Origin: Teredinibacter purpureus
GTDB taxonomy: Bacteria; Pseudomonadota; Gammaproteobacteria; Pseudomonadales; Cellvibrionaceae
Direction: 5' to 3'
NCBI RefSeq assembly: GCF_014217335.1
Contig: NZ_CP060093.1
Coordinates: 185,468 to 249,467 of the forward strand
DNA: 64,000 bases
Made by a program: the position numbers and the translations under genes
Shown here: piece after piece, positions 1 through 64,000 of the stretch
Layout: each line of letters opens with the position of its first letter
Numbering within the stretch: position 1 is the stretch's first letter
The notes under the pieces: model-generated
What the model was told of the DNA's origin: nothing
What the model saw: only the letters and a program-made list of their open reading frames with translations
Database searches by the model: none

Positions 1-377
1 ATAAAACTATCGAAAAATATGAAAAACTCCCGGAAATTAAAGAGTTAATTAGTTCACATGCCTATGTTAATACAGTAATGGCTCGCCTACTTGAAGCAGC
101 AAGAACCAAGGGCCGTCTAGGTACCCCCCTATTTCTTTGGATTAAAGTTGTCGATAGAGTCTTATGGTATTCCCTAAACCAAGAAGGAGGTCAGTGCGGG
201 TGGAGTGAGGCTGCCGGTGCTCGAGCTCATAAAATTGCAGAAAAATCAGTAGGCGGGCCTCTCCATCAACCGTATGTAGAAACTGCCGTCTCGGAATTTG
301 AAGAGTATTTACAGTTTAGAGAGGGCTGGATTCCCCTGCCAGAAGATCTTCCAAAGACACCTAAGGAGGACAATTAA
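1..377 (+). CDS. dotM: DotM/IcmP (TrbA) C-terminal part, 5' end outside window
   Basis: The frame is open from base 3 with no start before the window edge, so this is the C-terminal end of a longer gene (about 125 codons visible). The visible pattern HAYVNTVMARLLEAARTKG, then a VDRVLWYSLNQ stretch, then EAAGARAHKIAEK is typical of the end of DotM/IcmP. DotM is an inner-membrane type IVB protein that partners the coupling ATPase DotL in substrate recruitment. It ends 2 bases before the dotL start, as expected for a dotM-dotL operon. An internal ATG at 78 is not the true start, because the conserved domain begins upstream of it. Confidence 0.85.
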   Translation, partial: KTIEKYEKLPEIKELISSHAYVNTVMARLLEAARTKGRLGTPLFLWIKVVDRVLWYSLNQEGGQCGWSEAAGARAHKIAEKSVGGPLHQPYVETAVSEFEEYLQFREGWIPLPEDLPKTPKEDN

Positions 378-379
378 CG

Positions 380-2941
380 ATGTCCGTACAATACAGAGCC
401 CCAGAAGAACAACAGCGCGTTAGAAAAGAATACGCATTTAAAGATACGAGAAGAACGACTGAATATTTTAGAGACGAAGCTCCGAAATGGGATGTTTCTA
501 TCGTAATTATTTTCATATTCTGTGCGGCCCCCTTTTACAACCCGATCATCGCATGGTTATCAATTCCTTTATCGATAACAATTGCGTTGTGGTCAGGCGG
601 CGCTCGCCCAAATCGTTCTCTCCCAATGAAACTACCTTGCAGTCTTTCTAGGCAGATCGACTATAACGATCCGAAACCAGGACAAGCTAACAAATTTAAC
701 AAAGCGAGTGGCACAATCCTTCTTGGAAACCTTAGGAAAGGTAGAACCGAGGTATGGATCGCGGGGAAAGATCTTTTAACGCATATGCTTCTTATCGGTA
801 CAACTGGGGCAGGTAAGACAGAAACACTGATTTCCCTGTCCGCGTGTACCGCATTCTGTATGGGAGGCGGAATAATATACGTAGATGCAAAAGCTGCACC
901 TAAACTTCTTTTTCAATTTGCTACCTTAGCAAGAATATTCGGAAGAGAAGATGACCTGCGTATTATTAACTACATTACAGGCAATAGATCCCTTAAGGAA
1001 AGGTATTGGGAGCGACTATCGAATACAACCAACCCATTTGCCAGAGGCACTGCAGGGACTTGCTCGCAAACCTTAGTTGGATTGATGCCTGCCGGCGGCG
1101 CAGAGAATAAAGTATTTTCTGATAAAGCAATTGCTGTTCTAAATGTATTGATGCCCGCTCTGGTGGAATTGCGCGATATGGGTGTCATCAATATTACGCC
1201 TTCGCTTATTGGGGAATCCATTGGGCTAACCAAAATGATGGAGCTTGCAAAGAATCATATAGAGTTTTCAGGTGTCCATTACCAAAATATTTCGCTTTCA
1301 GAGAGAACTGTAAAATCTATTGGTACTTTTTTGAAGGCCCTACCAGGTTTCAACTCAAATTTACCCCCTGAAAAGCAGCCAGAAGAAGTAGCCCGTCAAT
1401 TCGGCTTTGCTGAAGGTTATTTTACACGTGTATTAGCTAATTTGGCCGGTACGTTTGGACACATATACGAAACGGAATTAGCTGATGCTGATTTCGTAGA
1501 CATCGTTATGAACAATAGGATTCTCGTGGTTCTTGTCCCCGCCATGGAGCAGGCAAGCGAAGAAAGAGCCGCCCTAGGAAAAGTTGTTCTATCAAGTATC
1601 CGTACCGCAATGGCCCAGGGTTTGGGTGGTAAAGCTGAAGGTAATCGCGAGGATGTAATTGACTCACTGCCGATTGATCTAAGAATACCAACAATAATTA
1701 TTGTGGATGAATATGCAGAAGTTGCTGTTGATGGTTTCGCTGTAACGGCAACTCAGGGCCGCGGCCTTGGGATGTCTGTCGTCTTCGCGGGTCAAGATCT
1801 TGCTGGCTTTGTGAGGGCTTCCGAACAAGAGGCCGATATGATTTTTGGTAACACTAGGCTAAAAGTATTAATGGCTCTTGAGGATCCTGAAATTACCTGG
1901 AGAAAATTTAAAGAACTTGCTGGAACAATGAAAGTAGCTGAGGGAGCCGGCTGGGAGCAAGATGTTGATGGCATGGATACTTACAAAACCAATATATCAG
2001 CTGGTATTAGGGATGCTGACAGAATCGACTTCCAAGATCTTAAAGAGCAAAGAGAGGGTGAGGGGCATGTTTTTGAGCGGGCAAACATTCATCGAGTACA
2101 AATATTTCACCACGGAATTGATGATAAAAAGCTAGTTAGCAATTTTCGAATCAATAGAATGTTAAAAGTAAAGTCGCCTGATCCAGATACATTGGAGCTG
2201 CTTCAAGATAAGGTGGCTAAGAATATCGAATTAGAGAGAATCCTTGCTAGCGGAGAGTCTCCTGAAATTGGAAATATACCAACTTTAGACAAGCTATCCG
2301 TAGTAAATGGTTTCACCGAAGATGATCGCTGGCCATGGAGGTTGCTGGCAACTGTTAGCGCGAATGATCCGCACATTCCTACCTCCACCGCATCGGATGT
2401 TAGATCAATTGCCCAGAATGAAAATCAGGATTTGTCAAGCGCAATTGAAAGCCTAAATAAAGTCCAAGAAAGCACCATAAAACCTGAAGACAATATTGAA
2501 CCTTTATTAGGTAACGAACCACCTAAGGAAAAAGAGGATGCTAGAAAGACGGGTGCGACTAAAAATAATTATGATTTTGCGGGCATGGAAGGAATGGATA
2601 TGGATGATTTGATGGGAGAAGAATCCATTGAAGAAGAGCCCGTTAATGAAGCGAAAGATGAGTTTTCTGAACGAATCAATACCGCTCTATCTAAAGCTGA
2701 AAACCACTGGATATTCAAGTCCAATACTGATGAAGGTGGTCTGACAAAAGCTCGTCGTATTTACGGCAGTATGGTTGAGATTAACGGCCTTGCAGGCGTT
2801 CCTGAACGGGAATCCCAATCTGTAGCTCTTGACGCTATCGAAGGAGTTACAGACGCTGTAATGTATCCTTCAGATGATATCGAGTCTAAACCCGAAGATG
2901 TGGACGATCTATGGGACGCATTACACTCACTGGAAGACTAA
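380..2941 (+). CDS. dotL: DotL/IcmO (TrbC) type IV coupling ATPase
   Basis: This 853-residue protein fits the VirD4-like coupling ATPase of type IVB systems, which brings substrates to the inner-membrane channel. There are two N-terminal membrane segments (about 37-75), a Walker A motif GTTGAGKT at about 140-147 and a Walker B IIIVDEYAE near 440. The last 250 residues are acidic and low in complexity; in Legionella DotL the C-terminal tail docks the adaptors IcmS, IcmW and LvgA. An IcmW-like gene lies at 8.6-9.1 kb. The ATG follows AGGAGGACAATTAACG, a strong ribosome site. It is longer than Legionella DotL (about 780 residues), mostly in the tail. Confidence 0.9.
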   Translation: MSVQYRAPEEQQRVRKEYAFKDTRRTTEYFRDEAPKWDVSIVIIFIFCAAPFYNPIIAWLSIPLSITIALWSGGARPNRSLPMKLPCSLSRQIDYNDPKPGQANKFNKASGTILLGNLRKGRTEVWIAGKDLLTHMLLIGTTGAGKTETLISLSACTAFCMGGGIIYVDAKAAPKLLFQFATLARIFGREDDLRIINYITGNRSLKERYWERLSNTTNPFARGTAGTCSQTLVGLMPAGGAENKVFSDKAIAVLNVLMPALVELRDMGVINITPSLIGESIGLTKMMELAKNHIEFSGVHYQNISLSERTVKSIGTFLKALPGFNSNLPPEKQPEEVARQFGFAEGYFTRVLANLAGTFGHIYETELADADFVDIVMNNRILVVLVPAMEQASEERAALGKVVLSSIRTAMAQGLGGKAEGNREDVIDSLPIDLRIPTIIIVDEYAEVAVDGFAVTATQGRGLGMSVVFAGQDLAGFVRASEQEADMIFGNTRLKVLMALEDPEITWRKFKELAGTMKVAEGAGWEQDVDGMDTYKTNISAGIRDADRIDFQDLKEQREGEGHVFERANIHRVQIFHHGIDDKKLVSNFRINRMLKVKSPDPDTLELLQDKVAKNIELERILASGESPEIGNIPTLDKLSVVNGFTEDDRWPWRLLATVSANDPHIPTSTASDVRSIAQNENQDLSSAIESLNKVQESTIKPEDNIEPLLGNEPPKEKEDARKTGATKNNYDFAGMEGMDMDDLMGEESIEEEPVNEAKDEFSERINTALSKAENHWIFKSNTDEGGLTKARRIYGSMVEINGLAGVPERESQSVALDAIEGVTDAVMYPSDDIESKPEDVDDLWDALHSLED

Positions 2942-2983
2942 TTAATACTACATACCAAAATATAGTTATGATAAGTAGAAGAA

Positions 2984-3018
2984 TAAAAAAGGCCGATCTT
3001 GAAGGATCGGCCTTTTTA
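2984..3018. terminator. Bidirectional intrinsic terminator after dotL
   Basis: A GGCCGATC / GATCGGCC stem with a 6-base loop is flanked by an A-run on the left and a T-run on the right. It can therefore end both the rightward dotL transcript and the leftward transcript of the 446-residue gene. Confidence 0.9.
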
Positions 3019-3041
3019 AATATATAAATTGAAATATTAAT

Positions 3042-4382
3042 TTACATTCGCTGGGTAGGTCCGGCACCGAAAAGAGAACGAAGACCTGCCATGATATTCT
3101 GCGCAGAGTTTTGAATACGCTCTAAAATCCCCTGCTTGTCTTTCGAATCGGGAAGATCTTCCAGACGTTTCTTCGCTTGTTCTTGCCAATTATTCATCAA
3201 ATCTTCCAAGCGCTGAGGGTCTTGATTTGACTCTTTGAGCATTCCACTTAAGCGTTCTGCACGCTGTTCAATATGACCCTGGAAATACGAAATATCCTTG
3301 TCAGCCTCCTTGAAATCCGTTTTTGATTTTGCCATATTTAGTATCGCAGGTGCTTTTGCAAGCATTTCAGGATCGCCACTTTCCTCAATAGTATGCAGTT
3401 TTTTAGCCCACTCTGTTTGCTTTAGGCGATCAACAGATCGAATATGCGCATCCATATCGGTTTGGAGATTAATAAACTCGTTGTCAACTCTTGCTTGCTT
3501 CCACTCATCAACACGTTGAGGGTTAAAGCTGTTTTCCATAGCTTTCTGAGCAGGATTAAAATGAAAATGAGCTCCAGCTTCAACCTTATTGGATATGGTG
3601 GCGCCCCCAGATCCTGTGTCAAACGCCTCTTTAGTTTGTCGCATAGCGGAAACACCAGTACCTAGAGCCATCCCTATTCCATTAAACACTCCATTTATTA
3701 CAGAGCCGAATGCATGGCCAAACGCACCTAGCGCACTAGTTTGCATCATTCCTGGCTGTTGCTGTTGTTGTGGGTACCCATAATCAGTAGGCGTATTATT
3801 TTCATTACTCGTAAATATTTCTTTGTCTTCATCCTTGTTTTTGTCTCCATCTAGGGCGTCTTCTGATTTGGCTTCAGAGCTAACGACCTTTTCAGACTCA
3901 GCATTGGAATCGGTATCGTCTAGGCTGGTAGAAGCCTTTTCAGAATTTGAATTTTCCAACTGATCCTCTTTTACCTCTAGATCAGGTAACTCCTTTTCTG
4001 AATCATCGATACTGGAGTTTTGTTTCTGTTCTAGCTCTTCAATGTCCTCTTCTTTCTGATCCTCATCTTCTTGATCATCTTGAGTGTTAGACTCCCCAGC
4101 CAGTTCTTCAACCATACTACGAATATCGTCACTCATTTCAGCGGCGGTGTCAGGTATGATTTCTTCACTAAAATCTTGATCATCTATTGGTTCAGGAAAT
4201 TCTCCTTCCTCCATAGCTCTCAATAGATCTTGTGTATCTGCGTCGTCTGTAGGCACGTACCCCTCATCCAAACCAAGAGGCTGTTGATCTCCCATCACGA
4301 GATCTATTTTATCCTGGTCTACTTCTTCCTGTTTACCTTCAAACTGAACGACGGTATTGTCATTAATTTTTTCGTCATCCAT
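3042..4382 (-). CDS. Acidic low-complexity protein of the type IVB locus, unknown function
   Basis: 446 residues and no family recognised. The first 190 residues are very rich in Asp, Glu and Ser and look disordered. A Gln-rich stretch (PQQQQQPGMMQ) follows at about 200, then a Gly/Ala segment (AFGHAFGSVINGVFNGIGMALG) that could bury in a membrane. The C-terminal 170 residues are charged and predicted helical. The start follows GAGGACAGAGAA. It lies leftward of the periplasmic-paralogue operon with a 110-base gap. Its position next to dotL and the IcmW-like gene suggests a system-specific adaptor or substrate, but nothing in the sequence proves that. Confidence 0.8.
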   Translation of the reverse strand: MDDEKINDNTVVQFEGKQEEVDQDKIDLVMGDQQPLGLDEGYVPTDDADTQDLLRAMEEGEFPEPIDDQDFSEEIIPDTAAEMSDDIRSMVEELAGESNTQDDQEDEDQKEEDIEELEQKQNSSIDDSEKELPDLEVKEDQLENSNSEKASTSLDDTDSNAESEKVVSSEAKSEDALDGDKNKDEDKEIFTSNENNTPTDYGYPQQQQQPGMMQTSALGAFGHAFGSVINGVFNGIGMALGTGVSAMRQTKEAFDTGSGGATISNKVEAGAHFHFNPAQKAMENSFNPQRVDEWKQARVDNEFINLQTDMDAHIRSVDRLKQTEWAKKLHTIEESGDPEMLAKAPAILNMAKSKTDFKEADKDISYFQGHIEQRAERLSGMLKESNQDPQRLEDLMNNWQEQAKKRLEDLPDSKDKQGILERIQNSAQNIMAGLRSLFGAGPTQRM

Positions 4383-4492
4383 TTCTCTGTCCTCGCGGTA
4401 TAGATTTATTTAATTATGTACGCACTTATACATTTTTGAAATGAAACAGCCACTTAAATCCATAGAATGCCTTAAATATAAGGCAGCATGAT

Positions 4493-5626
4493 CTATGATT
4501 CATTATTATCGAGTTCGTCAATCTTTCGACTCAACCCCTGCGTAACAAGGATTGCCAACAATTGATTCCGCCATTCCCGCCGCTGAGATAGCAAGAATAA
4601 CAATGCGTTTTCCTCAGATTTGAGGTACGTAATTTCACGATTTAACCCTGTTTTTGTTTGAATCTTGATATTCATAAACCACCCGTCTGAAGTAATTCGA
4701 CCGTTCACAAGGGCGTCAAATGTTTCCGTCATACTCATTTCTGGGTAGCTAGAGCTTCTACTTACATATGATCTAACAAAATCTGGATCAGAAAATTGCG
4801 CTCTACCAGAAATCATTTGATTAACAATTGCAGACACGAAAGCTATCTTTGAATTATGTACGCGTCGTGATAACTCATACTCAAGAGCCTTAGGAGAAGA
4901 CAAATCTTTCCTAGGGATAATAGGCAAAGGGTGAGGATTAGAGAGATATGTTAATAGTGTTTGAATGTTTGTCAGTTCTTCTTGGCTATACGTCTTTTCA
5001 GTATTAATAATTTGGCCTTCGTAAACATCATCATTCGCCATCAACCTATGATTCGATGCGATAGCCGTGTCTGATGCGGATAACTCTTCAGAGAAAACCG
5101 CCTGATTATTGGAAATCTCATTTCCCAATTGTACCGACTTTAAATAACTCTCTTTAATGCTATCCGCACCGTTCGACAAAATCTCTCCGGTCTCAGGCAT
5201 TGCTAATACTGAAAAATCCCGATTATTATCACTAATCTTTTCTGCCAGGTACTTTTCACGAAGGGTTTGAACGAAGACATTGTTTATCGCATCGGTTGAG
5301 AATTCGTGAGCCTTTATTGTCGCGGTATTTGCCAGCTCTATTTTAGCCGTCCTAGCATCCAGCGCCCCTAATAGATCCATCGTATCAGAAGTCCAAACAT
5401 CTACTAAGTCAGTACCCAAACTTACCGTGGATTGGGTAGTGTCATTCAGACCTTGTAACAACTGTTGATTAGCGCTCGCCTGGCTTTGAAGCGCAGAAGA
5501 TACTGATGCTCCCATTGCTTGAAGTGCGGCACCACCACAACCCGCATCACAAAATGGTAGGCAAGGCTGCCACCCGTATGCAGAGCTTGAAAGGGCAGAG
5601 AACAATATCAGAATCTTAAATTTCAT
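4493..5626 (-). CDS. Periplasmic paralogue 3 of a tandem triplet (IcmX-like candidate)
   Basis: 377 residues with a cleavable signal peptide (about 1-18, ending SSAYG). The mature protein starts with a Cys-rich patch (CLPFCDAGCGGAA), followed by Ser/Gln-rich helical repeats. A shared motif DARTAKIELANTATIK lies near 90, then ...DNNRDF. The same motifs appear in the same order in the next two genes, so the three are duplicates. The start overlaps the upstream stop by 4 bases. A periplasmic type IVB component is likely. IcmX is the best positional guess, since it lies beside an IcmW-like gene divergent from dotA, but homology to IcmX was not established. Confidence 0.8.
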   Translation of the reverse strand: MKFKILILFSALSSSAYGWQPCLPFCDAGCGGAALQAMGASVSSALQSQASANQQLLQGLNDTTQSTVSLGTDLVDVWTSDTMDLLGALDARTAKIELANTATIKAHEFSTDAINNVFVQTLREKYLAEKISDNNRDFSVLAMPETGEILSNGADSIKESYLKSVQLGNEISNNQAVFSEELSASDTAIASNHRLMANDDVYEGQIINTEKTYSQEELTNIQTLLTYLSNPHPLPIIPRKDLSSPKALEYELSRRVHNSKIAFVSAIVNQMISGRAQFSDPDFVRSYVSRSSSYPEMSMTETFDALVNGRITSDGWFMNIKIQTKTGLNREITYLKSEENALLFLLSQRREWRNQLLAILVTQGLSRKIDELDNNES

Positions 5627-6819
5627 AAGGATTTATGTGCCCCGCTCAACCCTTCCGCTTTAGACTCTTGTTTTTTTGCAAGAATAAGGGCCAACAGATC
5701 ATTTGACGACGACGATAGATTGTCTAGTTGGACCTTCAAGTGTCCACTTACAGCTGTTTGGTATGTTTTTTCACGCTGGAGGCCTATTTGGTTTAACCTC
5801 AGGATTGACCCCCACCACTCTGGATCTGTTAGCCGTCCGTTTATATCAGCTTCATAGAAAGCGATTAAACTTGTATCACCACTCTGGTTAGTATTCGCAT
5901 CTTGGTAATAGTCAGCCCACGAAGCATCAACCAATCCAACTTTAGACATGGACGCATGTAGCAAACCACTATATGTCATTGCCAGAAGTGATATTTCTCG
6001 CTTCCGACGTAGATTATAGGTTTCATCAAGGATACTTTTGTCTTCGACCAAAGGGTATTTAGAAACAGCAAGCCCAATCAATAATTGCAAACTTTGGAAT
6101 TCATCTCCCTCGAGGACCCGCGATGTTAATATCCTATCTAGTCGGTCGTTATCTGCCAGCATAGTAAGTGACTGCATTCTGTGTTGCCCATTACCCGCGC
6201 CTGATGAGGTACTATTCTCATCACTAACATAATCAATAAACTCTTCTGTTGAGGATATCAATATCTGATTAAATTGGGCGTTAAGTGTTTTAATTGCAAT
6301 AGCTTGGTTTGCCCCAGTTTCACCACTTACAGGATTCGCATTACCTCCAAACAGTCTGTTGTTCTCTGAAGTCGATCTTGCTATTTCTATTTCCTTTAGA
6401 GCATTCACAAGTGAATTAACGCTGTGATCGGCTAGCCTTTCAAGCGACTTCGTCGCGACATTATTTGATAATTCAATTTTCGCAGTAGAAGCACTTAATC
6501 CGTCCATAAGATCACTGTTCTGATTCATTAAAGCATCGTTAACATCAGTCCCTAGATCAGTCATCGCGTCAATTGCATCTTGTACTGCGCTCGTTAGATC
6601 TTGGTGTGCACTGCTGAGGTTGTTAAATCCACTGGATATATTTGTTCCCATTTGATTTATTGCGGCTCCCGCACAACCACTGTCACACGGAATAATCCCG
6701 CATACTGACGGCGGGCAGCACGGACCTAATCCAAAATTCGCATAGGATATTGACGGTAAACAAACAAGAATAAAAAACGGCAATATACGTTTTGCTTTTA
6801 TAATGCAATTAAGTAACAT
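5623..6819 (-). CDS. Periplasmic paralogue 2 of a tandem triplet (IcmX-like candidate)
   Basis: 398 residues with a signal peptide (about 1-27, ending SISYA). The mature protein begins with seven cysteines in about 25 residues (CCPPSVCGIIPCDSGC), more than its neighbours, which suggests disulfides. The shared core reads DGLSASTAKIELSNNVATK, then SVNSLVNALK and ENNRLFGG. It overlaps both neighbours by 1-4 bases, so the three are translationally coupled and probably made in fixed ratio. Function unknown; exported, likely part of the type IVB envelope complex. Confidence 0.8.
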   Translation of the reverse strand: MLLNCIIKAKRILPFFILVCLPSISYANFGLGPCCPPSVCGIIPCDSGCAGAAINQMGTNISSGFNNLSSAHQDLTSAVQDAIDAMTDLGTDVNDALMNQNSDLMDGLSASTAKIELSNNVATKSLERLADHSVNSLVNALKEIEIARSTSENNRLFGGNANPVSGETGANQAIAIKTLNAQFNQILISSTEEFIDYVSDENSTSSGAGNGQHRMQSLTMLADNDRLDRILTSRVLEGDEFQSLQLLIGLAVSKYPLVEDKSILDETYNLRRKREISLLAMTYSGLLHASMSKVGLVDASWADYYQDANTNQSGDTSLIAFYEADINGRLTDPEWWGSILRLNQIGLQREKTYQTAVSGHLKVQLDNLSSSSNDLLALILAKKQESKAEGLSGAHKSL

Positions 6820-7970
6820 TAGTTTCTCCTGGCAGGCACAACAGGCTTCGATTCCTCTAACTCGGAGATAGCTAATAATGCAAGCATCGATAGTTTTTGT
6901 TCTTCTTGCTCAACCAAACGGAGAAGCATATGGTTATTAATTGCTTGCTGATAAACCTGCTCTCTAAGAATTCCCGCTTCCGTTTTTGTTTTTATATCTT
7001 GATACCATCCCTCAGAAGAGAGTTTACCTATCGTTTCAGACTCCAACATGCTTAAAATACTTACATTACCTTCCGAGTCAGGAGTTGCCATAACATAACC
7101 TTGTTGCCAATCATTGGCAGAGATAGGAATTAATGGTTGCTTATCGGCAATGCTTTTTGCTAGAACTGAATGCGCTAACCCTAATTTAGCATTTAGGAGT
7201 TTTCTATCAAATTCATACTCTGCTGCTTTAGGGCTAGACGCCATTTGCTCTTCTGTAGCCGCAGGGAGTGGAACGGGGTTTACTAACATGGTTAGCAATT
7301 TTTGTAAATTTAGTGATTGATCTCTAGTTATTTGACGCTCAGAAACAAGAGGAATTGGATTCCAAACATCATCACCTTCCGTTAAAAGAATTGCTTTTTT
7401 CATTCCCGATCCAGCTTGATCTACATCGCTAGTATTGTTGTTCCATTCATGCATATCATCGGACATTTGCCTCCAGATCTGATTGGACTGTACAAAACCT
7501 TCTTTAAGAAGTGGGGCTCGGTTCGCTCCAATAACTCCGGATAAAGGTTGAGCCAGCTGATCACTGTAGGTTTTATTGTTTTCGGAAACCTCTTCGGCGA
7601 CCCGAACGTCCTTTAACGCTTTTACTAGACTCTTTACCGTATGATCAGTCATACGCTCTACTGTCTTGGTGTTTTGCTGAATGGATAATTCAATTCGATT
7701 AGTGGATGCCGATAAGCCCTGTAGAAGCTGCTGTGTATTTAAATTGATGGCTGCTTGCAGAGTTGTATTTACTGCTTGTATTGAAGTATTTAGAGCCTGA
7801 GTCGCCGATACATTCGCTTGCACAGAAGTAGTAACAGCATTAATTGAGCTTGTCATTGTTGCGTTCGCCGATTGTGCGGCAGCCTGAATACAGGGATCGC
7901 ATCCTGCTTTAGCAGTTAATGGGAACGCGAAGATAAAACTGGCGGCAAATATAAATACATTATTTCTCAT
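6819..7970 (-). CDS. Periplasmic paralogue 1 of a tandem triplet (IcmX-like candidate)
   Basis: 383 residues with a signal peptide (about 1-22, ending LTAKA). The mature N-terminus is CDPCIQAAAQSANA, followed by about 70 residues of Thr/Asn/Gln/Ala-rich heptad-like helix. The conserved block LLQGLSASTNRIELSIQQ, then TVKSLVKALKDV and SENNKTY, matches the two downstream genes. It is the first of the triplet. Exported, function not known; IcmX-like by position only. Confidence 0.8.
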   Translation of the reverse strand: MRNNVFIFAASFIFAFPLTAKAGCDPCIQAAAQSANATMTSSINAVTTSVQANVSATQALNTSIQAVNTTLQAAINLNTQQLLQGLSASTNRIELSIQQNTKTVERMTDHTVKSLVKALKDVRVAEEVSENNKTYSDQLAQPLSGVIGANRAPLLKEGFVQSNQIWRQMSDDMHEWNNNTSDVDQAGSGMKKAILLTEGDDVWNPIPLVSERQITRDQSLNLQKLLTMLVNPVPLPAATEEQMASSPKAAEYEFDRKLLNAKLGLAHSVLAKSIADKQPLIPISANDWQQGYVMATPDSEGNVSILSMLESETIGKLSSEGWYQDIKTKTEAGILREQVYQQAINNHMLLRLVEQEEQKLSMLALLAISELEESKPVVPARRN

Positions 7971-7979
7971 GACAATACC

Positions 7980-8606
7980 CTAGTTTTCATTCCAAAGTTG
8001 CTTCACATCAAGAGCATCTTCAATTCTATTTTCCCAATCCTCTTTATTATGCCCGGGAGTATCTTGATTAGCAGATGCTTTATTTATCGCTCCGCTAATC
8101 ACCAAGGGCGGAGGAACTTGCCCCAATGTATCGGTAGTAACTTGTGTAGCTAGTTCGGTATTATCCATTTCAACATCTGTACTCAGAGCGCTTTGCCAGT
8201 CATTTAACGCCGAACCTTGAGCAACACTAATTGAACCTAGTCCAAATGGAGCCTGAAGGGTCGTATCAAGTGCTGCAGTTTGGTTATTAACCCAATCTGT
8301 TGCGGCCGTGCATGCCGAGTTTACAATTTGATCTTTTACTGCATTATAAAGAGCTCCCCATATATTGGTGAAGTCTACGGAAAAAACGCTTAGATCAATG
8401 CCTTGGATATTGCTAAGACAACCAGCGTCGATTGCGGATTGAGGATCCGAAATTACAGTGTCAGCAACCTCCTTTGCACTTTGATTCATATCCGCTAAAA
8501 GCGTTTGAACTTGCTGCTGCTGCTGTTCAGCAATTGTTGTTTGTGCATTTGAAGATAGAGATATAAACGCTGAAGTAATTATCAATAGGCTAGCCAACTT
8601 ATGCAT
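7980..8606 (-). CDS. Small periplasmic protein of the type IVB operon
   Basis: About 208 residues from the ATG at 8606, which sits 7 bases after GGGGG. The upstream in-frame codons overlap the IcmW-like gene and lack a ribosome site. A signal peptide (about 1-21, SSNAQ) precedes a Gln-rich stretch. The middle reads FTNIWGALYNAVKDQIVNSAC, an amphipathic or weakly hydrophobic region. Two cysteines could form a disulfide. Not recognised; its neighbours argue for an envelope part of the secretion apparatus. Confidence 0.8.
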   Translation of the reverse strand: MHKLASLLIITSAFISLSSNAQTTIAEQQQQQVQTLLADMNQSAKEVADTVISDPQSAIDAGCLSNIQGIDLSVFSVDFTNIWGALYNAVKDQIVNSACTAATDWVNNQTAALDTTLQAPFGLGSISVAQGSALNDWQSALSTDVEMDNTELATQVTTDTLGQVPPPLVISGAINKASANQDTPGHNKEDWENRIEDALDVKQLWNEN

Positions 8607-9093
8607 ATATACCCCCATATTTTTCAGTAGTGTTTTTTATTGCTTGTTTAATTTTTTCAGAACGCTCATCGGAAAATATACGCTCGAGAAGATCCACTCT
8701 GAATAGAGCCACCAATCTATCCCTAAGCACTCTTTCAGCTCGTGTATCCATTTCATTCGTATTTATTTTGTCTAATGCTTCAAGTAGAAGATCGGACGTT
8801 GCCCCAGGGAAATGCTCTTCAATCTTTTGGATAAAAACTAACGAGCGTTTACTCTTCATAAATGCAAGTATCTTAATTATCGCTATTGGGTTTTCTTCAA
8901 CTGCCTGCTCAAGTTGAAGCCCTGTAAGATTACCAGCCCACTCTACAATCGCATTTAATAGATCTTTATTTTCATCTAGCACCCAACTTTCTCTATCTTG
9001 CATATTTCCGAGTATCGCCAATATGCTTTTATCTCCCTTTTCCCAGTGAGATGATATGGCTGATTCCTGCAAATCAATTAAGAATGAATTCAT
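8599..9093 (-). CDS. IcmW-like type IVB adaptor/chaperone
   Basis: 164 residues, acidic, with no signal peptide. From memory it follows Legionella IcmW (151 residues) along most of its length: an ESWVLDENKDL stretch at 35-45 matches IcmW's ENWTLDGN segment, IKILAFMKSKRSL and EEHFPGA at 73-98 match its KSGRGL...VHPGSA segment, and RDRLVALFRVDLLERIF at 124-140 matches its C-terminal helix. IcmW pairs with IcmS on the DotL C-terminal tail to deliver effectors. IncI transfer systems are not known to carry IcmW. It is the first gene of the minus unit, divergent from dotA, as icmW is from icmV-dotA in Legionella. No alignment could be run. Confidence 0.7.
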   Translation of the reverse strand: MNSFLIDLQESAISSHWEKGDKSILAILGNMQDRESWVLDENKDLLNAIVEWAGNLTGLQLEQAVEENPIAIIKILAFMKSKRSLVFIQKIEEHFPGATSDLLLEALDKINTNEMDTRAERVLRDRLVALFRVDLLERIFSDERSEKIKQAIKNTTEKYGGIYA

Positions 9094-9262
9094 CTGTTAG
9101 CTACCACTTCTATTAATTGAAGAAATGTGCACTTTTGCGTTGACCAAAGCGCGTTCTATTGACAATCTGATAATTAATAATGCGCCGTTGATCAAGTACG
9201 GATCAAGGCAAAATTCTCTAAAAGTAGAGATTGTTACCTAACAGCTAATTCAGGAATCCCCA
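9094..9262. promoter_or_regulatory. Divergent promoter region between IcmW-like gene and dotA
   Basis: 169 bases between two divergent starts. Candidate rightward hexamers are TTGCGT with TATTGA 16 bases on, and a TTGACA near 9160. The 13-mer AAAAGTAGAGATT at 9220-9232, about 30 bases before dotA, recurs in the control region of the dotD operon at 18605-18617 (opposite strand). Confidence 0.5.
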
Positions 9263-11584
9263 ATGGGCAGTAGAGCGGCATGTAAGATATTTTTAGTTAG
9301 CGTCGGACTTCTATTTTATGCCAGCGGCGCAATGGCATCTATTACAGATGTCCAGCCTAACGATAAAAGCGTTGAATACTTACGGTATATATTCGGAAGT
9401 GTGGTGGACATTATTATTGGTGGTACCGGCCCGGCTAATCCAGACTCGATTCTAGGAGCTTTATCAGAAGTGCTTAACACTGGAATGCTCGTTTTTACTG
9501 GGCTTGTTGTTGGATATGTTTTTTTAACGGGTGTACTCAATTCAGCTCACGAAGGAAACCCGCTTGGAAAAATGTATAGCACTATGTGGATACCACTTCG
9601 CATGGTTGTAGCTCTTGCACTCGTACTTCCTTTTTCAGGTGGCTATTCAACAATGCAAATCGGTGTTATTTGGATTGCCGGGCACGGTATTGGCTTAGCA
9701 AATTCATCTTGGGAACGAGCTTTGGACTATATGGCTTCGACTGGCAGCTTATACCCTCCGACCATAAGCGTGAAATATGAAAGCATTGCTACTAGCATGC
9801 TTGAATCCAGAGTTTGTATGCATGGGGTTAATACGGCTGATAGGCATATTAATATTGAAGACAACCCAGTGGAGCTCGTCAACAACAACCAAAATTCGGC
9901 AATGGCAAACTCAGCACAAACGCAATCCACTCCGTCATCACCAAAACATCGTGTATCCCAAAGATATGATAGTACCTATAATCTTATTTCTGCTGGAGGG
10001 GCGTACGCAGCGGCATGGATATCCGGATTTTCAGCTGGGGTTCCAAGAAGCTATGGAACTAACCCCTGCGGGTCCGTCACTTTAGAATTTTCTGAAATAG
10101 ACGAAGGTGTTGCAATAGAAGCACCTGTACTCGCATTCCAGCAAAGTATAATTGAGCTAACGGCAGATCTAGACGAAGATATGGATCCGATTGCTAGATC
10201 TATTGTCAATTATGCAGTGGATGACACTCAGCCATTACCTGATCTAAATGCACTAAATTCAGCTGTTCAAACATATAAAAACGGTTACCAGAATGCGGTA
10301 AATACCGCAATGTCAGGAATCGCTACTATAAGATTAAATAAGTGGGATGGTGGTAACCCTGATACGTCAGGATCGTCTGTGGGCGCACGAGATGCCGGCT
10401 GGATAAGTATAGGTGCATGGTATTGGGACTTCCAAAGAATCAACGCCGAAACACAAACTATGGTTAACGTTAAACCTGAACTTGAAAGCCCAACCAAAAA
10501 AGCAAAAGAAAACGACGACTATTCAATGTTTGAGTCTGGATTAAAAAGTTATCTCTCCAGTATGCTCGTTAATGATCAATATGGTAATACAGTATCTGCG
10601 ATGGAGAGAAGCAGCTACGCTGAAGATGATTGGAGTTTAAATTTTGTCTTAGACCGGATTAAAAACATTATGGATTTAGCCCTTACAAATCCAGACCCAG
10701 TTTCCGGAATGTCAGCCATCGGTCACTATATAATTACAGCTGTCGAGATAGGTTATCTTGCTTCTCTCCCTGTTCATGTTGCTGCAGAAGCCGCCGAAGA
10801 TGTCGCTGACGCAAAAGGTGGTTTTATTGGGGCCGGATTAATGCTTCCTGCCTCTATAGCCAATACACTGATTCAAGAAGGACGCAATCTTCTCTTCTTA
10901 GCGGGAATTCTTCTTTTACCAATTGCAATAATGCTTGCATTCTATTTACCCGCAACGCCTTTAATTCTTTGGATCATGGGGGTTGCCGGATGGTTTGTTT
11001 TATTAATAGAAGCTGTGATCGCGGCGCCTATTTGGGCCGCAAGCCATGCAATGCCGGAGGGTAATGGATTTGTCGGACAGAGAGCCATGGCTGGATATAT
11101 GGTTATGCTATCCCTATTTTTGCGCCCCACACTAATGATATTTGGTTTTTTTGCATCGATGGTGTTAATGATCGTAATGGGCAAGGTTGTATCGCTACTA
11201 TTCATTCCCGCAATGAGCTCCATGAGCGGTGGCCATCTATCTGGTGTTATAACGCTTTTTGGGATGCTAGCAATTTTTACGGGTTTAATGGTGCAAATCG
11301 CCCACCGCGCTTATGGATTAATTCACGAGGTACCAGATAAAGTCTTGAGATATATTGGTGGCGGCGCAGAAAACTTAGGAGAAGCCAGCCAAGAGCAACA
11401 AAATCGTTCGATATTTGTCGGCGGCGTTGCCAAGTCAGTTGATTCTGCTCATAGAAACCGTCAGATCGGCGGCGGTGGCGGCGGTGGCGGTGGCGGTGGC
11501 GGTGGCGGTAGTGTTGGAGGGGCTGCTGGCGGTGCAGCAAAACAAGGAATGTCCAAGCTAAGTAAGATGCTTTCGACTAAATAA
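9263..11584 (+). CDS. dotA: DotA/TraY polytopic inner-membrane protein
   Basis: 773 residues, near IncI TraY (about 745) and shorter than Legionella DotA (1048). A signal peptide (about 1-25, SGAMA) precedes membrane segments near 70-90 and 110-135. A large periplasmic domain runs from about 150 to 480, with clustered membrane segments from about 500 to 680. Landmarks are GTGPANPDSILGALSEVLN near 53 and LPAT/LPASIANTL later on. DotA is essential for type IVB function at the inner membrane. The C-terminus has an unusual run of about 17 glycines encoded by a GGTGGC-type repeat. It is followed by an intrinsic terminator. Confidence 0.85.
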   Translation: MGSRAACKIFLVSVGLLFYASGAMASITDVQPNDKSVEYLRYIFGSVVDIIIGGTGPANPDSILGALSEVLNTGMLVFTGLVVGYVFLTGVLNSAHEGNPLGKMYSTMWIPLRMVVALALVLPFSGGYSTMQIGVIWIAGHGIGLANSSWERALDYMASTGSLYPPTISVKYESIATSMLESRVCMHGVNTADRHINIEDNPVELVNNNQNSAMANSAQTQSTPSSPKHRVSQRYDSTYNLISAGGAYAAAWISGFSAGVPRSYGTNPCGSVTLEFSEIDEGVAIEAPVLAFQQSIIELTADLDEDMDPIARSIVNYAVDDTQPLPDLNALNSAVQTYKNGYQNAVNTAMSGIATIRLNKWDGGNPDTSGSSVGARDAGWISIGAWYWDFQRINAETQTMVNVKPELESPTKKAKENDDYSMFESGLKSYLSSMLVNDQYGNTVSAMERSSYAEDDWSLNFVLDRIKNIMDLALTNPDPVSGMSAIGHYIITAVEIGYLASLPVHVAAEAAEDVADAKGGFIGAGLMLPASIANTLIQEGRNLLFLAGILLLPIAIMLAFYLPATPLILWIMGVAGWFVLLIEAVIAAPIWAASHAMPEGNGFVGQRAMAGYMVMLSLFLRPTLMIFGFFASMVLMIVMGKVVSLLFIPAMSSMSGGHLSGVITLFGMLAIFTGLMVQIAHRAYGLIHEVPDKVLRYIGGGAENLGEASQEQQNRSIFVGGVAKSVDSAHRNRQIGGGGGGGGGGGGGGSVGGAAGGAAKQGMSKLSKMLSTK
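11467..11512 (+). repeat. GGTGGC-type microsatellite coding poly-glycine in dotA
   Basis: Tandem GGCGGT/GGTGGC units give an uninterrupted glycine run in the cytoplasmic or terminal tail of DotA. The unit is a multiple of three, so slippage would change length without shifting frame. Confidence 0.9.
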
Positions 11585-11600
11585 ATATATGGCTGAAAAT

Positions 11601-11640
11601 TAGCAGCATATAACCACTCCGGTTGTATGCTGCTTTCTAT
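11601..11640 (+). terminator. Intrinsic terminator of dotA
   Basis: AGCAGCATA pairs with TATGCTGCT, with a second inner pairing ACC/GGT, followed by TTTCTATT. It lies 17 bases after the dotA stop. Confidence 0.8.
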
Positions 11641-12402
11641 TAAGAGACTATTACTTTAGCAGTTGGTCTGGCCAGACATATTTGCTCCCATGCTTTTCCA
11701 TACTTCCTCTACCCTCCTGTAACAACGATCAATTTGACCACTATACTCGTAAAGAAAACATCGCGGGTTAAAAACATCCGCGATAAATCTGTCGAGTCGG
11801 GCGCACGATATTTCTCACATAAATAGATGTAAATTTTTTCCCGGGAGTGAGCCATTGTTGGTTCACAGATATCGGCTATATGTACTATTTTGTGTTTAAG
11901 CCGCCGTTCTATAAGAGTTGTATATTTGTAGCCGTAGCTAACATGCTAATATATGGAGGGGTTATGGTATACGTGGAAACACATTATTACCGAATAAGAA
12001 AAGAAGGATACCGTCAATCTATTGATGTTTAGCTTATTGCAGCTAGATCAGGCGCGTCACCACAATAAACAATGAGTATCCAAAAGCTGAGTATCTTGCT
12101 CAATTTATCCGTTAGTACGTATATAAACTTTGTTTACACTATTGCTGAGTAATACTGACATTCACTTGACTGAACTTCTAGCGTAATTAATAGGTGATAG
12201 TCCGTGGAAGGGTCTAAGTTTTAGAAATAGTGATACGTTTTTGTCTAGTGACGCTTTGTACCGAAAGTCACAATACCCTCAAATCCAGTGGATTATGACA
12301 CTCTAATAATATAAATGAAGGATTTTTATCTTCGTTTATTCTTTGGAAGAAGGCTACAGATTCTAGTGCAGTAATGTAGAACTATATTTTTTAGTATGAA
12401 AT
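11641..12402. other. Gene-poor stretch between dotA and the dotD operon end
   Basis: About 760 bases with no confident gene. Two weak reading frames are described separately (11656-11814 minus, without a start, and 11847-12032 plus). A hairpin GTGAGCC/GGTTCAC lies at about 11847-11866. The rest, 12033-12402, is AT-rich and shows no gene. Confidence 0.6.
11847..12032 (+). CDS. Possible small membrane peptide
   Basis: 61 codons from a GTG, or about 51 from the ATG inside. One hydrophobic stretch (SCIFVAVANMLIYGGVMVYV) is followed by a basic tail. No clear ribosome site, and the GTG lies in a hairpin. Length and composition fit a single-span peptide, but chance is a real alternative. Confidence 0.3.
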   Translation: MSHCWFTDIGYMYYFVFKPPFYKSCIFVAVANMLIYGGVMVYVETHYYRIRKEGYRQSIDV

Positions 12403-12443
12403 AAAGAAAGATTACTAAAAATTTTAAGAGTAATCTTTCTTCT
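12403..12443 (-). terminator. Terminator of the dotD-to-12.4 kb operon
   Basis: A long perfect stem (AAGAAAGATTACT / AGTAATCTTTCTT) with an A/T-rich loop lies 22 bases beyond the last gene of the operon. Read leftward, it ends in a T-rich tract. Confidence 0.85.
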
Positions 12444-12464
12444 TATTCTGGCAAGAGATACTCT

Positions 12465-12860
12465 TTACAAGAAGAACTTAATTGGACCAAAAAGGGTAAA
12501 GTAAGTGTACGTCCACTCAGCAACATATTGAAATGTCGATTCCCCTAGCCAATTTTGCAGCCAGTAACCATACGGTCCCGATCCAAAAATTGCGCCATGA
12601 GAAAAAGTCCCTGCAAGCCAAGTAAATACTATACCAGTGAAAATTGTGCTCCCATCAACATTTCTCCCAGTTACGCGAGACAATCGTTGACGTGATTTTG
12701 GTAATAGCATCTGAACTACCGCAAGCACAAACACCAGCCAAATTACAATCAGCGCGCTGTTTCCTAATAACCACTTCCATGTAATCCAAGTCCAATCTTC
12801 GGCAGCAAGCCTTTGGGCCCATTTGTTCATTTCGGAGCTAGTCAAAACAAAATCAACCAT
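12465..12860 (-). CDS. Membrane protein, last gene of the dotD operon
   Basis: 131 residues from the ATG at 12860, which follows GGAGG by 7 bases; a start 18 bases upstream lacks a site. Three membrane segments are visible (about 30-50, 75-95 and 110-131), with a basic loop KSRQRLSR between the first two. Not recognised. It is the last member of a nine-gene overlapping operon that carries dotDCB and icmT, so a role in the transfer envelope is likely. Confidence 0.75.
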   Translation of the reverse strand: MVDFVLTSSEMNKWAQRLAAEDWTWITWKWLLGNSALIVIWLVFVLAVVQMLLPKSRQRLSRVTGRNVDGSTIFTGIVFTWLAGTFSHGAIFGSGPYGYWLQNWLGESTFQYVAEWTYTYFTLFGPIKFFL

Positions 12861-12882
12861 TTTATTGCCTCCAATCATTTAA

Positions 12883-13365
12883 CTAGCCAGATAATTTTCT
12901 GGCACCATACTTCACATAACACAATAGCGACAACCCAAACACAACAAGCCCAAAAGAAACCTCCTGGTAGTTCCACAGCATCAACTGCTTTGGGGATATA
13001 CCTGAATACCCAGACGCCAACATAATAGCACCTTGTACCATAAGCCAGATGAACAAAACATTAACCAGCGAAGCGCCACCGCCCCTAATTAGCACGAAGA
13101 AACTCTTCGACTTTACAGAGAAAACTAACTTAAGCATCCTCTCATAGAAATTATAAGCACTCATCTTGATCAACCAAAAGACTATGGACATAGATAAGCT
13201 AATAATTAACAGCTTTATTAACATCAAGTACCAAGAATCGTCTATCGAAAAAACCATATATTGCACCAACCTAGATAAAGCGTAACATGTTACGATCAAA
13301 AAGCAAACACTTATTGACGTTAACGCTCTATTTATCTTCCAGTTTGACAGGGATAGCTTTCCCAT
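12883..13365 (-). CDS. Four-span membrane protein of the dotD operon
   Basis: 160 residues. Hydrophobic segments lie at about 14-35, 43-62, 90-112 and 130-150. The reading frame overlaps the end of the upstream gene by 38 bases, and no strong ribosome site marks the ATG at 13365, so the true start may be a little later. No family recognised. Position links it to type IVB function. Confidence 0.65.
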   Translation of the reverse strand: MGKLSLSNWKINRALTSISVCFLIVTCYALSRLVQYMVFSIDDSWYLMLIKLLIISLSMSIVFWLIKMSAYNFYERMLKLVFSVKSKSFFVLIRGGGASLVNVLFIWLMVQGAIMLASGYSGISPKQLMLWNYQEVSFGLVVFGLSLLCYVKYGARKLSG

Positions 13366-13936
13366 CAACTAAAATCACCCCACCTTTAGCGATAGGCTTT
13401 GCCGAATAGACGAAAATAGTTCGGCCGGAGTGCGGGTCTTTAAGCGCAATTGGATCATTATAGTCTGGAGCGACAAAGTCCTCATCCGGGGATATTTGCA
13501 GCAATTTCTGATCCCAGTCCACTACGAATCTATAACCATAGTTAATCCCAACACGAGCCAAAACACCGATCCAAGGCTCGTTCTTGGCCTGAAAATCTAC
13601 GCTCACCGGATTTTCTAGATTTTCATCAATGTATGCGATCCACTTGTCTGGCATCATCATAGATATGGCGTCTTTAAGCGCCAGTTCAGCACCAAAAATC
13701 TCTATGTTTACGGATGATCCCTTGCCTACCTGGTGAACTACTCCGTATGTTTTATCAGCCAAGATGCGATAGCCATCTGGCGCGCCTTTCAATCTTCGCA
13801 GCTCTTCAGCATTAACTGTTTTACTATCAGTCCCTTGATAATCAACATAGAAATTCGCATTGGCGGTTAGCGAAGTGAGCGCCAAGCATGATATGGACGC
13901 AACCCCGATAAAGGAAGTTAGATATTTTTTATTCAT
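13328..13936 (-). CDS. Exported TcpQ/STN-like protein
   Basis: 202 residues with a signal peptide (about 1-27, TANA). The segment NEPWIGVLARVGINYGYRFVVDWDQKLLQI at about 119-148 (quoted in parts: PWIGVLARVGINYGYRF, VVDWDQKLLQI) fits the short domain of TcpQ and secretin-associated proteins, which binds outer-membrane secretin or core parts. Start overlaps the parR-like stop by 4 bases. A periplasmic accessory to the DotC/DotD outer-membrane complex is a reasonable guess. Confidence 0.6.
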   Translation of the reverse strand: MNKKYLTSFIGVASISCLALTSLTANANFYVDYQGTDSKTVNAEELRRLKGAPDGYRILADKTYGVVHQVGKGSSVNIEIFGAELALKDAISMMMPDKWIAYIDENLENPVSVDFQAKNEPWIGVLARVGINYGYRFVVDWDQKLLQISPDEDFVAPDYNDPIALKDPHSGRTIFVYSAKPIAKGGVILVDGKAIPVKLEDK

Positions 13937-14451
13937 GAGGGCATTAATCCTCCAAGTTTGGATTTAGCTGAATTCTGTTTTGGTACCACTGGAACAACGG
14001 GTAAACCAATTTCATCTTCAGCACTATTTGAAAACACGCGTTTAATAATGTTCGCATCCCTAGATGGTAAGGTTTCAAACCAGAACCCATGAAGGAAAAG
14101 ATCTCGAAGATAGCCTTTACGGCCTCCTCGCTTAGATATTTTTGACACCGTAGTCCATATCTCTTTTTCCGGCGTGATTAGCTCGGCGTCCGGTTCAATG
14201 TTTAGTCGGAACTTGAACTCTTCGCTTTCACTCCCAGAGTAATTTGCACATATTGCAGACTTTAAGTCCGGAATATTTACGCCAGCTTTATCAAGAATTC
14301 GGTCAAGCAGAAAACCTTGTACCATTATTCTCCTGATATACTCATGAGAGCGTTTTGATATAGATATTTTCTGTATCACAGAGTCTAGGGCTGAAGACTC
14401 CAAGCCCTCCACCCTATACAACTCAAACGCGAGGCGATGTTCGACTGTCAT
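13933..14451 (-). CDS. ParR/StbB-like DNA-binding adaptor
   Basis: 172 residues. The N-terminus EHRLAFELYRVEG, then a helix, then SKRSHEYIRRIMVQGFLL, matches the ribbon-helix-helix of ParR (R1 ParR has RRTIAFKL...ERSRLNRAALTAGLAL). A second similar segment, RKGYLRDLFLHGFWFE, lies near 125. It sits directly after parM, where ParR normally lies. ParR binds the parC centromere and the end of the ParM filament. No parC repeat array is visible just upstream of parM, so the centromere must lie elsewhere. Confidence 0.65.
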   Translation of the reverse strand: MTVEHRLAFELYRVEGLESSALDSVIQKISISKRSHEYIRRIMVQGFLLDRILDKAGVNIPDLKSAICANYSGSESEEFKFRLNIEPDAELITPEKEIWTTVSKISKRGGRKGYLRDLFLHGFWFETLPSRDANIIKRVFSNSAEDEIGLPVVPVVPKQNSAKSKLGGLMPS

Positions 14452-14461
14452 AGACTATTAC

Positions 14462-15511
14462 TCAAACCACAAAAGACATGTACTTCAGCATTCCACGAGC
14501 ATTCGCAAACTGGGGCCTATCCGGTACGTGTGCATGCGGGTACTTTTTAATAACATCACCCAAAACTGCTGCACCGCCACCGACAAATAAAACCATATCC
14601 AAGTCGCCAGCGTCTCCGACTGTTTCTTCAACGTAATTCATAAGCTTTTTAACGCTTTCCTTCTTTGCTGCATCAATCTGCTCAGACACATCTTGATCTT
14701 GACCAAATATTTTGCATGAACCAGTTCGCAGAGCACGGTCGAGCTGTGCATCTCTCACTTCGGCAACATCAAATGTATCTTGAATCAGCCGACGTAATCG
14801 GTCTCGCACATTAAGAACACCCAGCTTTTTTGATCCCGAACGCTGGATATTAATTTGATTATCCGAGTTGATGTAAGTAATGTCGGTAGTGTTTCCACCA
14901 ATATCAACAACAGCCAAGCCATTTTCAATCTCGTTTTTCATATCTCCCGTTTCTTCATCAACGGCATAGTCGACAAAAGCTGCGGTAGATTCAGGGTACA
15001 ATTCATGAGATTTAATAATTGCAGCTTTAAAATCACCTTTCGGATTAACTTTCGTCTTTAAGGAGGCTTTAACCTTTTCGATGAGGTCTTTGTTGGGCTG
15101 CCCATTTTTGAAAAAATGTTCAAAGGGTAGCCCAGTAGAAATGCGAACGTTTCTACCAGCAAACCCAGCTGCAATTAACGAATGATTGACTAAGACAGCA
15201 TTCATCTCTGAATACGAGTATCGCTCACCCCGAATAGACTCCGGCTCAGTAACATCTCGACCAACAGTCCATGGCTCTCCATCAATGTCATAGACACCTG
15301 CCGACTTACCATCAATCGCGACATTAATTGCTCCCATCTGCGCTCGGGACGGCAATAACACCTCAGCAATAAATCGCTTACCATCTTTAGTAGCCCAAAA
15401 GGCAACCTTTTGATCAGCATAACCATTATCTACTGCTACATCGATGATGTCGGTATAGATAGGAGTTACTGCTTGTGATTCTTCATTTTTTTTCAATGCT
15501 GCTTCAACCAT
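14462..15511 (-). CDS. parM: ParM/StbA actin-like plasmid segregation protein
   Basis: 349 residues. Actin-fold motifs are visible: an N-terminal phosphate-1-like strand (DIIDVAVDNGYADQKVAF, 21-38), phosphate-2 VVDIGGNTTDI at 201-211, and the adenosine motif LFVGGGAAVLGD near 308. The end reads PQFANARGMLKY, typical of StbA/ParM. ParM filaments push plasmid copies apart. Unusually, the gene is inside the secretion operon, overlapping icmT by 8 bases. Confidence 0.85.
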   Translation of the reverse strand: MVEAALKKNEESQAVTPIYTDIIDVAVDNGYADQKVAFWATKDGKRFIAEVLLPSRAQMGAINVAIDGKSAGVYDIDGEPWTVGRDVTEPESIRGERYSYSEMNAVLVNHSLIAAGFAGRNVRISTGLPFEHFFKNGQPNKDLIEKVKASLKTKVNPKGDFKAAIIKSHELYPESTAAFVDYAVDEETGDMKNEIENGLAVVDIGGNTTDITYINSDNQINIQRSGSKKLGVLNVRDRLRRLIQDTFDVAEVRDAQLDRALRTGSCKIFGQDQDVSEQIDAAKKESVKKLMNYVEETVGDAGDLDMVLFVGGGAAVLGDVIKKYPHAHVPDRPQFANARGMLKYMSFVV

Positions 15512-15794
15512 TGATTAATCTCCTGCGTCGTGAAACTGTTCGTTGTACAAAACGGTGTTTTCCCGCTATTAATGAGCGGAGTTTTCTAAGAGCTACTGGC
15601 GCTGAATATCCCAGAAACTCAAGGATTGCGAATAGGCTTACCACAGCCATAAAAACATAAAGCGTCGTCCAAGAAATATGCAGAATTAGTCCTAAGATTG
15701 GTAAGAAGGCGCGTGCATCAATAGACACTACACCCAACCCCATTCGGGCAGCTAAACCGGAGTTACGCCATTGAACATCTTCGTAGAATTTCAT
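15504..15794 (-). CDS. icmT: IcmT/TraK small type IVB membrane protein
   Basis: 96 residues. The VQWRNSGLAARMG start, one long hydrophobic segment (FLPILGLILHISWTTLYVFM), LEFLGYSAPVALRKLRSLIAG and a basic tail match IcmT (86 residues, DAHWRD...GFTVPVFLRWLRS...AG). IcmT is a conserved inner-membrane component needed for the type IVB channel. Start overlaps the dotB stop by 4 bases. Confidence 0.85.
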   Translation of the reverse strand: MKFYEDVQWRNSGLAARMGLGVVSIDARAFLPILGLILHISWTTLYVFMAVVSLFAILEFLGYSAPVALRKLRSLIAGKHRFVQRTVSRRRRLING

Positions 15795-17044
15795 TTGTTA
15801 TGCTTCTCCAGAAACTCTTTCATCCAAGAATCAAACAACTCTTTATCTATTTTTCCAGCTGCATATAATTCATTAGCCACGTCGGCAACGATTGCCATAT
15901 CACGTTCCGGCTTCCCGACCTCGTTAACAATAAGAGCATATTGTGATAGGTCGAGATTACCTGCACGAAAATGCTCAATCGCATCAGTAAGAAGTGGCCT
16001 GCCATTTTTTTCTAGTTGTTCGCGTATATCCGTACCCAAATCGTCTTTACCGAGTAAGCACATTTGCAAATGTCTTCTCATTTCATCGCTAAACGAAAGA
16101 TATTCTCTAATAGCGACACGGCCGCCACCCAAACGAGGATACAATCGTTGATGCACTATCATACGCATCGCATCTACAAGCTTTGCTGTTGTTCCACGTC
16201 GTTCCGAGGGCTCAAACTCATCAACCATGCGAGAAATTGTTCCTGGAACATCATTCGTATGCACGGTACTGAAAACAAGGTGACCCGTTTGAGATTCACG
16301 AATACATGCAGATATTGTTTCTTTATCTCGACCTTCACCAAATAAAATTATGTCAGGCGCTCGACGCAATGAATTCGCAGTTGCTACTCTGAAATCAGAA
16401 ATATGGCCAGGGACTTCACTCTGTACTACCCACGCCTTTCTATTGGGGATACTCTTTAAGTTAAATTCTATGGGAGATTCGTAAGTGATAAGGTGTACTG
16501 GTCTTGTTTCGACTATTTCTCGAAGCATCGCTGCAATAGAAGTTGACTTACCAGAGCCGGTTGGACCTGTTATTAATATAATTCCGTACTTTGCCGAACA
16601 AGCCTCCATAATTTCTTCTGGAATACCCAAATCTTCGTAATGAGGAACAGTGCCAGGGATTGTTCTCAATACGATCTCAAGTCCATCTTTAGCCCCATAT
16701 GGTGGCTCGCAGCCCGTAGCATTTACACGGAATCGAATTAACTCTTCCTCTGTTTCACTTATTTCTCTAAGCACCGAATAGCGAAAGTCTAAAGGCTCAC
16801 CAGATTTAATTAGTGTTGGTGAGGCATGCTGATCAATTTCGATTAATATTTCAGAAACTTCCTCGTAAGATAGTATTCTTTGTCCAACCCTTTTTATCTC
16901 TCCATCGATTTTGGCCCCAAGAACTTCACCAACTTCAATCAGAATATCCGAAGCTCCTTCATCGAAGCACCAGAGCAAGTACTCATCAAACTTTTCTTTT
17001 GTAAACCTTCTTGGATCTTCCCCTTCCCACATTAACTGACTCAT
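15791..17044 (-). CDS. dotB: DotB/TraJ secretion ATPase
   Basis: 417 residues, PilT-like hexameric ATPase. Walker A GPTGSGKS lies at 160-167, the Asp box ITYESPIEF near 185, Walker B-like DIILFGEGRD near 232 and the His box GHLVFSTVHTND near 250. Legionella DotB has this length and motif set. It powers the cytoplasmic side of the type IVB channel. The start overlaps the dotC stop (ATGA). Confidence 0.93.
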   Translation of the reverse strand: MSQLMWEGEDPRRFTKEKFDEYLLWCFDEGASDILIEVGEVLGAKIDGEIKRVGQRILSYEEVSEILIEIDQHASPTLIKSGEPLDFRYSVLREISETEEELIRFRVNATGCEPPYGAKDGLEIVLRTIPGTVPHYEDLGIPEEIMEACSAKYGIILITGPTGSGKSTSIAAMLREIVETRPVHLITYESPIEFNLKSIPNRKAWVVQSEVPGHISDFRVATANSLRRAPDIILFGEGRDKETISACIRESQTGHLVFSTVHTNDVPGTISRMVDEFEPSERRGTTAKLVDAMRMIVHQRLYPRLGGGRVAIREYLSFSDEMRRHLQMCLLGKDDLGTDIREQLEKNGRPLLTDAIEHFRAGNLDLSQYALIVNEVGKPERDMAIVADVANELYAAGKIDKELFDSWMKEFLEKHNK

Positions 17045-17910
17045 TGGTTATCACCTGCACGACCGCTTCTAAAAAACGGTTCCCATTTATCGGTATCGGT
17101 AAAATCAGATTGCGCTGTGATGGAGTAAACTACGTCATTGAGATTAATTGTTTTGCCATTATCAAGTTTCATAACAGAATACTTTGATGAAGATATCCGA
17201 GGCATAGTTACAACACCCATCACCAGAAGCTTACGAAAACGGTACATTCCCTCAATATCTTTTGTCATTTGACGGAGGTCGATTTCGTAAATATCATCAG
17301 CCTGTTTTATCCCTTCGTACCAACCGCGATTTAAATTTTCAATCCAAACCTCACGCTCATCCGATGTTCTAGGAAAAATTACGTCATGAGGCTTTTGAGG
17401 TTCATCGACAGATCGAATCAAATAATCACGCCATGTAGGAGGCTGCGGGACAAGTCTTGCTGGCTTATCGAGAGTAAATGATACGTTTACTGTTCTTACC
17501 GAGGTGTCGGAGGTCTGATCAAATATGCGCTCAGCCTGCACAATTGAGGGCAACAGCATTTTTCCATCAACTATAAACTTGTTAAAGCTAAATACCGTAT
17601 GTAGCTCTAAAGATTGTGACTCCATCAGTTCAACGATATTTTGATAGCGCCAGTAGAGCCCTTCTTGAACACCCCAGGAAAACGCCGCTTGCTTAAGAGT
17701 ACGTAGCCTGATCTGTTTTACGCCTTGATCGTCTTTATCGTAACCCGTCTTCTTAGTTATCTTGTAAAGTTCTTTGAGACGATGTGGCATCTCCTTTTCT
17801 GGCATCTCAGGTGCAAATTCTACTTGCTCTGCGCTTGTATTATTAACCCCAAGCAACATAGTGAGCGTGACAAACACGATCCCTTTTAAGTGCGTTAATC
17901 TAGGAGTCAT
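17041..17910 (-). CDS. dotC: DotC/TraI outer-membrane core protein lacking a lipobox
   Basis: About 289 residues from the ATG at 17910, which follows AGGAGAACTTCT at the end of dotD. Conserved DotC blocks are LRTLKQAAFSWGVQEGLYWR, PTWRDYLIR, DEREVWIENLNRGWYEGIKQAD and ITAQ...DKWEPFF. DotC is normally a lipoprotein that, with DotD, places DotH in the outer membrane. Here the signal peptide ends LLGVNNTSA with no cysteine, and the protein has no cysteine at all, so it cannot be lipidated. Confidence 0.88.
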   Translation of the reverse strand: MTPRLTHLKGIVFVTLTMLLGVNNTSAEQVEFAPEMPEKEMPHRLKELYKITKKTGYDKDDQGVKQIRLRTLKQAAFSWGVQEGLYWRYQNIVELMESQSLELHTVFSFNKFIVDGKMLLPSIVQAERIFDQTSDTSVRTVNVSFTLDKPARLVPQPPTWRDYLIRSVDEPQKPHDVIFPRTSDEREVWIENLNRGWYEGIKQADDIYEIDLRQMTKDIEGMYRFRKLLVMGVVTMPRISSSKYSVMKLDNGKTINLNDVVYSITAQSDFTDTDKWEPFFRSGRAGDNQ

Positions 17911-17920
17911 AGAAGTTCTC

Positions 17921-18412
17921 CTAGTAAGGAACATATTCGACTTCGATCAAACGCTCTTTTGCTTTCAGCGTGAGATTTGCTCGACTTCCAGCTTGAGTTC
18001 CAGCATCGTGCAACATATCAATGATGGGGCGATAGTCTGTATTAACATTAACAATGACGTCTCCAGAAGGTTTAACGCCTAAATAACGAGGTGGATTCAG
18101 TCCCGCTAATACAGATAACTTGTCAACCAACTTGTCAATTGGCCCATGCCAAGCGGCACCCAATGAAACAACTTTTTCCAGCGAAGGAACCATCGAAACA
18201 TCTATCGCATCGGGGCCTTTACCGTTACCTCTTACGTATCGGGCCATTTCTATATCGGCCAAGTCATTGTCGTGTACCTGAATACTTTCTGCTACCTGAG
18301 CTAATCTCATCGCCGCCGGATCAGGCTCGTTTACCCTTAGCGGGCTCGAACTACATGCAGATAAACCAATAGATCCTCCCGCTATTAAAATGAGCATCTT
18401 CCAATTTTGCAT
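17921..18412 (-). CDS. dotD: DotD/TraH outer-membrane lipoprotein
   Basis: 163 residues. A type II signal peptide ends IGLSAC with Cys20 as lipid anchor. The mature part fits DotD: LGAAWHGPIDKLVDKLSVLAG at about 86-106, then NVNTDYRPIIDMLHDAGTQ and a final ERLIEVEYVPY. DotD and DotC support outer-membrane insertion of DotH. First gene of the operon; ribosome site AGAGAGG before the ATG. Confidence 0.9.
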   Translation of the reverse strand: MQNWKMLILIAGGSIGLSACSSSPLRVNEPDPAAMRLAQVAESIQVHDNDLADIEMARYVRGNGKGPDAIDVSMVPSLEKVVSLGAAWHGPIDKLVDKLSVLAGLNPPRYLGVKPSGDVIVNVNTDYRPIIDMLHDAGTQAGSRANLTLKAKERLIEVEYVPY

Positions 18413-18756
18413 TTTTTAAAACCTCTCTATTTCGATTCGAAAAACGCACGTAGCGCGCAATCATCTGTATCATTTTATTGGTGCCGATCCGAAAGCCGTA
18501 ATTAATGAGTTATTCTTTCGTGCGGCTAAGCAGCGCTTAAGTGCAGAAAACCGCACTAAACCGGTAATCACATTCAATCAAAGTCAATACACGGCGGCAA
18601 AGAAAATCTCTACTTTTCGAAAGATAAATCGGGCTTCCCTTTGCCTACGTGCAGCACGACAGCATGAAAGAGGAGGACTTGCTGTTTTCTGAATTTTTTA
18701 ATGGAATAAGATTTTTCCATTTGTTATTAATTATTTTCTATTTATCAGCTTACTGA
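18413..18756. promoter_or_regulatory. Control region between dotD operon and recombinase
   Basis: 344 bases with no gene. It holds the inverted repeat AGTGC-agaaaacc-GCACT at about 18539-18556, whose core resembles the AAAACCGCAC repeats at 22.4-22.6 kb. It also holds AATCTCTACTTTT at 18605-18617, the complement of the 13-mer before dotA. The leftward promoter of the secretion operon and the rightward recombinase promoter should both lie here. Confidence 0.55.
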
Positions 18757-19791
18757 GTGGGATTAATCCAAGTGGCATTAGTTAACGACGGAATAGAAGT
18801 TAGCAAATCAGACGAAACAAAAGTTGCGTATTTAGATCGCGCTAAATCATTATTGGATCGTTTTCAAAAAACTGCAGGTGATACATCAGATATCAATAGT
18901 TTTGTCGAATGGGCAATTGCACTCAAACCCGAGATTAGCGCCTCCACATGGAGACAATATAAAGCTTCTTTAGTGTGGTTTTTACAACATAAGAATCAGA
19001 TTGAGCTGTCCGAAAAGCTATTCGCCGAAGGGAATGAAGGATGCAAAGACATAAAAAAAGACCCGATCACAGATCGCCGAACTTCTGCCCGGAAGAAAAA
19101 ATCTATTACTGAGAATGAAGAAGATAGCATTGCTAATCACTTGCAAAGAACAGCAAAAGAATCCTACTGGGCACGCCCCACTTTAGCGTTTTTTAAGGCC
19201 ACTCTTATTACGGGTTTACGACCAGAGGAATGGCAATCGGCTTTCTTGATAACAGATCCAATCGATAATTATTCCAGTGAAGACTTACCTTTATTAAAAG
19301 TAAAAAATGCTAAAGCCACAAACGGTCGAGCTCACGGCGAATATAGGCACCTTCATCTATCTGAAATGTCTGACAAAGATCTTCTATTTATTAGACTAGC
19401 CCTGCAGTATGCAAACCCTCGAACGCCGAATGGCTGGCTTTCGCCTGAAGGGAAGGAAAAGACATGGCATGACTACTATAAGCGCATCCGCGGACATTTA
19501 TACCGAACGGTTAAAAAGCTTTTCCCTTCTGCAACGAGAAAAGTAGCAATCTATTCTTGCCGGCACCAGTTTATCGCCAACCTTAAAAAGGCTAAATTCA
19601 AGAGAGAGGAGATTGCCGCCCTTGTAGGACATGCAACGGACGATACAGCTAGCGTTCATTATGGAAGAGCAAAATTCGGTCGATCACGGGGGGGATTACC
19701 AAAACCAAACAAGGGAGAGGTGGCGAAAGTGCGCCTTATTTTTCAAGGGCGCCCGACCCAAACACAGGGTCCAGGTCAAAGCGCGCGCTAG
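18757..19791 (+). CDS. Tyrosine site-specific recombinase
   Basis: 344 residues if the GTG at 18757 is used; a GTG at 18772 is possible. The N-terminal half resembles a core-binding SAM-like domain (STWRQYKASLVWFL). Catalytic residues visible are Arg155 (TGLRPEEW), Arg269 (YSCRHQF, where the usual HxxR His is Tyr266), His292 (LVGHATDD) and Tyr302 (VHYGRA). Probably resolves multimers or integrates the element. No att core is obvious nearby. Confidence 0.85.
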   Translation: MGLIQVALVNDGIEVSKSDETKVAYLDRAKSLLDRFQKTAGDTSDINSFVEWAIALKPEISASTWRQYKASLVWFLQHKNQIELSEKLFAEGNEGCKDIKKDPITDRRTSARKKKSITENEEDSIANHLQRTAKESYWARPTLAFFKATLITGLRPEEWQSAFLITDPIDNYSSEDLPLLKVKNAKATNGRAHGEYRHLHLSEMSDKDLLFIRLALQYANPRTPNGWLSPEGKEKTWHDYYKRIRGHLYRTVKKLFPSATRKVAIYSCRHQFIANLKKAKFKREEIAALVGHATDDTASVHYGRAKFGRSRGGLPKPNKGEVAKVRLIFQGRPTQTQGPGQSAR

Positions 19792-19796
19792 GTAGA

Positions 19797-20948
19797 TTAA
19801 CGTTTTTTATCGATTGAATTTTTGGCTTCTTTCATTGCCTGCCCTACAAGCTCAGCAATCACCGCTTCTGCGTTGTCCTTCAAACTATCAATAGGAATTC
19901 TCAGGTTAAGTTCATTTTTTGCAAGCTTAGCCTTTATGATGGGCGCCCCGCCATCATCTTTGAATGTTCTACTATAGGAATGGCTCGAAGCGTCTTCTTT
20001 GTTTTCACTAGCATCTGGAGCTCCTATCAGCGCTTTAAGTAACCAATCAACGGGCTTATCATCTGCAAAATCTCGCAATTGATCGGCCTTCCGGAGAATC
20101 GCTTTTTGGGCAGCACCTCCTTTATTCCATGCCTGCATTAAATGATAAGCTAGTGTCCATTTTATCTTTATTCTTCGCCCCTGGAATAGAGAGATCAACT
20201 CCTCAACTTCATTAAGCTCGCCAGCAGCCACCATCTGGCTAAAGCTCGCCTTTGTCGGTGGTTTCTCACCATGGTCAAATTCAACACTGCCTAAGATTGC
20301 ATCTTTAAGCTCATTAAGTGTTTCATATATAGGTTCAAACCCGGGTACTTTCCCCAATTGCTGACGGTAAGATACACAGCTCTCAAAATTCGAAAGACCT
20401 TTTCTTTTGGTGTTTTCAAGATCCATCAACTCCGCAGCTTCTTGATCTGTAATATCGCGCTGTTCGGCAATAAATGGGAACACCTCTCCATGCTTATCAC
20501 TTAAATAGCTTGCTGCGAAGTGTCGCCGACCTGCGAATACCACCTCCCACTCGTACCCGTCTGGATCGTTATCTAACTTCCGAACAACGCCAGGAAACTC
20601 CTGACGCTTTCGCTTTTCCATAGAATCAATGACATCCTGACATCCTTCGTACGTAAACCACTCAGGGAAGCGATCATAGTATAGCCAGCGTCTACACTTC
20701 CTTGGGTCAAGCTCTAGAATCCAACGACGTTTTTTACTGAGCGAATCATCTCGCTTAGATGCTGGCACACCACTATTTGATAAAGTGGCCGCCGGTATAT
20801 CATAGGAAGTTCCCCCCTCAATAGTACCTGGTCGACCAACAATACCATCAATGCCCCCCAGTCCTTGGTCCTCATTCAACCCCATTTGTGCAGACTCGTC
20901 ATTCGCTCCAGAGAGGACTTTCGACATATCGCGTTTTTTCCTACTCAT
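19797..20948 (-). CDS. parB: ParB-family centromere-binding protein
   Basis: 383 residues from the ATG at 20948, just after the parA stop; the longer in-frame version would overlap parA by 49 bases. It has a ParB-like core with VVFAGRRHFAASYLSD, EQRDITDQEAAELMDLENT and a helix-turn-helix-like KASFSQMVAAGELNEVEELISLF. Basic N-terminus (MSRKKRDMSK). Partner of ParA in plasmid partition. Convergent with the recombinase, stops 6 bases apart. Confidence 0.85.
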   Translation of the reverse strand: MSRKKRDMSKVLSGANDESAQMGLNEDQGLGGIDGIVGRPGTIEGGTSYDIPAATLSNSGVPASKRDDSLSKKRRWILELDPRKCRRWLYYDRFPEWFTYEGCQDVIDSMEKRKRQEFPGVVRKLDNDPDGYEWEVVFAGRRHFAASYLSDKHGEVFPFIAEQRDITDQEAAELMDLENTKRKGLSNFESCVSYRQQLGKVPGFEPIYETLNELKDAILGSVEFDHGEKPPTKASFSQMVAAGELNEVEELISLFQGRRIKIKWTLAYHLMQAWNKGGAAQKAILRKADQLRDFADDKPVDWLLKALIGAPDASENKEDASSHSYSRTFKDDGGAPIIKAKLAKNELNLRIPIDSLKDNAEAVIAELVGQAMKEAKNSIDKKR

Positions 20949-20950
20949 GG

Positions 20951-22177
20951 CTAACCCCCGTAGCCTAGCTTCGTCAGATAGTCTTTCTTGGATGGCCAAT
21001 GGCTAATAATATCCAACTCTACCTGCTCGAATACCTGATCCAATTCTTTCAGTATGTCTTTATTTGGGTTTTCCATCTCATAGACGGTTGTAAATTCCGC
21101 TGCGGCATCTGTTATTGGTGCCATCTGACGAAATACTTTTTCGTAGCACCAATCCGGCATGTAGCTTTGATAGATACTTCTGAAATCCTTATCGTTGTCT
21201 GATCGGTTACCCTGGTTCTGAAATTTGGTTATCAGACATCGAAAAAAGTGGTAATACTTGTCCTCCAGTATTCCTGACGTCAGCTTTTCACCGATCGCTG
21301 CAAATTGCGCTGTACTGGCTAAGTCGTGCTTAGCCGGCGGCAAAGGAATAACTATCCCATTGGCGGCAGCAATGATAGAAAAGGAATTAATAGATGAACT
21401 GGGAGGGCTATCAATCAAAATCACATCGAAATCATCTTTAATGGTATCGATACCTCGCTGCAGCTCATAGTGGAGCTCCTTTCGCTCTTCAAACGAAGCA
21501 TCCATAGCATCAAAAGCAAGCGCCCAGTTAAAATCTTCTAAGGCCATGCAACCTGGTATCAGTTTGATGTTTGGCCATGCCGTTTTTTGGAGGGCGTAGT
21601 GTAAGGTCTCTTGCTCACCAGTGACATAAGGGATGATTGTGTGTTCTTTCTTAAAGTGATAATCAGGAAGATAACCAAAACTTCCCGTGGTGCTACCTTG
21701 ATGATCTAAATCGATAATTCCAACTCGGTAACCCTTTAAGGCTAAAGATCGAGCACAGTTTGAGGCTGTCTCAGTCTTTCCAACCCCTCCTTTAAAATGA
21801 ATAACAGCCACGATAAGACATGGATCCGTTTCAGGATCCCTCCACGGCAATGTTCCCTGATATTCCCTAGCTTCTTGGATAACATGAAACGTATACCCTA
21901 GCCGCTTACCTGTCTTAGGGTTCTTTTCAACAGGTTCAATTCGACCATCTTTAACGAGAGTTTCTTCAATCTTGCGCAGGGTCGTGCCAGAGACCCCCAC
22001 CATATTTGCTGCTTCCTGAGGGGTAAAGAGTCTAGCAAGAGGTCTACTTTGTAGATCAAAGTTCATTTTCCCTTGAGAGTCTTTCAGCAAAGCTAGCAAT
22101 GCTTTCTCTGTTTGCACCCTCATATGGCCGAATACATCAGAGCCTTTTATTTTAGGTTGGCTTAGCGGTGTATTCAT
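20951..22177 (-). CDS. parA: P1-type ParA partition ATPase with N-terminal HTH
   Basis: 408 residues. A MerR-like helix-turn-helix sits at about 49-75 (LFTPQEAANMVGVSGTTLRK). Deviant Walker A KGGVGKT lies at 129-135, the A' motif IIDLDHQGS near 156 and LIDSPPS near 250. The N-terminal DNA-binding domain is typical of type Ia ParA, which represses its own operon. A three-copy repeat with a 29-base period lies 35-100 bases upstream and is the likely operator or a centromere. Confidence 0.93.
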   Translation of the reverse strand: MNTPLSQPKIKGSDVFGHMRVQTEKALLALLKDSQGKMNFDLQSRPLARLFTPQEAANMVGVSGTTLRKIEETLVKDGRIEPVEKNPKTGKRLGYTFHVIQEAREYQGTLPWRDPETDPCLIVAVIHFKGGVGKTETASNCARSLALKGYRVGIIDLDHQGSTTGSFGYLPDYHFKKEHTIIPYVTGEQETLHYALQKTAWPNIKLIPGCMALEDFNWALAFDAMDASFEERKELHYELQRGIDTIKDDFDVILIDSPPSSSINSFSIIAAANGIVIPLPPAKHDLASTAQFAAIGEKLTSGILEDKYYHFFRCLITKFQNQGNRSDNDKDFRSIYQSYMPDWCYEKVFRQMAPITDAAAEFTTVYEMENPNKDILKELDQVFEQVELDIISHWPSKKDYLTKLGYGG

Positions 22178-22210
22178 ACTTGTCCTCCAAATATCAATTC
22201 TAACCTAGAG

Positions 22211-22281
22211 TTGCGCAAACAAACTCTAAAAGCTTGTGATTACGCAAAACTAGTAATAATTCGTGTAATTACGCAAAATCA
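22211..22281. repeat. Three direct repeats (CGCAAA core, exact 29-bp period) upstream of parA
   Basis: Cores TTGCGCAAAC, TACGCAAAAC and TACGCAAAAT place CGCAAA at 22214, 22243 and 22272, exactly 29 bases apart. The outer two are flanked by TTGTGAT and ATCACAA, giving an overall inverted arrangement. Likely ParA operator or part of the partition site. Confidence 0.75.
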
Positions 22282-22400
22282 CAATATCATTAGGTTATTA
22301 CGGAAACAAGCGCTTTGTGCTGGTATATTAGGAAAGTGGGGATCAACGAGCATATAGATAGCTTCACAGGTGCGCCCGGCCCTCAAAAAGCCCGCAAAGT

Positions 22401-22570
22401 GACGTAAAACGCACGAAAAGCAATGAGGAAGAACTTTTCTTGGCTAAAAAGACGAAAACCGCACTCTGGTGGGCCTAGAGCTAGGAGTCTTCTCTTTGGG
22501 TGTCGAAAACCGCAATAAGCGATCTATATAGATTGTTTCTCCTGATAGTGTGCCGGAAACCGCACTACAG
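22401..22570. repeat. Four repeats with about 50-bp period (ACGAAAACCGCAC)
   Basis: Copies GACGTAAAACGCAC, GACGAAAACCGCAC, GTCGAAAACCGCAA and GCCGGAAACCGCAC have aligned CG/CR positions at 22403, 22453, 22504 and 22554. A fifth core occurs at about 18544. Iteron- or centromere-like. Confidence 0.75.
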
Positions 22571-22627
22571 AATATCCATTGGATTAGTGGAGGGTCTCCA
22601 AGTATTTTCATTTACCCTAAAAAAGAA

Positions 22628-22697
22628 GTGTTACGCTCCAGGGGGTAACGCCGTCCAATTGAAGTGTGTAACAGGGTGTTACGTGTGCGCAGTAACG
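22628..22697. repeat. GTTAC...GTAAC inverted pairs, repeated at 48 bp
   Basis: GTGTTACG occurs at 22628 and 22676 and GTAACG at 22645 and 22692, making two GTTAC-n9/10-GTAAC dyads about 48 bases apart. A reversed pair GTAAC-n5-GTTAC lies between them. Confidence 0.65.
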
Positions 22698-22875
22698 GGG
22701 GGAATAGAATAAAAAGGAGCAGAAATATCTATCCCGAAATCCAAGTGCTTTTTCACTTGATGGAGATGTAATATCCAAGAAAGCAAGAATCAAGACATTG
22801 GATAATCACCCCTATCTCGCATTTAGTAGTTTTACTGGTCGCCCTATCCTCTGATTAAGTTCGCTTTACATGAGT

Positions 22876-23694
22876 TCACCCAACCGAAACAAAGCTCATA
22901 TCGCAAGTTTCACATCTCACTGCCAAATTTGGCTTTCCCCATACATTGGTCGTACAAGAAGGGCATTGGTATTTGGTTCGCGTTTGATTTGATTTGGCCG
23001 CCTGAAGGAAAACCTGTTGCTCCTCCTGTCCAACCATTGTTGAGAGAGGTGCGGAAAGTAAAGCAGCTATATCTTGAAAAGTTTCTTCACTTGTCGCCCC
23101 AGGATTATCTTCGTGACTGTTCTCGCCTTTACCTTCAGTGTTTAAGTATTCCAAAACTTCCGGAGTTGGCTGGTATCCGAATACTGGTTCTGCTTTTCGA
23201 TCAAACCATGGAATCCTAAACTCTTCTTTTTTAATGAGTGTTCTGCAAACCTCCAAAAATCTACCCCCTTCTATTGGGTAGTCACTCATATTCTGACCTG
23301 TTTTTGCACCACCAGGAGCACCAGTAGAAGACGGCATTAAACCAATCTCTTCCATTTTATTTGCCCACACTTTGTTGTGGTATCCGCTCCTACTGCACTT
23401 CCTTTCTTCGGGGCGAATGACCTGCCAGATATGAACTTGTTCGTGGCAAATCACCTGCAGCGTACTTAGGATCGATGCTTTACCAACGTATGTAGGGTTA
23501 ATGGCTAATTCATGGCAATACCCCTCACCTAAAGGAGACGCCCATCGATTAGCAGAAAGAAACCCCATGCATTTGTTCTTCCGTTGCATCGTAAAAATGA
23601 CACTTGGAAGCTCCCCCTCAAAAAGCTCTTGATTGAAATGATCAAAGGCAGATTGCAATGAAAGGTAAAGCTCTTCTGTTGGTGTATGTTTCAT
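22876..23694 (-). CDS. SprT-like zinc metalloprotein
   Basis: 272 residues. The SprT pattern is present: DHFNQELFEGELPSVIF at 18-34, then HELAINP, then the zinc site CHEQVHIW with H84-E85-H88. The C-terminus has a zinc ribbon (CPSC...CETC, about 247-267). SprT/Spartan-type proteases act on DNA-bound proteins; plasmid versions are common but poorly defined. A single gene transcribed toward the repeat block. Confidence 0.85.
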   Translation of the reverse strand: MKHTPTEELYLSLQSAFDHFNQELFEGELPSVIFTMQRKNKCMGFLSANRWASPLGEGYCHELAINPTYVGKASILSTLQVICHEQVHIWQVIRPEERKCSRSGYHNKVWANKMEEIGLMPSSTGAPGGAKTGQNMSDYPIEGGRFLEVCRTLIKKEEFRIPWFDRKAEPVFGYQPTPEVLEYLNTEGKGENSHEDNPGATSEETFQDIAALLSAPLSTMVGQEEQQVFLQAAKSNQTRTKYQCPSCTTNVWGKPNLAVRCETCDMSFVSVG

Positions 23695-24175
23695 ATGCCC
23701 GATTCATAAATTGTTTTGTACAAAACAATTATAGCAAAACAGGTAGGAGAATCCAGAAAATACATGAATATATTTAGTGGTAAAGATTAGGGAAATTAGT
23801 GTTGCGGTTTTGTAAGTGGAGGAAGGTGCGATAGCGCCTGACGTACCTGCTGAACCGCGATAGCGGTCAGAGGTTTTCCCAAAGCGCGATAGCGCGAAGG
23901 GTTTTTGCGGTCTTTGAGCGCACCAAATGGGTGCGCAATGTATGGCTGAAATTTAACTCTAGAAAAGCCCTTGCAATGAGGTGCTGGAGTTTACGGAGGG
24001 GAAAATAAATTCGACTGGAAGACATTACAATCTTTGGGAGTTGAGAGTGAACGTGTATTGGCAGTGAAGTGTTTCGGTATTGGCGGCGACTAACGACTTT
24101 AATAACTCACAAATTAAAGACAAAAAAAAGCCCCTACAAAGAGGGGCTAAAGCTTGCGGAGGGTGAAACTAAACA
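23695..24175. other. Non-coding stretch with GCGATAGC palindromes
   Basis: 480 bases without a gene. Four hairpins: GGTGCGATAGCGCC (23825-23838), ACCGC-gata-GCGGT (about 23854-23867), GCGC-gata-GCGC inside CCC...GGG followed by TTTTT (23878-23906, a rightward terminator shape), and GCGCACC-aaatg-GGTGCGC (23918-23936). A short rightward RNA ending at 23906 is possible. Confidence 0.55.
24121..24148 (-). terminator. Intrinsic terminator of nrdA
   Basis: Read leftward: AGCCCCT-ctttgt-AGGGGCT followed by eight T. It lies 28 bases after the nrdA stop. Textbook shape. Confidence 0.95.
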
Positions 24176-26956
24176 TTACTGGCAGGCATCACAATCCTCG
24201 TCATTGATACTGCATGCCTTGGGCAGTGATACGGGGTTAACAGCATTGAGGGTACCGGTATTAACGGTGGATTTTTCGGTACTTGTAGCGGCCAGTGAAC
24301 GCAAGTAATAGGTAGTCTTTAATCCGAGTATCCAAGCCATGCGATACGTGAGGTCGAGTTTTTTACCATCGGCACCGGCGATATAGATATTTAGGCTCTG
24401 AGCTTGATCCAGCCATTTTTGACGACGACTGGCGGCTTCGATAATCCACTTGGGTTCGACTTCAAAGGCCGTAGCAAACAAGGTCTTGATGTAGTCGGGA
24501 ACGCGTTCAATGTTTTTCAACGAACCTTCGTAGTACTTGAGATCGTTTACCATGACGGCATCCCATAGGTCTTCGTCTTTCAGCATCTTGACCAGGTAAG
24601 GATTGATGACCGTGAACTCTCCGGAGAGGTTGGATTTAACAAACAAGTTTTGGTAAGTGGGCTCAATGGATTGGGTCACACCGACAATGTTCGATATCGT
24701 TGCAGTCGGCGCAATGGCCATGACATTCGAGTTGCGCATACCGGCTTTGGCTTTCTCGCGCAATGCATCCCAGTCCAAGGTCGAAGAGCGATCCATCTTC
24801 AAGAAATCCTGTCCACGCTCGGCCGCTAACAAATCAATGCTATCGATAGGCAACACCCCTTGGCTCCAAAGTGAGCCTTCAAAGGTTTGATACGCCCCGC
24901 GTTCTTTAGCCAATTCTGCCGAGGCATCGATGGCGGCAAAGCTAACAAGCTCCATAGACAAGTCTGCGAAGGCAACGGCCTGCTCACTGCTGTAAGGAAT
25001 CTTCTGAAGGTACAAGGCATCTTGGAACCCCATAATGCCAAGGCCTACTGGTCGATGTTTTTGGTTGGCCTTTTCTGCTTGTGGTACGGCGTAATAATTA
25101 ATATCAATCACATTATCGAGCATACGCACCGCGGTTTTAATGGTGGCATTCAGCTTCTCGCGATCGATACCGTCATCGGAGACGTGTTGAGCAAGATTGA
25201 CGGATCCCAGGTTGCACACGGCAATTTCATCGTTACTGGTGTTTAAGGTGATTTCAGTGCATAGATTTGAGCTGTGTACGACACCGACGTGTTGTTGTGG
25301 GCTGCGTAGATTGCAAGGATCTTTAAAGGTAATCCATGGGTGTCCGGTTTCAAAAATCATCCCGAGCATTTTTCGCCATAGCGCCTTGGCGTCAATGGTT
25401 TTACTTTTGATGTCGCCCGCAGCGGCTTTGGCTTCATATTCTTGATATTTGGCTTCGAAGGCCTTGCCCACTAAATCATGAAGTTCGGGTACCTGGTTAG
25501 GGGAGAACAAAGTCCACGATTCATCGCTAAAAAGACGCTTCATAAACAGATCGGGAATCCAGTTAGCGGTATTCATATCGTGGGTGCGACGTCGATCATC
25601 ACCGGTATTTTTGCGCAGCTCGAGGAACTCCTCGATGTCGAGATGCCAGGATTCGAGATAAGCGCAGACAGCGCCTTTACGTTTACCGCCTTGGTTCACC
25701 GCTACGGCGATATCATTGGCGACTTTCAAGAAGGGTACGACACCTTGAGATTGTCCGTTGGTGCCTTTGATGTGGGCGCCAAGCGCACGTACGGGAGTCC
25801 AGTCATTGCCCAGTCCACCGGCCCATTTAGACAGCATGGCGTTATCGCTCCACGCGCTGGTGATGCCCTTCATATCATCGGGAATGGTGGTGAGGTAGCA
25901 GCTGGACAGCTGGCTGTGTCGGGTACCGGCGTTGAAGAGAGTCGGCGTAGAAGACATGTAGTCGAACGAAGACAGTAAGTTATAGAACTCGATGGCCCGC
26001 AGATTGATATCGTCTTCTTTTAAAGCAAGCCCCATGGCCACACGCATAAAGAAGACCTGAGGAAGCTCAAGGCGTTGGCCCTCATGATGGACAAAGTAGC
26101 GATCGTAAAGAGTTTGTAGACCAAGGTAGGTGAATTGGTTGTCGCGTTCTGGCTTGATGGCTGAACCCAATAGCTCTAAATCAAAACCCATTAACATAGG
26201 GCTGAGAAGTTCGTGCTCCACCCCCATAGGAATAAATGCACATAGTGCTTCTTTGTAGACTGAACCTATATCTGACTGAGTCGCTGAGTAAGCCACCCCC
26301 AATGCAGGAAGGGTTTCATTGCGTATAGAGTCTAGTAATAGGCGAGCAGTTACATAGGAGTATTCAGGGTCATGCTCTACAAGAGATCGGGCTGTCATGA
26401 TTAGTGAATTAGAAACATCTTTCTCTTCCACTCCATCAAAGAGATTCTTCAATGCCTCACTTATAATTGCATCGCTGTCTACATTTGATAAGCCTTTACA
26501 TGCATCCTTAACGATTACATTCAAACGATCAATATCAAGAGGCTCTCTATCACCATTAGCATTGGTAACATAAAGGACGGAGCCATTGGCTTTCTCAGCA
26601 CCTGTAGATTCAAGAGCACGCTGTTTGGAGTGCTCCTCTCTATATAGAACATAATATCTAGCTACTTGATGCTCACCTGATCGCATTAGAGCAAGCTCAA
26701 CTTGATCCTGTATTTCTTCAATATGAATAGTACCGCCAGAAGGCATACGTGCTTTAAACACATCAGAAACTAATGCCGTAACTTTAATGGCCTTATCTTT
26801 TACTTCTGCTGATACAGCACCCCCCTCACCTATAACACGGGGATCCATATAAGCCTTGGTGATTGCGATACGGATTAAGTCATCATTGTATTCAACTGCC
26901 CTACCGTCTCGCTTAATAACTCGAATCTGTCCAGGCGTTAATGCTGATATATTCAT
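24176..26956 (-). CDS. nrdA: Class Ia ribonucleotide reductase, large (alpha) subunit
   Basis: 926 residues, the long form found in Pseudomonas and relatives. It has two ATP-cone domains (about 11-100 and 128-220), then the catalytic barrel with SSCYLTT, NLCTEITL (Asn-x-x-Glu with the thiyl-radical Cys) and LESWHLDIEEFLELRKN. The redox tail ends CSINDEDCDACQ. It reduces ribonucleotides to deoxyribonucleotides with NrdB. GC content looks higher over the C-terminal two-thirds (about 50%) than over the ATP-cone end (about 40%). Transcribed alone from a promoter of the shared accessory type. Confidence 0.96.
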   Translation of the reverse strand: MNISALTPGQIRVIKRDGRAVEYNDDLIRIAITKAYMDPRVIGEGGAVSAEVKDKAIKVTALVSDVFKARMPSGGTIHIEEIQDQVELALMRSGEHQVARYYVLYREEHSKQRALESTGAEKANGSVLYVTNANGDREPLDIDRLNVIVKDACKGLSNVDSDAIISEALKNLFDGVEEKDVSNSLIMTARSLVEHDPEYSYVTARLLLDSIRNETLPALGVAYSATQSDIGSVYKEALCAFIPMGVEHELLSPMLMGFDLELLGSAIKPERDNQFTYLGLQTLYDRYFVHHEGQRLELPQVFFMRVAMGLALKEDDINLRAIEFYNLLSSFDYMSSTPTLFNAGTRHSQLSSCYLTTIPDDMKGITSAWSDNAMLSKWAGGLGNDWTPVRALGAHIKGTNGQSQGVVPFLKVANDIAVAVNQGGKRKGAVCAYLESWHLDIEEFLELRKNTGDDRRRTHDMNTANWIPDLFMKRLFSDESWTLFSPNQVPELHDLVGKAFEAKYQEYEAKAAAGDIKSKTIDAKALWRKMLGMIFETGHPWITFKDPCNLRSPQQHVGVVHSSNLCTEITLNTSNDEIAVCNLGSVNLAQHVSDDGIDREKLNATIKTAVRMLDNVIDINYYAVPQAEKANQKHRPVGLGIMGFQDALYLQKIPYSSEQAVAFADLSMELVSFAAIDASAELAKERGAYQTFEGSLWSQGVLPIDSIDLLAAERGQDFLKMDRSSTLDWDALREKAKAGMRNSNVMAIAPTATISNIVGVTQSIEPTYQNLFVKSNLSGEFTVINPYLVKMLKDEDLWDAVMVNDLKYYEGSLKNIERVPDYIKTLFATAFEVEPKWIIEAASRRQKWLDQAQSLNIYIAGADGKKLDLTYRMAWILGLKTTYYLRSLAATSTEKSTVNTGTLNAVNPVSLPKACSINDEDCDACQ

Positions 26957-27052
26957 AATAATTCTCCACTAGCTATGATTTTGTTTTGTTAATAATTACG
27001 GCACTAAGTCCGCTTTAATATAAATATCATCGTGTATGAATGACATGTAGCT

Positions 27053-27080
27053 AAAGTACCCTTTCCATGCCGGTCATCAA
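27053..27080 (-). promoter_or_regulatory. Promoter of nrdA, shared accessory type
   Basis: Read leftward: TTGATG, 16 bases, TACTTT. Same form as at twenty or so accessory genes. Confidence 0.65.
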
Positions 27081-27196
27081 GTCATCTAGAAAGGTAAATA
27101 CTTACCCCACTCAATGAAGGCTTGTCTCTTCATAAGCGTTCTATTCAGGTTAAGGAGTGATGGATTTTTATGCGACATGACAGCAGCCCTCCAAGC

Positions 27197-27221
27197 AAAA
27201 GAACTGGGTTAATCCCAGTTC
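27197..27221 (-). terminator. Terminator overlapping the nrdB stop codon
   Basis: Read leftward: GAACTGGG-attaa-CCCAGTTC-TTTTGC. The loop contains the TAA stop of nrdB, so the hairpin can form only after translation ends. Confidence 0.85.
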
Positions 27222-28393
27222 AGTGCTCCACCTGCTTGATATTCAACAACACGAGTTTCAAAGAAGTTTTTCTCTTTACGAAGATCCATGATCTCGCTCA
27301 TCCATGGGAATGGGTTGTTAGCGCCTTTAAATTGTTCTGGCAGTCCAAGCTGTGCCAATCGACGATTTGCAATGTAATGTAAATACTCTTCCATCATTGC
27401 CGCATTCATACCTAATACACCGCGAGGCATAGTGTCTTTCGCATACTGTATTTCGATCTCAGTACCTTCAAGAACCATCTGAATGACTTCCTGTTGAAAC
27501 TCTTCAGTCCATAGCTTCGGGTTTTCCATTTTGATTTGATTGATCACGTCAATACCAAAATTAAGATGCATTGATTCGTCGCGTAAGATGTATTGAAACT
27601 GTTCAGCAACACCTGTCATCTTGTTGCGTCGTCCCATAGACAATATTTGGGTGAATCCGCAGTAGAAGAAAATACCCTCAGTAACGGCATAGAATGCCAC
27701 TAGGTTACGAAGTAGCTCTTGGTCTGTCTCAATAGTACCGCTCGTGAATGTGGGGTCAGATATACCGCGTGTCTGCGTTATAGACCAAGCAGCTTTCTTG
27801 GCTACGGAAGGAACCTCACGATACATATTGAAAACCTTGCCTTCATCCATGCCTAGGGATTCAACACAGTATTGGTATGCGTGAGTGTGGATAGCTTCCT
27901 CAAATGCTTGTCGTAATAAGTACTGACGGCATTCGGGGTTTGTAATTAAGCGGTATATAGCCAGGACAAGGTTGTTGGCCACTAGAGAATCAGCTGAAGA
28001 GAAGTACCCAAGAGAACGTTCAATGATTAAACGCTCATCATCAGTCAAACCATTAGGATCCTTCCACATAGCAATGTCTTTCGACATATTAACTTCTTGG
28101 GGCATCCAGTGATTTGCACATCCATCTAAGTACTTCTGCCATGCCCAGTCATATTTGAAAGGAACAAGCTGATTTAGGTCAGCTCGGCAGTTGATCATCT
28201 TCTTATCGTCTACCTGGACACGGGCTGCACCCATTTCAAGCTCTTCCAAGCCAGGAGCGATATCTAGGTTCTCAACGCTCTTTTTAGCTTGCTCGACCAC
28301 ATCTATTTGTGGGGATGCTTCTATCGAAGGTTGGGTTTCTTGAGTATTTACAGACCCTGTAGACTCATCGTCAAAATCATTCCAATTTAACAT
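27209..28393 (-). CDS. nrdB: Class Ia ribonucleotide reductase, small (beta) subunit
   Basis: 394 residues. Di-iron ligands and radical tyrosine are visible: the segment [17 protein letters not shown], then [12 protein letters not shown] (Glu-x-x-His and the radical Tyr four residues after the His, as in E. coli E115-H118-Y122), then [12 protein letters not shown] (Glu-x-x-His). The tail [10 protein letters not shown] is the peptide that docks on NrdA. The first 70 residues are acidic and variable. The ATG follows GGAGAAAATAGCC. Separately promoted from nrdA. Confidence 0.96.
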
Positions 28394-28435
28394 GGCTATT
28401 TTCTCCGCAGTTCATATTGATATTTGCCTATGAAC

Positions 28436-28463
28436 AACGTACCTAAATAAGAAGTGCCAGCAA
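28436..28463 (-). promoter_or_regulatory. Promoter of nrdB, shared accessory type
   Basis: Read leftward: TTGCTG, 16 bases, TACGTT, then a 40-base leader with a GGAG site. Confidence 0.7.
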
Positions 28464-28489
28464 TTCACATGGAAAGGTCGCCAGATTAA

Positions 28490-28612
28490 CCCCACCTCTC
28501 TCCACTTAATGTTTTTTTTATCCGTGTAGCGATAGCGAAACGGGCGCTGAAGTCTGGGAAACTGTGAAAGCAGCTGAACGCCACCCCCGCCAGTTATTTG
28601 AATTAACACAGG
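28490..28612 (-). repeat. Intergenic repeat module (copy A plus adjoining partial copy)
   Basis: Read leftward: a TTAATTCA...GGCGGGGGTGGCG piece, then GTTTCGCTATCGCTACACGGATAA, then ACATTAAGTGG and a G-rich tract. The same order recurs at 30.95, 32.93, 40.13, 43.52 and 47.81 kb with drift. Probably a 3' end/terminator and spacer module between transcription units. (Motifs shortened: GTTTCGCTATCGC, CACGGATAA.). Confidence 0.65.
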
Positions 28613-28625
28613 TAGCGTTGCTCAA

Positions 28626-29075
28626 TCACGCCGTTAAACGTGATTCGTAATTGGAGATATCATCTTCAGTCAACCATTCAGGACGCTTGTCCTTTGGAAA
28701 AGCATCGAGCCGATTTTTCATTTCTGCAATATGATTATGAACATCTAGGTAATGAAGCACCTTATCGTTGCGATTACCAAAGCCAAAATAATATTCTAAA
28801 TCACACCGCAATCGATCAAGGAACATATAATCAAAAGTAAAATCTTGAGTTGACGGTAATTCTTCTACAATTGAAGTCTTATTTGTTGGCTGATACTCGT
28901 CTCTAATGGGGGAGTCTGGCTCGCCACTACCAGCGCTGATCGTGTGCAAATATGTACCGTCACAATTTACGCAACAAACCTTAGTGCCACTCTTCAACTT
29001 GTAAACAGGCCGAGACCAATCGTCTACGTAAAGAAATGTCGCAGTTTCACCATTATTTAAAATTAAATTATCCAC
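28626..29075 (-). CDS. LPD11-domain protein
   Basis: 149 residues from the GTG at 29075, which follows AGGGGAAGG by 7 bases. The frame is open further upstream, but that part covers the promoter at 29125-29152 and a repeat module, so it is not coding. The C-terminal block LDRLRCDLEYYFGFGNRND, then AEMKNRLDAFP, then RPEWLTEDDISNYE fits the large polyvalent protein-associated domain 11, found in phage and plasmid proteins. Two CxxC-like cysteines lie earlier (CCVNC). Function unknown. Confidence 0.75.
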   Translation of the reverse strand: MDNLILNNGETATFLYVDDWSRPVYKLKSGTKVCCVNCDGTYLHTISAGSGEPDSPIRDEYQPTNKTSIVEELPSTQDFTFDYMFLDRLRCDLEYYFGFGNRNDKVLHYLDVHNHIAEMKNRLDAFPKDKRPEWLTEDDISNYESRLTA

Positions 29076-29124
29076 AAATTTACCTTCCCCTAGTGTATTA
29101 ACCTGATAGTCATTAAGTGTTGCC

Positions 29125-29152
29125 AACGTATCGCACCAATAAGGAAACGCAA
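29125..29152 (-). promoter_or_regulatory. Promoter of the LPD11 gene, shared type
   Basis: Read leftward: TTGCGT, exactly 16 bases, TACGTT. This placement is what decides the downstream GTG start. Confidence 0.7.
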
Positions 29153-29231
29153 CTGACGAAGAAATCCATTTACGATGCGGGTCTGAGATACAGTGAAGGC
29201 CGCTAAGCCCCACCCCCACTGGCTATCTGAA

Positions 29232-29489
29232 TTAACTCGAGTACAGTTTCTGAACTTCTCCCTTTGACATCAGCACCGGTGACCAAACACCGTTAATCGC
29301 CGTCTTATTAAGCTCATCACACCTGCACTGCGCACTCCTCTCAGAACAGTAAGCTTCGGGGATTGAATAGCGGTCAAGCTTATAATCAACGGAGTGACCC
29401 GTAACCTTATTGGTACCCACGATTTTAAAAGAAGGGGTTTCACCTGAAAGCTTACGCTCGAGGAACTCTGCATGCTTAGCGTCTCTCAT
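29232..29489 (-). CDS. Hypothetical protein, second gene of a pair
   Basis: About 85 residues from the ATG at 29489, after GATGGGGTG; longer in-frame starts overlap the upstream gene. It begins MRDAKHAEFLERKLSG and has a CRCDELNKTA segment near the middle. No family recognised. It follows the 133-residue gene by 13 bases, so the two are one operon. Confidence 0.7.
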   Translation of the reverse strand: MRDAKHAEFLERKLSGETPSFKIVGTNKVTGHSVDYKLDRYSIPEAYCSERSAQCRCDELNKTAINGVWSPVLMSKGEVQKLYSS

Positions 29490-29502
29490 AAACACCCCAT
29501 CG

Positions 29503-29904
29503 CTAAAGTGTAGGAATCGGTGGTGTAAGGCTTTGAATCTCCTCTGGTGATATCCCATCAATGAGATCCGCTAAGGTAACCCAATCGTAATCGGTCTTGC
29601 GCTCATCGTCGTAGACGGCTTCAAGGAATGTAGTACGCTTAGCCGTGTCTATTAGTGCAAGCAGAAAACCTTTGTTTACCAGCACCATCTCCTCTTCTGC
29701 ATTCGTTACAATCCTATAGCTATCCGCCCCCATATCTTCTTTATTGATATGGCCTTGCTCGCCAGCGCCATGCAGATAGATATCAACTGCTCTATTTTTA
29801 ATATCGCTAGGGCTTTCTCCCCCATCAAGATTGACCATCGTAGACACACTTGCGTGGATGCGAACTGGCACTACACGATCACTACTATTACTCTCATTGC
29901 TCAT
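29503..29904 (-). CDS. Hypothetical acidic protein
   Basis: 133 residues, acidic, no membrane or signal segments. It contains VPVRIHASVSTMVNL at 12-26 and ends in a Pro-rich PPIPTL. A shared-type -10 (TACGTT, read leftward from 29956) lies 46 bases upstream. Unrecognised; first gene of a pair. Confidence 0.7.
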   Translation of the reverse strand: MSNESNSSDRVVPVRIHASVSTMVNLDGGESPSDIKNRAVDIYLHGAGEQGHINKEDMGADSYRIVTNAEEEMVLVNKGFLLALIDTAKRTTFLEAVYDDERKTDYDWVTLADLIDGISPEEIQSLTPPIPTL

Positions 29905-29950
29905 CTTTACTTACCTTGTGTGTGATTTGAATAGATTGCTATTACGATTT

Positions 29951-29979
29951 AACGTATCAGAAAGGGGTAGCGAGGGCAG
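29951..29979 (-). promoter_or_regulatory. Promoter of the 29.9-29.2 kb pair, shared type
   Basis: Read leftward: CTGCCC, 17 bases, TACGTT. The spacer contains GCTACCCCT, also seen before the genes at 36.3 and 51.2 kb. Confidence 0.55.
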
Positions 29980-30020
29980 GCCCACTAGAAATGGCTTTAC
30001 CCTCGAAAGTTGAGAGCAAA

Positions 30021-30860
30021 CTAATGCATTAAAATACCAGCTGGCTTGCATTCACTTAGGTTGGCTGCGATAACCGGAATAATAGGCTGGGGATTGGCAC
30101 CCTTACTTTCATTGACCTTTGCCTTACCTGCATTCAGATCAATCTTGATCACTCGTTTTTCAAATGAATGACACCAAACAGCTAGGCTGTCGCCATCGTT
30201 ACAGTGACCGCCAGCCTTAGATACACGCCACCCTGAAGAATCCTCAGTCAGTTCTTTCAAAAACGCTTCACCGCTACACTCTCCCTTACCGAATTCACTA
30301 GCCGCGTCATAGGCGTAGTCGTCGGTTAAGCGAAGCTCTGTCCCGCAATAGCTGTATTGCTTAGCAGCCAATAAGCGTCGTACGTGCGATAACGTCCATT
30401 TCTTGGGTATTTCCTTTAAAGGTTTTAGGTGGGCGAGCGCTAGCGGAGAAAACGTCTCAACTCCCTTGCTTTCCCTTTGGCTAATGGTGATGCTGCGCGC
30501 TTGGTCTACATGTTTTTCACCGCGAACTTCGTAGTCAATCTCAAGAGCGCCGCACCAATCAATAAATGCGGGAATGTCGTAATCAACGTCTGCCAATAAA
30601 CCATCAAGTGTTTGTATGGCTTCTTGACCTCGTGCCTCAAGCCAGAAACCCTTACATGTTTTTCCGGTCTTAAATGCGTTCGTAACATCTGACACATATA
30701 GGGACGCACAACCTTCATTACCGTATAGGTTATAGGTGTAATCAAGGCACACATCACGATCATCACAGCGCATGTAGGCCTCTCCCTTGGTAATGCGATC
30801 GCGCGTAAAAGCATGGAAGTCCAAATCATTGGTGATGGGGGTGCGTGTGTGATAAGCCAT
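30021..30860 (-). CDS. Accessory protein, paralogue of the gene at 32.0-32.8 kb
   Basis: 279 residues. The second half matches the 263-residue protein at 32020-32811: ESKGVETFSPLALAHLKPLK, EIPKKWTLSHVRRLLA, TDDYAYDAASEFGKG, SSGWRV and CHSFEKRVIKIDL. First halves differ more but share a YRGKTCKGF/YKRGKTCTSY-like element. No known fold recognised. Both genes end with PAGILM plus one residue. Own promoter of the shared type. Confidence 0.8.
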   Translation of the reverse strand: MAYHTRTPITNDLDFHAFTRDRITKGEAYMRCDDRDVCLDYTYNLYGNEGCASLYVSDVTNAFKTGKTCKGFWLEARGQEAIQTLDGLLADVDYDIPAFIDWCGALEIDYEVRGEKHVDQARSITISQRESKGVETFSPLALAHLKPLKEIPKKWTLSHVRRLLAAKQYSYCGTELRLTDDYAYDAASEFGKGECSGEAFLKELTEDSSGWRVSKAGGHCNDGDSLAVWCHSFEKRVIKIDLNAGKAKVNESKGANPQPIIPVIAANLSECKPAGILMH

Positions 30861-30896
30861 ATCGAATATCCTAAGGTTGATAACTTTGATAGGTTC

Positions 30897-30924
30897 AAAG
30901 TACCAATACAGGGCTTACTGGCAA
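30897..30924 (-). promoter_or_regulatory. Promoter of the 30.9 kb paralogue, shared type
   Basis: Read leftward: TTGCCA, 16 bases, TACTTT. Confidence 0.65.
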
Positions 30925-30943
30925 TCTACATGGAATCCCGCCG

Positions 30944-30996
30944 GCACCTATCCACTTCATGATCTTGTTATCCGTGAAGCGATAGCGAAACGAGCA
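30944..30996 (-). repeat. Intergenic repeat module (copy B)
   Basis: Read leftward: GTTTCGCTATCGCTTCACGG, then ATAACAAGATCATGAAGTGG and GGTGCCGGCGGG. Near-match to copy A. Confidence 0.7.
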
Positions 30997-31011
30997 AAAA
31001 TGTTTGAGGAG

Positions 31012-31036
31012 AGACGGCAGTACATTCACTGCCGTA
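31012..31036 (-). terminator. Hairpin after the 31.0 kb gene
   Basis: ACGGCAGT-acattc-ACTGCCGT, just beyond the stop of the Cys-rich gene. It lacks a strong T-tract. Confidence 0.55.
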
Positions 31037-31041
31037 TGTGA

Positions 31042-31386
31042 CTAAATGCGGGAATCGAGCAATCTTTGCTCGCACTCAATTTGAAGCCTATGACTTCGGC
31101 AAACATTATGATCTGCGCCTAGCGTAGGTAGGGATTCAGCCAAACGATCTTTGCAATACTGTATAGAATCTTCTAGTTCTCTATTCGTCTTGTGGTCGTA
31201 GAGCGTATCGAGCACGACAACCCTGCTCTCTCCCGCCTCGAACCATGCGCAATCGGTTCTGTTATAGATCTGCCAAATACCCCCAGGATTGCTCGTGTGG
31301 CTTGGCTGGGTGCACGTGGGCAATTGAGAATAGTCCCTCCAATTCGAGGGCGCATGTCTGCATCCATGGCAATCATTACTCTGCAT
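31042..31386 (-). CDS. Cys-rich hypothetical protein
   Basis: 114 residues from the ATG at 31386, 6 bases after GGAG. Starts MQSNDCHGCRHAPSNW with further cysteines (PTCTQPS, DCAW, YCKDR, VCRSH, IECEQ), suggesting metal binding. Start overlaps the end of the upstream gene, so they are coupled. Not recognised. Confidence 0.7.
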   Translation of the reverse strand: MQSNDCHGCRHAPSNWRDYSQLPTCTQPSHTSNPGGIWQIYNRTDCAWFEAGESRVVVLDTLYDHKTNRELEDSIQYCKDRLAESLPTLGADHNVCRSHRLQIECEQRLLDSRI

Positions 31387-31858
31387 CGTCATCTCCTATC
31401 TCAATATTGATAGAACTAATCCCCTCACTTGCAGATAGTGGGCGAAGGGATGCCAGTACTTCAACCGGTAGAACGTCCAGCGAACCGTTAAAGTGAGCTT
31501 GGTCTAGGTGGACGGCAATACTCACACAAGCACCGTTAGCCAAACAACTCATTGTTGCGTTTGCATTGTGTCCGTCTGGGTGTTCATTGGTGGCCATAGT
31601 AATCGGCGCCGTGAATTTAGGCTTCTTGGCCTCATAGGTAATTATAAAATCTTCGTAAACGTGGCGCTGCTGGGTTCTTTCAACGCTTACCACTTTGAGA
31701 GCAATCCCGTTAAGGGTCAGCAATTGCTCTACTGCGACGGAAAGAGCGCATTTATCCCTATCGTAGGGATACCATAGGTCTGCCCCTTGAAGCTTACCCT
31801 CAGTGAACTGAATGGCCTTACGTTTTTGGTCGTGGACTAGGGTTACGGTCTCTTGCAT
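31376..31858 (-). CDS. Hypothetical protein
   Basis: 160 residues from the ATG at 31858, which follows GGAGAACACC; an upstream in-frame ATG lies in the promoter. Begins MQETVTLVHDQKRKA. Mixed alpha/beta composition, no membrane segment, acidic C-terminus (IEIGDDDAE). Unrecognised. First of a two-gene operon. Confidence 0.7.
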   Translation of the reverse strand: MQETVTLVHDQKRKAIQFTEGKLQGADLWYPYDRDKCALSVAVEQLLTLNGIALKVVSVERTQQRHVYEDFIITYEAKKPKFTAPITMATNEHPDGHNANATMSCLANGACVSIAVHLDQAHFNGSLDVLPVEVLASLRPLSASEGISSINIEIGDDDAE

Positions 31859-31892
31859 GGTGTTCTCCGCATAATAATTATCGTGTATTGCT

Positions 31893-31920
31893 AAAGTAAC
31901 CAACAATAAGAAGTGTGCAC
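31893..31920 (-). promoter_or_regulatory. Promoter of the 31.9 kb pair, shared type
   Basis: Read leftward: GTGCAC, 16 bases, TACTTT. Confidence 0.5.
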
Positions 31921-31982
31921 GTTTGAAGGAAAGCAAAACACAACATATAGTGGTGAGGTGTCAGAAAACGCGGGGTTATATC

Positions 31983-32016
31983 AAGCCCAAACACTATATG
32001 TAGTGCTAGGCTTTGG
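31983..32016 (-). terminator. Hairpin terminator after the 32.0 kb gene
   Basis: Read leftward: AGCC-tag-CACTA-cata-TAGTG-ttt-GGGCTT, a two-step stem a few bases after the stop at 32020. Confidence 0.55.
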
Positions 32017-32019
32017 TCG

Positions 32020-32811
32020 TTAGGCCATTAAAATACCAGCAACTTTGACTCGGTCAACATTCGCGGGCAATTCGGTTTTGAACGGTATAACGTTACCTTT
32101 CTCTTCTTTGACCTCAGAAACCTCTCCCTTGCCTTCTAAGCGGATAGTGCAACTTTTATAGTCAAATGAGTGGCAGTTAATTCCCAAATAACCCCCGTCT
32201 TTCTCGCCCTTGTTAAACCACCAGCCACTGGGACGCTCTACAAGCTTTTCGATCATATCAAGTTTGTCGTAGCTACCTTTACCGAACTCATAAGCCGCAT
32301 CAAAAGCGTAGTCGTCGGTATAGCGTGACTCGGTTGCCAAGCCTTCAAATTGGTCATTCGCAAGCAATCTTATAACGTGTGAAACTGACCATTTTTTAGG
32401 GATTTCCTTAAGTGGTTTGAGGCGATCAAGATGCGCCGGTGAATACGTAGACACACCCTTACTTTCAGATTTGTATACAGGGAAACCCATCAGGCTTTGA
32501 GCCTCATTATTACCTTCTTTAAAAGGGAGCTTCGCACAAGCATCAAAAATAGCTCTGCAAGAAAGCTGAAACGCCTCCAGAACTTCCCAGCGCGCCTCGT
32601 ACTCTTCGCCATAGATGACGTAGCTAGTACAGGTTTTCCCGCGCTTATAGACGTTGGTGGTATCTAGAATGCGAATGGTACCGGAGCTTGCGCTACCTAA
32701 AGAAATCGCAAGATTTTCGTCTTTGATGTAAAAATACGAACACGAATGAGTGTTCATTAAAGCGCGCCAATCTTCGCGTGTTTTTGGTAGTTCGATTATC
32801 GAGTTTTTCAT
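32020..32811 (-). CDS. Accessory protein, paralogue of the gene at 30.0-30.9 kb
   Basis: 263 residues, clearly related to the 279-residue protein. Shared blocks: ESKGVSTYSPAHLDRLKPLK, EIPKKWSVSHVIRLLA, TDDYAFDAAYEFGKG, SGWWF and CHSFDYKSCTIRL. Function unknown. A shared-type -10 (TACTTT) lies at 32849-32854, 38 bases upstream, with a weaker -35 (TTCGCG, 17 bases). Confidence 0.8.
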   Translation of the reverse strand: MKNSIIELPKTREDWRALMNTHSCSYFYIKDENLAISLGSASSGTIRILDTTNVYKRGKTCTSYVIYGEEYEARWEVLEAFQLSCRAIFDACAKLPFKEGNNEAQSLMGFPVYKSESKGVSTYSPAHLDRLKPLKEIPKKWSVSHVIRLLANDQFEGLATESRYTDDYAFDAAYEFGKGSYDKLDMIEKLVERPSGWWFNKGEKDGGYLGINCHSFDYKSCTIRLEGKGEVSEVKEEKGNVIPFKTELPANVDRVKVAGILMA

Positions 32812-32914
32812 GCCTCATCCGCCCTGTGTGATGTATTACTTTAAATACAAAGTACCTAATCAGACGAAAGACGCGAACGTGCTAGAAATGTCATGTGGGG
32901 GTGGAAGAATAAGC

Positions 32915-32975
32915 GGACGCCACCCCCAATCACCACTTAATGATCTTTTTCCCTTGTAAAACGCTAGCGTAACCG
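32915..32975 (-). repeat. Intergenic repeat module (copy C)
   Basis: Read leftward: GGTTACGCTAGCG, then AAGATCATTAAGTGGTGATT and GGGGGTGGCGTCCGC. The G-rich part can pair with CCACCCCCA a little further on. Confidence 0.65.
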
Positions 32976-33094
32976 TTGTATCCTTTTGCCATAAATCATC
33001 AAGACCGCTGTAACAAGCGATTAGACTAGGAGCGTAAAAAGTGTTGGGCGTTTTAGCGTTAAAATATGGCAGGAAGGAACTGGAATTAAAGGTA

Positions 33095-33235
33095 ATGAAA
33101 TCTGCTGCCGGGTTCTATTTAGGCACCGAATTTAACGATAGTCCTTTCACTCGTGAGTCTGGTTACTATGATTCAAAAGACGATGCGCAGACAGCTTTGG
33201 AAAAGGGTACCTGGGAACAACGGCACACCATCTAG
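33095..33235 (+). CDS. Small protein on the opposite strand
   Basis: 46 residues from the ATG at 33095, which follows AAAGGTA; the frame is open 54 bases further upstream. Sequence starts MKSAAGFYLGTEFND and contains RESGYYDSKDDAQTALEKGT, a pattern seen in small plasmid proteins (Arg/Ser, GYY, then an A..AL.KG helix). One of few rightward genes in the accessory array. Function unknown. Confidence 0.5.
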   Translation: MKSAAGFYLGTEFNDSPFTRESGYYDSKDDAQTALEKGTWEQRHTI

Positions 33236-33271
33236 CGGCAACCTTCACGATCACCGCTAATACAGCTTAAA

Positions 33272-33889
33272 TTAAGTACCTTGGTGGATCAGGATATAGC
33301 CACACGCGCATTCACGTGCGCTCGCAATAACCCCCTTTAGGCGCTCCGGAATCTCTTTAAACTCATAGCTCACATTGAGCACGAATTCACATATGCCCTC
33401 CTCTCCATTACGCCCATGGGAAAAGCAGGCGTTGTTCTCTATCCATTGCCACTCTTCCACCTCTTCGGGAACATCGTAGTCACCAAAAATATCAGGTGCG
33501 CAGATATCCATAATCTCCATTATAGTCGCGCCTGGGAAGTACTCCTTGTCGTTATCCTGAGACTCTACGGCTAGATTGATCAGGCTACTCTCTATGGTGG
33601 CTTGAACATCTTGGAGCATTGCTAAAGCGTCATCTTCATTGAGATTTTGGTAGTAGGGAGTAACGGTATGCCGCGTATTAGACAATTCAAAAGACAAAGA
33701 GCCTGCTAGGGTAACAGCCACATATATTTCGTGTGCCGTAAGGTGCTCTGCTACATCCGCATTCAACTCACCGGATTGTAGGTCGAAAAGAAAACTGGCC
33801 GCATCAGCTTCAGACTGAGCAATCAACTCCTTTCCACGGTCAGAGGCTCTAAATTCTTTGTGTGCGAGGGTTTGGGGGTGTGAAGGCAT
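33272..33889 (-). CDS. Hypothetical acidic protein
   Basis: 205 residues. Acidic, soluble, with a WQWIENNACFSHG segment near 147 and a C-terminal CACGYILIHQ. No known family. A shared-type -10 (TACGTT) lies at 33926-33931 with a poor -35. The start ATG follows GGAGATAGAG. Confidence 0.75.
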   Translation of the reverse strand: MPSHPQTLAHKEFRASDRGKELIAQSEADAASFLFDLQSGELNADVAEHLTAHEIYVAVTLAGSLSFELSNTRHTVTPYYQNLNEDDALAMLQDVQATIESSLINLAVESQDNDKEYFPGATIMEIMDICAPDIFGDYDVPEEVEEWQWIENNACFSHGRNGEEGICEFVLNVSYEFKEIPERLKGVIASARECACGYILIHQGT

Positions 33890-34486
33890 CTCTATCTCCT
33901 AAGTATCTACGTTTAAGTTGAAGCCAACGTAGCCTTAGAAGTAGTCATGCGCGAATCTAGTAGAAACATTTTTGTTTCGATGCAAGTTGAATCGGAATAA
34001 AAAAGTTTTTCAGCTGGAGGGTGTTGCGCTATTAATCCTTAATATAGCGCGAAAACGGTTAAGCGGCCACTACAATAGCCGCAAATTTAGTTTCATACAT
34101 CTCAGACTTGCTGCCATAACACACCACAGTCAGCCCAGAAGCCGCCAGAGCCTTCTCAAAGTAATCATTAGCACTATTTACCCTTTTGAATTTATGAGCG
34201 TGAAAAGTGCCTTTGTAGCGGATTGCGCCGGTACCGGTGGCATAGGTGGCAATTTCTAGTTCGTTGGCCTTTATTTTTTCGGTATCCGCTTTCTGTGATT
34301 GACGTTAATCATTAAATGCGGTTTTGACGCTCCAGTGTCAGGCTATCTAGTAAATGCCCTACCAGAATATTGCAGCATCGAACACTCTAGAGTCTTCACG
34401 GTCTTCTGACGTTTTTGGTAGTATTCTCTTGACGTATCCCTGCACCACTGCAATAGTTGCATATTTGCAACCTTATGAGGCAACCT
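33890..34486. other. Mostly non-coding stretch flanking the rightward ATPase
   Basis: Apart from the frameshifted gene at 34059-34312 I see no gene. Before the ATPase start lies a GTTGCA-tatt-TGCAAC dyad (about 34456-34471), a likely operator, with a TTGACG at about 34430 upstream of it. Confidence 0.5.
34059..34312 (-). pseudogene. Small gene with an apparent frameshift
   Basis: An ATG at 34312 gives only 13 codons (MINVNHRKRIPKK). The -1 frame from there is open to a TAA at 34059 and looks coding: KANELEIATYATGTGAIRYK, then GTFHAHKFKRV, then YFEKALAASGLTVVCYGSKS. The shift falls in a six-A run. A broken gene, a sequencing error, or recoding at the A-run are all possible. No family recognised. 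Confidence 0.45.
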
Positions 34487-35698
34487 ATGCAAACTTGGCT
34501 CCGCGCTATAGGCTGGAGAATGACAAAATCCAGCTCTACGACTGCAAATCAGCTAGATTCATTGGGGGCATCTATTGATGTTCTTACATCGTTTGGGATG
34601 GATCTGAAAATAGAACACGCACGGCTACTGCTCGCTATTGGTGTTGCTTCAGGTGCTCAAGGCTGGGTTAATCTAAAGGAAATTAAGGCTAAACTGCCGC
34701 GCATTAGTGACTATCAATTTTCAAGATATCTAAAAGTCCTATGTGGAAGACCTGGCGCTTTTAGCTTTAACTCAACATCCAACGCTCCCTTAGTTAATCT
34801 ACGAAGCTCCGAATCATCTGGACGAGAAAAAGAAGTAATGCTTAGCAGCTTCGGAAACTTGGTGTTACATAGAACTCTCCAGTCACTTGAGCCTGCTTTT
34901 TCTCCTACACAAAACAGAATGCCCCATGATTTTACAGTAAATTGCACTTTACAGATGGCGGGAGGAAATAGTGGAGGAGAGAAAATAGCCTATGAAGTAG
35001 ATCGTGTTATTATTTCCGGCGGAGTAGGGTCTGGTAAGACTCAAGCGGCCATGCTTCTAGCTGCTCAAGCGATTTCCCAAGGGGCTGTTGTTTATTGGTT
35101 GAATATTACGGGAACGCTGGGCACTGTTAGAGATATATCTTGGCTCGCCGACAACCATCTACGAGCTCATTCATTTCATGTAAATGGTGCAAAAACGCAT
35201 AAAGATGTTCCCGTATCTGAAGTGTTTTTAAGAGATGGAATATGCGTTCACAATATTAATAGCCTTGAGCTTCAGCACTCCGAGCTAGCGCCAGCACTAG
35301 AACGGCTTGTCAACGATCTTTCTGTGTCTGCTGAACAGCATTTAAAATTGAAAGCATCGTCTGTCTTTGTTGTTTTTGATGGACTTGGGACGCTTGATCA
35401 TATTTCTAGTTGCGAAGCGCAAAACGGCATCAAAAGGCTCGTAGAGTCTAGTACAAAGGTATGTATTTTGGAACATGGTAGTGTTCCAGAGGATTATGAG
35501 ACCTATTATAAAATGGGCTTTGATCACGCAATAGGGCAGATAGAAGACTCTCGTTTTTACACCGGAAAGAGCGAGGAATTAAAGAGTCGAATATACGGCC
35601 AGGCAGCGGGTGAGTTCTGTATTTTAAATGACAAAAAGGAGCTCATTCATCAGTTAAAAGTAGATTATGTTCGCTGTGGGGAACCTGACAATGTCTAA
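34487..35698 (+). CDS. P-loop ATPase with N-terminal winged-helix-like region
   Basis: About 403 residues from the ATG at 34487 (GAGG 6 bases upstream); starts at 34457, 34475 and 34520 are possible. The N-terminal 150 residues look like a winged helix (WVNLKEIKAKLPRISDYQFS). Walker A is GGVGSGKTQAAM near 195 and Walker B SVFVVFDGLG near 300. It lacks the membrane segments of a coupling protein. Could be a FtsK/TraD-like or signalling ATPase; identity unknown. Rightward, against the array direction. Confidence 0.7.
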   Translation: MQTWLRAIGWRMTKSSSTTANQLDSLGASIDVLTSFGMDLKIEHARLLLAIGVASGAQGWVNLKEIKAKLPRISDYQFSRYLKVLCGRPGAFSFNSTSNAPLVNLRSSESSGREKEVMLSSFGNLVLHRTLQSLEPAFSPTQNRMPHDFTVNCTLQMAGGNSGGEKIAYEVDRVIISGGVGSGKTQAAMLLAAQAISQGAVVYWLNITGTLGTVRDISWLADNHLRAHSFHVNGAKTHKDVPVSEVFLRDGICVHNINSLELQHSELAPALERLVNDLSVSAEQHLKLKASSVFVVFDGLGTLDHISSCEAQNGIKRLVESSTKVCILEHGSVPEDYETYYKMGFDHAIGQIEDSRFYTGKSEELKSRIYGQAAGEFCILNDKKELIHQLKVDYVRCGEPDNV

Positions 35699-35846
35699 GT
35701 TAATTAAGAATAAACGTATGTATTATCGTCACATTGGTAGGATCTGTTCTTGAAATAGTCTCATTATTTTATACAAGATCAGCTTCAAGGGACAAATTAG
35801 GGGTAGTTGGAAATGGTATCCAAGTTGATATCAATCACCTAAAACG

Positions 35847-36023
35847 CTAAAACGTCCTGCTCATCCTTACGGAAACTAAACCGGTGTCCGATAACAGAAA
35901 ATATCCCCCGGCATGAGCCGCAACACGCCAATCGCCAAAAACAACGTAATCTGTAGCGAAAGATTTAATGGTAAAACGCTGTATCCGCGCCTTTATTGGC
36001 TGTAGATCTACATCTAAACACAT
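35847..36023 (-). CDS. Small hypothetical protein (58 residues)
   Basis: ATG at 36023 after AGAGGATTTTGAG; stop TAG at 35847. Begins MCLDVDLQPIKARIQRF and continues DYVVFGDWRVAAHAGGY. It follows the 74-residue gene by 15 bases, forming an operon. Unrecognised. Confidence 0.6.
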   Translation of the reverse strand: MCLDVDLQPIKARIQRFTIKSFATDYVVFGDWRVAAHAGGYFLLSDTGLVSVRMSRTF

Positions 36024-36038
36024 CTCAAAATCCTCTTG

Positions 36039-36263
36039 TTAGTGCCGAGTCCATATTTTTACTTGATTAAAGGCCGTGTGCTGCTGCGCCTTCGCTTTAC
36101 TTGCGTGCTCTTCTGCGACATCGGCTGGTTTAATTGGGTAACTTTTCATGGTTTGGTTCTTGTCGTTGACCTCAAATAAAGTTAAATCTTTCCCTATGTA
36201 GCCAATGTATTTAGCTACAACTAATGACTCGTTATAGATGCTTGAAGTGTATGGACGGTTCAT
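36039..36263 (-). CDS. Small hypothetical protein
   Basis: 74 residues, basic, MNRPYTSSIYNESLVVAKYI then a central LTLFEVNDKNQTMKSYP. The ATG follows CAGGAGAACGCC. Shared-type promoter at 36287-36314. No family recognised. Confidence 0.7.
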   Translation of the reverse strand: MNRPYTSSIYNESLVVAKYIGYIGKDLTLFEVNDKNQTMKSYPIKPADVAEEHASKAKAQQHTAFNQVKIWTRH

Positions 36264-36286
36264 GGCGTTCTCCTGTTGTTAAGGAC

Positions 36287-36314
36287 AACGTATCAAATAG
36301 GGGTAGCAGTGCAA
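36287..36314 (-). promoter_or_regulatory. Promoter of the 36.3-35.8 kb pair, shared type
   Basis: Read leftward: TTGCAC, 16 bases including GCTACCCCT, TACGTT. Confidence 0.7.
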
Positions 36315-36368
36315 ATTAGCGGGATATGGGGGTGGCACCCCCAACACCTATAGTTAAGACCGCTACCG

Positions 36369-36686
36369 TTATGCAACGCACTCTTTGTTCGTTTCGTCCT
36401 GTGTTTTAAAACAAAGAAGATCCTCTAGAATCTGCCAACCCTCCTCCGTACTTCTATCTTGTAGCACTTTGGCTACATATCTTGCCGCCTCGGCGCATTC
36501 CTCATCACTCCATTCTGGACGAATAGATTTGATATCGTCTACGCTCCAGGTAATATCACAAATATACTGAGCGTCTGAGCTAGCCTTCTCCTGAGTTAAA
36601 AATTCTTCAAATATACTGAGGTCGTTATTGTTTTTCGCCTCGTCAAAAGGAAATTGGATTTTGTCTATATCATGATTGCTAAACAT
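36369..36686 (-). CDS. Hypothetical acidic protein
   Basis: 105 residues, strongly acidic. The centre reads SIRPEWSDEECAEAARYVAK, resembling short accessory proteins of phages and plasmids in which a DI..I.P..S.E.A...L pattern recurs. A TACGTT -10 lies at 36719-36724 upstream. No function assignable. Confidence 0.7.
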   Translation of the reverse strand: MFSNHDIDKIQFPFDEAKNNNDLSIFEEFLTQEKASSDAQYICDITWSVDDIKSIRPEWSDEECAEAARYVAKVLQDRSTEEGWQILEDLLCFKTQDETNKECVA

Positions 36687-36872
36687 TGGTTGTCTCCATA
36701 TTGTTAGTCGATGAGAACAACGTATTCTATTCAGGTGAGAAGTGTCGTTTTATTGGAAATTCACGCCGCCTTCCACTCTATGGATCCAATATTAGCGCGG
36801 TAGCGCTACCCCTCGGTCTGAACACGGATCATGGATAGACTGCTTTAGGTTATATGGGAGTAGAGCCTCTAA

Positions 36873-36924
36873 TCAGGATAGATAATAAGAGGAGCGGTTA
36901 TATTGCTCCCCTTTAATGCCTTTT
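36873..36924 (-). terminator. Hairpin near the end of the 37.4-36.9 kb operon
   Basis: GGAGC-ggttatatt-GCTCC followed leftward by a mixed tract. It lies about 40 bases after the stop of the gene ending at 36954. Confidence 0.4.
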
Positions 36925-36953
36925 TAGCACTGGGATCTTTATTCACAGCCTAA

Positions 36954-37187
36954 CTACATTGATAGGTCAGATCGAGAAGCGGGTTTGTCGTGGTATCTCT
37001 CAACGGAAGATTGAACGGGATTATATTTTTCCACATTCAAACCAAGTCTAATGTTAGCGTTACTCACCCCCGCATTAAACGCCATTAAATCCATTTCGCT
37101 CTCAATTCCAGAAGGTATACCAACACCATCATTTTCAGCCCACTGGGAGCCTCTAAGGGCAATCTCATCGATACGCTCAATCGACAT
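36954..37187 (-). CDS. Duplicated small protein (copy 1)
   Basis: 77 residues from the ATG at 37187 (after GAGGGAAAAGTA). MSIERIDEIALRGSQWAEND, then GIPSGIESEMDLMAFNAGVS, then NANIRLGLNVEKY. Nearly the same as the protein at 47197-47373. After its stop TAG the frame continues LGCE and TAA, matching the DNA after copy 2, so the ancestor was a few residues longer and a CAG became TAG. Function unknown. Confidence 0.75.
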   Translation of the reverse strand: MSIERIDEIALRGSQWAENDGVGIPSGIESEMDLMAFNAGVSNANIRLGLNVEKYNPVQSSVERYHDKPASRSDLSM

Positions 37188-37203
37188 TACTTTTCCCTCA
37201 TGA

Positions 37204-37362
37204 TCAGTGAGCATCACCGTACCACTCGCAAAGCGCCTCATACTCTTCTCTCTCACTGCTACTGAGGTTCAAAGAACAGTCACCGCGCTTATCAATCAAA
37301 TTGTGCAACGCAGTTAAGAGAGAATTGTAATCGGGGTACTTTTCACGCAAAAATTTAGGCAT
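37204..37362 (-). CDS. Small hypothetical protein (52 residues)
   Basis: ATG at 37362 after GAGGAGAAATACG, stop TGA at 37204, 16 bases before the next start. MPKFLREKYPDYNSLLTALH, then a charged helix SSSEREEYEALCEWYG. First gene of an operon with copy 1 of the duplicated protein. The upstream sequence TTATAAATA...ATACATGTCATCAGC recurs before the gene at 42.7 kb. Confidence 0.65.
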   Translation of the reverse strand: MPKFLREKYPDYNSLLTALHNLIDKRGDCSLNLSSSEREEYEALCEWYGDAH

Positions 37363-37487
37363 CGTATTTCTCCTCGGGTTTTATAAATAATAAAAATCGC
37401 CTAGGAAGAAATATAACCTTTTTAATACATGTCATCAGCGATGGAGGAAAACACCGCTTATCTACTGGATCTTTAAAATAGACATTA

Positions 37488-38105
37488 TTATTCGCAAAGA
37501 TTGGTAATTCTTACGACAACATGGAATCCGGTAGACGGGTTAAAGCGTGATTGACAAGCCCCCACTATCACTTGCCAATACTTATCTGGCATTTCGCCAC
37601 ATTCAGAGCCTTCACCATTCAGGCTAGGATCCACAAAGACTATAATGTCACTCCACTCGTTAGGCTCTTCTCCTCGCGTGTGCCAGGTCATCAAGGGCCG
37701 ATCTCGTCGATTCAACCAGCGAAGGAATTCGGCCTCGCCAAACCATTCGGGTGCGTTAATTGACAAAACCGGGCTGTGCTGCGCATCGAACTGCATAGAT
37801 TCTCCTTGTGGTTTCCAAGCTGGGCTATGTAGGGAATTATCTACAAGCGACATTGTATATTTGAGGTTTATGTCGTGATCCCAGCAAACAAAGCAATCGG
37901 GCATTTGATTGTTTTGAAATTTTGACGCCATAGATTCCGGAGTTTCGGAAGACTCCACATTGGCCAAATACACCTTAGCCCCTGGGCCATAATTGCCTAG
38001 AGATCGAGCGAGATATGGACTATCAGAGAATGGCCCTATTATTTCTACAATCACTCCCGCCTTTAAATCATCAATTGCGATTGCGTTTTTAGATGAATTG
38101 TTCAT
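37488..38105 (-). CDS. Hypothetical protein
   Basis: 205 residues, acidic, aromatic-rich (EWFGEAEFLRWLNRRDRPL near 115). N-terminus AIDDLKAGVIVEIIGPFSDS resembles a small beta-barrel start. No known family. A TACGTT -10 lies at 38146-38151. A separate transcription unit. Confidence 0.7.
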   Translation of the reverse strand: MNNSSKNAIAIDDLKAGVIVEIIGPFSDSPYLARSLGNYGPGAKVYLANVESSETPESMASKFQNNQMPDCFVCWDHDINLKYTMSLVDNSLHSPAWKPQGESMQFDAQHSPVLSINAPEWFGEAEFLRWLNRRDRPLMTWHTRGEEPNEWSDIIVFVDPSLNGEGSECGEMPDKYWQVIVGACQSRFNPSTGFHVVVRITNLCE

Positions 38106-38249
38106 TGGTACATCCTTTATTTTCTATGGGAAATTGGGTGAAATAAACGTATCAGGCAAGCAATCTGGTGAGGTATGGGGGTGACTATCCATCACGCTGA
38201 CCTCCATTAAAATCCTCACAGGGATGGCCAATTTTATAGTCAAAGCCGC

Positions 38250-38684
38250 TTACGCGGCCTCCATACTGTCCGCCCAAGTCTTTCCGTGGCGTTGATTTAT
38301 CAAGTTAGTTAACCACGTCCGTAGAAAATTATTCTGATCTTTTTTGTAAGCCAAGCATACTTTTCCTGGCTCTGGGAAAACCTCTTGATAATAAGGTGGT
38401 AATGACTGATTAAAGCTAAATGCCTCTACAGATTTTATTTCTGGATGGAGAAGCAATACCATTTCTGGATCACTACATAAATCACCATTTTGCTCAAAGT
38501 AGTGAGCAATCGAAACCGCCAAAGAGCCTTTTGAATAAACATTATCTAAATGCGGCAAACGCTCTAGAACTAAATCCATATATCCGCCCGACTGACTTCT
38601 GCCATTTGGTCGAATTTGGCCTTCTGTAACAATTCCAAGCTTAACAAGCCGATCATAGTTGGTTTCGTATACCGTCTTTCTCAT
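38250..38684 (-). CDS. Conserved plasmid/phage-type protein, possibly DUF6908-like
   Basis: 144 residues. NYDRLVKLGIV, SGGYMDLVLERLP, IAHYFEQNGDLCSDPEM, YYQEVFPEPGKV and LRTWLTNLINQ form a pattern I associate with the DUF6908 group of mobile-element proteins; the assignment is from memory and uncertain. Second gene after the 55-residue gene, with a 16-base gap. Confidence 0.7.
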   Translation of the reverse strand: MRKTVYETNYDRLVKLGIVTEGQIRPNGRSQSGGYMDLVLERLPHLDNVYSKGSLAVSIAHYFEQNGDLCSDPEMVLLLHPEIKSVEAFSFNQSLPPYYQEVFPEPGKVCLAYKKDQNNFLRTWLTNLINQRHGKTWADSMEAA

Positions 38685-38700
38685 ATCTTTTTTCCCCTAG

Positions 38701-38868
38701 CTATTTTTGCAGCGAAGCAAGCGTGTTGTGCGAGCCTATTCGCTCACCATCTACTAAAGCATAACCACCAAAATAGAAGTGGTTTTTAATAGATTGACTA
38801 TAAGCGTCCACGTCACTCAAGGATTTCTGGTACGTAAAATTACCGTTTGGATCATAGAATTTAACCAT
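38701..38868 (-). CDS. Small hypothetical protein (55 residues)
   Basis: ATG at 38868, stop TAG at 38701. MVKFYDPNGNFTYQKSLSDV, then YFGGYALVDGERIGSHNTLA. Codon use is normal and it fills the gap between a strong promoter (38906-38933) and the next gene. Unrecognised. Confidence 0.6.
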   Translation of the reverse strand: MVKFYDPNGNFTYQKSLSDVDAYSQSIKNHFYFGGYALVDGERIGSHNTLASLQK

Positions 38869-38905
38869 TTATTTTTTCTCGCTAATTATGTTTCTAGATA
38901 TTAAC

Positions 38906-38933
38906 AACGTACTCAATCATTAAACCCTGTCAA
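38906..38933 (-). promoter_or_regulatory. Best example of the shared promoter: TTGACA-16-TACGTT
   Basis: Read leftward: perfect -35 TTGACA, 16 bases, TACGTT. Drives the 38.87-38.25 kb pair. Confidence 0.8.
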
Positions 38934-38963
38934 ATTGGGAGGACGCGCCTCCCAACATGGCTA

Positions 38964-40034
38964 TCAATGCGTATGTTTTTTTACCATGCGAAGTTCTTCC
39001 TCAGAAAACTTCCAAGTAATATCATTTGGGTTGATACCTTCATTACGTAAAATCTCTTCGTGCACGCCTCGATGAAAGCTAGGTACAGTGTCTATATAGG
39101 CGTATGCCGTCGAGCCAATGACTTTCACTGTGGCAAGGTCGGTACCGGAATCTTTTTTGCTGGTTAGCATTCTGACTTTTTCCGAACTCCCCTCTTCGCA
39201 CTTACCACCAGTGGACCCCCACCCAATCAAAGCGGCCTTCTTATTGGCCTTACTTAATCTGGCAACTTTAATGCCGGTGGCCATGCCAAAAACCTTCTCG
39301 CATGATTTGAAAAGGCCTTCAATGAAGTACTTGGTTAAGACCTGGATGTCGCGGTTTAGAATCGCATCAGCAATCATCTCGTTGCACACCATCTGCGGAG
39401 CACTCAAGTCCTCCTCATAGGACTTCTCCAGCTTCTCCAGCTCGGTCGTTTTGGTGCTTGGGTACTCGGAGTAGTACTTATTGGCGTATTGAATGCCTGC
39501 TCGCCGCCTTTCCTCGGCCAATTGAATCTGAATTGCACGCATTAAACCGTCTTTGGTATTCAGGTCGAGTGCCTTTATGTCACGCGCCATCTGGGTGATA
39601 CTGGCCTTCCATTGCCATTTGGCCAAAGTTTCTTGAAGTGCTGTTACGCGCTTTATCCCATGGGGTAGCGCCTCGCGGAGCGAGTAGGCCTCCGTCAGTG
39701 TGTAGCCGGATACCTCTGCAATTTTCTTCAACAATGCCACTTCTTGCGGGCACTCCAGGCCATTATTCAAGCGATATTGCTCAATTTCAGGTGCTGAAAT
39801 GTACCCAGCCAGGTATGCATCCTGGGTACCGATTTGTTGAGGGTTTGGGATACTTACAACTTCAAGGTTAAGGTTTGATGCCGTGCATCGCATCTCAATG
39901 AGTTCAAGCATCTCTTCGTTTGCAACGACGGTTTTACCTTTGCGAATCGCGATAATCTTTTCGCGAATGAAACTGTAGCTCGTTGAATCTGCTTTCTCAG
40001 AAGCACCGTTATTGGTAAGCGCGGTATGTGTCAT
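38964..40034 (-). CDS. Large accessory protein, unknown
   Basis: 356 residues, soluble, mostly helical. No motif recognised. Notable segments: EIIAIRKGKTVVANEEMLEL-like start, TEAYSLREALPHGIKRV near 115, and a Lys/Gly-rich SKANKKAALIGWGSTGG near 265. Single-gene unit with a TACGTT -10 at 40078-40083. Confidence 0.75.
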   Translation of the reverse strand: MTHTALTNNGASEKADSTSYSFIREKIIAIRKGKTVVANEEMLELIEMRCTASNLNLEVVSIPNPQQIGTQDAYLAGYISAPEIEQYRLNNGLECPQEVALLKKIAEVSGYTLTEAYSLREALPHGIKRVTALQETLAKWQWKASITQMARDIKALDLNTKDGLMRAIQIQLAEERRRAGIQYANKYYSEYPSTKTTELEKLEKSYEEDLSAPQMVCNEMIADAILNRDIQVLTKYFIEGLFKSCEKVFGMATGIKVARLSKANKKAALIGWGSTGGKCEEGSSEKVRMLTSKKDSGTDLATVKVIGSTAYAYIDTVPSFHRGVHEEILRNEGINPNDITWKFSEEELRMVKKHTH

Positions 40035-40127
40035 GCTGGTTGTCTCCTAGTGGTTTGATCATATAATCACTAGACACAACGTACTGTACATATGAACAGT
40101 CTGCACGAATCGGGGAAACGCCCCAAT

Positions 40128-40172
40128 AACCACTGAATGCGATACAAAATTGAACGATAGCGAAACGTTCTT
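40128..40172 (-). repeat. Intergenic repeat module (copy E)
   Basis: Read leftward: ACGTTTCGCTATCGTTCAA, then CATTCAGTGGTTATTGGGGC. Same order as copies A-C. Confidence 0.6.
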
Positions 40173-40214
40173 CCACGTGTTACCCGTCTGACGGGAGAAT
40201 GAGCTGATTAAACG

Positions 40215-40273
40215 CTTTAAACGGCTCATATACACGTATATACTGAGCCAATAAAGGTGATTTAACGGCTCAA
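40215..40273. promoter_or_regulatory. Operator candidate before the fic gene
   Basis: A 27-bp imperfect palindrome GGCTCA...TGAGCC (40223-40249) is preceded by TTTAAAC and followed by a second TTTAACGGCTCA (40261-40272) just before the ATG. A winged-helix C-terminus in the Fic protein makes autoregulation plausible. Confidence 0.65.
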
Positions 40274-40277
40274 AACC

Positions 40278-41555
40278 ATGAAATACTGCTGGCAACACCC
40301 AGATTGGCCCAACTTTACATATAATGACCGCGAAATACGGAATACGCTGTATTCGTATGCCTTGGAGTCTGGCCGATTATCCGGAGGCGTGGGACAGTTA
40401 AAAGAAAGCTTGCAAAACGAGGCGTACATAGGCCTTATGGTCAATGAGGCTATAAAGACTAGCCAGATTGAAGGGGAAATTCTTGATTCCGAAGATGTGC
40501 GCTCCTCAATAAAGAATTTCCTCGGATTGAGCAATCCTCCGACTCGCGTAATCGATCCAAAAGCCGAGGGGATCTCCGCACTTATGGTTGACCTTCGAAA
40601 GACGTACACAGAGCCTTTGTCTAAAGAAAAACTATGTCATTGGCATCAATTAGTGTTACCTCCTGAATCTAGAAGCCTTTTACAGCCAAACTTACAGATT
40701 GGACAGTGGCGGACAACAGAAAGCCCGATGCAAATCGTTTCAGGCCCGATAGGGTATGAACAGGTACATTACGAAGCACCCCCTTCCCATCAAGTGGATG
40801 AAGAAATGAGCCGCTTCCTCAAGTGGTATAACGATAGCAGCCCTCTCAATCCTCACAGGAAAGAAAACCTTTCTGGCCCTGAGCGATCCGCAATTGCGCA
40901 TCTATGGTTCGAGTCAATCCATCCGTTTGATGATGGAAATGGTCGTGTAGGTCGAGCTATTGCTGAACAGGCATTGGCGCAAGACGCAGGAGGCCCAGCA
41001 TTGCTCAGTTTATCATCTGCTATCGAGCGCAATAAAAAGGAGTATTACGAGCAGCTGCACCAGGCAAGCAAGCCAGAGATGAATGTTACACCTTGGGTTA
41101 ATTGGTTCTGTGACACCGTTATGCTGGCGCAGAAAGAAGCCTTGAATAAAGTCCAATTTGTTCTCCAAAAAGCTAGATTCTGGAATGACAATGAGGAAAA
41201 AGACCTGAATGTAAGGCAGGTAAAAGCAATTAATAAAGTATTCAATGCTGGTATAGAAGGGTTTCAGTATGGCATAAGCGCCAAAAAATACATGGGTATG
41301 ACTGGATGTTCGAAGGCAACCGCGACAAGAGATCTGGCCGAGCTTGTCCAGAAAGGCTGCCTCACCCCATTGGAAAAGATAGGGCGGAACGCGCGCTACG
41401 AACTAAACTTGAGCGGGGGTGCGCTTAAACTAGAATCACAAGGAAAAAGGGTAGCGACGAAAGTCGAAGATCAGGGATTTTCAGATAGAGTTAAAGAGTG
41501 GAAAACTCATATTAACTCTGAAGAAAGTACTGGAAAATCACCGAAGCTTGGCTAA
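40278..41555 (+). CDS. Fic-family protein with self-inhibition motif (DUF4172-Fic-wHTH)
   Basis: 425 residues. N-terminal DUF4172-like region (CWQHPDWPNFTYN), a class II inhibitory motif TSQIEG at 61-66, and the Fic signature HPFDDGNGRVGR at 215-226, all key residues present. The C-terminal part (SAKKYMGMTGCSKATATRDL) looks like a winged helix. Fic enzymes transfer AMP from ATP to target proteins; the Glu of TSQIEG blocks the active site. Rightward, independent of the array, with its own operator. Could be a toxin-like modifier or regulator. Confidence 0.9.
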   Translation: MKYCWQHPDWPNFTYNDREIRNTLYSYALESGRLSGGVGQLKESLQNEAYIGLMVNEAIKTSQIEGEILDSEDVRSSIKNFLGLSNPPTRVIDPKAEGISALMVDLRKTYTEPLSKEKLCHWHQLVLPPESRSLLQPNLQIGQWRTTESPMQIVSGPIGYEQVHYEAPPSHQVDEEMSRFLKWYNDSSPLNPHRKENLSGPERSAIAHLWFESIHPFDDGNGRVGRAIAEQALAQDAGGPALLSLSSAIERNKKEYYEQLHQASKPEMNVTPWVNWFCDTVMLAQKEALNKVQFVLQKARFWNDNEEKDLNVRQVKAINKVFNAGIEGFQYGISAKKYMGMTGCSKATATRDLAELVQKGCLTPLEKIGRNARYELNLSGGALKLESQGKRVATKVEDQGFSDRVKEWKTHINSEESTGKSPKLG

Positions 41556-41586
41556 TTAATTTAGCGAGCCGCTTGCCGAGCCCTAC

Positions 41587-41859
41587 TCAAAACCCAGGCG
41601 GCTTACTACCAACAGCATATATATCGTTTTGAGTGTGTTTTGGACTTATATCTTGCTCAAGAACCATCGCCAAAGATGTTAGAGAGGGCCACAGCTGATA
41701 TTCTTCTGTGATTTCGCGTCCTGGCCCCAAGCAATCTTTTACACCTAATATTCGTACCGTACCATCAGTCAACTCAATATCATCAGGGAAGTTACTCTCC
41801 CCCTTATGGTTTATCGACCAAATGTGCCCATCTACATCCACGAAGCATCGAGTATTCAT
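41587..41859 (-). CDS. Hypothetical protein
   Basis: 90 residues, MNTRCFVDVDGHIWSINHKG, acidic. ATG follows AGGAGAATGTTGG. Convergent with fic. It ends the leftward run that begins at 42.7 kb. No family. Confidence 0.65.
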   Translation of the reverse strand: MNTRCFVDVDGHIWSINHKGESNFPDDIELTDGTVRILGVKDCLGPGREITEEYQLWPSLTSLAMVLEQDISPKHTQNDIYAVGSKPPGF

Positions 41860-41899
41860 CCAACATTCTCCTCTCTGTTAAAATTGCAATTTTTAAATT

Positions 41900-42126
41900 T
41901 CACAAGATATCAAATTCAGCCATAGCTTTCCGCATATCAAAACCACCGGTGTTACACATGACTGCCTCATCAACTATATCAAATCTTTTGAGATTGCCAT
42001 CAGACATCATGTGAACCTGAAAAATCTTGTCAGAAACTGGGCAATAGACAAAACCATGATCACCAGCCTTTTTTGTGGCAGCCTCTAGTGTTCGATGGCT
42101 CTTAAGCGTATCCTAGTGATTAACAT
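41900..42126 (-). pseudogene. Small gene broken by a frameshift near its start
   Basis: The ATG at 42126 follows GGGGGAATAGATC at the end of the upstream gene, an excellent coupled start, but the frame closes after 13 codons. The -1 frame is open to TGA at 41900 and coding-like: LKSHRTLEAATKKAGDHGFV, YCPVSDKIFQVHM, GFDMRKAMAEFDIL. The shift lies within the first eight codons. Either a one-base indel or a sequence error. Confidence 0.55.
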
Positions 42127-42129
42127 GAT

Positions 42130-42708
42130 CTATTCCCCCATACCTTTATTGCCGGAACTCTGTTCAGCTTTTCGTCCACCTACGCGCATATACAGCTGCT
42201 CGGCCTTGCCTTCAATTGCAGGTGTAATAACCGTGGCACCTTCACTTACCAAGGATATCCAATACGAATCAGGGGTATACTCATCATCCATGTAAAAGTC
42301 ACAAACCGATTGCCCACCAAAGACCTCTGGCTGATCCAAAACAGTATCAGAATCTACCGTCGCGCTTCCAGGGAACTCGACACCCTCTCCTTCAGTAATC
42401 CAGCCATCAATGGCAGCAACCAAATCCAAATCTGAAATTTTTGAAACAATAACGAAAGCTTCACTAGAAGATATAGCGGAAACGTGATGGCTAATAATCT
42501 GTCCAGAATCTCTGTTAATGGCAATAACGGTATAATTTTTTAACTGCATTATTATTTTTCCTTTATTATTTTGAGAGGCCGCATTAGCTTCTACTGGGTG
42601 TATCTCAGCCTTATATTCTTCATAACGCTCCAAACTTGAACCAAGCTCGGTTCCATCTTCGTTGTATGGAGTTAGATTCTCCTTTGTACAAAACTCATCG
42701 AAATCCAT
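42130..42708 (-). CDS. Hypothetical protein, possible two-part fusion
   Basis: 192 residues from 42708. An internal ATG at 42549 follows AAAGGAAAAATAAT and begins MQLKNYTVIAINRDSGQIIS, which reads like a natural N-terminus. So either two short genes fused in frame or a second start is used. The later part contains VFGGQSVCDFYMDDEYTPDS. No family recognised. Confidence 0.65.
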   Translation of the reverse strand: MDFDEFCTKENLTPYNEDGTELGSSLERYEEYKAEIHPVEANAASQNNKGKIIMQLKNYTVIAINRDSGQIISHHVSAISSSEAFVIVSKISDLDLVAAIDGWITEGEGVEFPGSATVDSDTVLDQPEVFGGQSVCDFYMDDEYTPDSYWISLVSEGATVITPAIEGKAEQLYMRVGGRKAEQSSGNKGMGE

Positions 42709-42781
42709 ATTATTCTCCGCTGTTTATAAATAGTGAAATCGTGCGCTAAAACAACATAAGCTTTTAAATAGATATCATCAG

Positions 42782-43399
42782 CTATGCGGGAGAGGCGTCT
42801 CTCTGCGCGATATGGCGAGACTGGGTAAGATTTCCGATAAAACGAATAGGCAATTTCGTAACGGGCCCAAGCCAGCAATTTTTCACTTCCGAAAAGCTAA
42901 AACCCGATCTAGCAACATCGTTCTTGGCATATCCATCAAGAACGTCTACATTGCTAATCGAGACCAATCCATCAGCTTCATCCTTGACAATGACAGCGTC
43001 GTTTTTAGCTTTCAGTACATCCTGATCCCACAAGTAACCAGCTCGCTCTTTTAGATCGAGATAGGTATAAAAGTCTTCACCTCCAGCCGGTGGAATAATA
43101 GGAACATCCAAGGCAAAAACCGATTTAATGAAGTCGGCCTCTGCCTGAGAGAACGCACTAACAATAGGCGACCAATCATCATTACTTCCGTGATCTAACT
43201 CCATTGGAACGCCATCAATAACGCTATACATAGACAGGCCGTTCGCTTCTGGATAGTCGGGATCATTAAATGTAACTTCTAAGCAATAGCATCCCAAGGA
43301 CTCGCAATATGCTTTAGCATTAAAGGTAACATTCGGAATAGTTTTCGCCCGCTCGAACATTAGCTCATTAGTCATGGATAATACTGAATGTGTCATCAT
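42782..43399 (-). CDS. Hypothetical protein
   Basis: 205 residues. ATG follows CAGGAGACGGTTAT. Central IIPPAGGEDFYTYLDLKERA near 115. Soluble, acidic, unrecognised. TACGTT -10 at 43451-43456, with CTGCAC 17 bases further up. Confidence 0.7.
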   Translation of the reverse strand: MMTHSVLSMTNELMFERAKTIPNVTFNAKAYCESLGCYCLEVTFNDPDYPEANGLSMYSVIDGVPMELDHGSNDDWSPIVSAFSQAEADFIKSVFALDVPIIPPAGGEDFYTYLDLKERAGYLWDQDVLKAKNDAVIVKDEADGLVSISNVDVLDGYAKNDVARSGFSFSEVKNCWLGPVTKLPIRFIGNLTQSRHIAQRDASPA

Positions 43400-43504
43400 A
43401 TAACCGTCTCCTGAAAGTTTTTGCAGCCACCATGACTGCTTGGTAGGAATAACGTAACGCGTTATTGGGAGGTGTGCAGTTTTAGAAGAAATCTGGCGAC
43501 ACGC

Positions 43505-43550
43505 ACGGCCACCCGCCCACTGAATTAAAATGTTTTCGCGATAGCGATAT
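43505..43550 (-). repeat. Intergenic repeat module (copy F)
   Basis: Read leftward: ATCGCTATCGCGAAAACATT, then TTAATTCAGTGGGCGGGTGG. Lies between the zincin operon and the 43.4 kb promoter. Confidence 0.6.
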
Positions 43551-43569
43551 ACATATCAACGTAGGGCTG

Positions 43570-44148
43570 TTAATTTCGAAGTGATGTCTTTGATTGTTGC
43601 TTGCCTGGTTCCGGCGACTCACACTGGTTCAACCAAGAATCAATTCGAGAACCTAAATTAGGTGGTGTGGATTGCAAGGTGCCTAATCCTGCAGCGAAGT
43701 GGCTTGAGTGAGCCACCAACTCAGCCTTAAATTTAAAGAGGCTAGCTGCAGCAAGGGCTGTTGCCCCCGTATCACATACACCATCAATCAGAACAACGCG
43801 ATCAGGAACGTTTGCACACGACAATGAATACCCATAAAAGCTTCCATCGATGATATCGCCTCTTTTTTTAATGCCGTAAAGGGATTCTCTCTTAGCACCC
43901 TTTATCACATCGCTAACGGGTAGGCCTGTGAGTTCGGAAAGTTTATTTGCCAGAGTGAGACTGGTTGTTGCCTTCCCATCCCTGCCCGGTATGGGTATCA
44001 GCGTACAGTTTTGTGGTAGCAGCCGAATCATTTCCTTGGCCATGGCGGCTGCGGCAACCACACAGCCCTCCTTTAGCTGATGGGCGAGTTCTCTTGCTTG
44101 TGGCGTGTGATAATAATTAGCTGCGGATCGGACTTCAATAAATGGCAT
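43570..44148 (-). CDS. Phosphoribosyltransferase-like protein
   Basis: 192 residues from the ATG at 44148; the longer frame overlaps the upstream gene. A type I phosphoribosyltransferase loop is visible as VVLIDGVCDTGATALAAA at about 134-151 (usual VLIDDVxTTGxT), preceded by LIPIPGRDGKATTSLTLA, as in ComF-like proteins. The acidic pair of the PRPP loop is altered (DG instead of DD/ED). Third gene of a three-gene operon with a zincin; substrate unknown. Confidence 0.7.
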   Translation of the reverse strand: MPFIEVRSAANYYHTPQARELAHQLKEGCVVAAAAMAKEMIRLLPQNCTLIPIPGRDGKATTSLTLANKLSELTGLPVSDVIKGAKRESLYGIKKRGDIIDGSFYGYSLSCANVPDRVVLIDGVCDTGATALAAASLFKFKAELVAHSSHFAAGLGTLQSTPPNLGSRIDSWLNQCESPEPGKQQSKTSLRN

Positions 44149-44165
44149 TAGAGTCGTTTCCGCTA

Positions 44166-44864
44166 CTAGGAACCGAGTCTTGGTGACGGGGTTGGGGAAG
44201 GGGTTTCCGTTCGTTGATGGTCTGCCATCCAATCTCCTGCACGACGTTCAAATCCTTTCAGATTGATCTGAGAATGTACGTCGTTACTGGGGAACGTCTG
44301 TTGCTCAAGGTCTCCTGCCTTTAGCAAATCTATTCGGTGCTGAATAGTAGATTGAATCCCCGATAGGGTTACTCCCGGACTGTTTAGAATGTCATCCGTA
44401 GTTTTAAAGTGGTGATTGTGGTTAACCTCCACACGTTCGGCAATTAAAGCGAATACTTCCTCTGCTTGAACCGAAGGATGTTTTTCGGAATATTGGTTTC
44501 TTACCTGATTCCAATGCCTTTCAAGTGAAGGCTCATTACTTTGGCCGGCGTCCATGATTTTTTTAATCACATCGCTCTTTTCAGTCGGGGTATATGTGTT
44601 AATTAAATAATGCCCGAGTACTTCATGCTGCAATGTTCTCTGCAACGCTTCTTTGCTTCTATGATTTCCTGCTGCAATAGTGGCAAATCCACGATCACCT
44701 TGCCCTTCTGCTGAGTGGAACGCACCCCCACAAAGGCTATCAAAACCATAGAGTTCTTTCCAAGAATCTCGGATCTTATAATCGAGCGGTACCTGATAGT
44801 TCATAGATTCAACAAAGGAAAGAGCTACTGCTTGAGCCTCGGCGACCGATAACCCCTTACTCAT
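44166..44864 (-). CDS. Zincin-like metallopeptidase
   Basis: 232 residues from the ATG at 44864, which overlaps the upstream stop region (CATGAGTAA). Zinc site LQHEVLGHYLI (HExxGH) near 98, with a downstream EEVFALIAERVE as candidate third ligand. Such domains occur in polyvalent proteins of phages and conjugative elements. Pro/Ser/Thr-rich C-terminus. Middle gene of the operon. Confidence 0.75.
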   Translation of the reverse strand: MSKGLSVAEAQAVALSFVESMNYQVPLDYKIRDSWKELYGFDSLCGGAFHSAEGQGDRGFATIAAGNHRSKEALQRTLQHEVLGHYLINTYTPTEKSDVIKKIMDAGQSNEPSLERHWNQVRNQYSEKHPSVQAEEVFALIAERVEVNHNHHFKTTDDILNSPGVTLSGIQSTIQHRIDLLKAGDLEQQTFPSNDVHSQINLKGFERRAGDWMADHQRTETPSPTPSPRLGS

Positions 44865-45042
44865 GAGGATTGGCATCCTTTGGCATATTGAAGGTCTTTG
44901 GTAGCGTTAGCGGCTCATCCGTGTCAATCGCATAATTCAATAATTGTCTCTCTTCAGGAGGGGTTGAATCATATACCGCCTGAGAGACATAGAATTTAGG
45001 AATGTATTTCTTCGATTTAGTATCACTTTTGTCTGTAGCCAT
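44857..45042 (-). CDS. Small protein, first gene of the zincin operon
   Basis: 61 residues, MATDKSDTKSKKYIPKFYVS, with a TPPEERQLLNYAIDTDEPL helix. ATG follows GGTGAATCCCC. Overlaps the zincin start by 8 bases. It might be a substrate or inhibitor of the zincin, but only the arrangement suggests this. Confidence 0.65.
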   Translation of the reverse strand: MATDKSDTKSKKYIPKFYVSQAVYDSTPPEERQLLNYAIDTDEPLTLPKTFNMPKDANPHE

Positions 45043-45275
45043 GGGGATTCACCAATTTACCCTGAGAGTCTCCTCAAAAGGTTAAGTGATCTTATGGGTC
45101 TAAACCACCAGTTTGTTGGGAAAAGTCACATTTCTCATTGGATGTACGGGTGGGAACGCTTATACAAGCCGCTCAGCTGCCTATTCGGCGAATAAAGGGG
45201 TTCGCTGGGGGTGGGGGTGGATCTGCCGCTGCTTCAACGACTTGATCCGGCGTATCTAAAGTGCATCGATAAACA

Positions 45276-45872
45276 CTACTTCGCGCCGCAGCTGACTTGC
45301 CAAACATCCAAACTGCTCATGTCATCCGGCTGGACCGCTACGCAAGATATTCTTTGCGCAGTGAGCTTCTGGTATAGCGCGATCGCTAGTTGCTCGCTAT
45401 CAAAGTCTATAGCCAATTTACCGGCAAAAGCACAGGTATACATTGGCATCACCCCTAAGCGACAAACCATCTCATAAAGCCGCGCACTGCGCCCCAGAGA
45501 GTCGTCGAAGTATGTTTCTTTACTCGCCTGAAGTAGAAGCCGCTTGCTCGGGCACCATCCCATCCAGCCTTCGAACGTCCTTAAATTTGAGTACCCAGCA
45601 CCTCTCAAGATAGGTTTAAGTTCATCGGCGTCTTCTGTGCTTTGTACTGCTACCCATAGGGACCCATCTGGCTGCAGACAGCCCTTATGAGCCACCCCCA
45701 TTTTCGACAGTCTTTGGGTTCCACATTCCAGCGCGATCGCTTTATCGTAAGAGGCAAGGGTTAACAGCCTTGCCTCAGTTATCGCATTGCCCACATATTC
45801 CTTCATGAGCTGGTGTTTTTCGGCCTGTACGTCGTATTGCGTTACCGTATGCATGCTTTCACCTTGTTCCAT
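45276..45872 (-). CDS. Hypothetical protein
   Basis: 198 residues from the ATG at 45872, which overlaps the stop of the broken GNAT gene (TAATG). Contains ECGTQRLSKMGVAHKGCL near 50 and FEGWMGWCPSKRLLLQA near 100. Soluble, no family recognised. Third gene of the 46.8-45.3 kb operon. Confidence 0.7.
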   Translation of the reverse strand: MEQGESMHTVTQYDVQAEKHQLMKEYVGNAITEARLLTLASYDKAIALECGTQRLSKMGVAHKGCLQPDGSLWVAVQSTEDADELKPILRGAGYSNLRTFEGWMGWCPSKRLLLQASKETYFDDSLGRSARLYEMVCRLGVMPMYTCAFAGKLAIDFDSEQLAIALYQKLTAQRISCVAVQPDDMSSLDVWQVSCGAK

Positions 45873-46246
45873 TATTCGACCCAATGCCTATATTCATCGC
45901 CTTCCAGTATCAACTCGGGCTCTGGAGTGCTGTGACCGTTAACACCTAAAACCATTGCATTTTCAATCTCGCTATATAGGTAATCTCCAATATAAGCTTT
46001 CTTGAATCCAAACGTACTCCAAAAGCAAATAGCGGCATGATCAACTGGCATTAATTTTACTCTCTTTACCCTAGAATCAAGGTTAGACAGCTAGTCTTTT
46101 ACTAACGTAGTAGCAATACCCTTCCTTCTCATTTCATGAGGAACATACACCATGTCAATAAATGCGACCTCTCCATCACACCAAGCTTCAATGTAGGGAT
46201 CCGCTCTGTGAATATCGTCAAAATGAACTACAGCAGCTGCCGTCAT
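45872..46246 (-). pseudogene. GNAT acetyltransferase interrupted by an amber codon
   Basis: 125 codons from the ATG at 46246 (after GGAGAAGTAGAC) to TAA at 45872, with one in-frame TAG at 46091-46093. Before the TAG: FIDMVYVPHEMRRKGIATTL, the acetyl-CoA loop of GNATs (V..E.R.KGI...L). After it: VKLMPVDHAAICFWSTFGF, the C-terminal GNAT motif. Coupling to both neighbours is intact, so the mutation looks recent. Readthrough or suppression would restore the enzyme. Confidence 0.75.
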
Positions 46247-46248
46247 GT

Positions 46249-46788
46249 CTACTTCTCCATGAGCTCATGACTACTGAATATCGCAATGAGACGATCACGC
46301 ACCGCTATTTGGCCTTGGCCTGTAAGTGATGGTAGCGACTTAGCTAATAGATCAACCCCTTCCTGCGACTGAAGAGACGAAAAGGTTTCTGGCTCCTGCT
46401 CCAGCAAATAGAGAGGAAACGCCTCTGGCTCTATCCCAAGACCGGCGTCTATGATCGATGAAAACCCATCACAACAATCTTTTTGCGATCGTAATAAAGC
46501 GCTTTGCGCGGCTAGCAAACCTTGGAACTCATTCGATATTTCTAACTCAAGTAGCTGTAGATATAAACTTTCTGTCTCCGAGAAATCCCAGTCTCCAAGA
46601 ATCTCATTCTTACGATGCAATCGATACACTTCGGATAGGAATTCACTTGGGCTCGCGCTTACGTCTTCGTCAACGATATAAGCGTCCAAATCCTCGTTAC
46701 AAGCTCGAGCTAACTCACGCTCAGCTTCGGCTTCATTCAATCTTTTCTCAAGGACTTCGCCACTTTCCAGTTCGACTCGATAGGTCAC
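46249..46788 (-). CDS. Hypothetical acidic protein
   Basis: 179 residues, Glu/Leu-rich helices (RLNEAEAERELARACNEDLD near 17; LLEQEPETFSSLQSQEG near 128). No known family. First gene of a three-gene operon with the broken GNAT. Shared-type promoter at 46839-46866. Confidence 0.7.
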   Translation of the reverse strand: MTYRVELESGEVLEKRLNEAEAERELARACNEDLDAYIVDEDVSASPSEFLSEVYRLHRKNEILGDWDFSETESLYLQLLELEISNEFQGLLAAQSALLRSQKDCCDGFSSIIDAGLGIEPEAFPLYLLEQEPETFSSLQSQEGVDLLAKSLPSLTGQGQIAVRDRLIAIFSSHELMEK

Positions 46789-46838
46789 AATGCTCTCCTT
46801 TAAATTGATAGGTCATGCGTTTTTAGTAAGTGAGACCA

Positions 46839-46866
46839 AACGTAGCAATAAGGTGGGGTTATGCAA
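46839..46866 (-). promoter_or_regulatory. Promoter of the 46.8-45.3 kb operon, shared type
   Basis: Read leftward: TTGCAT, 16 bases, TACGTT. Confidence 0.7.
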
Positions 46867-46940
46867 ATACGAGGGAAAAGAGGTTTATAAGGGGAACGAC
46901 CTAAGCTATAGGTCGTAATGTTAATATTGAGGAAGGGGTA

Positions 46941-47117
46941 TTACGCCCACCAGGCGTTATGTAACTCAATCTCAGCCTCGTTAAGGCTTTTATTAAGCTC
47001 ATTGCCCAAACGTATCCTTTCGGCGGTGTTCGCGTACCGAGACCGTGGCGTATGGTGGTACAGGTCCAATGCTGCACGTGCTTTTTTGACTTTGTTCTTT
47101 GCTTTTGTGATGCTCAC
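46941..47117 (-). CDS. Small basic protein with GTG start (58 residues)
   Basis: GTG at 47117 after AGGGGAAAATT, stop TAA at 46941. MSITKAKNKVKKARAALDLY, then AERIRLGNELNKSLNEAEIE. Basic N-terminus with a helical tail; could bind nucleic acid. It follows the relic end of duplicated copy 2. Confidence 0.6.
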   Translation of the reverse strand: MSITKAKNKVKKARAALDLYHHTPRSRYANTAERIRLGNELNKSLNEAEIELHNAWWA

Positions 47118-47196
47118 AATTTTCCCCTTTATTTATTCGCAGCCTAACTGCATTGATAAATTTGATCTTGGAGCTGGCTTATCATGATACCGAAGA

Positions 47197-47373
47197 CTAA
47201 GTCGGTATATATTTCGCTACATTCAAGCCAAGACTTATGTTCGCGTTACTCACTCCCGCATTAAACGCCATCAAATCCATCTCAGACTCTACACCTGAAG
47301 GTATACTGACACCGCCAGTTCTTGCCCATTCGTAACCAGATTTTGCGACCTCATCAATTCTTGCAATTGACAT
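47197..47373 (-). CDS. Duplicated small protein (copy 2), truncated
   Basis: 58 residues from the ATG at 47373 (after GGGGAAAATATT). MSIARIDEVAKSGYEWART, then ESEMDLMAFNAGVSNAN. The reading stops at TAG, but the following DNA still encodes YHDKPAPRSNLSMQLGCE in a shifted frame, the counterpart of copy 1's tail. So this copy lost its C-terminus by a nonsense change and a small deletion. Confidence 0.7.
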   Translation of the reverse strand: MSIARIDEVAKSGYEWARTGGVSIPSGVESEMDLMAFNAGVSNANISLGLNVAKYIPT

Positions 47374-47391
47374 AATATTTTCCCCTGACAC

Positions 47392-47625
47392 TTAAGCCGT
47401 TTGCCTATTTCTAAAAAAATCGTATTCCAGCCCAAGGTCGAAATATTTCTTTATTAAGAATTGAACCTGTTCAGATCTACCATAGCTCCGCATTACTTGG
47501 CCTTGGGTAATAGTAAAATCCCTTTTCCGGTGTAGACACGCCCTTACTGCAAACTCTATTTGTCTCTCTGTGTGCTCGGTAACCAATTGAGAGTACTGCC
47601 CGTATTTCCCTACCTCTATGCCCAT
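47392..47625 (-). CDS. Small hypothetical protein
   Basis: 77 residues, basic (RACLHRKRDFTITQGQVMRS). ATG follows GGGGGAACATATC. First gene of the 47.6-46.9 kb unit; promoter at 47671-47698. Unrecognised. Confidence 0.65.
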   Translation of the reverse strand: MGIEVGKYGQYSQLVTEHTERQIEFAVRACLHRKRDFTITQGQVMRSYGRSEQVQFLIKKYFDLGLEYDFFRNRQTA

Positions 47626-47670
47626 GATATGTTCCCCCTATACAGAAACATGTAATTAGTAAGTGAGACT

Positions 47671-47698
47671 AACGTAGCATCAAGGTGTGGCTAGACAA
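47671..47698 (-). promoter_or_regulatory. Promoter of the 47.6-46.9 kb unit, shared type
   Basis: Read leftward: TTGTCT, 16 bases, TACGTT. Confidence 0.65.
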
Positions 47699-47794
47699 AT
47701 TAGAGAGAAACCAGATAGATATGAGGGGTGAACGACCTAATTTATTGGGCGTTATTCTTTTATGATGTTTTTAAGGAAGTAAGAGCCGTGACGC

Positions 47795-47845
47795 TGCAGT
47801 TTCGGCGAGAGCGCCCAACAACCACTAAATGATCCCCATTCCCTA
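47795..47845 (-). repeat. Intergenic repeat module (copy G)
   Basis: Read leftward: GGGGATCATTTAGTGGTTGT, then TGGGCGCTCTCGCC. The GTTTCGC part is missing here. Confidence 0.55.
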
Positions 47846-47901
47846 CTTGAGACATAAAGCCGCCATGAATTGGGTAGCGGCCTTCCAGCAACCTTTTAAC
47901 T

Positions 47902-48144
47902 CTATCCTGATACGATTGTTTTGCCATTTTTTACGCCGGCCGTGACGTCACGACTTTCCTGAAGCTCTTCTAACTGAAACCACGCCTCATTTCTTTCATT
48001 TACCGCTTGCTGTAGGGCAGCGTTTAATCGTTCGATTTCCCTTGCTGCTTGATTTGTAAGCGGGCCTGATTTTTCATCATTCCACAACTCTTTCACCAAG
48101 CTTGGTAATTGTTTGAACTCTTCACTAGCTTTGTCCGTGTCCAT
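47902..48144 (-). CDS. Coiled-coil hypothetical protein
   Basis: 80 residues. Heptad-like AAREIERLNAALQQAVNERN then AWFQLEELQESRD. Acidic N-terminus. Second after the 48.4 kb gene (40-base gap). Function unknown. Confidence 0.6.
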   Translation of the reverse strand: MDTDKASEEFKQLPSLVKELWNDEKSGPLTNQAAREIERLNAALQQAVNERNEAWFQLEELQESRDVTAGVKNGKTIVSG

Positions 48145-48184
48145 CTATTCTGCCTCAAATATAAGAGTGTTGATTTAATTGGGT

Positions 48185-48439
48185 CTAATCGTTAACGCTT
48201 TCAGCTAACAAACCATTCACTGTATCGATCGTTATTTGCAAATGATGGATACTGTCCTCAATCACAGCAATACCCGCGTACCCTTTTGATTTTGCGCGGG
48301 CCAACGCTTTGAGCTGTCTATCTAGGCGCTTTGGTAAATCTCTGGCGTGATCCTCAAGGGTAACCAAGGTGCAGTCCAGCACCCGGGTATCACCCCCATT
48401 ACTTTTAATAAGCTTCTGTGTTTGTAGTGCAGTTGCCAC
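48185..48439 (-). CDS. Hypothetical helical protein, GTG start
   Basis: 84 residues from the GTG at 48439, which follows GAAGGG by 7 bases; an ATG 15 bases upstream lacks a site. TLEDHARDLPKRLDRQLKAL is basic and helical. Promoter with an 18-base spacer at 48472-48501. Confidence 0.6.
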   Translation of the reverse strand: MATALQTQKLIKSNGGDTRVLDCTLVTLEDHARDLPKRLDRQLKALARAKSKGYAGIAVIEDSIHHLQITIDTVNGLLAESVND

Positions 48440-48471
48440 GTTAATACCCTTCAATTACATTATGTAAGATA

Positions 48472-48501
48472 AACGTAACTTAAGTTACATGGGGGTGCCA
48501 A
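48472..48501 (-). promoter_or_regulatory. Promoter of the 48.4-47.9 kb pair, shared type
   Basis: Read leftward: TTGGCA, 18 bases, TACGTT. Confidence 0.55.
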
Positions 48502-48512
48502 TACGCTGGAAT

Positions 48513-48779
48513 CTAAAGCGACGCCAACACTTTCTGAGCTGACCGCCACGCAATATCTTTCCCCACAAGCGCAATAAATTCTTCCGCTGCGGATACTGCA
48601 TATACGAACGGCGATGCCTCTGACTTTTCGATGACAGCAAATGAACTTTCACCAACGGCTGACTGGTAGGGTCCTACGCTAACGAATTGACTTCCATTTT
48701 GGGTGGCGGCCTTCATTGTGGCCATAATCACTTTTCCATTCATAATCAATTCAATGATCGATTCTTTAACCTTGCGCAT
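48513..48779 (-). CDS. Hypothetical protein
   Basis: 88 residues from the ATG at 48779, after TGAGG. MRKVKESIIELIMNGKVIMA, then KSEASPFVYAVSAAEEFIAL. Its start lies 8 bases after the stop of the preceding gene, so coupled. No family. Confidence 0.65.
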   Translation of the reverse strand: MRKVKESIIELIMNGKVIMATMKAATQNGSQFVSVGPYQSAVGESSFAVIEKSEASPFVYAVSAAEEFIALVGKDIAWRSAQKVLASL

Positions 48780-48787
48780 ACAAAACC

Positions 48788-49054
48788 TCACTCAATATTA
48801 AGATGGTAACCTAGGGCCTCTTTAGCTGCCGCAAGAGTTCCACCAAAAAAGTATCGACCATCACCAAAAACAGTCCCGGCTGAAAGGTCAATTTCTCGAC
48901 CATCAATCTCTACAACACTCAGATCCCAGTTATCGCCTTGATCACTAACGCTCCGCCAGTTGGGCCCCAACCACTGAATCAGTGCACACCACACGCCATC
49001 AATGAAGCAGTCGATTTGATGAATGTTTGGCTGGCAGAATGTTAGTTGTGACAT
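48788..49054 (-). CDS. Hypothetical protein
   Basis: 88 residues, MSQLTFCQPNIHQIDCFIDG, Trp-rich (IQWLGPNWRSVSDQGDNW). A TACGTT -10 lies at 49118-49123. Two-gene operon with the 48.8 kb gene. Unrecognised. Confidence 0.65.
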   Translation of the reverse strand: MSQLTFCQPNIHQIDCFIDGVWCALIQWLGPNWRSVSDQGDNWDLSVVEIDGREIDLSAGTVFGDGRYFFGGTLAAAKEALGYHLNIE

Positions 49055-49180
49055 CGTTGGTTTCCTCGGTGAGATCTAAGTGTCTCCAACATAACCGGTT
49101 ATAAATTTAGAGCAATCAACGTAGAAATCTAAACACCGGACTCGCCAAGAACCTCAGAAATCTTCGCTCAGTATCATCTT

Positions 49181-49233
49181 CTTAGCAAAACGAGACATTG
49201 TGGCATGATAAAGCACTATCATGTTCTGCTAAG
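49181..49233. repeat. Nested inverted repeat
   Basis: Outer arms CTTAGCA/TGCTAAG (49181-49187, 49227-49233) enclose inner arms CATGATA/TATCATG (49204-49210, 49217-49223). A compound hairpin in a gap between genes; role unknown. Confidence 0.6.
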
Positions 49234-49291
49234 CACCCTCGAGCGTTACAAGGCGATATAGGTCTTCGTAGAGATGGAAGCATTCAAAGCC

Positions 49292-49507
49292 TTACACTTC
49301 GCTACCAGTCACCAAGCCACCCGCATCGACAATCTGCTGTGTAGCCTGAGACCCACCAGTAGGATGGTAAGGAGCCATATTTGACAGCCCAATAACCACG
49401 CTTCTGTCGATGTCATACAGTGCTGCATCATGGACGTTTGTCTGAGGATAAAATACGCGATTTGACCTTAAGTTTTGGTTTTCTGGTACTTGGCATGACT
49501 GGACCAT
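49292..49507 (-). CDS. Small hypothetical protein
   Basis: 71 residues, MVQSCQVPENQNLRSNRVFY. ATG follows AGGAAGAG. Central DRSVVIGLSNMAPYHPTGGS. No family recognised. Confidence 0.6.
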   Translation of the reverse strand: MVQSCQVPENQNLRSNRVFYPQTNVHDAALYDIDRSVVIGLSNMAPYHPTGGSQATQQIVDAGGLVTGSEV

Positions 49508-49619
49508 AATCTCTTCCTGTATGTAGATTTATTCTTTAAAGACAACCTACCGGAAGAGCAAAATTACCCAATTCCGCAAGAAACCACGTACAAATGGAAA
49601 TCTGTACTTTTTGCAACAA

Positions 49620-49790
49620 TTAAGTTGTTTTGTACCCTATGTAACTGTTATCTATAGCGCTCCATTCAAATACATGAGGAATATCCGTCATACCTAACAT
49701 ATCGGCTATTTTTACTACCATACTGGCTTTAGCATCTCCGATCACCTTCGCATCCACAGGAGTCCCACAGGAAGCGTCATATGAACCCAA
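49620..49790 (-). CDS. Possible small protein or gene remnant
   Basis: Up to 56 codons from a TTG at 49790, or fewer from an ATG at about 49728. SYDASCGTPVDAKVIGDAKA and KIADMLGMTDIPHVFEW look coding-like. No ribosome site for the TTG, and it abuts the rightward membrane gene. May be a remnant. Confidence 0.3.
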   Translation of the reverse strand: MGSYDASCGTPVDAKVIGDAKASMVVKIADMLGMTDIPHVFEWSAIDNSYIGYKTT

Positions 49791-49806
49791 TATCTACATA
49801 GGAGAG

Positions 49807-50223
49807 ATGCTATTAAGCGCTTTTGTATTCCTCTGTATTTCTGCAGTTATAACTGTCTCCGTGGTTTGGGTAGAAGTTTGGGCGGCACGTGCTATGAGGT
49901 TTAAGTTGACACACAAAATCATTACAGTTGTTGCAGTTGCTAACTTCGCAACCTCTGCTATCGGTTTCGCATTACTGATAACAGCAGAAACATTAAGTGG
50001 CTATTATTTAGCATTACTATGCTTGAGTAGTGCTGTAATACAATATTTCCTGATCCAAAATTACAACCGCTCTAACGAAGAAGAATCTCTTCATTCTACA
50101 CCCGGGATAACGACACTTGATTTAGTTTCTAAGAAAACTTTTATGGTGGCTGTGGCCGCAAGCATCGCCTCATACACCTATCTCTATAGCATAAAAAAAA
50201 TAATAGACGTATCTCTGCTTTAA
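49807..50223 (+). CDS. Four-span membrane protein
   Basis: 138 residues with hydrophobic segments at about 3-25, 38-60, 65-85 and 113-130 (VVWVEVWAARAM after the first). A GGAG lies just upstream, though very close to the ATG. Rightward, convergent with the 50.3 kb gene. No family recognised. Confidence 0.65.
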   Translation: MLLSAFVFLCISAVITVSVVWVEVWAARAMRFKLTHKIITVVAVANFATSAIGFALLITAETLSGYYLALLCLSSAVIQYFLIQNYNRSNEEESLHSTPGITTLDLVSKKTFMVAVAASIASYTYLYSIKKIIDVSLL

Positions 50224-50268
50224 AACGTAACCTGTTTCTATGTTGCCAACCCATAAATGCGTAATTTA

Positions 50269-50304
50269 TGGATAATTCCGTCGTGGCCATGACGGAATTA
50301 TCCA
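50269..50304. terminator. Hairpin between convergent genes
   Basis: TGGATAATTCCGTC pairs with GACGGAATTATCCA over 14 bases (loop GTGGCCAT). It sits between the stops of the rightward membrane gene and the leftward 50.3 kb gene, so a two-way terminator is likely. Confidence 0.75.
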
Positions 50305-50314
50305 TGGCCATACT

Positions 50315-50767
50315 TTATTCTTCCTCACTAATCCCTTTAAGTATACTTATCCGAAACTCAAGACTGTGCACCTGTGTTTTAGCGTAATTTAAGCGAAGCT
50401 CATTATCCAGTAGCGCGGTCATGCGACCAAGCGTTTCAGCACACGCAATACTATTCAAATACAGGTCATAGAAATAATCACCATCAAAAACCAACCTTAA
50501 GGGTCCCCCATCGTGAGAATATGTGTAGAGCTGAGAACTCGCCGCACGTATAACCTGAGATGAATCACACACGTTCACCCGGCGATGCTCGCCCTCCTCA
50601 ACATCACCAGAAAAATAGACTATATTGTCCACATATCCAAGTACCATAGATAGACCACCCGTAGACAATATCAGATCCGTATTTAGCGCCTTACTCACCA
50701 TGTCGTTGGCAAACAGATCCGCCTGTTTTTCCTCTTTTACAGTGTCCAGATTGATGATCTTAGCCAT
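50315..50767 (-). CDS. Hypothetical protein
   Basis: 150 residues, MAKIINLDTVKEEKQADLFA, then a beta-rich LRLVFDGDYFYDLYL region near 88 and a helical C-terminus. Last of a three-gene operon starting at 51180. Unrecognised. Confidence 0.7.
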   Translation of the reverse strand: MAKIINLDTVKEEKQADLFANDMVSKALNTDLILSTGGLSMVLGYVDNIVYFSGDVEEGEHRRVNVCDSSQVIRAASSQLYTYSHDGGPLRLVFDGDYFYDLYLNSIACAETLGRMTALLDNELRLNYAKTQVHSLEFRISILKGISEEE

Positions 50768-50776
50768 CGAAAGCCC

Positions 50777-51001
50777 CTATGAATTAAATTCGTACCAATA
50801 GTTGTACTCTTCAAGCGTTATCGCTTTTGCATAACGTAAAGCATCGAGCATGCCGGCCATGTAGTGGCGGGCAGCCATATTCTGTTCTGAAGACGCCCAT
50901 GCCTCGCTTAGTAATGCCGTGGGGGTGGGGCTATTCGCCAAAGAGTGTTTTAAGTCTTCCATATGAGTGGCCTGGTCTAACCCTGTATTATTGGCGCTCA
51001 A
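50777..51001 (-). CDS. Small hypothetical protein, probable TTG start
   Basis: 74 residues if the TTG at 51001 is used, which overlaps the upstream TGA (TTGA) and follows AGGATGGTGG; an ATG 13 codons later is the alternative. EQNMAARHYMAGMLDALRYA, ITLEEYNYWYEF. No family. Confidence 0.6.
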   Translation of the reverse strand: MSANNTGLDQATHMEDLKHSLANSPTPTALLSEAWASSEQNMAARHYMAGMLDALRYAKAITLEEYNYWYEFNS

Positions 51002-51180
51002 GGCGCCACCATCCTGTAATAATTAATCAAGTGCGTATCCCGACTACGTTCAAGCGCTTGGATTTTTCGTTTAGCGTCGATTTTATCTTTTAATGTTGGA
51101 AGCTTCCTTACCGCGACTCGAGCACTTCTTATTTGGCATTCGATGTTATTTAGCGCTTTCTTGTGATCATTTGCAGTCAT
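50998..51180 (-). CDS. Small basic protein
   Basis: 60 residues from the ATG at 51180 (after AGAGGGTTTGGAT). MTANDHKKALNNIECQIRSA, rich in Lys and Arg (KLPTLKDKIDAKRKIQALER), helical. First gene of the 51.2-50.3 kb operon. May bind nucleic acid, but this is only composition. Confidence 0.65.
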   Translation of the reverse strand: MTANDHKKALNNIECQIRSARVAVRKLPTLKDKIDAKRKIQALERSRDTHLINYYRMVAP

Positions 51181-51229
51181 ATCCAAACCCTCTACTCGTT
51201 AAGTCTTACTGAACATCCCCAGCAATTAC

Positions 51230-51258
51230 AACGTATTACAGGGGTAGAGGGTCAGCAA
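51230..51258 (-). promoter_or_regulatory. Promoter of the 51.2-50.3 kb operon, shared type
   Basis: Read leftward: TTGCTG, 17 bases (with CTACCCCT), TACGTT. Confidence 0.7.
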
Positions 51259-51296
51259 CTCAGCTGGAAAGCTGAGTGATCCATTACAACTATGGC

Positions 51297-51965
51297 TCAG
51301 CCGAATTTTAAATGTCGGGATTGGCCGCGAAGCTTTTCAAGTACAGTATGCTCCCCCACTATATTGGCTTGTAGGTCATCTACTTCAGCAGAGCAGACTG
51401 AAAAGGATTCGTTGTAAGCCTTAGAGTTGGCTCGGGCCCGTGAACGCTTCTTTGTGTGTATTTTTTTAATTACCGCTAACTGGCCAGGAGTGTAAGGCGT
51501 AACCAAATAGACGTTGTGAGACATCGATTGTTCGAAGCCGATCTTTGTGAGAGATTTTAATACAGCGTGATCCTCGGTTGCGATAATGAAGGCCTTAATT
51601 CTTGCCTCTATATCCGCATCTATGGCCGCGGCGAGCTCCGCGTTGGTATGCCCTCCATTTTGACTTCTTTCAGTCTCAAGGCGCTCTACACGTTGGTTCT
51701 CGCACTGCTTGGCTCGATCTCTAGCTTTGGCTTCACGCTTTAAACGCTTTACGCCATCTATAAGACCTTCATCTCCGGTCTTTTTAAGACAGTCGATACC
51801 TACAATAGACACCTTACCCTCACTACTCTGAATGAAGTGCCGGTTCTTAATGGTGGTACCGCAATGCTCACACCAGAAAATCTGCCCTTTCTCCAAGGCG
51901 TGCTGTTTTGGATGGACAACAACATATGGAGGGTGCCCTAATCCAGACTGTTGAAACGTATGCAT
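51297..51965 (-). CDS. Zinc-finger accessory protein
   Basis: 222 residues from the ATG at 51965 (after GGGGATAGTT); the longer frame runs through the promoter -10 at 51997-52002. CEHCG near 32 and a later C (GIDCLKK) suggest a metal site. A charged coiled segment (KRLKREAKARDRAKQCENQR) follows. A pattern common in plasmid and phage proteins of unknown role. Confidence 0.7.
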   Translation of the reverse strand: MHTFQQSGLGHPPYVVVHPKQHALEKGQIFWCEHCGTTIKNRHFIQSSEGKVSIVGIDCLKKTGDEGLIDGVKRLKREAKARDRAKQCENQRVERLETERSQNGGHTNAELAAAIDADIEARIKAFIIATEDHAVLKSLTKIGFEQSMSHNVYLVTPYTPGQLAVIKKIHTKKRSRARANSKAYNESFSVCSAEVDDLQANIVGEHTVLEKLRGQSRHLKFG

Positions 51966-52142
51966 AACTATCCCCGTTTTCGTTAAAGTTGGGATTAACG
52001 TAACGCAAGTGATGACAGCCATCCAATTTGCTGGAATGGACCTACATTTGTTTAATAAAAGCCTCCGCTCGGTCAAACTTTTAGATACAAAGGGCAATCA
52101 GATAGAGCCATATGACAATTAGCATTAACCGGCCTTTGATAT

Positions 52143-52355
52143 TTATGACACATCCCTTTCAATAACACGACTAGCAGGCGATTTTTTCACATCACAAAAC
52201 TCTAAGCTCCACTTATCAGCCTCATGCTCGCCAGAATGATCTGAATATCGCCCACAATCCAAACAAACAATCGCCTCATACCCTAATGACCCATCATATT
52301 CTTTGGCCCTACTAGGCGATGTATTACCGCATGCGCAGCTAAACTTTACGATCAT
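52143..52355 (-). CDS. Zinc-ribbon small protein
   Basis: 70 residues with CACG...CLDCG spaced as a zinc ribbon (about 7-35). MIVKFSCACGNTSPSRAKEY. Its start lies within the end of the PspC-domain gene (16-base overlap). Unknown function. Confidence 0.65.
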   Translation of the reverse strand: MIVKFSCACGNTSPSRAKEYDGSLGYEAIVCLDCGRYSDHSGEHEADKWSLEFCDVKKSPASRVIERDVS

Positions 52356-52704
52356 TATACTTATCCAACGATTCAGATAAATTTAGCCCGTTTACACTCT
52401 CCCTAGGCAACACAATAAACCCCAAACTTTCTAAGTGCTCTATGGATTTTTGAGTCTTATCTTTTTTCGGTATTCGTTTAAGAGGCAATAGGATCGCCAT
52501 CGCCACATAAACAAAAATACCGATACCAAAAGTCATAACGCTAGCAATAAAGATCAGACGATAAATCCATGATGGAATAGTGCAATTCACAGCTAATCCA
52601 CCGCAGACACCAAATATCATTTCATCCTCACCGCTACGATGAAGGTCTCTAATAAATAAGACCAATGACAACGCTAAGCCTTTAAAAGACAGAATATTAT
52701 TCAT
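52339..52704 (-). CDS. PspC-domain membrane protein
   Basis: 121 residues. From about 29: MIFGVCGGLAVNCTIP, then IYRLIFIASVMTF, then GIFVYVAMAILLPLK. This fits the PspC domain (GVcGGla...RllFv...yl...llP), a transmembrane sensor part of the phage-shock response. The cytoplasmic tail is short. Likely answers envelope stress from the transfer apparatus, but it is a stand-alone copy. Confidence 0.75.
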   Translation of the reverse strand: MNNILSFKGLALSLVLFIRDLHRSGEDEMIFGVCGGLAVNCTIPSWIYRLIFIASVMTFGIGIFVYVAMAILLPLKRIPKKDKTQKSIEHLESLGFIVLPRESVNGLNLSESLDKYNDRKV

Positions 52705-52741
52705 GTGTTTTTCACTCCCAATAACAGTGTTATTTTAACGA

Positions 52742-52972
52742 TTACCACCAGGCAATTGCCACGGTACGTCGACGTGATGAATTAACTTGTGGAGCCAATG
52801 CAAGAGCACCAAGACCCATTAAGGCCATTGGGATGCTAGCGAAAGTAAACAGCGCCACGACTACTCCTACACCTACTGCTGCTATAGATAACAGTCTTAA
52901 GGTTTGCCATACCATCAACAACGCAAGGAATAATTTGCTTTTACCGGCTAAATTAATTTGTGAATTTTTCAT
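52742..52972 (-). CDS. Small two-span membrane protein
   Basis: 76 residues. Hydrophobic segments at about 13-32 and 36-60; basic end (SSRRRTVAIAWW). ATG after GGAGGTGTCTC, a strong site. First gene of the run with the PspC protein (38-base gap). Confidence 0.65.
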   Translation of the reverse strand: MKNSQINLAGKSKLFLALLMVWQTLRLLSIAAVGVGVVVALFTFASIPMALMGLGALALAPQVNSSRRRTVAIAWW

Positions 52973-53183
52973 GAGACACCTCCTCTAGTTCGTCTACATC
53001 TTTAATGTACACCTTCTAGAAATGAGGTAAATTCAGGCAGAAAAATACCTAGGCTCAGAATCCCATTTTTCACCCACTTTATGCCCTGCGCCCCCGGCGC
53101 TTTGTGACGGCTCTAGCAATAGCGTAGAGCCCGCGCAATTAGAACTGTCCTATATTCGCCCTCCTCTACTAAGAATTATTGGC

Positions 53184-53951
53184 TTAGTCATTCAAAAGAT
53201 TTATCATTTTATAGAGACAATTTTGACAAGTGACCGTATGGCGATCATCAAATCCCTCCAGCCCCCAAAATTTGTTCGCCGGCTTGCATAAAGCATCCCG
53301 CGCATCACGTTTTAAGCGGCCTTTAGTTAGCTGTGAATGTAGTTGAAAATGGCTCTTTCCAGGGCTGAAGAAACCGTCTGAAGCACCCTCTTTTGGACTG
53401 TAAGCATAAGCAACCTTTCCATCTATACCCTGCTTTCTCATCTGGTCGAATACGTATTCCGAGATTAGGTCTATTGAGGTATTAATGACACTGACGGACG
53501 CGTAAGCGTCATCACTTAGCCTTTTTCTTTCTTCGTATTGAGCGCGCCAGTGCGCTTTATAAATACGATGATGCTTGTCTCGCTGTTTATATAAGTCTTC
53601 AAGGTGGCTTTTAACTATTTGCTTTGAAGACAGGCCTTCTAGCAAACGTTTAACCGGGTCTAGGTAACATAGCTGGGCCTCGTTTTTGATTTTCGCTTCA
53701 TGGGCCCTTTTTTCTACCGTTCGCTTTTCAGATTCCGCTTGCTTGTACTGGATGTACTCTAGCGTTTCACAATGAAACCAACGAGAACACCAGACCTTCA
53801 CCGTGCTTCCGACAGGCAAATCCGGCTCGTCATTGAGGAGCGTCAACGTTGTAGTCTTGCTGTGATCGAGTAATTCTCGGGGAGATAAAGCCGTAACTTG
53901 ATAAAGTATAAGTGTGATGCAAAGCGGGCACCCCATAGCGAATTCAGACAT
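53184..53951 (-). CDS. Zinc-binding hypothetical protein
   Basis: 255 residues; the ATG at 53936 (five codons in) may be the true start, because a TACTTT -10 at 53953-53958 touches the first ATG. MGCPLC at the start and TCQNCLYKM at the end could form a metal site. The middle is a long charged coiled region (ERKRLSDDAYASV). Very short leader and no ribosome site. Confidence 0.65.
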   Translation of the reverse strand: MSEFAMGCPLCITLILYQVTALSPRELLDHSKTTTLTLLNDEPDLPVGSTVKVWCSRWFHCETLEYIQYKQAESEKRTVEKRAHEAKIKNEAQLCYLDPVKRLLEGLSSKQIVKSHLEDLYKQRDKHHRIYKAHWRAQYEERKRLSDDAYASVSVINTSIDLISEYVFDQMRKQGIDGKVAYAYSPKEGASDGFFSPGKSHFQLHSQLTKGRLKRDARDALCKPANKFWGLEGFDDRHTVTCQNCLYKMINLLND

Positions 53952-53952
53952 T

Positions 53953-53980
53953 AAAGTAACGCTCTCATTACTTTGTGAAA
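53953..53980 (-). promoter_or_regulatory. Promoter at 53.96 kb, shared type, almost on the start codon
   Basis: Read leftward: TTTCAC, 16 bases, TACTTT, then ATG two bases later. Implies a near-leaderless message. Confidence 0.5.
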
Positions 53981-54634
53981 ACTTGCTAGAAAGCTCCGGA
54001 TCTAACTCGCAAAATACCTTTTCAGCTAAGCATAATCGCGTGAAACATCGCAGATAAATCCGCGGTTATCGTGTTATGGATAGGAAGGTAAGCCAGGGGA
54101 ATACCCTATAGTTATGTGCCGTTGGCCCTTTTAAATTATTTATATTTCAATGTAGTAAGCGAGGCGGGTGTGCCACTTAAATTCTAGGGGTGCTTCGTTA
54201 TAAGTAAGCTGTTAGTGTAAAGTTACTTGTTGTCGCCAGCCTAGTCCATCCTTCGCTGGCGCTATTGTTTCTTAGTTCGCTGTAGATAGTATTGGTTAGG
54301 CTGCCTACGGTCGTAGGTCAAACTGTCGAAGCTACGCTAATTTTAGCGTTTCTGTCGATGGTTTAGGTATGGGGTGGTTCGGTGTTCACTTACATAACAA
54401 TACGCTAAAACACCGTTTCGGCCTACACTACACGCCCTATGCAACGCTCGTTTTGTGCGTTTGATTCGCAAATTGTCACACAAAACCAGCAACACATTGT
54501 GCGCCGTTTAGCTCAGCGATAGGTTTACTTATCATTTATATAAAATGAAAATCCCAGCTGCTTAGCGACCTTAACAAATTCAATGGGTGCGTGCCTTTTA
54601 ATTTCTTCGCCTCGGCAATTAATCCTGTTTACCT
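53981..54634. other. Hairpin-rich non-coding stretch
   Basis: About 650 bases with no supported gene. Hairpins: CGCCAGC/GCTGGCG (54234-54261), CCTAC-ggtc-GTAGG (54304-54317) and ACGCTAA-tt-TTAGCGT (54334-54349). GGTTATC-GTGTTAT near 54070 is echoed by GGTTATCATGTTAT near 54995. Could be an RNA gene, an origin of transfer or a recombination site. Confidence 0.5.
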
Positions 54635-54862
54635 TTATCTAAGACCGCTGGTCGCAAACAGTACTACTGGAACCAAAAACCCCAACGCGACAAGAAAGAA
54701 CGGCCCCACGCTCTTTATGAAACCATTTTCCTTAAAGATCGCTAGGGCCAAGCTAAACCCCATAGAATCTTTTACATCAGCTGGATCAACTTTTTCGAAC
54801 AGAGGAAGCATAAAAATCACTCCCAATACAAGCGAAAGACAACACAATACGAATACCATCAT
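54635..54862 (-). CDS. Small two-span membrane protein
   Basis: 75 residues. Hydrophobic segments 2-22 and 50-72 with a soluble loop FEKVDPADVKDSMG. ATG follows CAGGAGATGA. A TACTTT -10 lies at 54946-54951. No family recognised. Confidence 0.65.
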   Translation of the reverse strand: MMVFVLCCLSLVLGVIFMLPLFEKVDPADVKDSMGFSLALAIFKENGFIKSVGPFFLVALGFLVPVVLFATSGLR

Positions 54863-55049
54863 TCATCTCCTGTTTTAAACACAATTTTCGTACTAGATAA
54901 TTTCTATTTATTGGAGCCAAGATTCATGCCTCCCTAGATCATTTAAAAGTAACACCGAGTCTAGATCAAGTAATTAGTGACGAAAAGTGCAAATAACCCC
55001 GTGGTTATCATGTTATCCCTATAGATAGGGCTAGATGACTAGAGGTGAT

Positions 55050-55250
55050 TCATTCAATAAGGATGGAACATTTACTGCATGATAAGCACCGACCATCATT
55101 CTCTTTCACTAGAATAGAAACAGATGATTCATTGTACCTGACTGAACATTCTTGGCATTTATAAACCGTTTCACTTAGAGGGCCCCCAGTGAAAGCATCT
55201 ACCAGCTGCTCACTAGCGCACTCCTTGAAGGTTATTTCAGTCTTGCTCAT
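55050..55250 (-). CDS. Small zinc-ribbon protein
   Basis: 66 residues with CQEC...CLSCSKC at about 32-62, plus an earlier Cys. Likely one zinc site. Weak ribosome site. Not assigned to a family. Confidence 0.55.
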   Translation of the reverse strand: MSKTEITFKECASEQLVDAFTGGPLSETVYKCQECSVRYNESSVSILVKENDGRCLSCSKCSILIE

Positions 55251-55310
55251 TTAGACGTCTCACACATACTATTTAGTTAAGTTACTGAACCTCAATCATA
55301 GATTACTGGC

Positions 55311-55334
55311 CAGAGGGGGGGGATCCCCCCCCTC
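55311..55334. repeat. Perfect 24-bp palindrome with G8/C8 arms
   Basis: AGA, eight G, AT, eight C, TCT... reads the same on both strands and is followed leftward by A/T bases. It lies 8 bases beyond the stop of the 55.3 kb gene. A terminator shape, but far more G-rich than others here. Confidence 0.85.
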
Positions 55335-55341
55335 TTTAGGC

Positions 55342-55662
55342 CTAGGACACATTCACGGCATCGCGGAACGTTTGGTTAAACATACCGTTGACCCCATGCA
55401 AGTGTTCTTCAGCATCATAACCGGATAGGTTTCCATCAATAATTTTATTCAGGATTCCAATGCCTGTTAGTTTCCAATCCAAGCACACAGGCTCTTCACA
55501 TGGGAATTCTAGCTTTTCCCATACTGACTTCATATCCGTTGCTGCATCTTGGATCGTCTTGAAGCGTTTGCGAGAACCTTTGTGAAGGAAGGAGTCGATC
55601 GTATCCACTACTTCCTTCCCAAATGCAACGGCAATCAGACTGTTATTTGTGTTGGTTTCCAT
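55342..55662 (-). CDS. Hypothetical protein
   Basis: 106 residues, METNTNNSLIAVAFGKEVVD, helical, with CEEPVCLDWKLTGIGIL near 56. TACGTT -10 at 55729-55734. A single-gene unit that ends at the G8/C8 palindrome. Unrecognised. Confidence 0.65.
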   Translation of the reverse strand: METNTNNSLIAVAFGKEVVDTIDSFLHKGSRKRFKTIQDAATDMKSVWEKLEFPCEEPVCLDWKLTGIGILNKIIDGNLSGYDAEEHLHGVNGMFNQTFRDAVNVS

Positions 55663-55777
55663 AAAATCACCTATATGCTAGAGGCCACCCCCAACGGATA
55701 ACCTTTCTCTTGCTAGTGATTTCAACATAACGTATAAGAGGAGTATGGCAATTGAGGTGGAAATGATGATTCGTTTT

Positions 55778-56104
55778 TTAGATGCTGTCGCCCATAGTTC
55801 GCACCTGGATCATGGCTGCGATGTTCAAAACATCAATCATATCTCCTTTTTCAACATGCTCCTTTAATAGATGCCTGAGGGAATCGATTGAGCATTGTTC
55901 TTTATCCCACCAACCACCCCGCCCTTTGTCCCTAGCCTTGGACAGCTTTTCTTTCATCATCGTGCTGGCCAAATTCACCATAAACTCATCGGCTTCGATA
56001 TTGGCCGCAAGATTTCCATGATCCTCGCCTACGCGTTTGAACGAAACAAGGGCCATAGCGGATTGTTGTTTACAGCTATCAAGAAAGTTTAATTTTACGT
56101 TCAT
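55778..56104 (-). CDS. Hypothetical protein
   Basis: 108 residues from the ATG at 56104 (after GGAGTAGTT). MNVKLNFLDSCKQQSAMALV; central KLSKARDKGRGGWWDKEQCS. Helical, charged. No family. Confidence 0.65.
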   Translation of the reverse strand: MNVKLNFLDSCKQQSAMALVSFKRVGEDHGNLAANIEADEFMVNLASTMMKEKLSKARDKGRGGWWDKEQCSIDSLRHLLKEHVEKGDMIDVLNIAAMIQVRTMGDSI

Positions 56105-56146
56105 AACTACTCCGGAGTTATCGGGGTCGTTTAACACATAAGTTTT

Positions 56147-56485
56147 TCACTTACTAGCAATATACTTTCCTTCAGGTTTCGCATAATTACTAAAACAAAG
56201 ATAAGAACCAGGGTAATGCTTACATGTAGATCGCTGAATACCATCAGCTAAACACAATGCCGAATCAACCATACCTAAGGAATACCGCTTTTCTACGTCA
56301 CTAAATAGCGAAGAGGCCATATTGCTTCGGTCTTCATGTTCTAGCAGTTTGTCGAGGTCACCGTCGCCATTTAAAGCGATATCGGCTTGCAGCTCTACAT
56401 AAACATTGCATGCCATACCAAAACCGATTGACGGTATTCCTGTTAAAAAAGCCGTGAATAATGCTGCAAGCATATATTCGTTCAT
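56147..56485 (-). CDS. Exported or membrane-anchored small protein
   Basis: 112 residues. N-terminal hydrophobic segment (LAALFTAFLTGIPSIGFG) then GMAC, so a signal peptide or anchor; Cys26 could be a lipid site, but the box is poor. Further cysteines near 78, 88 and 96. ATG follows GGGGGGCAG. Confidence 0.65.
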   Translation of the reverse strand: MNEYMLAALFTAFLTGIPSIGFGMACNVYVELQADIALNGDGDLDKLLEHEDRSNMASSLFSDVEKRYSLGMVDSALCLADGIQRSTCKHYPGSYLCFSNYAKPEGKYIASK

Positions 56486-56515
56486 CTGCCCCCCATGTTG
56501 TTAAATTTAAAAATT

Positions 56516-56545
56516 GAAGAAACGGGGTGCCACCCCCACGAAACT
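56516..56545 (-). repeat. Intergenic G/C dyad (GGGGTGGCACCCC type)
   Basis: GGGGTGCCACCCCCACG next to TTAATTA. Same kind of dyad as at 36336-36350 and in the modules at 28.6, 29.2 and 32.9 kb. Confidence 0.5.
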
Positions 56546-56849
56546 AATTAACTACGCAAAATGTATTTTGGCGCTTGTAGCTTATGAACCGAACCGAAAC
56601 CAAGGATGGATCAATACGTCTAACTTCTTTAGCCGCTTGCGCCAAATCATCTGAGGTATGTCGAGGCTCTTTAAACAACAATATTGTTCTAAATTGCTTT
56701 GAATCACCGTTGATATAGAAGTAAGTAATTCCGCACGGTGTTATTTGATTTTTTCGCCGAGCATCGTTATAGAATCCCGTGAGATGTTTTTCGCCATAGA
56801 TAGGTTTGGTTAAAATATGTGGCTCATTCATTTGATTGCGCTCTTGCAT
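56544..56849 (-). CDS. Hypothetical protein
   Basis: 101 residues from 56849, or 95 from the ATG at 56831. HILTKPIYGEKHLTGFYNDA, then FRTILLFKEPRHTSDDLAQA. Mixed alpha/beta. No family recognised. Confidence 0.65.
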   Translation of the reverse strand: MQERNQMNEPHILTKPIYGEKHLTGFYNDARRKNQITPCGITYFYINGDSKQFRTILLFKEPRHTSDDLAQAAKEVRRIDPSLVSVRFISYKRQNTFCVVN

Positions 56850-57481
56850 ATTAAGTTAAAGCGAATGTGTCTCCGCACACTCTACCTATCGCGCGATAAC
56901 TATTCGTCAAACCTAAGAGAAAGAAAAAGAGGGAGCGTAGACAATAGATCTCTATTAACAGCTAAACATCTAACAGATACTGCATCTATTAACTAAGCTC
57001 CCTTAAGCATCGAGACTCATGTCTCTTGGCACTAGCGACCTAACTAACTGGCAAGTAGGATGCAATAGACGAAAGCGTCTAATCAACAAAAAAGTCTACT
57101 TTTATAAAGAATGACACATAGATCTTCACGTAAAGCTGTCAACAAGCAACTAGATAGCATGTTGTACCGAAAAGAATAGATGATAGGTCACGAGAGAATA
57201 GATTCAGCCGAAGAGATTCTTCTTTGCCGCACTACTATGCTCGGTTTTCGTAAGGGGGATTATTCAATAGACATATGCACGACAAGGCGCCAGAACACCT
57301 TTTAGAATCCTAAGTATTGGATTACTGTTGAAGTTACGTAAAGGGTGATTTAATGTAAGTCGGGTATTAGAAAAATACCGATTTGAGGACAAAGTTGGTT
57401 CGTGGTCGTGTAGGTAGAAGCCATACGCCTGGCAATGTGAACTTGAAGCCAATACGAAAACACGATGGCATTTGGCAAATC
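56850..57481. other. Non-coding stretch upstream of the XRE regulator's 3' end
   Basis: About 630 bases. A leftward frame at 57264-57485 is open for 73 codons but has no ribosome site and ordinary-looking composition, so I do not call it. Short hairpins such as GACG-aaa-GCGTC (about 57071-57082) occur. Nothing else stands out. Confidence 0.45.
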
Positions 57482-57733
57482 TCAATCAGTAGGTGAGTCA
57501 GAAGATTCTGACATAGCAGGCAATAAATCACGGGCTTCGCAATCCAGCGCTCTCGCTATCTCGTAAAGTATGCTGATACTAATATTCACTTTGCCTCTTT
57601 CGATACGCCCCATATAGCTTCTATCTACTGAAGCATCGCTAGCGAGATCTTCTTGTGATATATCGCATTCAATGCGCCTCTTTCGTATCAAGACGCCAAT
57701 TTTTCTCGCCAGATCATTCACACCGTATACCAC
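57482..57733 (-). CDS. XRE-family transcription regulator
   Basis: 83 residues. Helix-turn-helix: ISQEDLASDASVDRSYMGRI, then ERGKVNISISILYEIARALD, the standard Cro/CI-like domain with nothing else. Such short regulators often control restriction-modification or transfer genes. A 12-bp inverted repeat at 57780-57811 lies 46 bases upstream and may be its operator. It is the only clear DNA-binding regulator in the array. Confidence 0.9.
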   Translation of the reverse strand: MVYGVNDLARKIGVLIRKRRIECDISQEDLASDASVDRSYMGRIERGKVNISISILYEIARALDCEARDLLPAMSESSDSPTD

Positions 57734-57779
57734 TTTTCCAAAGAGATTATTTATAACGGCATGAGGACTTTATTGCCAC

Positions 57780-57811
57780 GGACGATAATCCCCTTATGCG
57801 GATTATCGTCC
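57780..57811. promoter_or_regulatory. 12-bp inverted repeat upstream of the XRE gene
   Basis: GGACGATAATCC-ccttatgc-GGATTATCGTCC, perfect arms. Operator or terminator between divergent units. Confidence 0.7.
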
Positions 57812-58075
57812 TCAACCGATGGTTAATTTTGTATTCTTAGTGGAATATGGCCCCGCCCTTACTTCTACTGTTCCCAGATGGTGTTAAATTAAAGAACATC
57901 GATGATCGATCTACTTCTGCCCTAGATTCAACTTGTTATCTATTTACATCAAGCGGCGTCTACTAAAGATAATTAGCGTTTGTAAGATGAATGAACTTGA
58001 ATCATAATTCTTGTAAATGCAGTTAGGCAGCATGTAAGATTCGGCAATTCATTTTCAATACCTGGGGAATACATT
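57812..58075. promoter_or_regulatory. Upstream region of the TnpA-like gene
   Basis: AT-rich, no gene seen. The rightward promoter of the 58.1 kb gene must lie here; TTGAAT at about 57990 and nearby A/T hexamers are candidates only. Confidence 0.4.
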
Positions 58076-58459
58076 ATGACTAGAAAAACATTAGGCGCTG
58101 AAGAGTGGAAATCTATTTTAGACGATTGGCAAACCTCAGGATTAGGTCAAGCAGATTATTGCCGTAAAAAAAACCTCAACATCAAAACCTTTTCAAGCTG
58201 GAAGGGCAAGCTAGTCGACAAAAAAGGGGTTGCTCCTAAAAAGGTAACAAAGGCTAAAACTAAAGCTAAAACAGCTCCCAAAAAAGCGGTGCCAGCTCGC
58301 GCCACCACAAAACCGAAAGCTACGGTTTCAGAGCCTACTCCATCACAGAGTGACGGCTTGCTCGTTGCAACTCTGCCTAGCGGAGTTGAGATAAGATTCA
58401 CCTGTGATAATGAGCAAATGCTTGTTGCAGCAATAAACACCCTGGCAAAAATAAAATAG
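58076..58459 (+). CDS. IS66 TnpA-like protein, solitary
   Basis: 127 residues. N-terminus EEWKSILDDWQTSGLGQADY, CRKKNLNIKTFSSWKGKL fits the helix-turn-helix of IS66 accessory protein TnpA. A Lys/Ala/Pro linker (about 60-85) and a beta C-terminal segment TLPSGVEIRFTCDNEQM follow. ATG after GGGGAATACATT. No tnpB or tnpC follows, and no terminal repeats were seen, so either a remnant or a domesticated regulator. Confidence 0.7.
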   Translation: MTRKTLGAEEWKSILDDWQTSGLGQADYCRKKNLNIKTFSSWKGKLVDKKGVAPKKVTKAKTKAKTAPKKAVPARATTKPKATVSEPTPSQSDGLLVATLPSGVEIRFTCDNEQMLVAAINTLAKIK

Positions 58460-58475
58460 TACTCAGACGCTTTTA

Positions 58476-59030
58476 CTAACTAGCTGCCAAGTACTCCAGA
58501 ATAGCTTTAACGTTTTCTTCGGTTAGACCTGTTTGGTAGTCAGTCGTGAACAAGCTCTGGCAATCCAAAAAGCCTTCACTATCATCATCCAAGATGATTA
58601 GCCGGCCTCCGAACGCATTGGCTTTAACCCAAGCATCGATTTCATGCCCCCTCTTGTTGGAGCTCAAATGGTCTAGCACGGGGGTGCATCCGATCACGGA
58701 GCCCCGAGGCAAAGGACACCCAGCCGTTTTGAACAACCACTCGAAGTGTGCTGGCTCCCTACCCTCCCGCCAAGTTGAAGAAATTATTAAGTAAGCACCC
58801 GTCTTACTCACCAGATCAGATACCAAACGGCCGCACTCAGGGTCAATATTGGCAAGCTCAATCGCGGTGCGACGATCATACTCAGCGACAAACCCATCCC
58901 TGAGGCGCCTGCCGCTTTCTGTCGCGCGATGCTTTAACCAATTAGCGCTGTTAACGACGCCATCCAGATCAAGAGCAACAACAATCGACTCTCGTTCATC
59001 TATAGCGCCCACGCTGTTAGCTCTTCCCAT
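58476..59030 (-). CDS. HAD-superfamily phosphatase-like protein
   Basis: 184 residues. Motif I VVALDLDGVVNSANW at 17-31 (DxDGVVN), motif II IISSTWREGREP near 84, and motif III/IV LIILDDDSEGF near 150. The DGV(V/L)N...SSTWR...LDDD set matches the HAD domain found in RNA-repair polyproteins and phage phosphatases. Likely a nucleic acid or nucleotide phosphatase; substrate unknown. Confidence 0.85.
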   Translation of the reverse strand: MGRANSVGAIDERESIVVALDLDGVVNSANWLKHRATESGRRLRDGFVAEYDRRTAIELANIDPECGRLVSDLVSKTGAYLIISSTWREGREPAHFEWLFKTAGCPLPRGSVIGCTPVLDHLSSNKRGHEIDAWVKANAFGGRLIILDDDSEGFLDCQSLFTTDYQTGLTEENVKAILEYLAAS

Positions 59031-59156
59031 AATATCTACCCGCTGCGGTAATTAGGAGGGGCCGCCCCCTCGAACACCTTAAAAAAAGGTCCACTCTGGC
59101 ACCAGGAACAAAACAAACCAAAACATAATAATCGCGCAGATGGTTTACTGCCAGCA

Positions 59157-59510
59157 TTGCTAGCTGGGACTGCTGACGATCAACGCTGGGACACAGATCT
59201 TGTTGCGGAAAGTGGTGCCTTACTGGGTTATAGAGTCTCTTTGGCGCCTGAACAGAACTTACTTGATAGACTCCTTCTGGTTCACGACAATATAAAAGAG
59301 CTTATGAGATTAGGAAGCGTATCTGGAAGCGACAACCACATATTGTGCATAGATCCACTTTTAGACCTTCGTAAAGGCATAACCTCTGCCCCTGGCGAAC
59401 TGTCTAGCTCCTTACAGCTTCAATCAGACAATTTGAGCGTAGCAAAAGACGCCATACTGGTAGCATCCTCCCAAGTCTGCCATGGCGAACAAACACCAAA
59501 GATGCAGTAA
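59157..59510 (+). CDS. Doubtful rightward reading frame
   Basis: 117 codons from a TTG with no ribosome site; the frame is open about 100 bases further up without an ATG. PALLAGTADDQRWDTDLVAE, then IDPLLDLRKGITSAP. Composition is not clearly non-coding, so it is listed, but it may be a remnant of a longer gene. Confidence 0.25.
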   Translation: MLAGTADDQRWDTDLVAESGALLGYRVSLAPEQNLLDRLLLVHDNIKELMRLGSVSGSDNHILCIDPLLDLRKGITSAPGELSSSLQLQSDNLSVAKDAILVASSQVCHGEQTPKMQ

Positions 59511-59534
59511 GAACTCCGTGAACTCGTAACCGGC

Positions 59535-59828
59535 CTATTCAGTGTCGCGGGCCGCTTGTACTGATGAGATAGTGTATTTTGGTTCAGCGAGCTCACAGCC
59601 TACTGCAGCAACTAAGAGCATCAATTCCCCGCTATGATCTCGAGCCCGAGCCAAAAGTTCGGTAGTTGCCTCGAGAATTCCGCAAGAATTGTAGTCCATC
59701 ACCTCGATGAATACGCTCTCCCATTTCTTGACTGTGGCAACGAACCCTACTTCACCCTGCAGAGATACCAAGCTATCGCGGTACTCTCTCAGTTTTCCAG
59801 AGACTTCCATTGCTTTCGTTAGTGACAT
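59535..59828 (-). CDS. Hypothetical helical protein
   Basis: 97 residues, MSLTKAMEVSGKLREYRDSL, mostly helix, one VKKWESVFIEVMDYNSCG segment. Follows the 209-residue gene by 23 bases. No family recognised. Confidence 0.65.
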   Translation of the reverse strand: MSLTKAMEVSGKLREYRDSLVSLQGEVGFVATVKKWESVFIEVMDYNSCGILEATTELLARARDHSGELMLLVAAVGCELAEPKYTISSVQAARDTE

Positions 59829-59851
59829 TTGATTCTCTCCCAGCTGTAGGC

Positions 59852-60481
59852 CTATGCAGACACTGACCGTAATTTTTGAGTGTCGTATCTAGTAAAAACA
59901 TTTTCAAGCGAAGATAAATTCTCGTCTTCTGGATTCAGAAACCGTCTCTCATAAAAAGGAATCTCCAGTAATATCGGTAAGTCGGAGGCAAGTTGGTAGG
60001 TTTCGCTAAATTCTCTTAGCTGGGTATCCCATATTGCGTGATGTAAGGTAGGTTGCCTTGCTTTAATCTCAGACGATATCCATCGGGAGTCACAGCAGCC
60101 CTGCTCAGTACGAGACTCAGTCAAGCACTGAATATCGACACCGTATACTTTCACTTTGTCTGCTTTTAGTTTTAACTTCATGACTATGTCTGATAACAAT
60201 CCCCAGTCCGTATCCAACATGTTGCCAACAACCATTCGTTGTAGTAGCTCCTTGTCGCCGTAAGAAATTAGAAATAGTCCTATGTACGCCAAATTAGTAC
60301 GAGAAGTTACGAGCATAACTTGATCTTTTTCGAGGATGTTGTGTAAGTACTTTGGCGTCTCGAACTCAAGGTCAGTCGCACCAGCCTTATCAGAAAAGGC
60401 CATATAATTCTTATCAGCCTGATCGACACCAAGCTTAATGATTGACAGAAAATCATGATAGTAATTAGTCATATTTCTCAT
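59852..60481 (-). CDS. Hypothetical protein
   Basis: 209 residues; an ATG three codons in is possible. FETPKYLHNILEKDQVMLVT near 40 and a QGCCDSRWISSEIKARQP segment near 127. Soluble, no known motif. Followed closely by the 97-residue gene. Confidence 0.7.
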   Translation of the reverse strand: MRNMTNYYHDFLSIIKLGVDQADKNYMAFSDKAGATDLEFETPKYLHNILEKDQVMLVTSRTNLAYIGLFLISYGDKELLQRMVVGNMLDTDWGLLSDIVMKLKLKADKVKVYGVDIQCLTESRTEQGCCDSRWISSEIKARQPTLHHAIWDTQLREFSETYQLASDLPILLEIPFYERRFLNPEDENLSSLENVFTRYDTQKLRSVSA

Positions 60482-60542
60482 GGCTGTATCCTAATTGTAA
60501 TTTATACCAAACCATTCAAGGCCTACTAAGAGCACGTGAAAT

Positions 60543-60854
60543 TTACTCTTTGCAAAGATCCTTCACTTCATTGACCAGACGACCACACTTTAAAGCCCAT
60601 TTAGTTATGTGTAGATCGTCCTTATTCTCACAGGCCTCCGCAAGCTGAAGCGCTTTTTCACGAATCAATATGAGATTCGCATAGTGGTCGCCCGTAAATT
60701 CAGGCTCCCGCATAACTTTGGCATCCGCCGTTTTAGATAACCGCGCAAACACTCTAGCCAAATCATTTGGCGTTTGATGTTTTATAGCCGCCATTTCGCG
60801 AGCTACTGTCTTTTCAAAATAGTGGACGTCTAGTCCGAATTCGTTCACAGCCAT
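60543..60854 (-). CDS. Hypothetical helical protein
   Basis: 103 residues from the ATG at 60854 (after GGAGAAAGATTC). VHYFEKTVAREMAAIKHQTP, DLARVFARLSKTADAKVMRE. All-helical, charged. No family recognised. Confidence 0.65.
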   Translation of the reverse strand: MAVNEFGLDVHYFEKTVAREMAAIKHQTPNDLARVFARLSKTADAKVMREPEFTGDHYANLILIREKALQLAEACENKDDLHITKWALKCGRLVNEVKDLCKE

Positions 60855-61059
60855 GAATCTTTCTCCGACATTTAAGTGTCTATTTTTTGACATCCCGACA
60901 AGCTAGGAAGCCGAGTTTGTTTTGAGGTTTGCGTTTTTTTCGACCGCGTACGTCCGTAATTTATTACAGTTATGACACACTAAAGGTAGTTGGCCATGGC
61001 AGTTCCAAAAAGGTGTCGGCTCTCGATAACTGTGTAACCCTAAAAAACATTTTATTTTT

Positions 61060-61356
61060 CTAAGCACGTCGCACCTCTTTAACAGATGTGATTCGGAAAT
61101 ATTCGGTCTTTTTATACAAATCTTCAGCTATTTGCCGAACCATTGTTTTTGATTCTGAAAAAAGCGTAACGGTACAGCGGCCATCAAGTAGACACTCTAT
61201 ATTGAGGTTTGAGTATGTAACTTGAAACTTTTTTAATCGCACCGAAGAATCACCCCTTATACATTTAAAACTATTCTCTAGATTCAATGTACTTCGATTA
61301 TGTGAGTCGTCAAATATTATGGAAACTTCATTCTTCAAGCGTCGATGTATCAACAT
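61060..61356 (-). CDS. Hypothetical protein after the ASCH gene
   Basis: 98 residues if 61356 is the start, overlapping the ASCH gene by 29 bases; a TTG eight codons in is another choice. Basic, LKKFQVTYSNLNIECLLDGR, with TVTLFSESKTMVRQIAEDLY. No family. Start uncertain. Confidence 0.55.
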   Translation of the reverse strand: MLIHRRLKNEVSIIFDDSHNRSTLNLENSFKCIRGDSSVRLKKFQVTYSNLNIECLLDGRCTVTLFSESKTMVRQIAEDLYKKTEYFRITSVKEVRRA

Positions 61357-61708
61357 TAAAAAATCCCAGCTGCCCTCGTAGTGGCTTAAAGGAATGCTCT
61401 CTCACGCTTTCTAATAAGAACCCGTAGGGGCCGAAAAACCAAATAGAATCAAGATCCTCAACGCAATCAACGATTTCGGCTTCACCGACAATACCTCCAA
61501 ACAGAAACTGATCTTTTTTCGATTCAACTGGGATCAACTTATTTTCAAGTAGCCACTCAAAACCCGCTTGATCAAATTTTTTTCCCGCGTGAATTAATAC
61601 CCTACCTCGAAGTTTTGTTTTCCAACTCCGGTTCTCTACCGGTTTAAGTCCATGCACTATGCACCAAGCCCATGGTTGCTTTATGGATATTGCCTTTACT
61701 ATCGCCAT
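61328..61708 (-). CDS. ASCH-domain protein
   Basis: 126 residues from the ATG at 61708. KAISIKQPWAWCIVHGLKPV, ENRSWKTKLRGRVLIHAGKK: the ASCH signature (IKQPWA...G.K.vE.R.w.t..RG...IHAg). ASCH proteins bind RNA and some cleave modified nucleosides. Phages and plasmids often carry them. Near-coupled to the TrpF-like gene upstream. Confidence 0.85.
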   Translation of the reverse strand: MAIVKAISIKQPWAWCIVHGLKPVENRSWKTKLRGRVLIHAGKKFDQAGFEWLLENKLIPVESKKDQFLFGGIVGEAEIVDCVEDLDSIWFFGPYGFLLESVREHSFKPLRGQLGFFNVDTSTLEE

Positions 61709-61717
61709 GCCGACCAC

Positions 61718-62341
61718 TCACCCGTATACCTGCTCACAAACACGAGCAACCTTGTCGAGATCAAACCACCCATTAGTGCGGACACGACCTTCCATATCGA
61801 TCCAAAAATCACCGGTACCACCAATCCTTTCAAGGTAATCTTTCACCGAATCAGGGCCTATGCCCCCGGCATGCCCAACTAAGGCTCCGTCACCAGGTAA
61901 AACAGGCACCGCTTCAGGAAAGATGCCCTCACCCCCAGAGCGGTCAAACAGCTGCTGGAACTCACCTGACAAAAATTGGTCTTCGACTGACTGTAGAATG
62001 ATGCTTACCCCATACTGGGCTTTAAGATCACGTAAATGATCCATTTTGACCCTTTGGCCATTCACCTGTACACGATCAAAAGCGCCTAACGGAACATGCT
62101 TTGGAATGACGCCGGCCTGCACATCCCTCGAAATTCGGCCACATAAATGCGCGGATTTCTTGCCGGTTATTGTCAACATTTCGAAAATTGCTTGGCTGCA
62201 GGGATAGCGAGCATCTTTGTTATTAACTGAAAACAATATTCCCCATTCGATAGGAAACTGCGAGGCCAAGCTGTCCGCCTTAGCAAGATCTGTACGATCA
62301 TCTATTCCCGTGAAGGTGATAAATTCAGGTATGCTATTCAT
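61718..62341 (-). CDS. TrpF-like (phosphoribosylanthranilate isomerase-like) barrel
   Basis: 207 residues. TIM-barrel pattern: FITFTGIDDRTDLAKADSLA, HLCGRISRDV, FDRVQVNGQ, IILQSVEDQF, FDRSGGEGIFPE, GHAGGIGPDSVKDYLERIG, WIDMEGRVRT. The GGxGP and DRSGG phosphate-binding loops are kept, so a phosphoribosyl ligand is likely, but catalytic identity with TrpF is not shown. Overlaps an operon with DUF4031 and ASCH genes. Confidence 0.7.
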   Translation of the reverse strand: MNSIPEFITFTGIDDRTDLAKADSLASQFPIEWGILFSVNNKDARYPCSQAIFEMLTITGKKSAHLCGRISRDVQAGVIPKHVPLGAFDRVQVNGQRVKMDHLRDLKAQYGVSIILQSVEDQFLSGEFQQLFDRSGGEGIFPEAVPVLPGDGALVGHAGGIGPDSVKDYLERIGGTGDFWIDMEGRVRTNGWFDLDKVARVCEQVYG

Positions 62342-62344
62342 TGT

Positions 62345-62605
62345 CTATCCTCTGTTTTGCCTTGGTCGCCTAACAAGTTCTACCGTCTGGCGCCGATCAA
62401 TTTCAATCGCGCCATTTTTTATGGCCAAAACCCTCTTCTCTTTGCATATATCATAGTGAGGTGTACTAGCGTTCGCTTGGAACCATCTGCGACGAACTCC
62501 GATGGCATCAGCCATTTCGTGCAGTTCCGCCTCTGAGTCTGCAAGCATATGGCACATCACCATCCGTCCGAATGGGTAAATGGCTTTGTCCACATAGACT
62601 GGCAT
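62345..62605 (-). CDS. DUF4031-like protein
   Basis: 86 residues. VYVDKAIYPFGRMVMCHMLA, EAELHEMADAIGVRRRWFQA, ASTPHYDICKEKRVLAIKNG fits DUF4031 (GRM.MCHm.aD...ELh..A..iG.rr.WFq....PHyDi). Short conserved protein of unknown activity, often on phages and plasmids. It lies 3 bases upstream of the TrpF-like gene. Confidence 0.8.
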   Translation of the reverse strand: MPVYVDKAIYPFGRMVMCHMLADSEAELHEMADAIGVRRRWFQANASTPHYDICKEKRVLAIKNGAIEIDRRQTVELVRRPRQNRG

Positions 62606-62616
62606 GCGCTCAATCC

Positions 62617-63075
62617 TTATTTGTACCAGTGGGCTGGATCTGACTTAAACCAATCCTTAACCAATCGTTCTAGATAGGTAAACGCGCTAAAATCTTTAAT
62701 TTCGTCGAACACTTCCGTGAAAGCCTTTTTCTTCATGTGCGCTTCGATGCCGCTACTCCAAGAACTCCAAGTGTGGTTTGACACTCTCCCCTTGGCTCGC
62801 AAGTAAACTTGTTCATTGGTTAAATCTAAGTAGTTGTAGATTAATTCGCGAATTTCGCCGGCCTTTTCTTCTTCAGCATCCTGTCCTATTAATACATCAA
62901 CCGGTAATGCCATGGAGATCTCTCGGTACTGCTGGTCAAGGCGGTCTTCGAACTCCGCCTGACTCTGCTTCTTGGTCAGCTTCAGTTGAATACCACAAAA
63001 CGCTACACCGATAGCAGTTGCTATTGATGCAAAGGCAGTGGCAATTGAGCTAACAACATTCCAATCTAACGGCAT
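62617..63075 (-). CDS. Single-span membrane protein
   Basis: 152 residues. One N-terminal segment (VVSSIATAFASIATAIGVAF, 7-26), then a soluble, helical, charged domain with LVKDWFKSDPAHWY at the end. Resembles small anchored proteins of unknown role. It lies between the thermonuclease and the DUF4031 gene with gaps of 1-11 bases. Confidence 0.7.
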   Translation of the reverse strand: MPLDWNVVSSIATAFASIATAIGVAFCGIQLKLTKKQSQAEFEDRLDQQYREISMALPVDVLIGQDAEEEKAGEIRELIYNYLDLTNEQVYLRAKGRVSNHTWSSWSSGIEAHMKKKAFTEVFDEIKDFSAFTYLERLVKDWFKSDPAHWYK

Positions 63076-63076
63076 A

Positions 63077-63538
63077 TCAACGTCTCCTGTATTCCCATGG
63101 GGGTGTCGGGTTTGAATCAGCCCACAAGCCTCGTTTTGCAGTCTTCGACTTGGTTTCTTCGACTATCATGGATGGATCTTTGGAATAACGTCTATATACC
63201 CATGCCAATCCGAGTTTCACGAGCTCTTTATTCACATACAACCCATCACAGTAGACATGCCCGAGCGTCCGCTTGTATCTATCCAATTCTGGCACTCTGA
63301 TTTCAGCATTTTTCCCGGCACACATTTGAATAAGGGCATTTTTTGATTTTGTACCAAACGCCTGTTTTTTCTCCGGTGCATCTATTTCTTTTAAGCGGAT
63401 TCGTACTTGTTCTTTATCCTTCGTTAAGATAATTAAGGTATCACCATCAAGAACACGCACAACCTTTCCGGATAGTGCATATGCATTACTAACAGAAAAG
63501 GCTAAACATGCCGCTATGATCAAATTTCCAATTTTCAT
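63077..63538 (-). CDS. Secreted thermonuclease (SNase family)
   Basis: 153 residues. Signal peptide about 1-22 (SNAYA). SNase fold motifs: VVRVLDGDTLIIL, VRIRLKEIDAPEKKQ (catalytic Arg and Asp), and DRYKRTLGHVYCDG (second catalytic Arg). Mature length and end (GLWADSNPTPPWEYRR) are typical of the plasmid-borne nuc-like nucleases. Hydrolyses DNA and RNA in the periplasm or outside the cell. Confidence 0.93.
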   Translation of the reverse strand: MKIGNLIIAACLAFSVSNAYALSGKVVRVLDGDTLIILTKDKEQVRIRLKEIDAPEKKQAFGTKSKNALIQMCAGKNAEIRVPELDRYKRTLGHVYCDGLYVNKELVKLGLAWVYRRYSKDPSMIVEETKSKTAKRGLWADSNPTPPWEYRRR

Positions 63539-63564
63539 AATTTTCTCTCAAATATATTGGTTTA

Positions 63565-63816
63565 TTAAATCGCGATTAAATCTTCCACACTCCAACCGTC
63601 AGAGCATTCACCGCCATGGTCTAGAGCTTTAGCTATCGTGATATCTAGGCATCCATTGCAGTCAACTTGAAGGCCGACAATCACATAGATACTAGGCCAG
63701 TCACTTTTAAACTCATGGTTCAAAGGAAGTCTCACCCGGGCACCAATAATTAATTCTTTACTCGCTATCCGCGCAAAGCTCGATTGGCGACTCTGTCTGT
63801 TTCGAGTGTCTTGCAT
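63565..63816 (-). CDS. Small hypothetical protein
   Basis: 83 residues. Basic N-terminus (MQDTRNRQSRQSSFARIASK), then IIGARVRLPLNHEF and a beta-rich part with CNGCLDIT. Perhaps a small beta-barrel. Unknown. It follows the partial gene by 4 bases. Confidence 0.65.
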   Translation of the reverse strand: MQDTRNRQSRQSSFARIASKELIIGARVRLPLNHEFKSDWPSIYVIVGLQVDCNGCLDITIAKALDHGGECSDGWSVEDLIAI

Positions 63817-63820
63817 TGCT

Positions 63821-64000
63821 TTAATCCCTCTCTAAAGAAAACTCTGCCAATAACGATTCATAAAGCGATCGCTGCTCGGTTGTCATTTTTCGAAAACCAC
63901 AATTTTCATACCCACTGTGTATCCACATATGATGAATTAAGTCTTTCAGCCCCTTGAGTTCATCCCCATCACTGCCAGTCTGCGCAGCCCGGGCAACAAC
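63821..64000 (-). CDS. C-terminal part of a gene running off the window
   Basis: 60 codons visible, open to the window edge, stop TAA at 63821. [39 protein letters not shown]. No start in view. Unrecognised. Confidence 0.7.

Follow-up and report, generated by a model that had tools for sequence, protein, structure and literature searches.

In IncA/C plasmids and SXT/R391, one element-encoded activator (AcaCD or SetCD) acts on many promoters that serve transfer genes. The T4 middle promoters (MotA/AsiA) carry a TTTGC box at about -35 which replaces the usual -35 element, and a factor is required for their use. As far as they are described in PMC8708921, the pLS20-family establishment regulons EGeRS1 and EGeRS2 consist of many operons clustered on a conjugative plasmid, with a common regulatory sequence and anti-restriction genes; EGeRS1 is 400-600 bp long with many inverted repeats, and EGeRS2 is a strong promoter under the Reg repressor. 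The same source describes p576, in which promoters are silenced by a plasmid repressor until entry frees them. According to the accounts in PMC11541004 and PMC9849209, Frpo/ssi of F and ColIb-P9 is present in several leading-region copies before ssb and similar genes, and Frpo folds into a stem-loop in which canonical -10 and -35 boxes are rebuilt.

The array studied here likewise has many units clustered on one plasmid behind a common sequence. However, in place of the long EGeRS1 it has a compact 50-bp three-part promoter and, unlike EGeRS2 with its repressor, no palindrome within the logo. The regulon also covers recA, AddAB-like and nrdAB genes, and the plasmids are Gram-negative with MPF_I-like transfer genes. 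Several copies stand before ssb and similar genes as for Frpo, but without a consistent stem-loop or a canonical -10. The likeness to the T4 middle promoters is the box near -35 and the proposed need for a factor; T4 keeps a TATAAT -10, whereas the sites here have nACRTT at the -10 and an additional upstream element. As for AcaCD/SetCD, we propose one element-encoded activator for many promoters, but here the transfer block contains few or no motif sites.

A three-part motif on the plasmid

The window, i.e. the whole 64-kb stretch of DNA that was analysed, is the terminal part of C2, a 249,467-bp plasmid with conjugation genes. A preliminary description had listed 23 sites at 27-56 kb and proposed that one promoter form drives them all. 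Each of these sites does have TAC(G/T)TT near the gene start on the minus strand (23/23), and no other 6-mer on the minus strand of positions 26-64 kb has as high a z for over-representation as TACGTT (26 observed vs 7.3 expected). A two-block model was seeded from these sites and then refined, using a score >16 as the cut-off for a site.

The refined motif of C2 is TTTC(C/T)-N7-TTGC, 16-17 bp, GnTACGTT, 5 bp, YA, and from -40 to +29 around the -10 the logo is flat beyond the promoter. It contains a third promoter part that had been missed, TTTC at -46 to -43 from the predicted start, which equals TTG in strength in the two-block model. The gap to the -10 is 16 bp in 36/47 sites, as had been described for most of them, 17 in 10/47 and 18 in 1/47. 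The distance from TTTC to TTGC is fixed, whereas that from TTGC to the -10 can be 16 or 17, so these two elements appear to act as one block. By eye, four sites are preceded by a repeated stretch.

The -10 positions 3-5 had been considered nearly invariant. This holds for position 5 (T in 47/47 refined C2 sites), but position 3 is C in only 33/47 and position 4 varies (G in 26/47, T in 13/47); the invariance appeared because the list was chosen on TAC(G/T)TT. Among the 23 listed sites, 18 keep their exact -10 in the refined model, two are shifted, one is weak (29956, score 14.2) and two are lost (38151 and 36724, the latter with a score of 19.4 in the earlier one-block model). Two further sites, at 49549 and 53009, were found within the listed range, Table 1.

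Table 1. Motif sites, regulon genes and landmark in the window. In the columns: the feature, the coordinates in the window, the strand, the -10 element, the two-block score or other evidence, and remarks.
Feature	Coordinates	Strand	-10	Score or evidence	Remarks
Recombinase-like gene	18757..19791	+		alignment	conserved, tyrosine-recombinase-like; between transfer block and array; landmark, outside regulon
nrdA-like gene	24176..26956	-		Pfam Ribonuc_red_lgC 5.2e-189	ribonucleotide reductase large subunit; regulon gene
Site	27053..27092	-	TACTTT at 27058	29.4	upstream of nrdA
nrdB-like gene	27209..28393	-		Pfam Ribonuc_red_sm 4e-93	ribonucleotide reductase small subunit; regulon gene
Site	28436..28475	-	TACGTT at 28441	31.7	upstream of nrdB
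Site	29125..29164	-	29130	26.6	before LPD11-domain gene
Site	30897..30936	-	TACTTT at 30902	27.0	
Site	31893..31932	-	TACTTT at 31898	31.7	
Site	32849..32888	-	TACTTT at 32854	27.8	
Site	33926..33966	-	33931	29.3	spacing 17
Site	36287..36326	-	36292	31.1	
Site	38906..38945	-	38911	20.8	TTGACA-16-TACGTT
Site	40078..40118	-	40083	17.2	spacing 17
Site	43451..43491	-	43456	27.3	spacing 17
Site	46839..46878	-	46844	31.8	
Site	47671..47710	-	47676	33.5	
Site	48472..48512	-	48477	28.3	spacing 17
Site	49088..49127	-	TATGTT at 49093	26.6	earlier placed at 49123
Site	49544..49583	-	TAGGTT at 49549	29.1	absent from earlier list
Site	51230..51270	-	51235	29.4	spacing 17
Site	51997..52037	-	52002	28.6	spacing 17
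Weaker site	53004..53043	-	TACATT at 53009	16.0	absent from earlier list
Site	53953..53992	-	TACTTT at 53958	25.4	
Site	54946..54985	-	TACTTT at 54951	22.1	
Site	55724..55763	-	TATGTT at 55729	30.6	earlier placed at 55734
Site	61286..61325	-	TACATT at 61291	26.1	beyond earlier range

Site counts and controls

With the two-block model 47 sites score >16 on C2, compared with none in 400 kb of chromosome and one in mirrored C2. In C2 coordinates they span 212-249 kb and 0-33 kb, with singles at 43, 52, 60, 63-64, 92, 143 and 164 kb. The array proposed at 27-56 kb of the window is thus real but wider than listed, and extends outside the window. When the full refinement was repeated on mirrored C2 it produced 38 sites, three of them >24, vs 47 sites and 36 >24 on the real sequence. 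Refinement from random seeds gave one site in total over 12 runs, which is too few to serve as a control.

The enrichment on the replicon that had been predicted is also seen with the unrefined matrix of the 23 sites, which at a score >16 finds 13 sites on C2 outside the window, 2 in the mirror and 2 in 400 kb of chromosome; below about 12 this matrix does not separate C2 from the mirror (57 vs 65 sites >9; 31 vs 27 >11). The pattern TTTCN8TTGN{17,18}GNTANNTT occurs 20 times on C2 vs once on the 4.64-Mb chromosome (C1), and its backwards control four times in the genome. An ATG open reading frame of at least 50 aa with a Shine-Dalgarno sequence and a leader within 60 nt follows 31 of the 47 C2 sites, vs 5.2% of random positions. 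An Rfam search of positions 24-64 kb of the window gave no match.

Genes behind the sites and layout of the plasmid

On C2 outside the window, sites precede ssb, recA, an AddAB-like pair and a methylase. A SprT/YgjP-like gene is among the regulon members, and many others are small unknown genes, methylases and partition genes. The nrdB of a second nrdAB copy has a TACGTT at C2:37645, but it was not counted as a member because the block upstream does not fit (best block-A score 0.7).

The array lies on one flank of the transfer block and is directed toward it, with 33 of the 39 C2 array sites on that strand. Plasmid transfer is inferred from the secretion genes, since all five compared plasmids are typed as 'non-mobilizable' by MOB-suite and no relaxase was identified. 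In the PDB, the recombinase-like gene weakly matches an Int protein (E 0.018). The motif is absent upstream of this gene in 5/5 plasmids, and a search of viral contigs with it found no relative.

The motif in related plasmids

The core TTGC-16-nACRTT is also present in four Alteromonadaceae plasmids, pTE101a, plas12, pGLAAG01 and pASTE61. Iterative refinement on the reversed sequences of these relatives gave 26-64 self-consistent 'sites'; since refinement alone makes sites from reversed sequence, refined counts for the relatives overstate, and we judged the case by gene-start distance and held-out tests instead. The distance is fixed here too: 78 of the 94 examined sites lie 15-120 bp before an annotated CDS, 69 of them at 32-47 bp, with a chance expectation of 5-7%. 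A matrix trained on C2 with the relatives held out finds 12 sites >16 in pTE101a vs 0 in the mirror, and 8 vs 2 in plas12. The unrefined 23-site matrix at >16 separates them weakly from the mirrors (7/3 in pTE101a, 5/1 in plas12, 5/3 in pGLAAG01 and 1/0 in pASTE61).

Some members are conserved. AddA- and AddB-like genes have the motif in 4/4 plasmids where the search found them, while membership is uneven for the SprT-like gene (a site within 120 bp in 3/5 plasmids) and a C5 methylase (1/3). RdgC, a second UvrD, HipA and HipB have it in none of the five plasmids (5/5). The upstream element varies by plasmid and the core is constant. The five plasmids have the sites on the same side of the transfer block and in the same direction, and so does L140, a locus found only via the recombinase, which has three sites >20 on the predicted side and strand (mirror maximum 16.8). 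In the related plasmid pMAQU01, the genes adjoining the same recombinase are oriented the opposite way and lack the motif. The proposal of one promoter form and one regulon is strongly supported by the concentration on the plasmid, the fixed distance to gene starts and the orthologous genes in distant plasmids.

What may read the proposed promoter

On balance, we lean towards reading the C2 sites as promoters for double-stranded DNA in one plasmid-wide regulon, served by the host RNA polymerase with a plasmid factor and used at entry. The sequence itself shows the motif, its enrichment on the plasmid, the constant distance to genes, the conserved members and the common orientation; promoter identity, start site, helper factor and timing of expression are all inferred. 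The three parts would keep a fixed register. From the upstream end they are a plasmid-specific element (about -46 to -36), TTGC (about -34) and the non-standard -10 nACRTT with a G at -14; the start would be at an A 12 bases on. Most likely, reading by the host RNA polymerase would need a factor that the plasmid family encodes and that touches the upstream element. A single regulator likely reads all sites.

The -10 is the part that bears on the choice of sigma factor. TATAAT is found in 0/170 sites of C2 and the relatives, and TAnnnT in 75/170, i.e. in 46/47 C2 sites vs 29/123 in the relatives. The first -10 base is T in 47/47 C2 sites, but it is not conserved in the four relatives (T in 7/29, 6/28, 9/32 and 8/34 sites). 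For C2, an ordinary weak sigma-70 promoter could therefore be imagined. Another reading has ordinary sigma-70 promoters that a plasmid repressor keeps silent in the donor until entry releases them (zygotic induction), with the upstream element as operator. In C2 the TTG, the 16-17 bp, the TAnnnT and the G at -14 agree with sigma-70, p576 is a precedent in the account of PMC8708921, and palindromic sequences were seen by eye before several pMAQU01 genes. We consider this unlikely, as the logos show no palindrome in the upstream element, the relatives do not conserve the first -10 base, and the lack of any TATAAT is odd for strong promoters under simple repression.

Both the -35 and the -10 side depart from sigma-70 and are plasmid-specific, and the upstream element changes between plasmids while the AddA- and AddB-like genes remain in the regulon. 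This would fit a strongly diverged plasmid-encoded sigma-like factor that takes the place of the host sigma and recognises the entire element, factor and element co-evolving in each plasmid. Such a factor seems improbable to us. The TTGC core and A-11/T-7 are constant in all plasmids, as if read by one sigma, and searches with Sigma70_r2 and Sigma70_r4_2 found no credible sigma factor on C2. At E 0.001, Sigma70_r2 matches 10 times on the chromosome but nowhere on C2, and Sigma70_r4_2 at E up to 5 has one weak match (C2:30923-31003, E 0.17), whose look-alikes match at the same score on the chromosome. A tentative and rather doubtful reading is a private RNA polymerase specificity, conferred by a plasmid sigma-like or sigma-redirecting factor, under which 30-50 genes for establishment and repair would be turned on jointly in the new cell; each plasmid lineage would share the core TTGC-16-nACRTT and have its own upstream element and matching factor.

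The plasmid factor of the favoured reading was not found among the families common to the five motif-bearing plasmids and without a match in pMAQU01. By our own count, about seventeen non-transfer families are in all five with no match in pMAQU01 at E 0.01, and only a HipB-like protein among them looks DNA-binding by eye. HipB-like proteins usually bind palindromes, whereas the sites are not palindromic. Four shared families were aligned, and three of these gave no useful match among PDB sequences; homologues of a 176-aa family were modelled (mean pLDDT 76.4) and gave no fold match at E 0.001.

Three other ideas were rejected. A sigma-54 promoter does not agree with the sites, as GG-N10-GC is not seen: there is no conserved GG in C2, pTE101a and plas12, and pASTE61 has GG-N9-GC only. 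A 4,743-aa protein was considered as a virion-type RNA polymerase, but only helicase-type domains matched. ACGT methylation in the -10 as a sensor of entry was dropped, as A is frequent at position 4 (14/29 sites in pTE101a, 15/28 in plas12).

Entry, DNA damage or single-stranded DNA

Two things suggest entry into a new host as the trigger, namely the position of the array, which flanks the transfer block on one side and faces it, and the genes behind the sites (ssb, recA, methylase, AddAB-like, nrdAB). The regulon would join replication, repair, recombination and protection genes on that side, and its most likely use would be rapid expression on arrival in the recipient, with the plasmid becoming and staying double-stranded. 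A damage regulon, i.e. an SOS-like plasmid response, would share many of these members (recA, ssb, AddAB-like, SprT/YgjP-like and nrdAB genes). In pTE101a a gene named Ref recombination nuclease in RefSeq stands second after a site, and in plas12 it lies 245 bp behind one. A response to damage rather than entry nevertheless appears unlikely, given the many small unknown genes, methylases and partition genes and the repeated side and direction in five plasmids and L140.

The leading-region-like position and orientation, with a direction toward the transfer block that is compatible, would also suit Frpo/ssi-type promoters active on single-stranded DNA through hairpin folding, and ssb and methylase genes are found in known leading regions as PMC11541004 describes them. 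However, when the 47 C2 sites were folded (-180 to +20) no consistent hairpin was found. Inverted copies upstream or downstream are not in excess (mean z -0.27 to 0.37 for 47, 25 and 25 sites in three plasmids; z >3 in 0/97 upstream and 4/97 downstream tests), and the -10 is not canonical (TATAAT in 0/170). We regard hairpin promoters as very improbable here.

Early plasmid gene switching is known in detail for few systems, the single-strand promoters of F and ColIb and the repressor release of p576. The sites suggest that plasmids of marine bacteria have a third architecture, one that can be recognised from sequence alone. As they mark the members of the regulon gene by gene, dozens of unknown proteins can be listed as candidate anti-defence or establishment factors. 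They also connect the entry-side genes with recA, ssb, AddAB-like genes and nucleotide supply, which would open the question of how incoming DNA becomes and stays double-stranded to direct tests.

A putative promoter motif on plasmid C2

The genome consists of two contigs, the chromosome C1 (4,643,613 bp) and C2, a plasmid of 249,467 bp whose bases 185,468-249,467 form the window. In a count made without a prior list of sites, no 6-mer is more over-represented than TACGTT on the minus strand at window 26-64 kb, with 26 occurrences against 7.3 expected; on the plus strand it is found four times. The preliminary description listed 23 leftward promoters at window 27-56 kb with a TAC(G/T)TT -10 and a TTG-like hexamer. 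At every one of these places TAC(G/T)TT is present near the start given, on the minus strand. The near-invariance reported for positions 3-5 of the -10 is an artefact, because the sites had been chosen on TAC(G/T)TT. The logo of the 23 sites also shows a conserved element upstream of TTG; a G precedes the -10 by two bases, and an A follows the first -10 base at a distance of twelve.

We built a two-block model with free spacing, consisting of block A (the upstream element and TTGC) and the -10 block, seeded with the 23 sites and then refined. The refined consensus on C2 is TTTC(C/T)A(C/T)C..A.TTGC, a spacer, GnTACGTT and YA (Y, C or T; R, A or G). On C2, 47 sites score over 16 and 43 over 20. 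The spacer is 16 bp in 36 of the 47, 17 in ten and 18 in one, and block A shifts as one unit relative to the -10. Among the 23 listed sites, 18 keep the same -10 and two have it shifted, by 30 bases and by 5; of the other three, one scores weakly and two drop out. Sites continue across the contig ends and through C2 0-33 kb, with single sites further on.

Other repeats occur in the same region. Both strands of window 26000-64000 are strongly enriched in CACCCCCA and TGGGGGTG, which by eye often form short intergenic hairpins, and a stretch like CGTTTCGCTATCGCT...AGTGG is repeated, by eye, upstream of several minus-strand promoters (window 28560, 30990, 40150 and 43540). The copies of a direct duplication at C2:26587-29647 are spaced 2,244 bp from each other, and each contains three promoter sites plus two small genes.

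Controls and held-out tests

In a chromosome sample of 400 kb, taken as 20 stretches of 20 kb, the two-block model finds no site over 16 and one over 15, and the mirrored (reversed) C2 gives one match over 16. The same refinement carried out on mirrored C2 produces 38 sites with a median of 18.4, three of them over 24, compared with 47 sites, a median of 27.6 and 36 over 24 on real C2. An exact pattern matches 20 times on C2 and once on the chromosome, with four matches in the backwards control for the whole genome.

For the held-out scan the model was trained on the 23 listed sites only, without refinement, and applied to the 185 kb of C2 that lie beyond the window. At high cut-offs this gives 13 matches over 16 (mirror 2) and 18 over 14 (mirror 5); at lower ones real and mirrored sequences are not separated (31 vs 27 over 11). 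An ORF that begins with ATG, is 50 aa or longer and has a Shine-Dalgarno sequence lies behind 31 of the 47 C2 sites, with a leader no longer than 60 nt; for random positions the figure is 5.2%.

Genes behind the sites

Genes following four of the sites found in the held-out scan are listed in the table.

Genes behind putative promoter sites on C2 in the held-out scan
Gene	Site (C2)	Strand	Held-out result
AddA-like gene	52141	-	match over 16
AddB-like gene	60443	-	match over 16
recA	63955	+	match over 16
ssb	699	-	score 15.6

Gene names are taken from domain matches (SSB, RecA, C5 methylase, NrdA, NrdB, a UvrD helicase with a weak PD-(D/E)XK match, and a weak YgjP match), while the AddA and AddB labels are our own, based on domain content, the RefSeq names of the plas12 orthologs and the pairing of the two genes. 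Both the AddA-like and the AddB-like gene have a site in all four plasmids where the gene was found (C2, plas12, pASTE61 and pGLAAG01). In pTE101a no AddA came up in the search, and the shorter AddB relative there (222582) also has a site, at 222544. A site lies within 120 bp of the SprT-like gene in 3/5 plasmids and of the C5 methylase in 1/3. RdgC, a second UvrD helicase, HipA, HipB and the recombinase are without a site in all five plasmids. In pTE101a (13747) and plas12 (325938) a site lies within a PRTRC gene, about 330 bp before PRTRC protein B, and the pASTE61 equivalent, matched by position, is at 236679. A damage response is one possible explanation of the sites.

C2 carries a second nrdA with an adjacent nrdB-like ORF outside the window (C2:33685-37612), and this NrdA is 85% identical to the window copy; a third NrdA, on the chromosome, is 69% identical. 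Two paralogous array proteins (window 30021-30860 and 32020-32811) are 41% identical and have distant relatives on Bacillus plasmids. C2:165433-179664 encodes a 4,743-aa protein with relatives in four other plasmids, and its recognised part is a C-terminal SNF2-type helicase only.

The motif in related plasmids

Five plasmids were chosen for scanning by their related coupling protein: pTE101a (A. macleodii), plas12 (Salinimonas), pASTE61-200 (A. stellipolaris; here pASTE61), pGLAAG01 (Glaciecola) and pMAQU01 (Marinobacter). The reader's unrefined matrix sets the relatives apart from their mirrors weakly. The C2-trained model, untrained on the relatives, finds 12 sites over 16 in pTE101a (mirror 0), 8 in plas12 (mirror 2) and 1 in pASTE61 (mirror 0), and none in pMAQU01 (mirror 2). 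An exact pattern search gave no matches in pSMR5 and a Stutzerimonas plasmid.

After refinement, block A reads TTCCC.C.AA.TTGC in pTE101a, with a similar form in plas12, GGCG(C/T)TTTTTTTGC in pASTE61, where the refinement was seeded from sequences before annotated genes, and CC.TTWWTTTGC in pGLAAG01. A core of TTGC-16-GnnACRTT-5-YA is common to all five motif-bearing plasmids (170 sites). At the first -10 base, only 30 of the 123 sites in the relatives have T. Such refined counts cannot serve as evidence on their own, since refinement from the C2 model also makes 26-64 self-consistent sites per motif-bearing relative from reversed sequences, and 369 for pMAQU01.

We therefore compared the sites with annotated genes, using the 94 of 127 refined relative sites that lie in stretches with annotation listed. 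For 78 of the 94 a CDS starts 15-120 bp downstream on the same strand (random 5-7%), and in 69 of these it starts at 32-47 bp. The values per relative are 22/25, 19/28, 12/15 and 25/26; the pASTE61 row is partly circular, as 9 of its 15 sites are seeds picked upstream of genes. In a held-out test with these nine seeds, a scan of 50-252 kb of pASTE61 gave 15 matches over 14 and one in the mirror. The 15 include sites ahead of both the AddB-like and the AddA-like gene, as well as sites ahead of genes that are orthologous or positionally equivalent to the PRTRC and methyltransferase genes of pTE101a.

A prediction made blind for L140 (Alteromonadaceae bacterium XY-R5), a locus located solely via the recombinase-like gene, held: three sites score over 20, with side and strand as predicted, and the mirror maximum is 16.8. 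Four loci or genomes whose recombinases are more distant (L141, G223, G318, G306) gave none over 12, the scan of G318 covering 9.5 kb.

Reading of the motif as a probable promoter

The A after a pyrimidine sits where a multisubunit RNA polymerase would start from this -10, so a promoter for RNA polymerase is the natural reading of the motif. Both boxes appear to depart from sigma-70, with TATAAT in none of the 170 sites and TAnnnT in 75. Two sigma-domain searches found nothing credible on C2. Given that the motif is found mainly on the plasmid, and that its upstream block varies between plasmids with a constant core and constant key genes, the simplest account would be a plasmid-encoded helper factor, predicted to contact the upstream block and to aid the host polymerase. 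Among the families shared by the five motif-bearing plasmids and not found in pMAQU01, the sole helix-turn-helix-looking one by eye is a HipB-like protein (C2:77309-77803), a lead rather than a result. Repressor release is another possible explanation, and a single-strand promoter is disfavoured.

The HipB-like protein is the partner of a HipA-C-domain protein (C2:75876-77803); the pair is present in all five motif-bearing plasmids and was not found in pMAQU01. A small helix-turn-helix gene, XRE-like by eye, lies within the array region (window 57482-57733), and no relatives of it are listed in two or more of the compared plasmids. In pMAQU01, at 211-234 kb, palindromic TACGC-ATACGCGTA-like sequences precede several genes by eye, which may reflect control by a repressor in this related plasmid.

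Transfer genes and array geometry

Within the window, C2 encodes a TraG/TraD-like coupling protein, a T2SSE-type ATPase, ParM and ParA, and outside it a TrbI-domain protein. The transfer blocks of Alteromonadaceae plasmids are collinear with the one on C2; two of these plasmids, pTE101a and pGLAAG01, are typed MPF_I. The compared plasmids are non-mobilizable by MOB-suite, and no relaxase was found; from the secretion genes we infer that C2 may be able to transfer.

At the transfer block edge, window 18757-19791 (+) encodes a 344-aa protein found at this position in the six plasmids compared. It carries what we take to be the invariant residues of tyrosine recombinases, and is a candidate resolvase or unusual relaxase.

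In the open-access literature searched, as far as the text was available, establishment regulons are known from pLS20-family plasmids (PMC8708921), Frpo promoters occur in leading regions (PMC11541004, PMC9849209) and RNA-seq exists for an A. macleodii strain with pAMDE1 (PMC4223743); within that scope no description of the present promoter was found. The plasmid pAMDE1 is probably closely related to those compared here, as the DE1 plasmid showed an identical match for the coupling protein.

In C2, pTE101a, plas12, pASTE61 and pGLAAG01 the recombinase-like gene sits at the transfer block's edge. The array, the cluster of promoter sites, is on the same side of this gene in each plasmid and points toward it (33 of 39 sites in the C2 array). 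About 2-7 kb separate the gene from the closest array site, and 18 kb in pGLAAG01. In pMAQU01 the genes run the opposite way and the motif is absent. Provided that oriT sits at that edge of the transfer block, the arrangement of the array would be the layout of a leading region.
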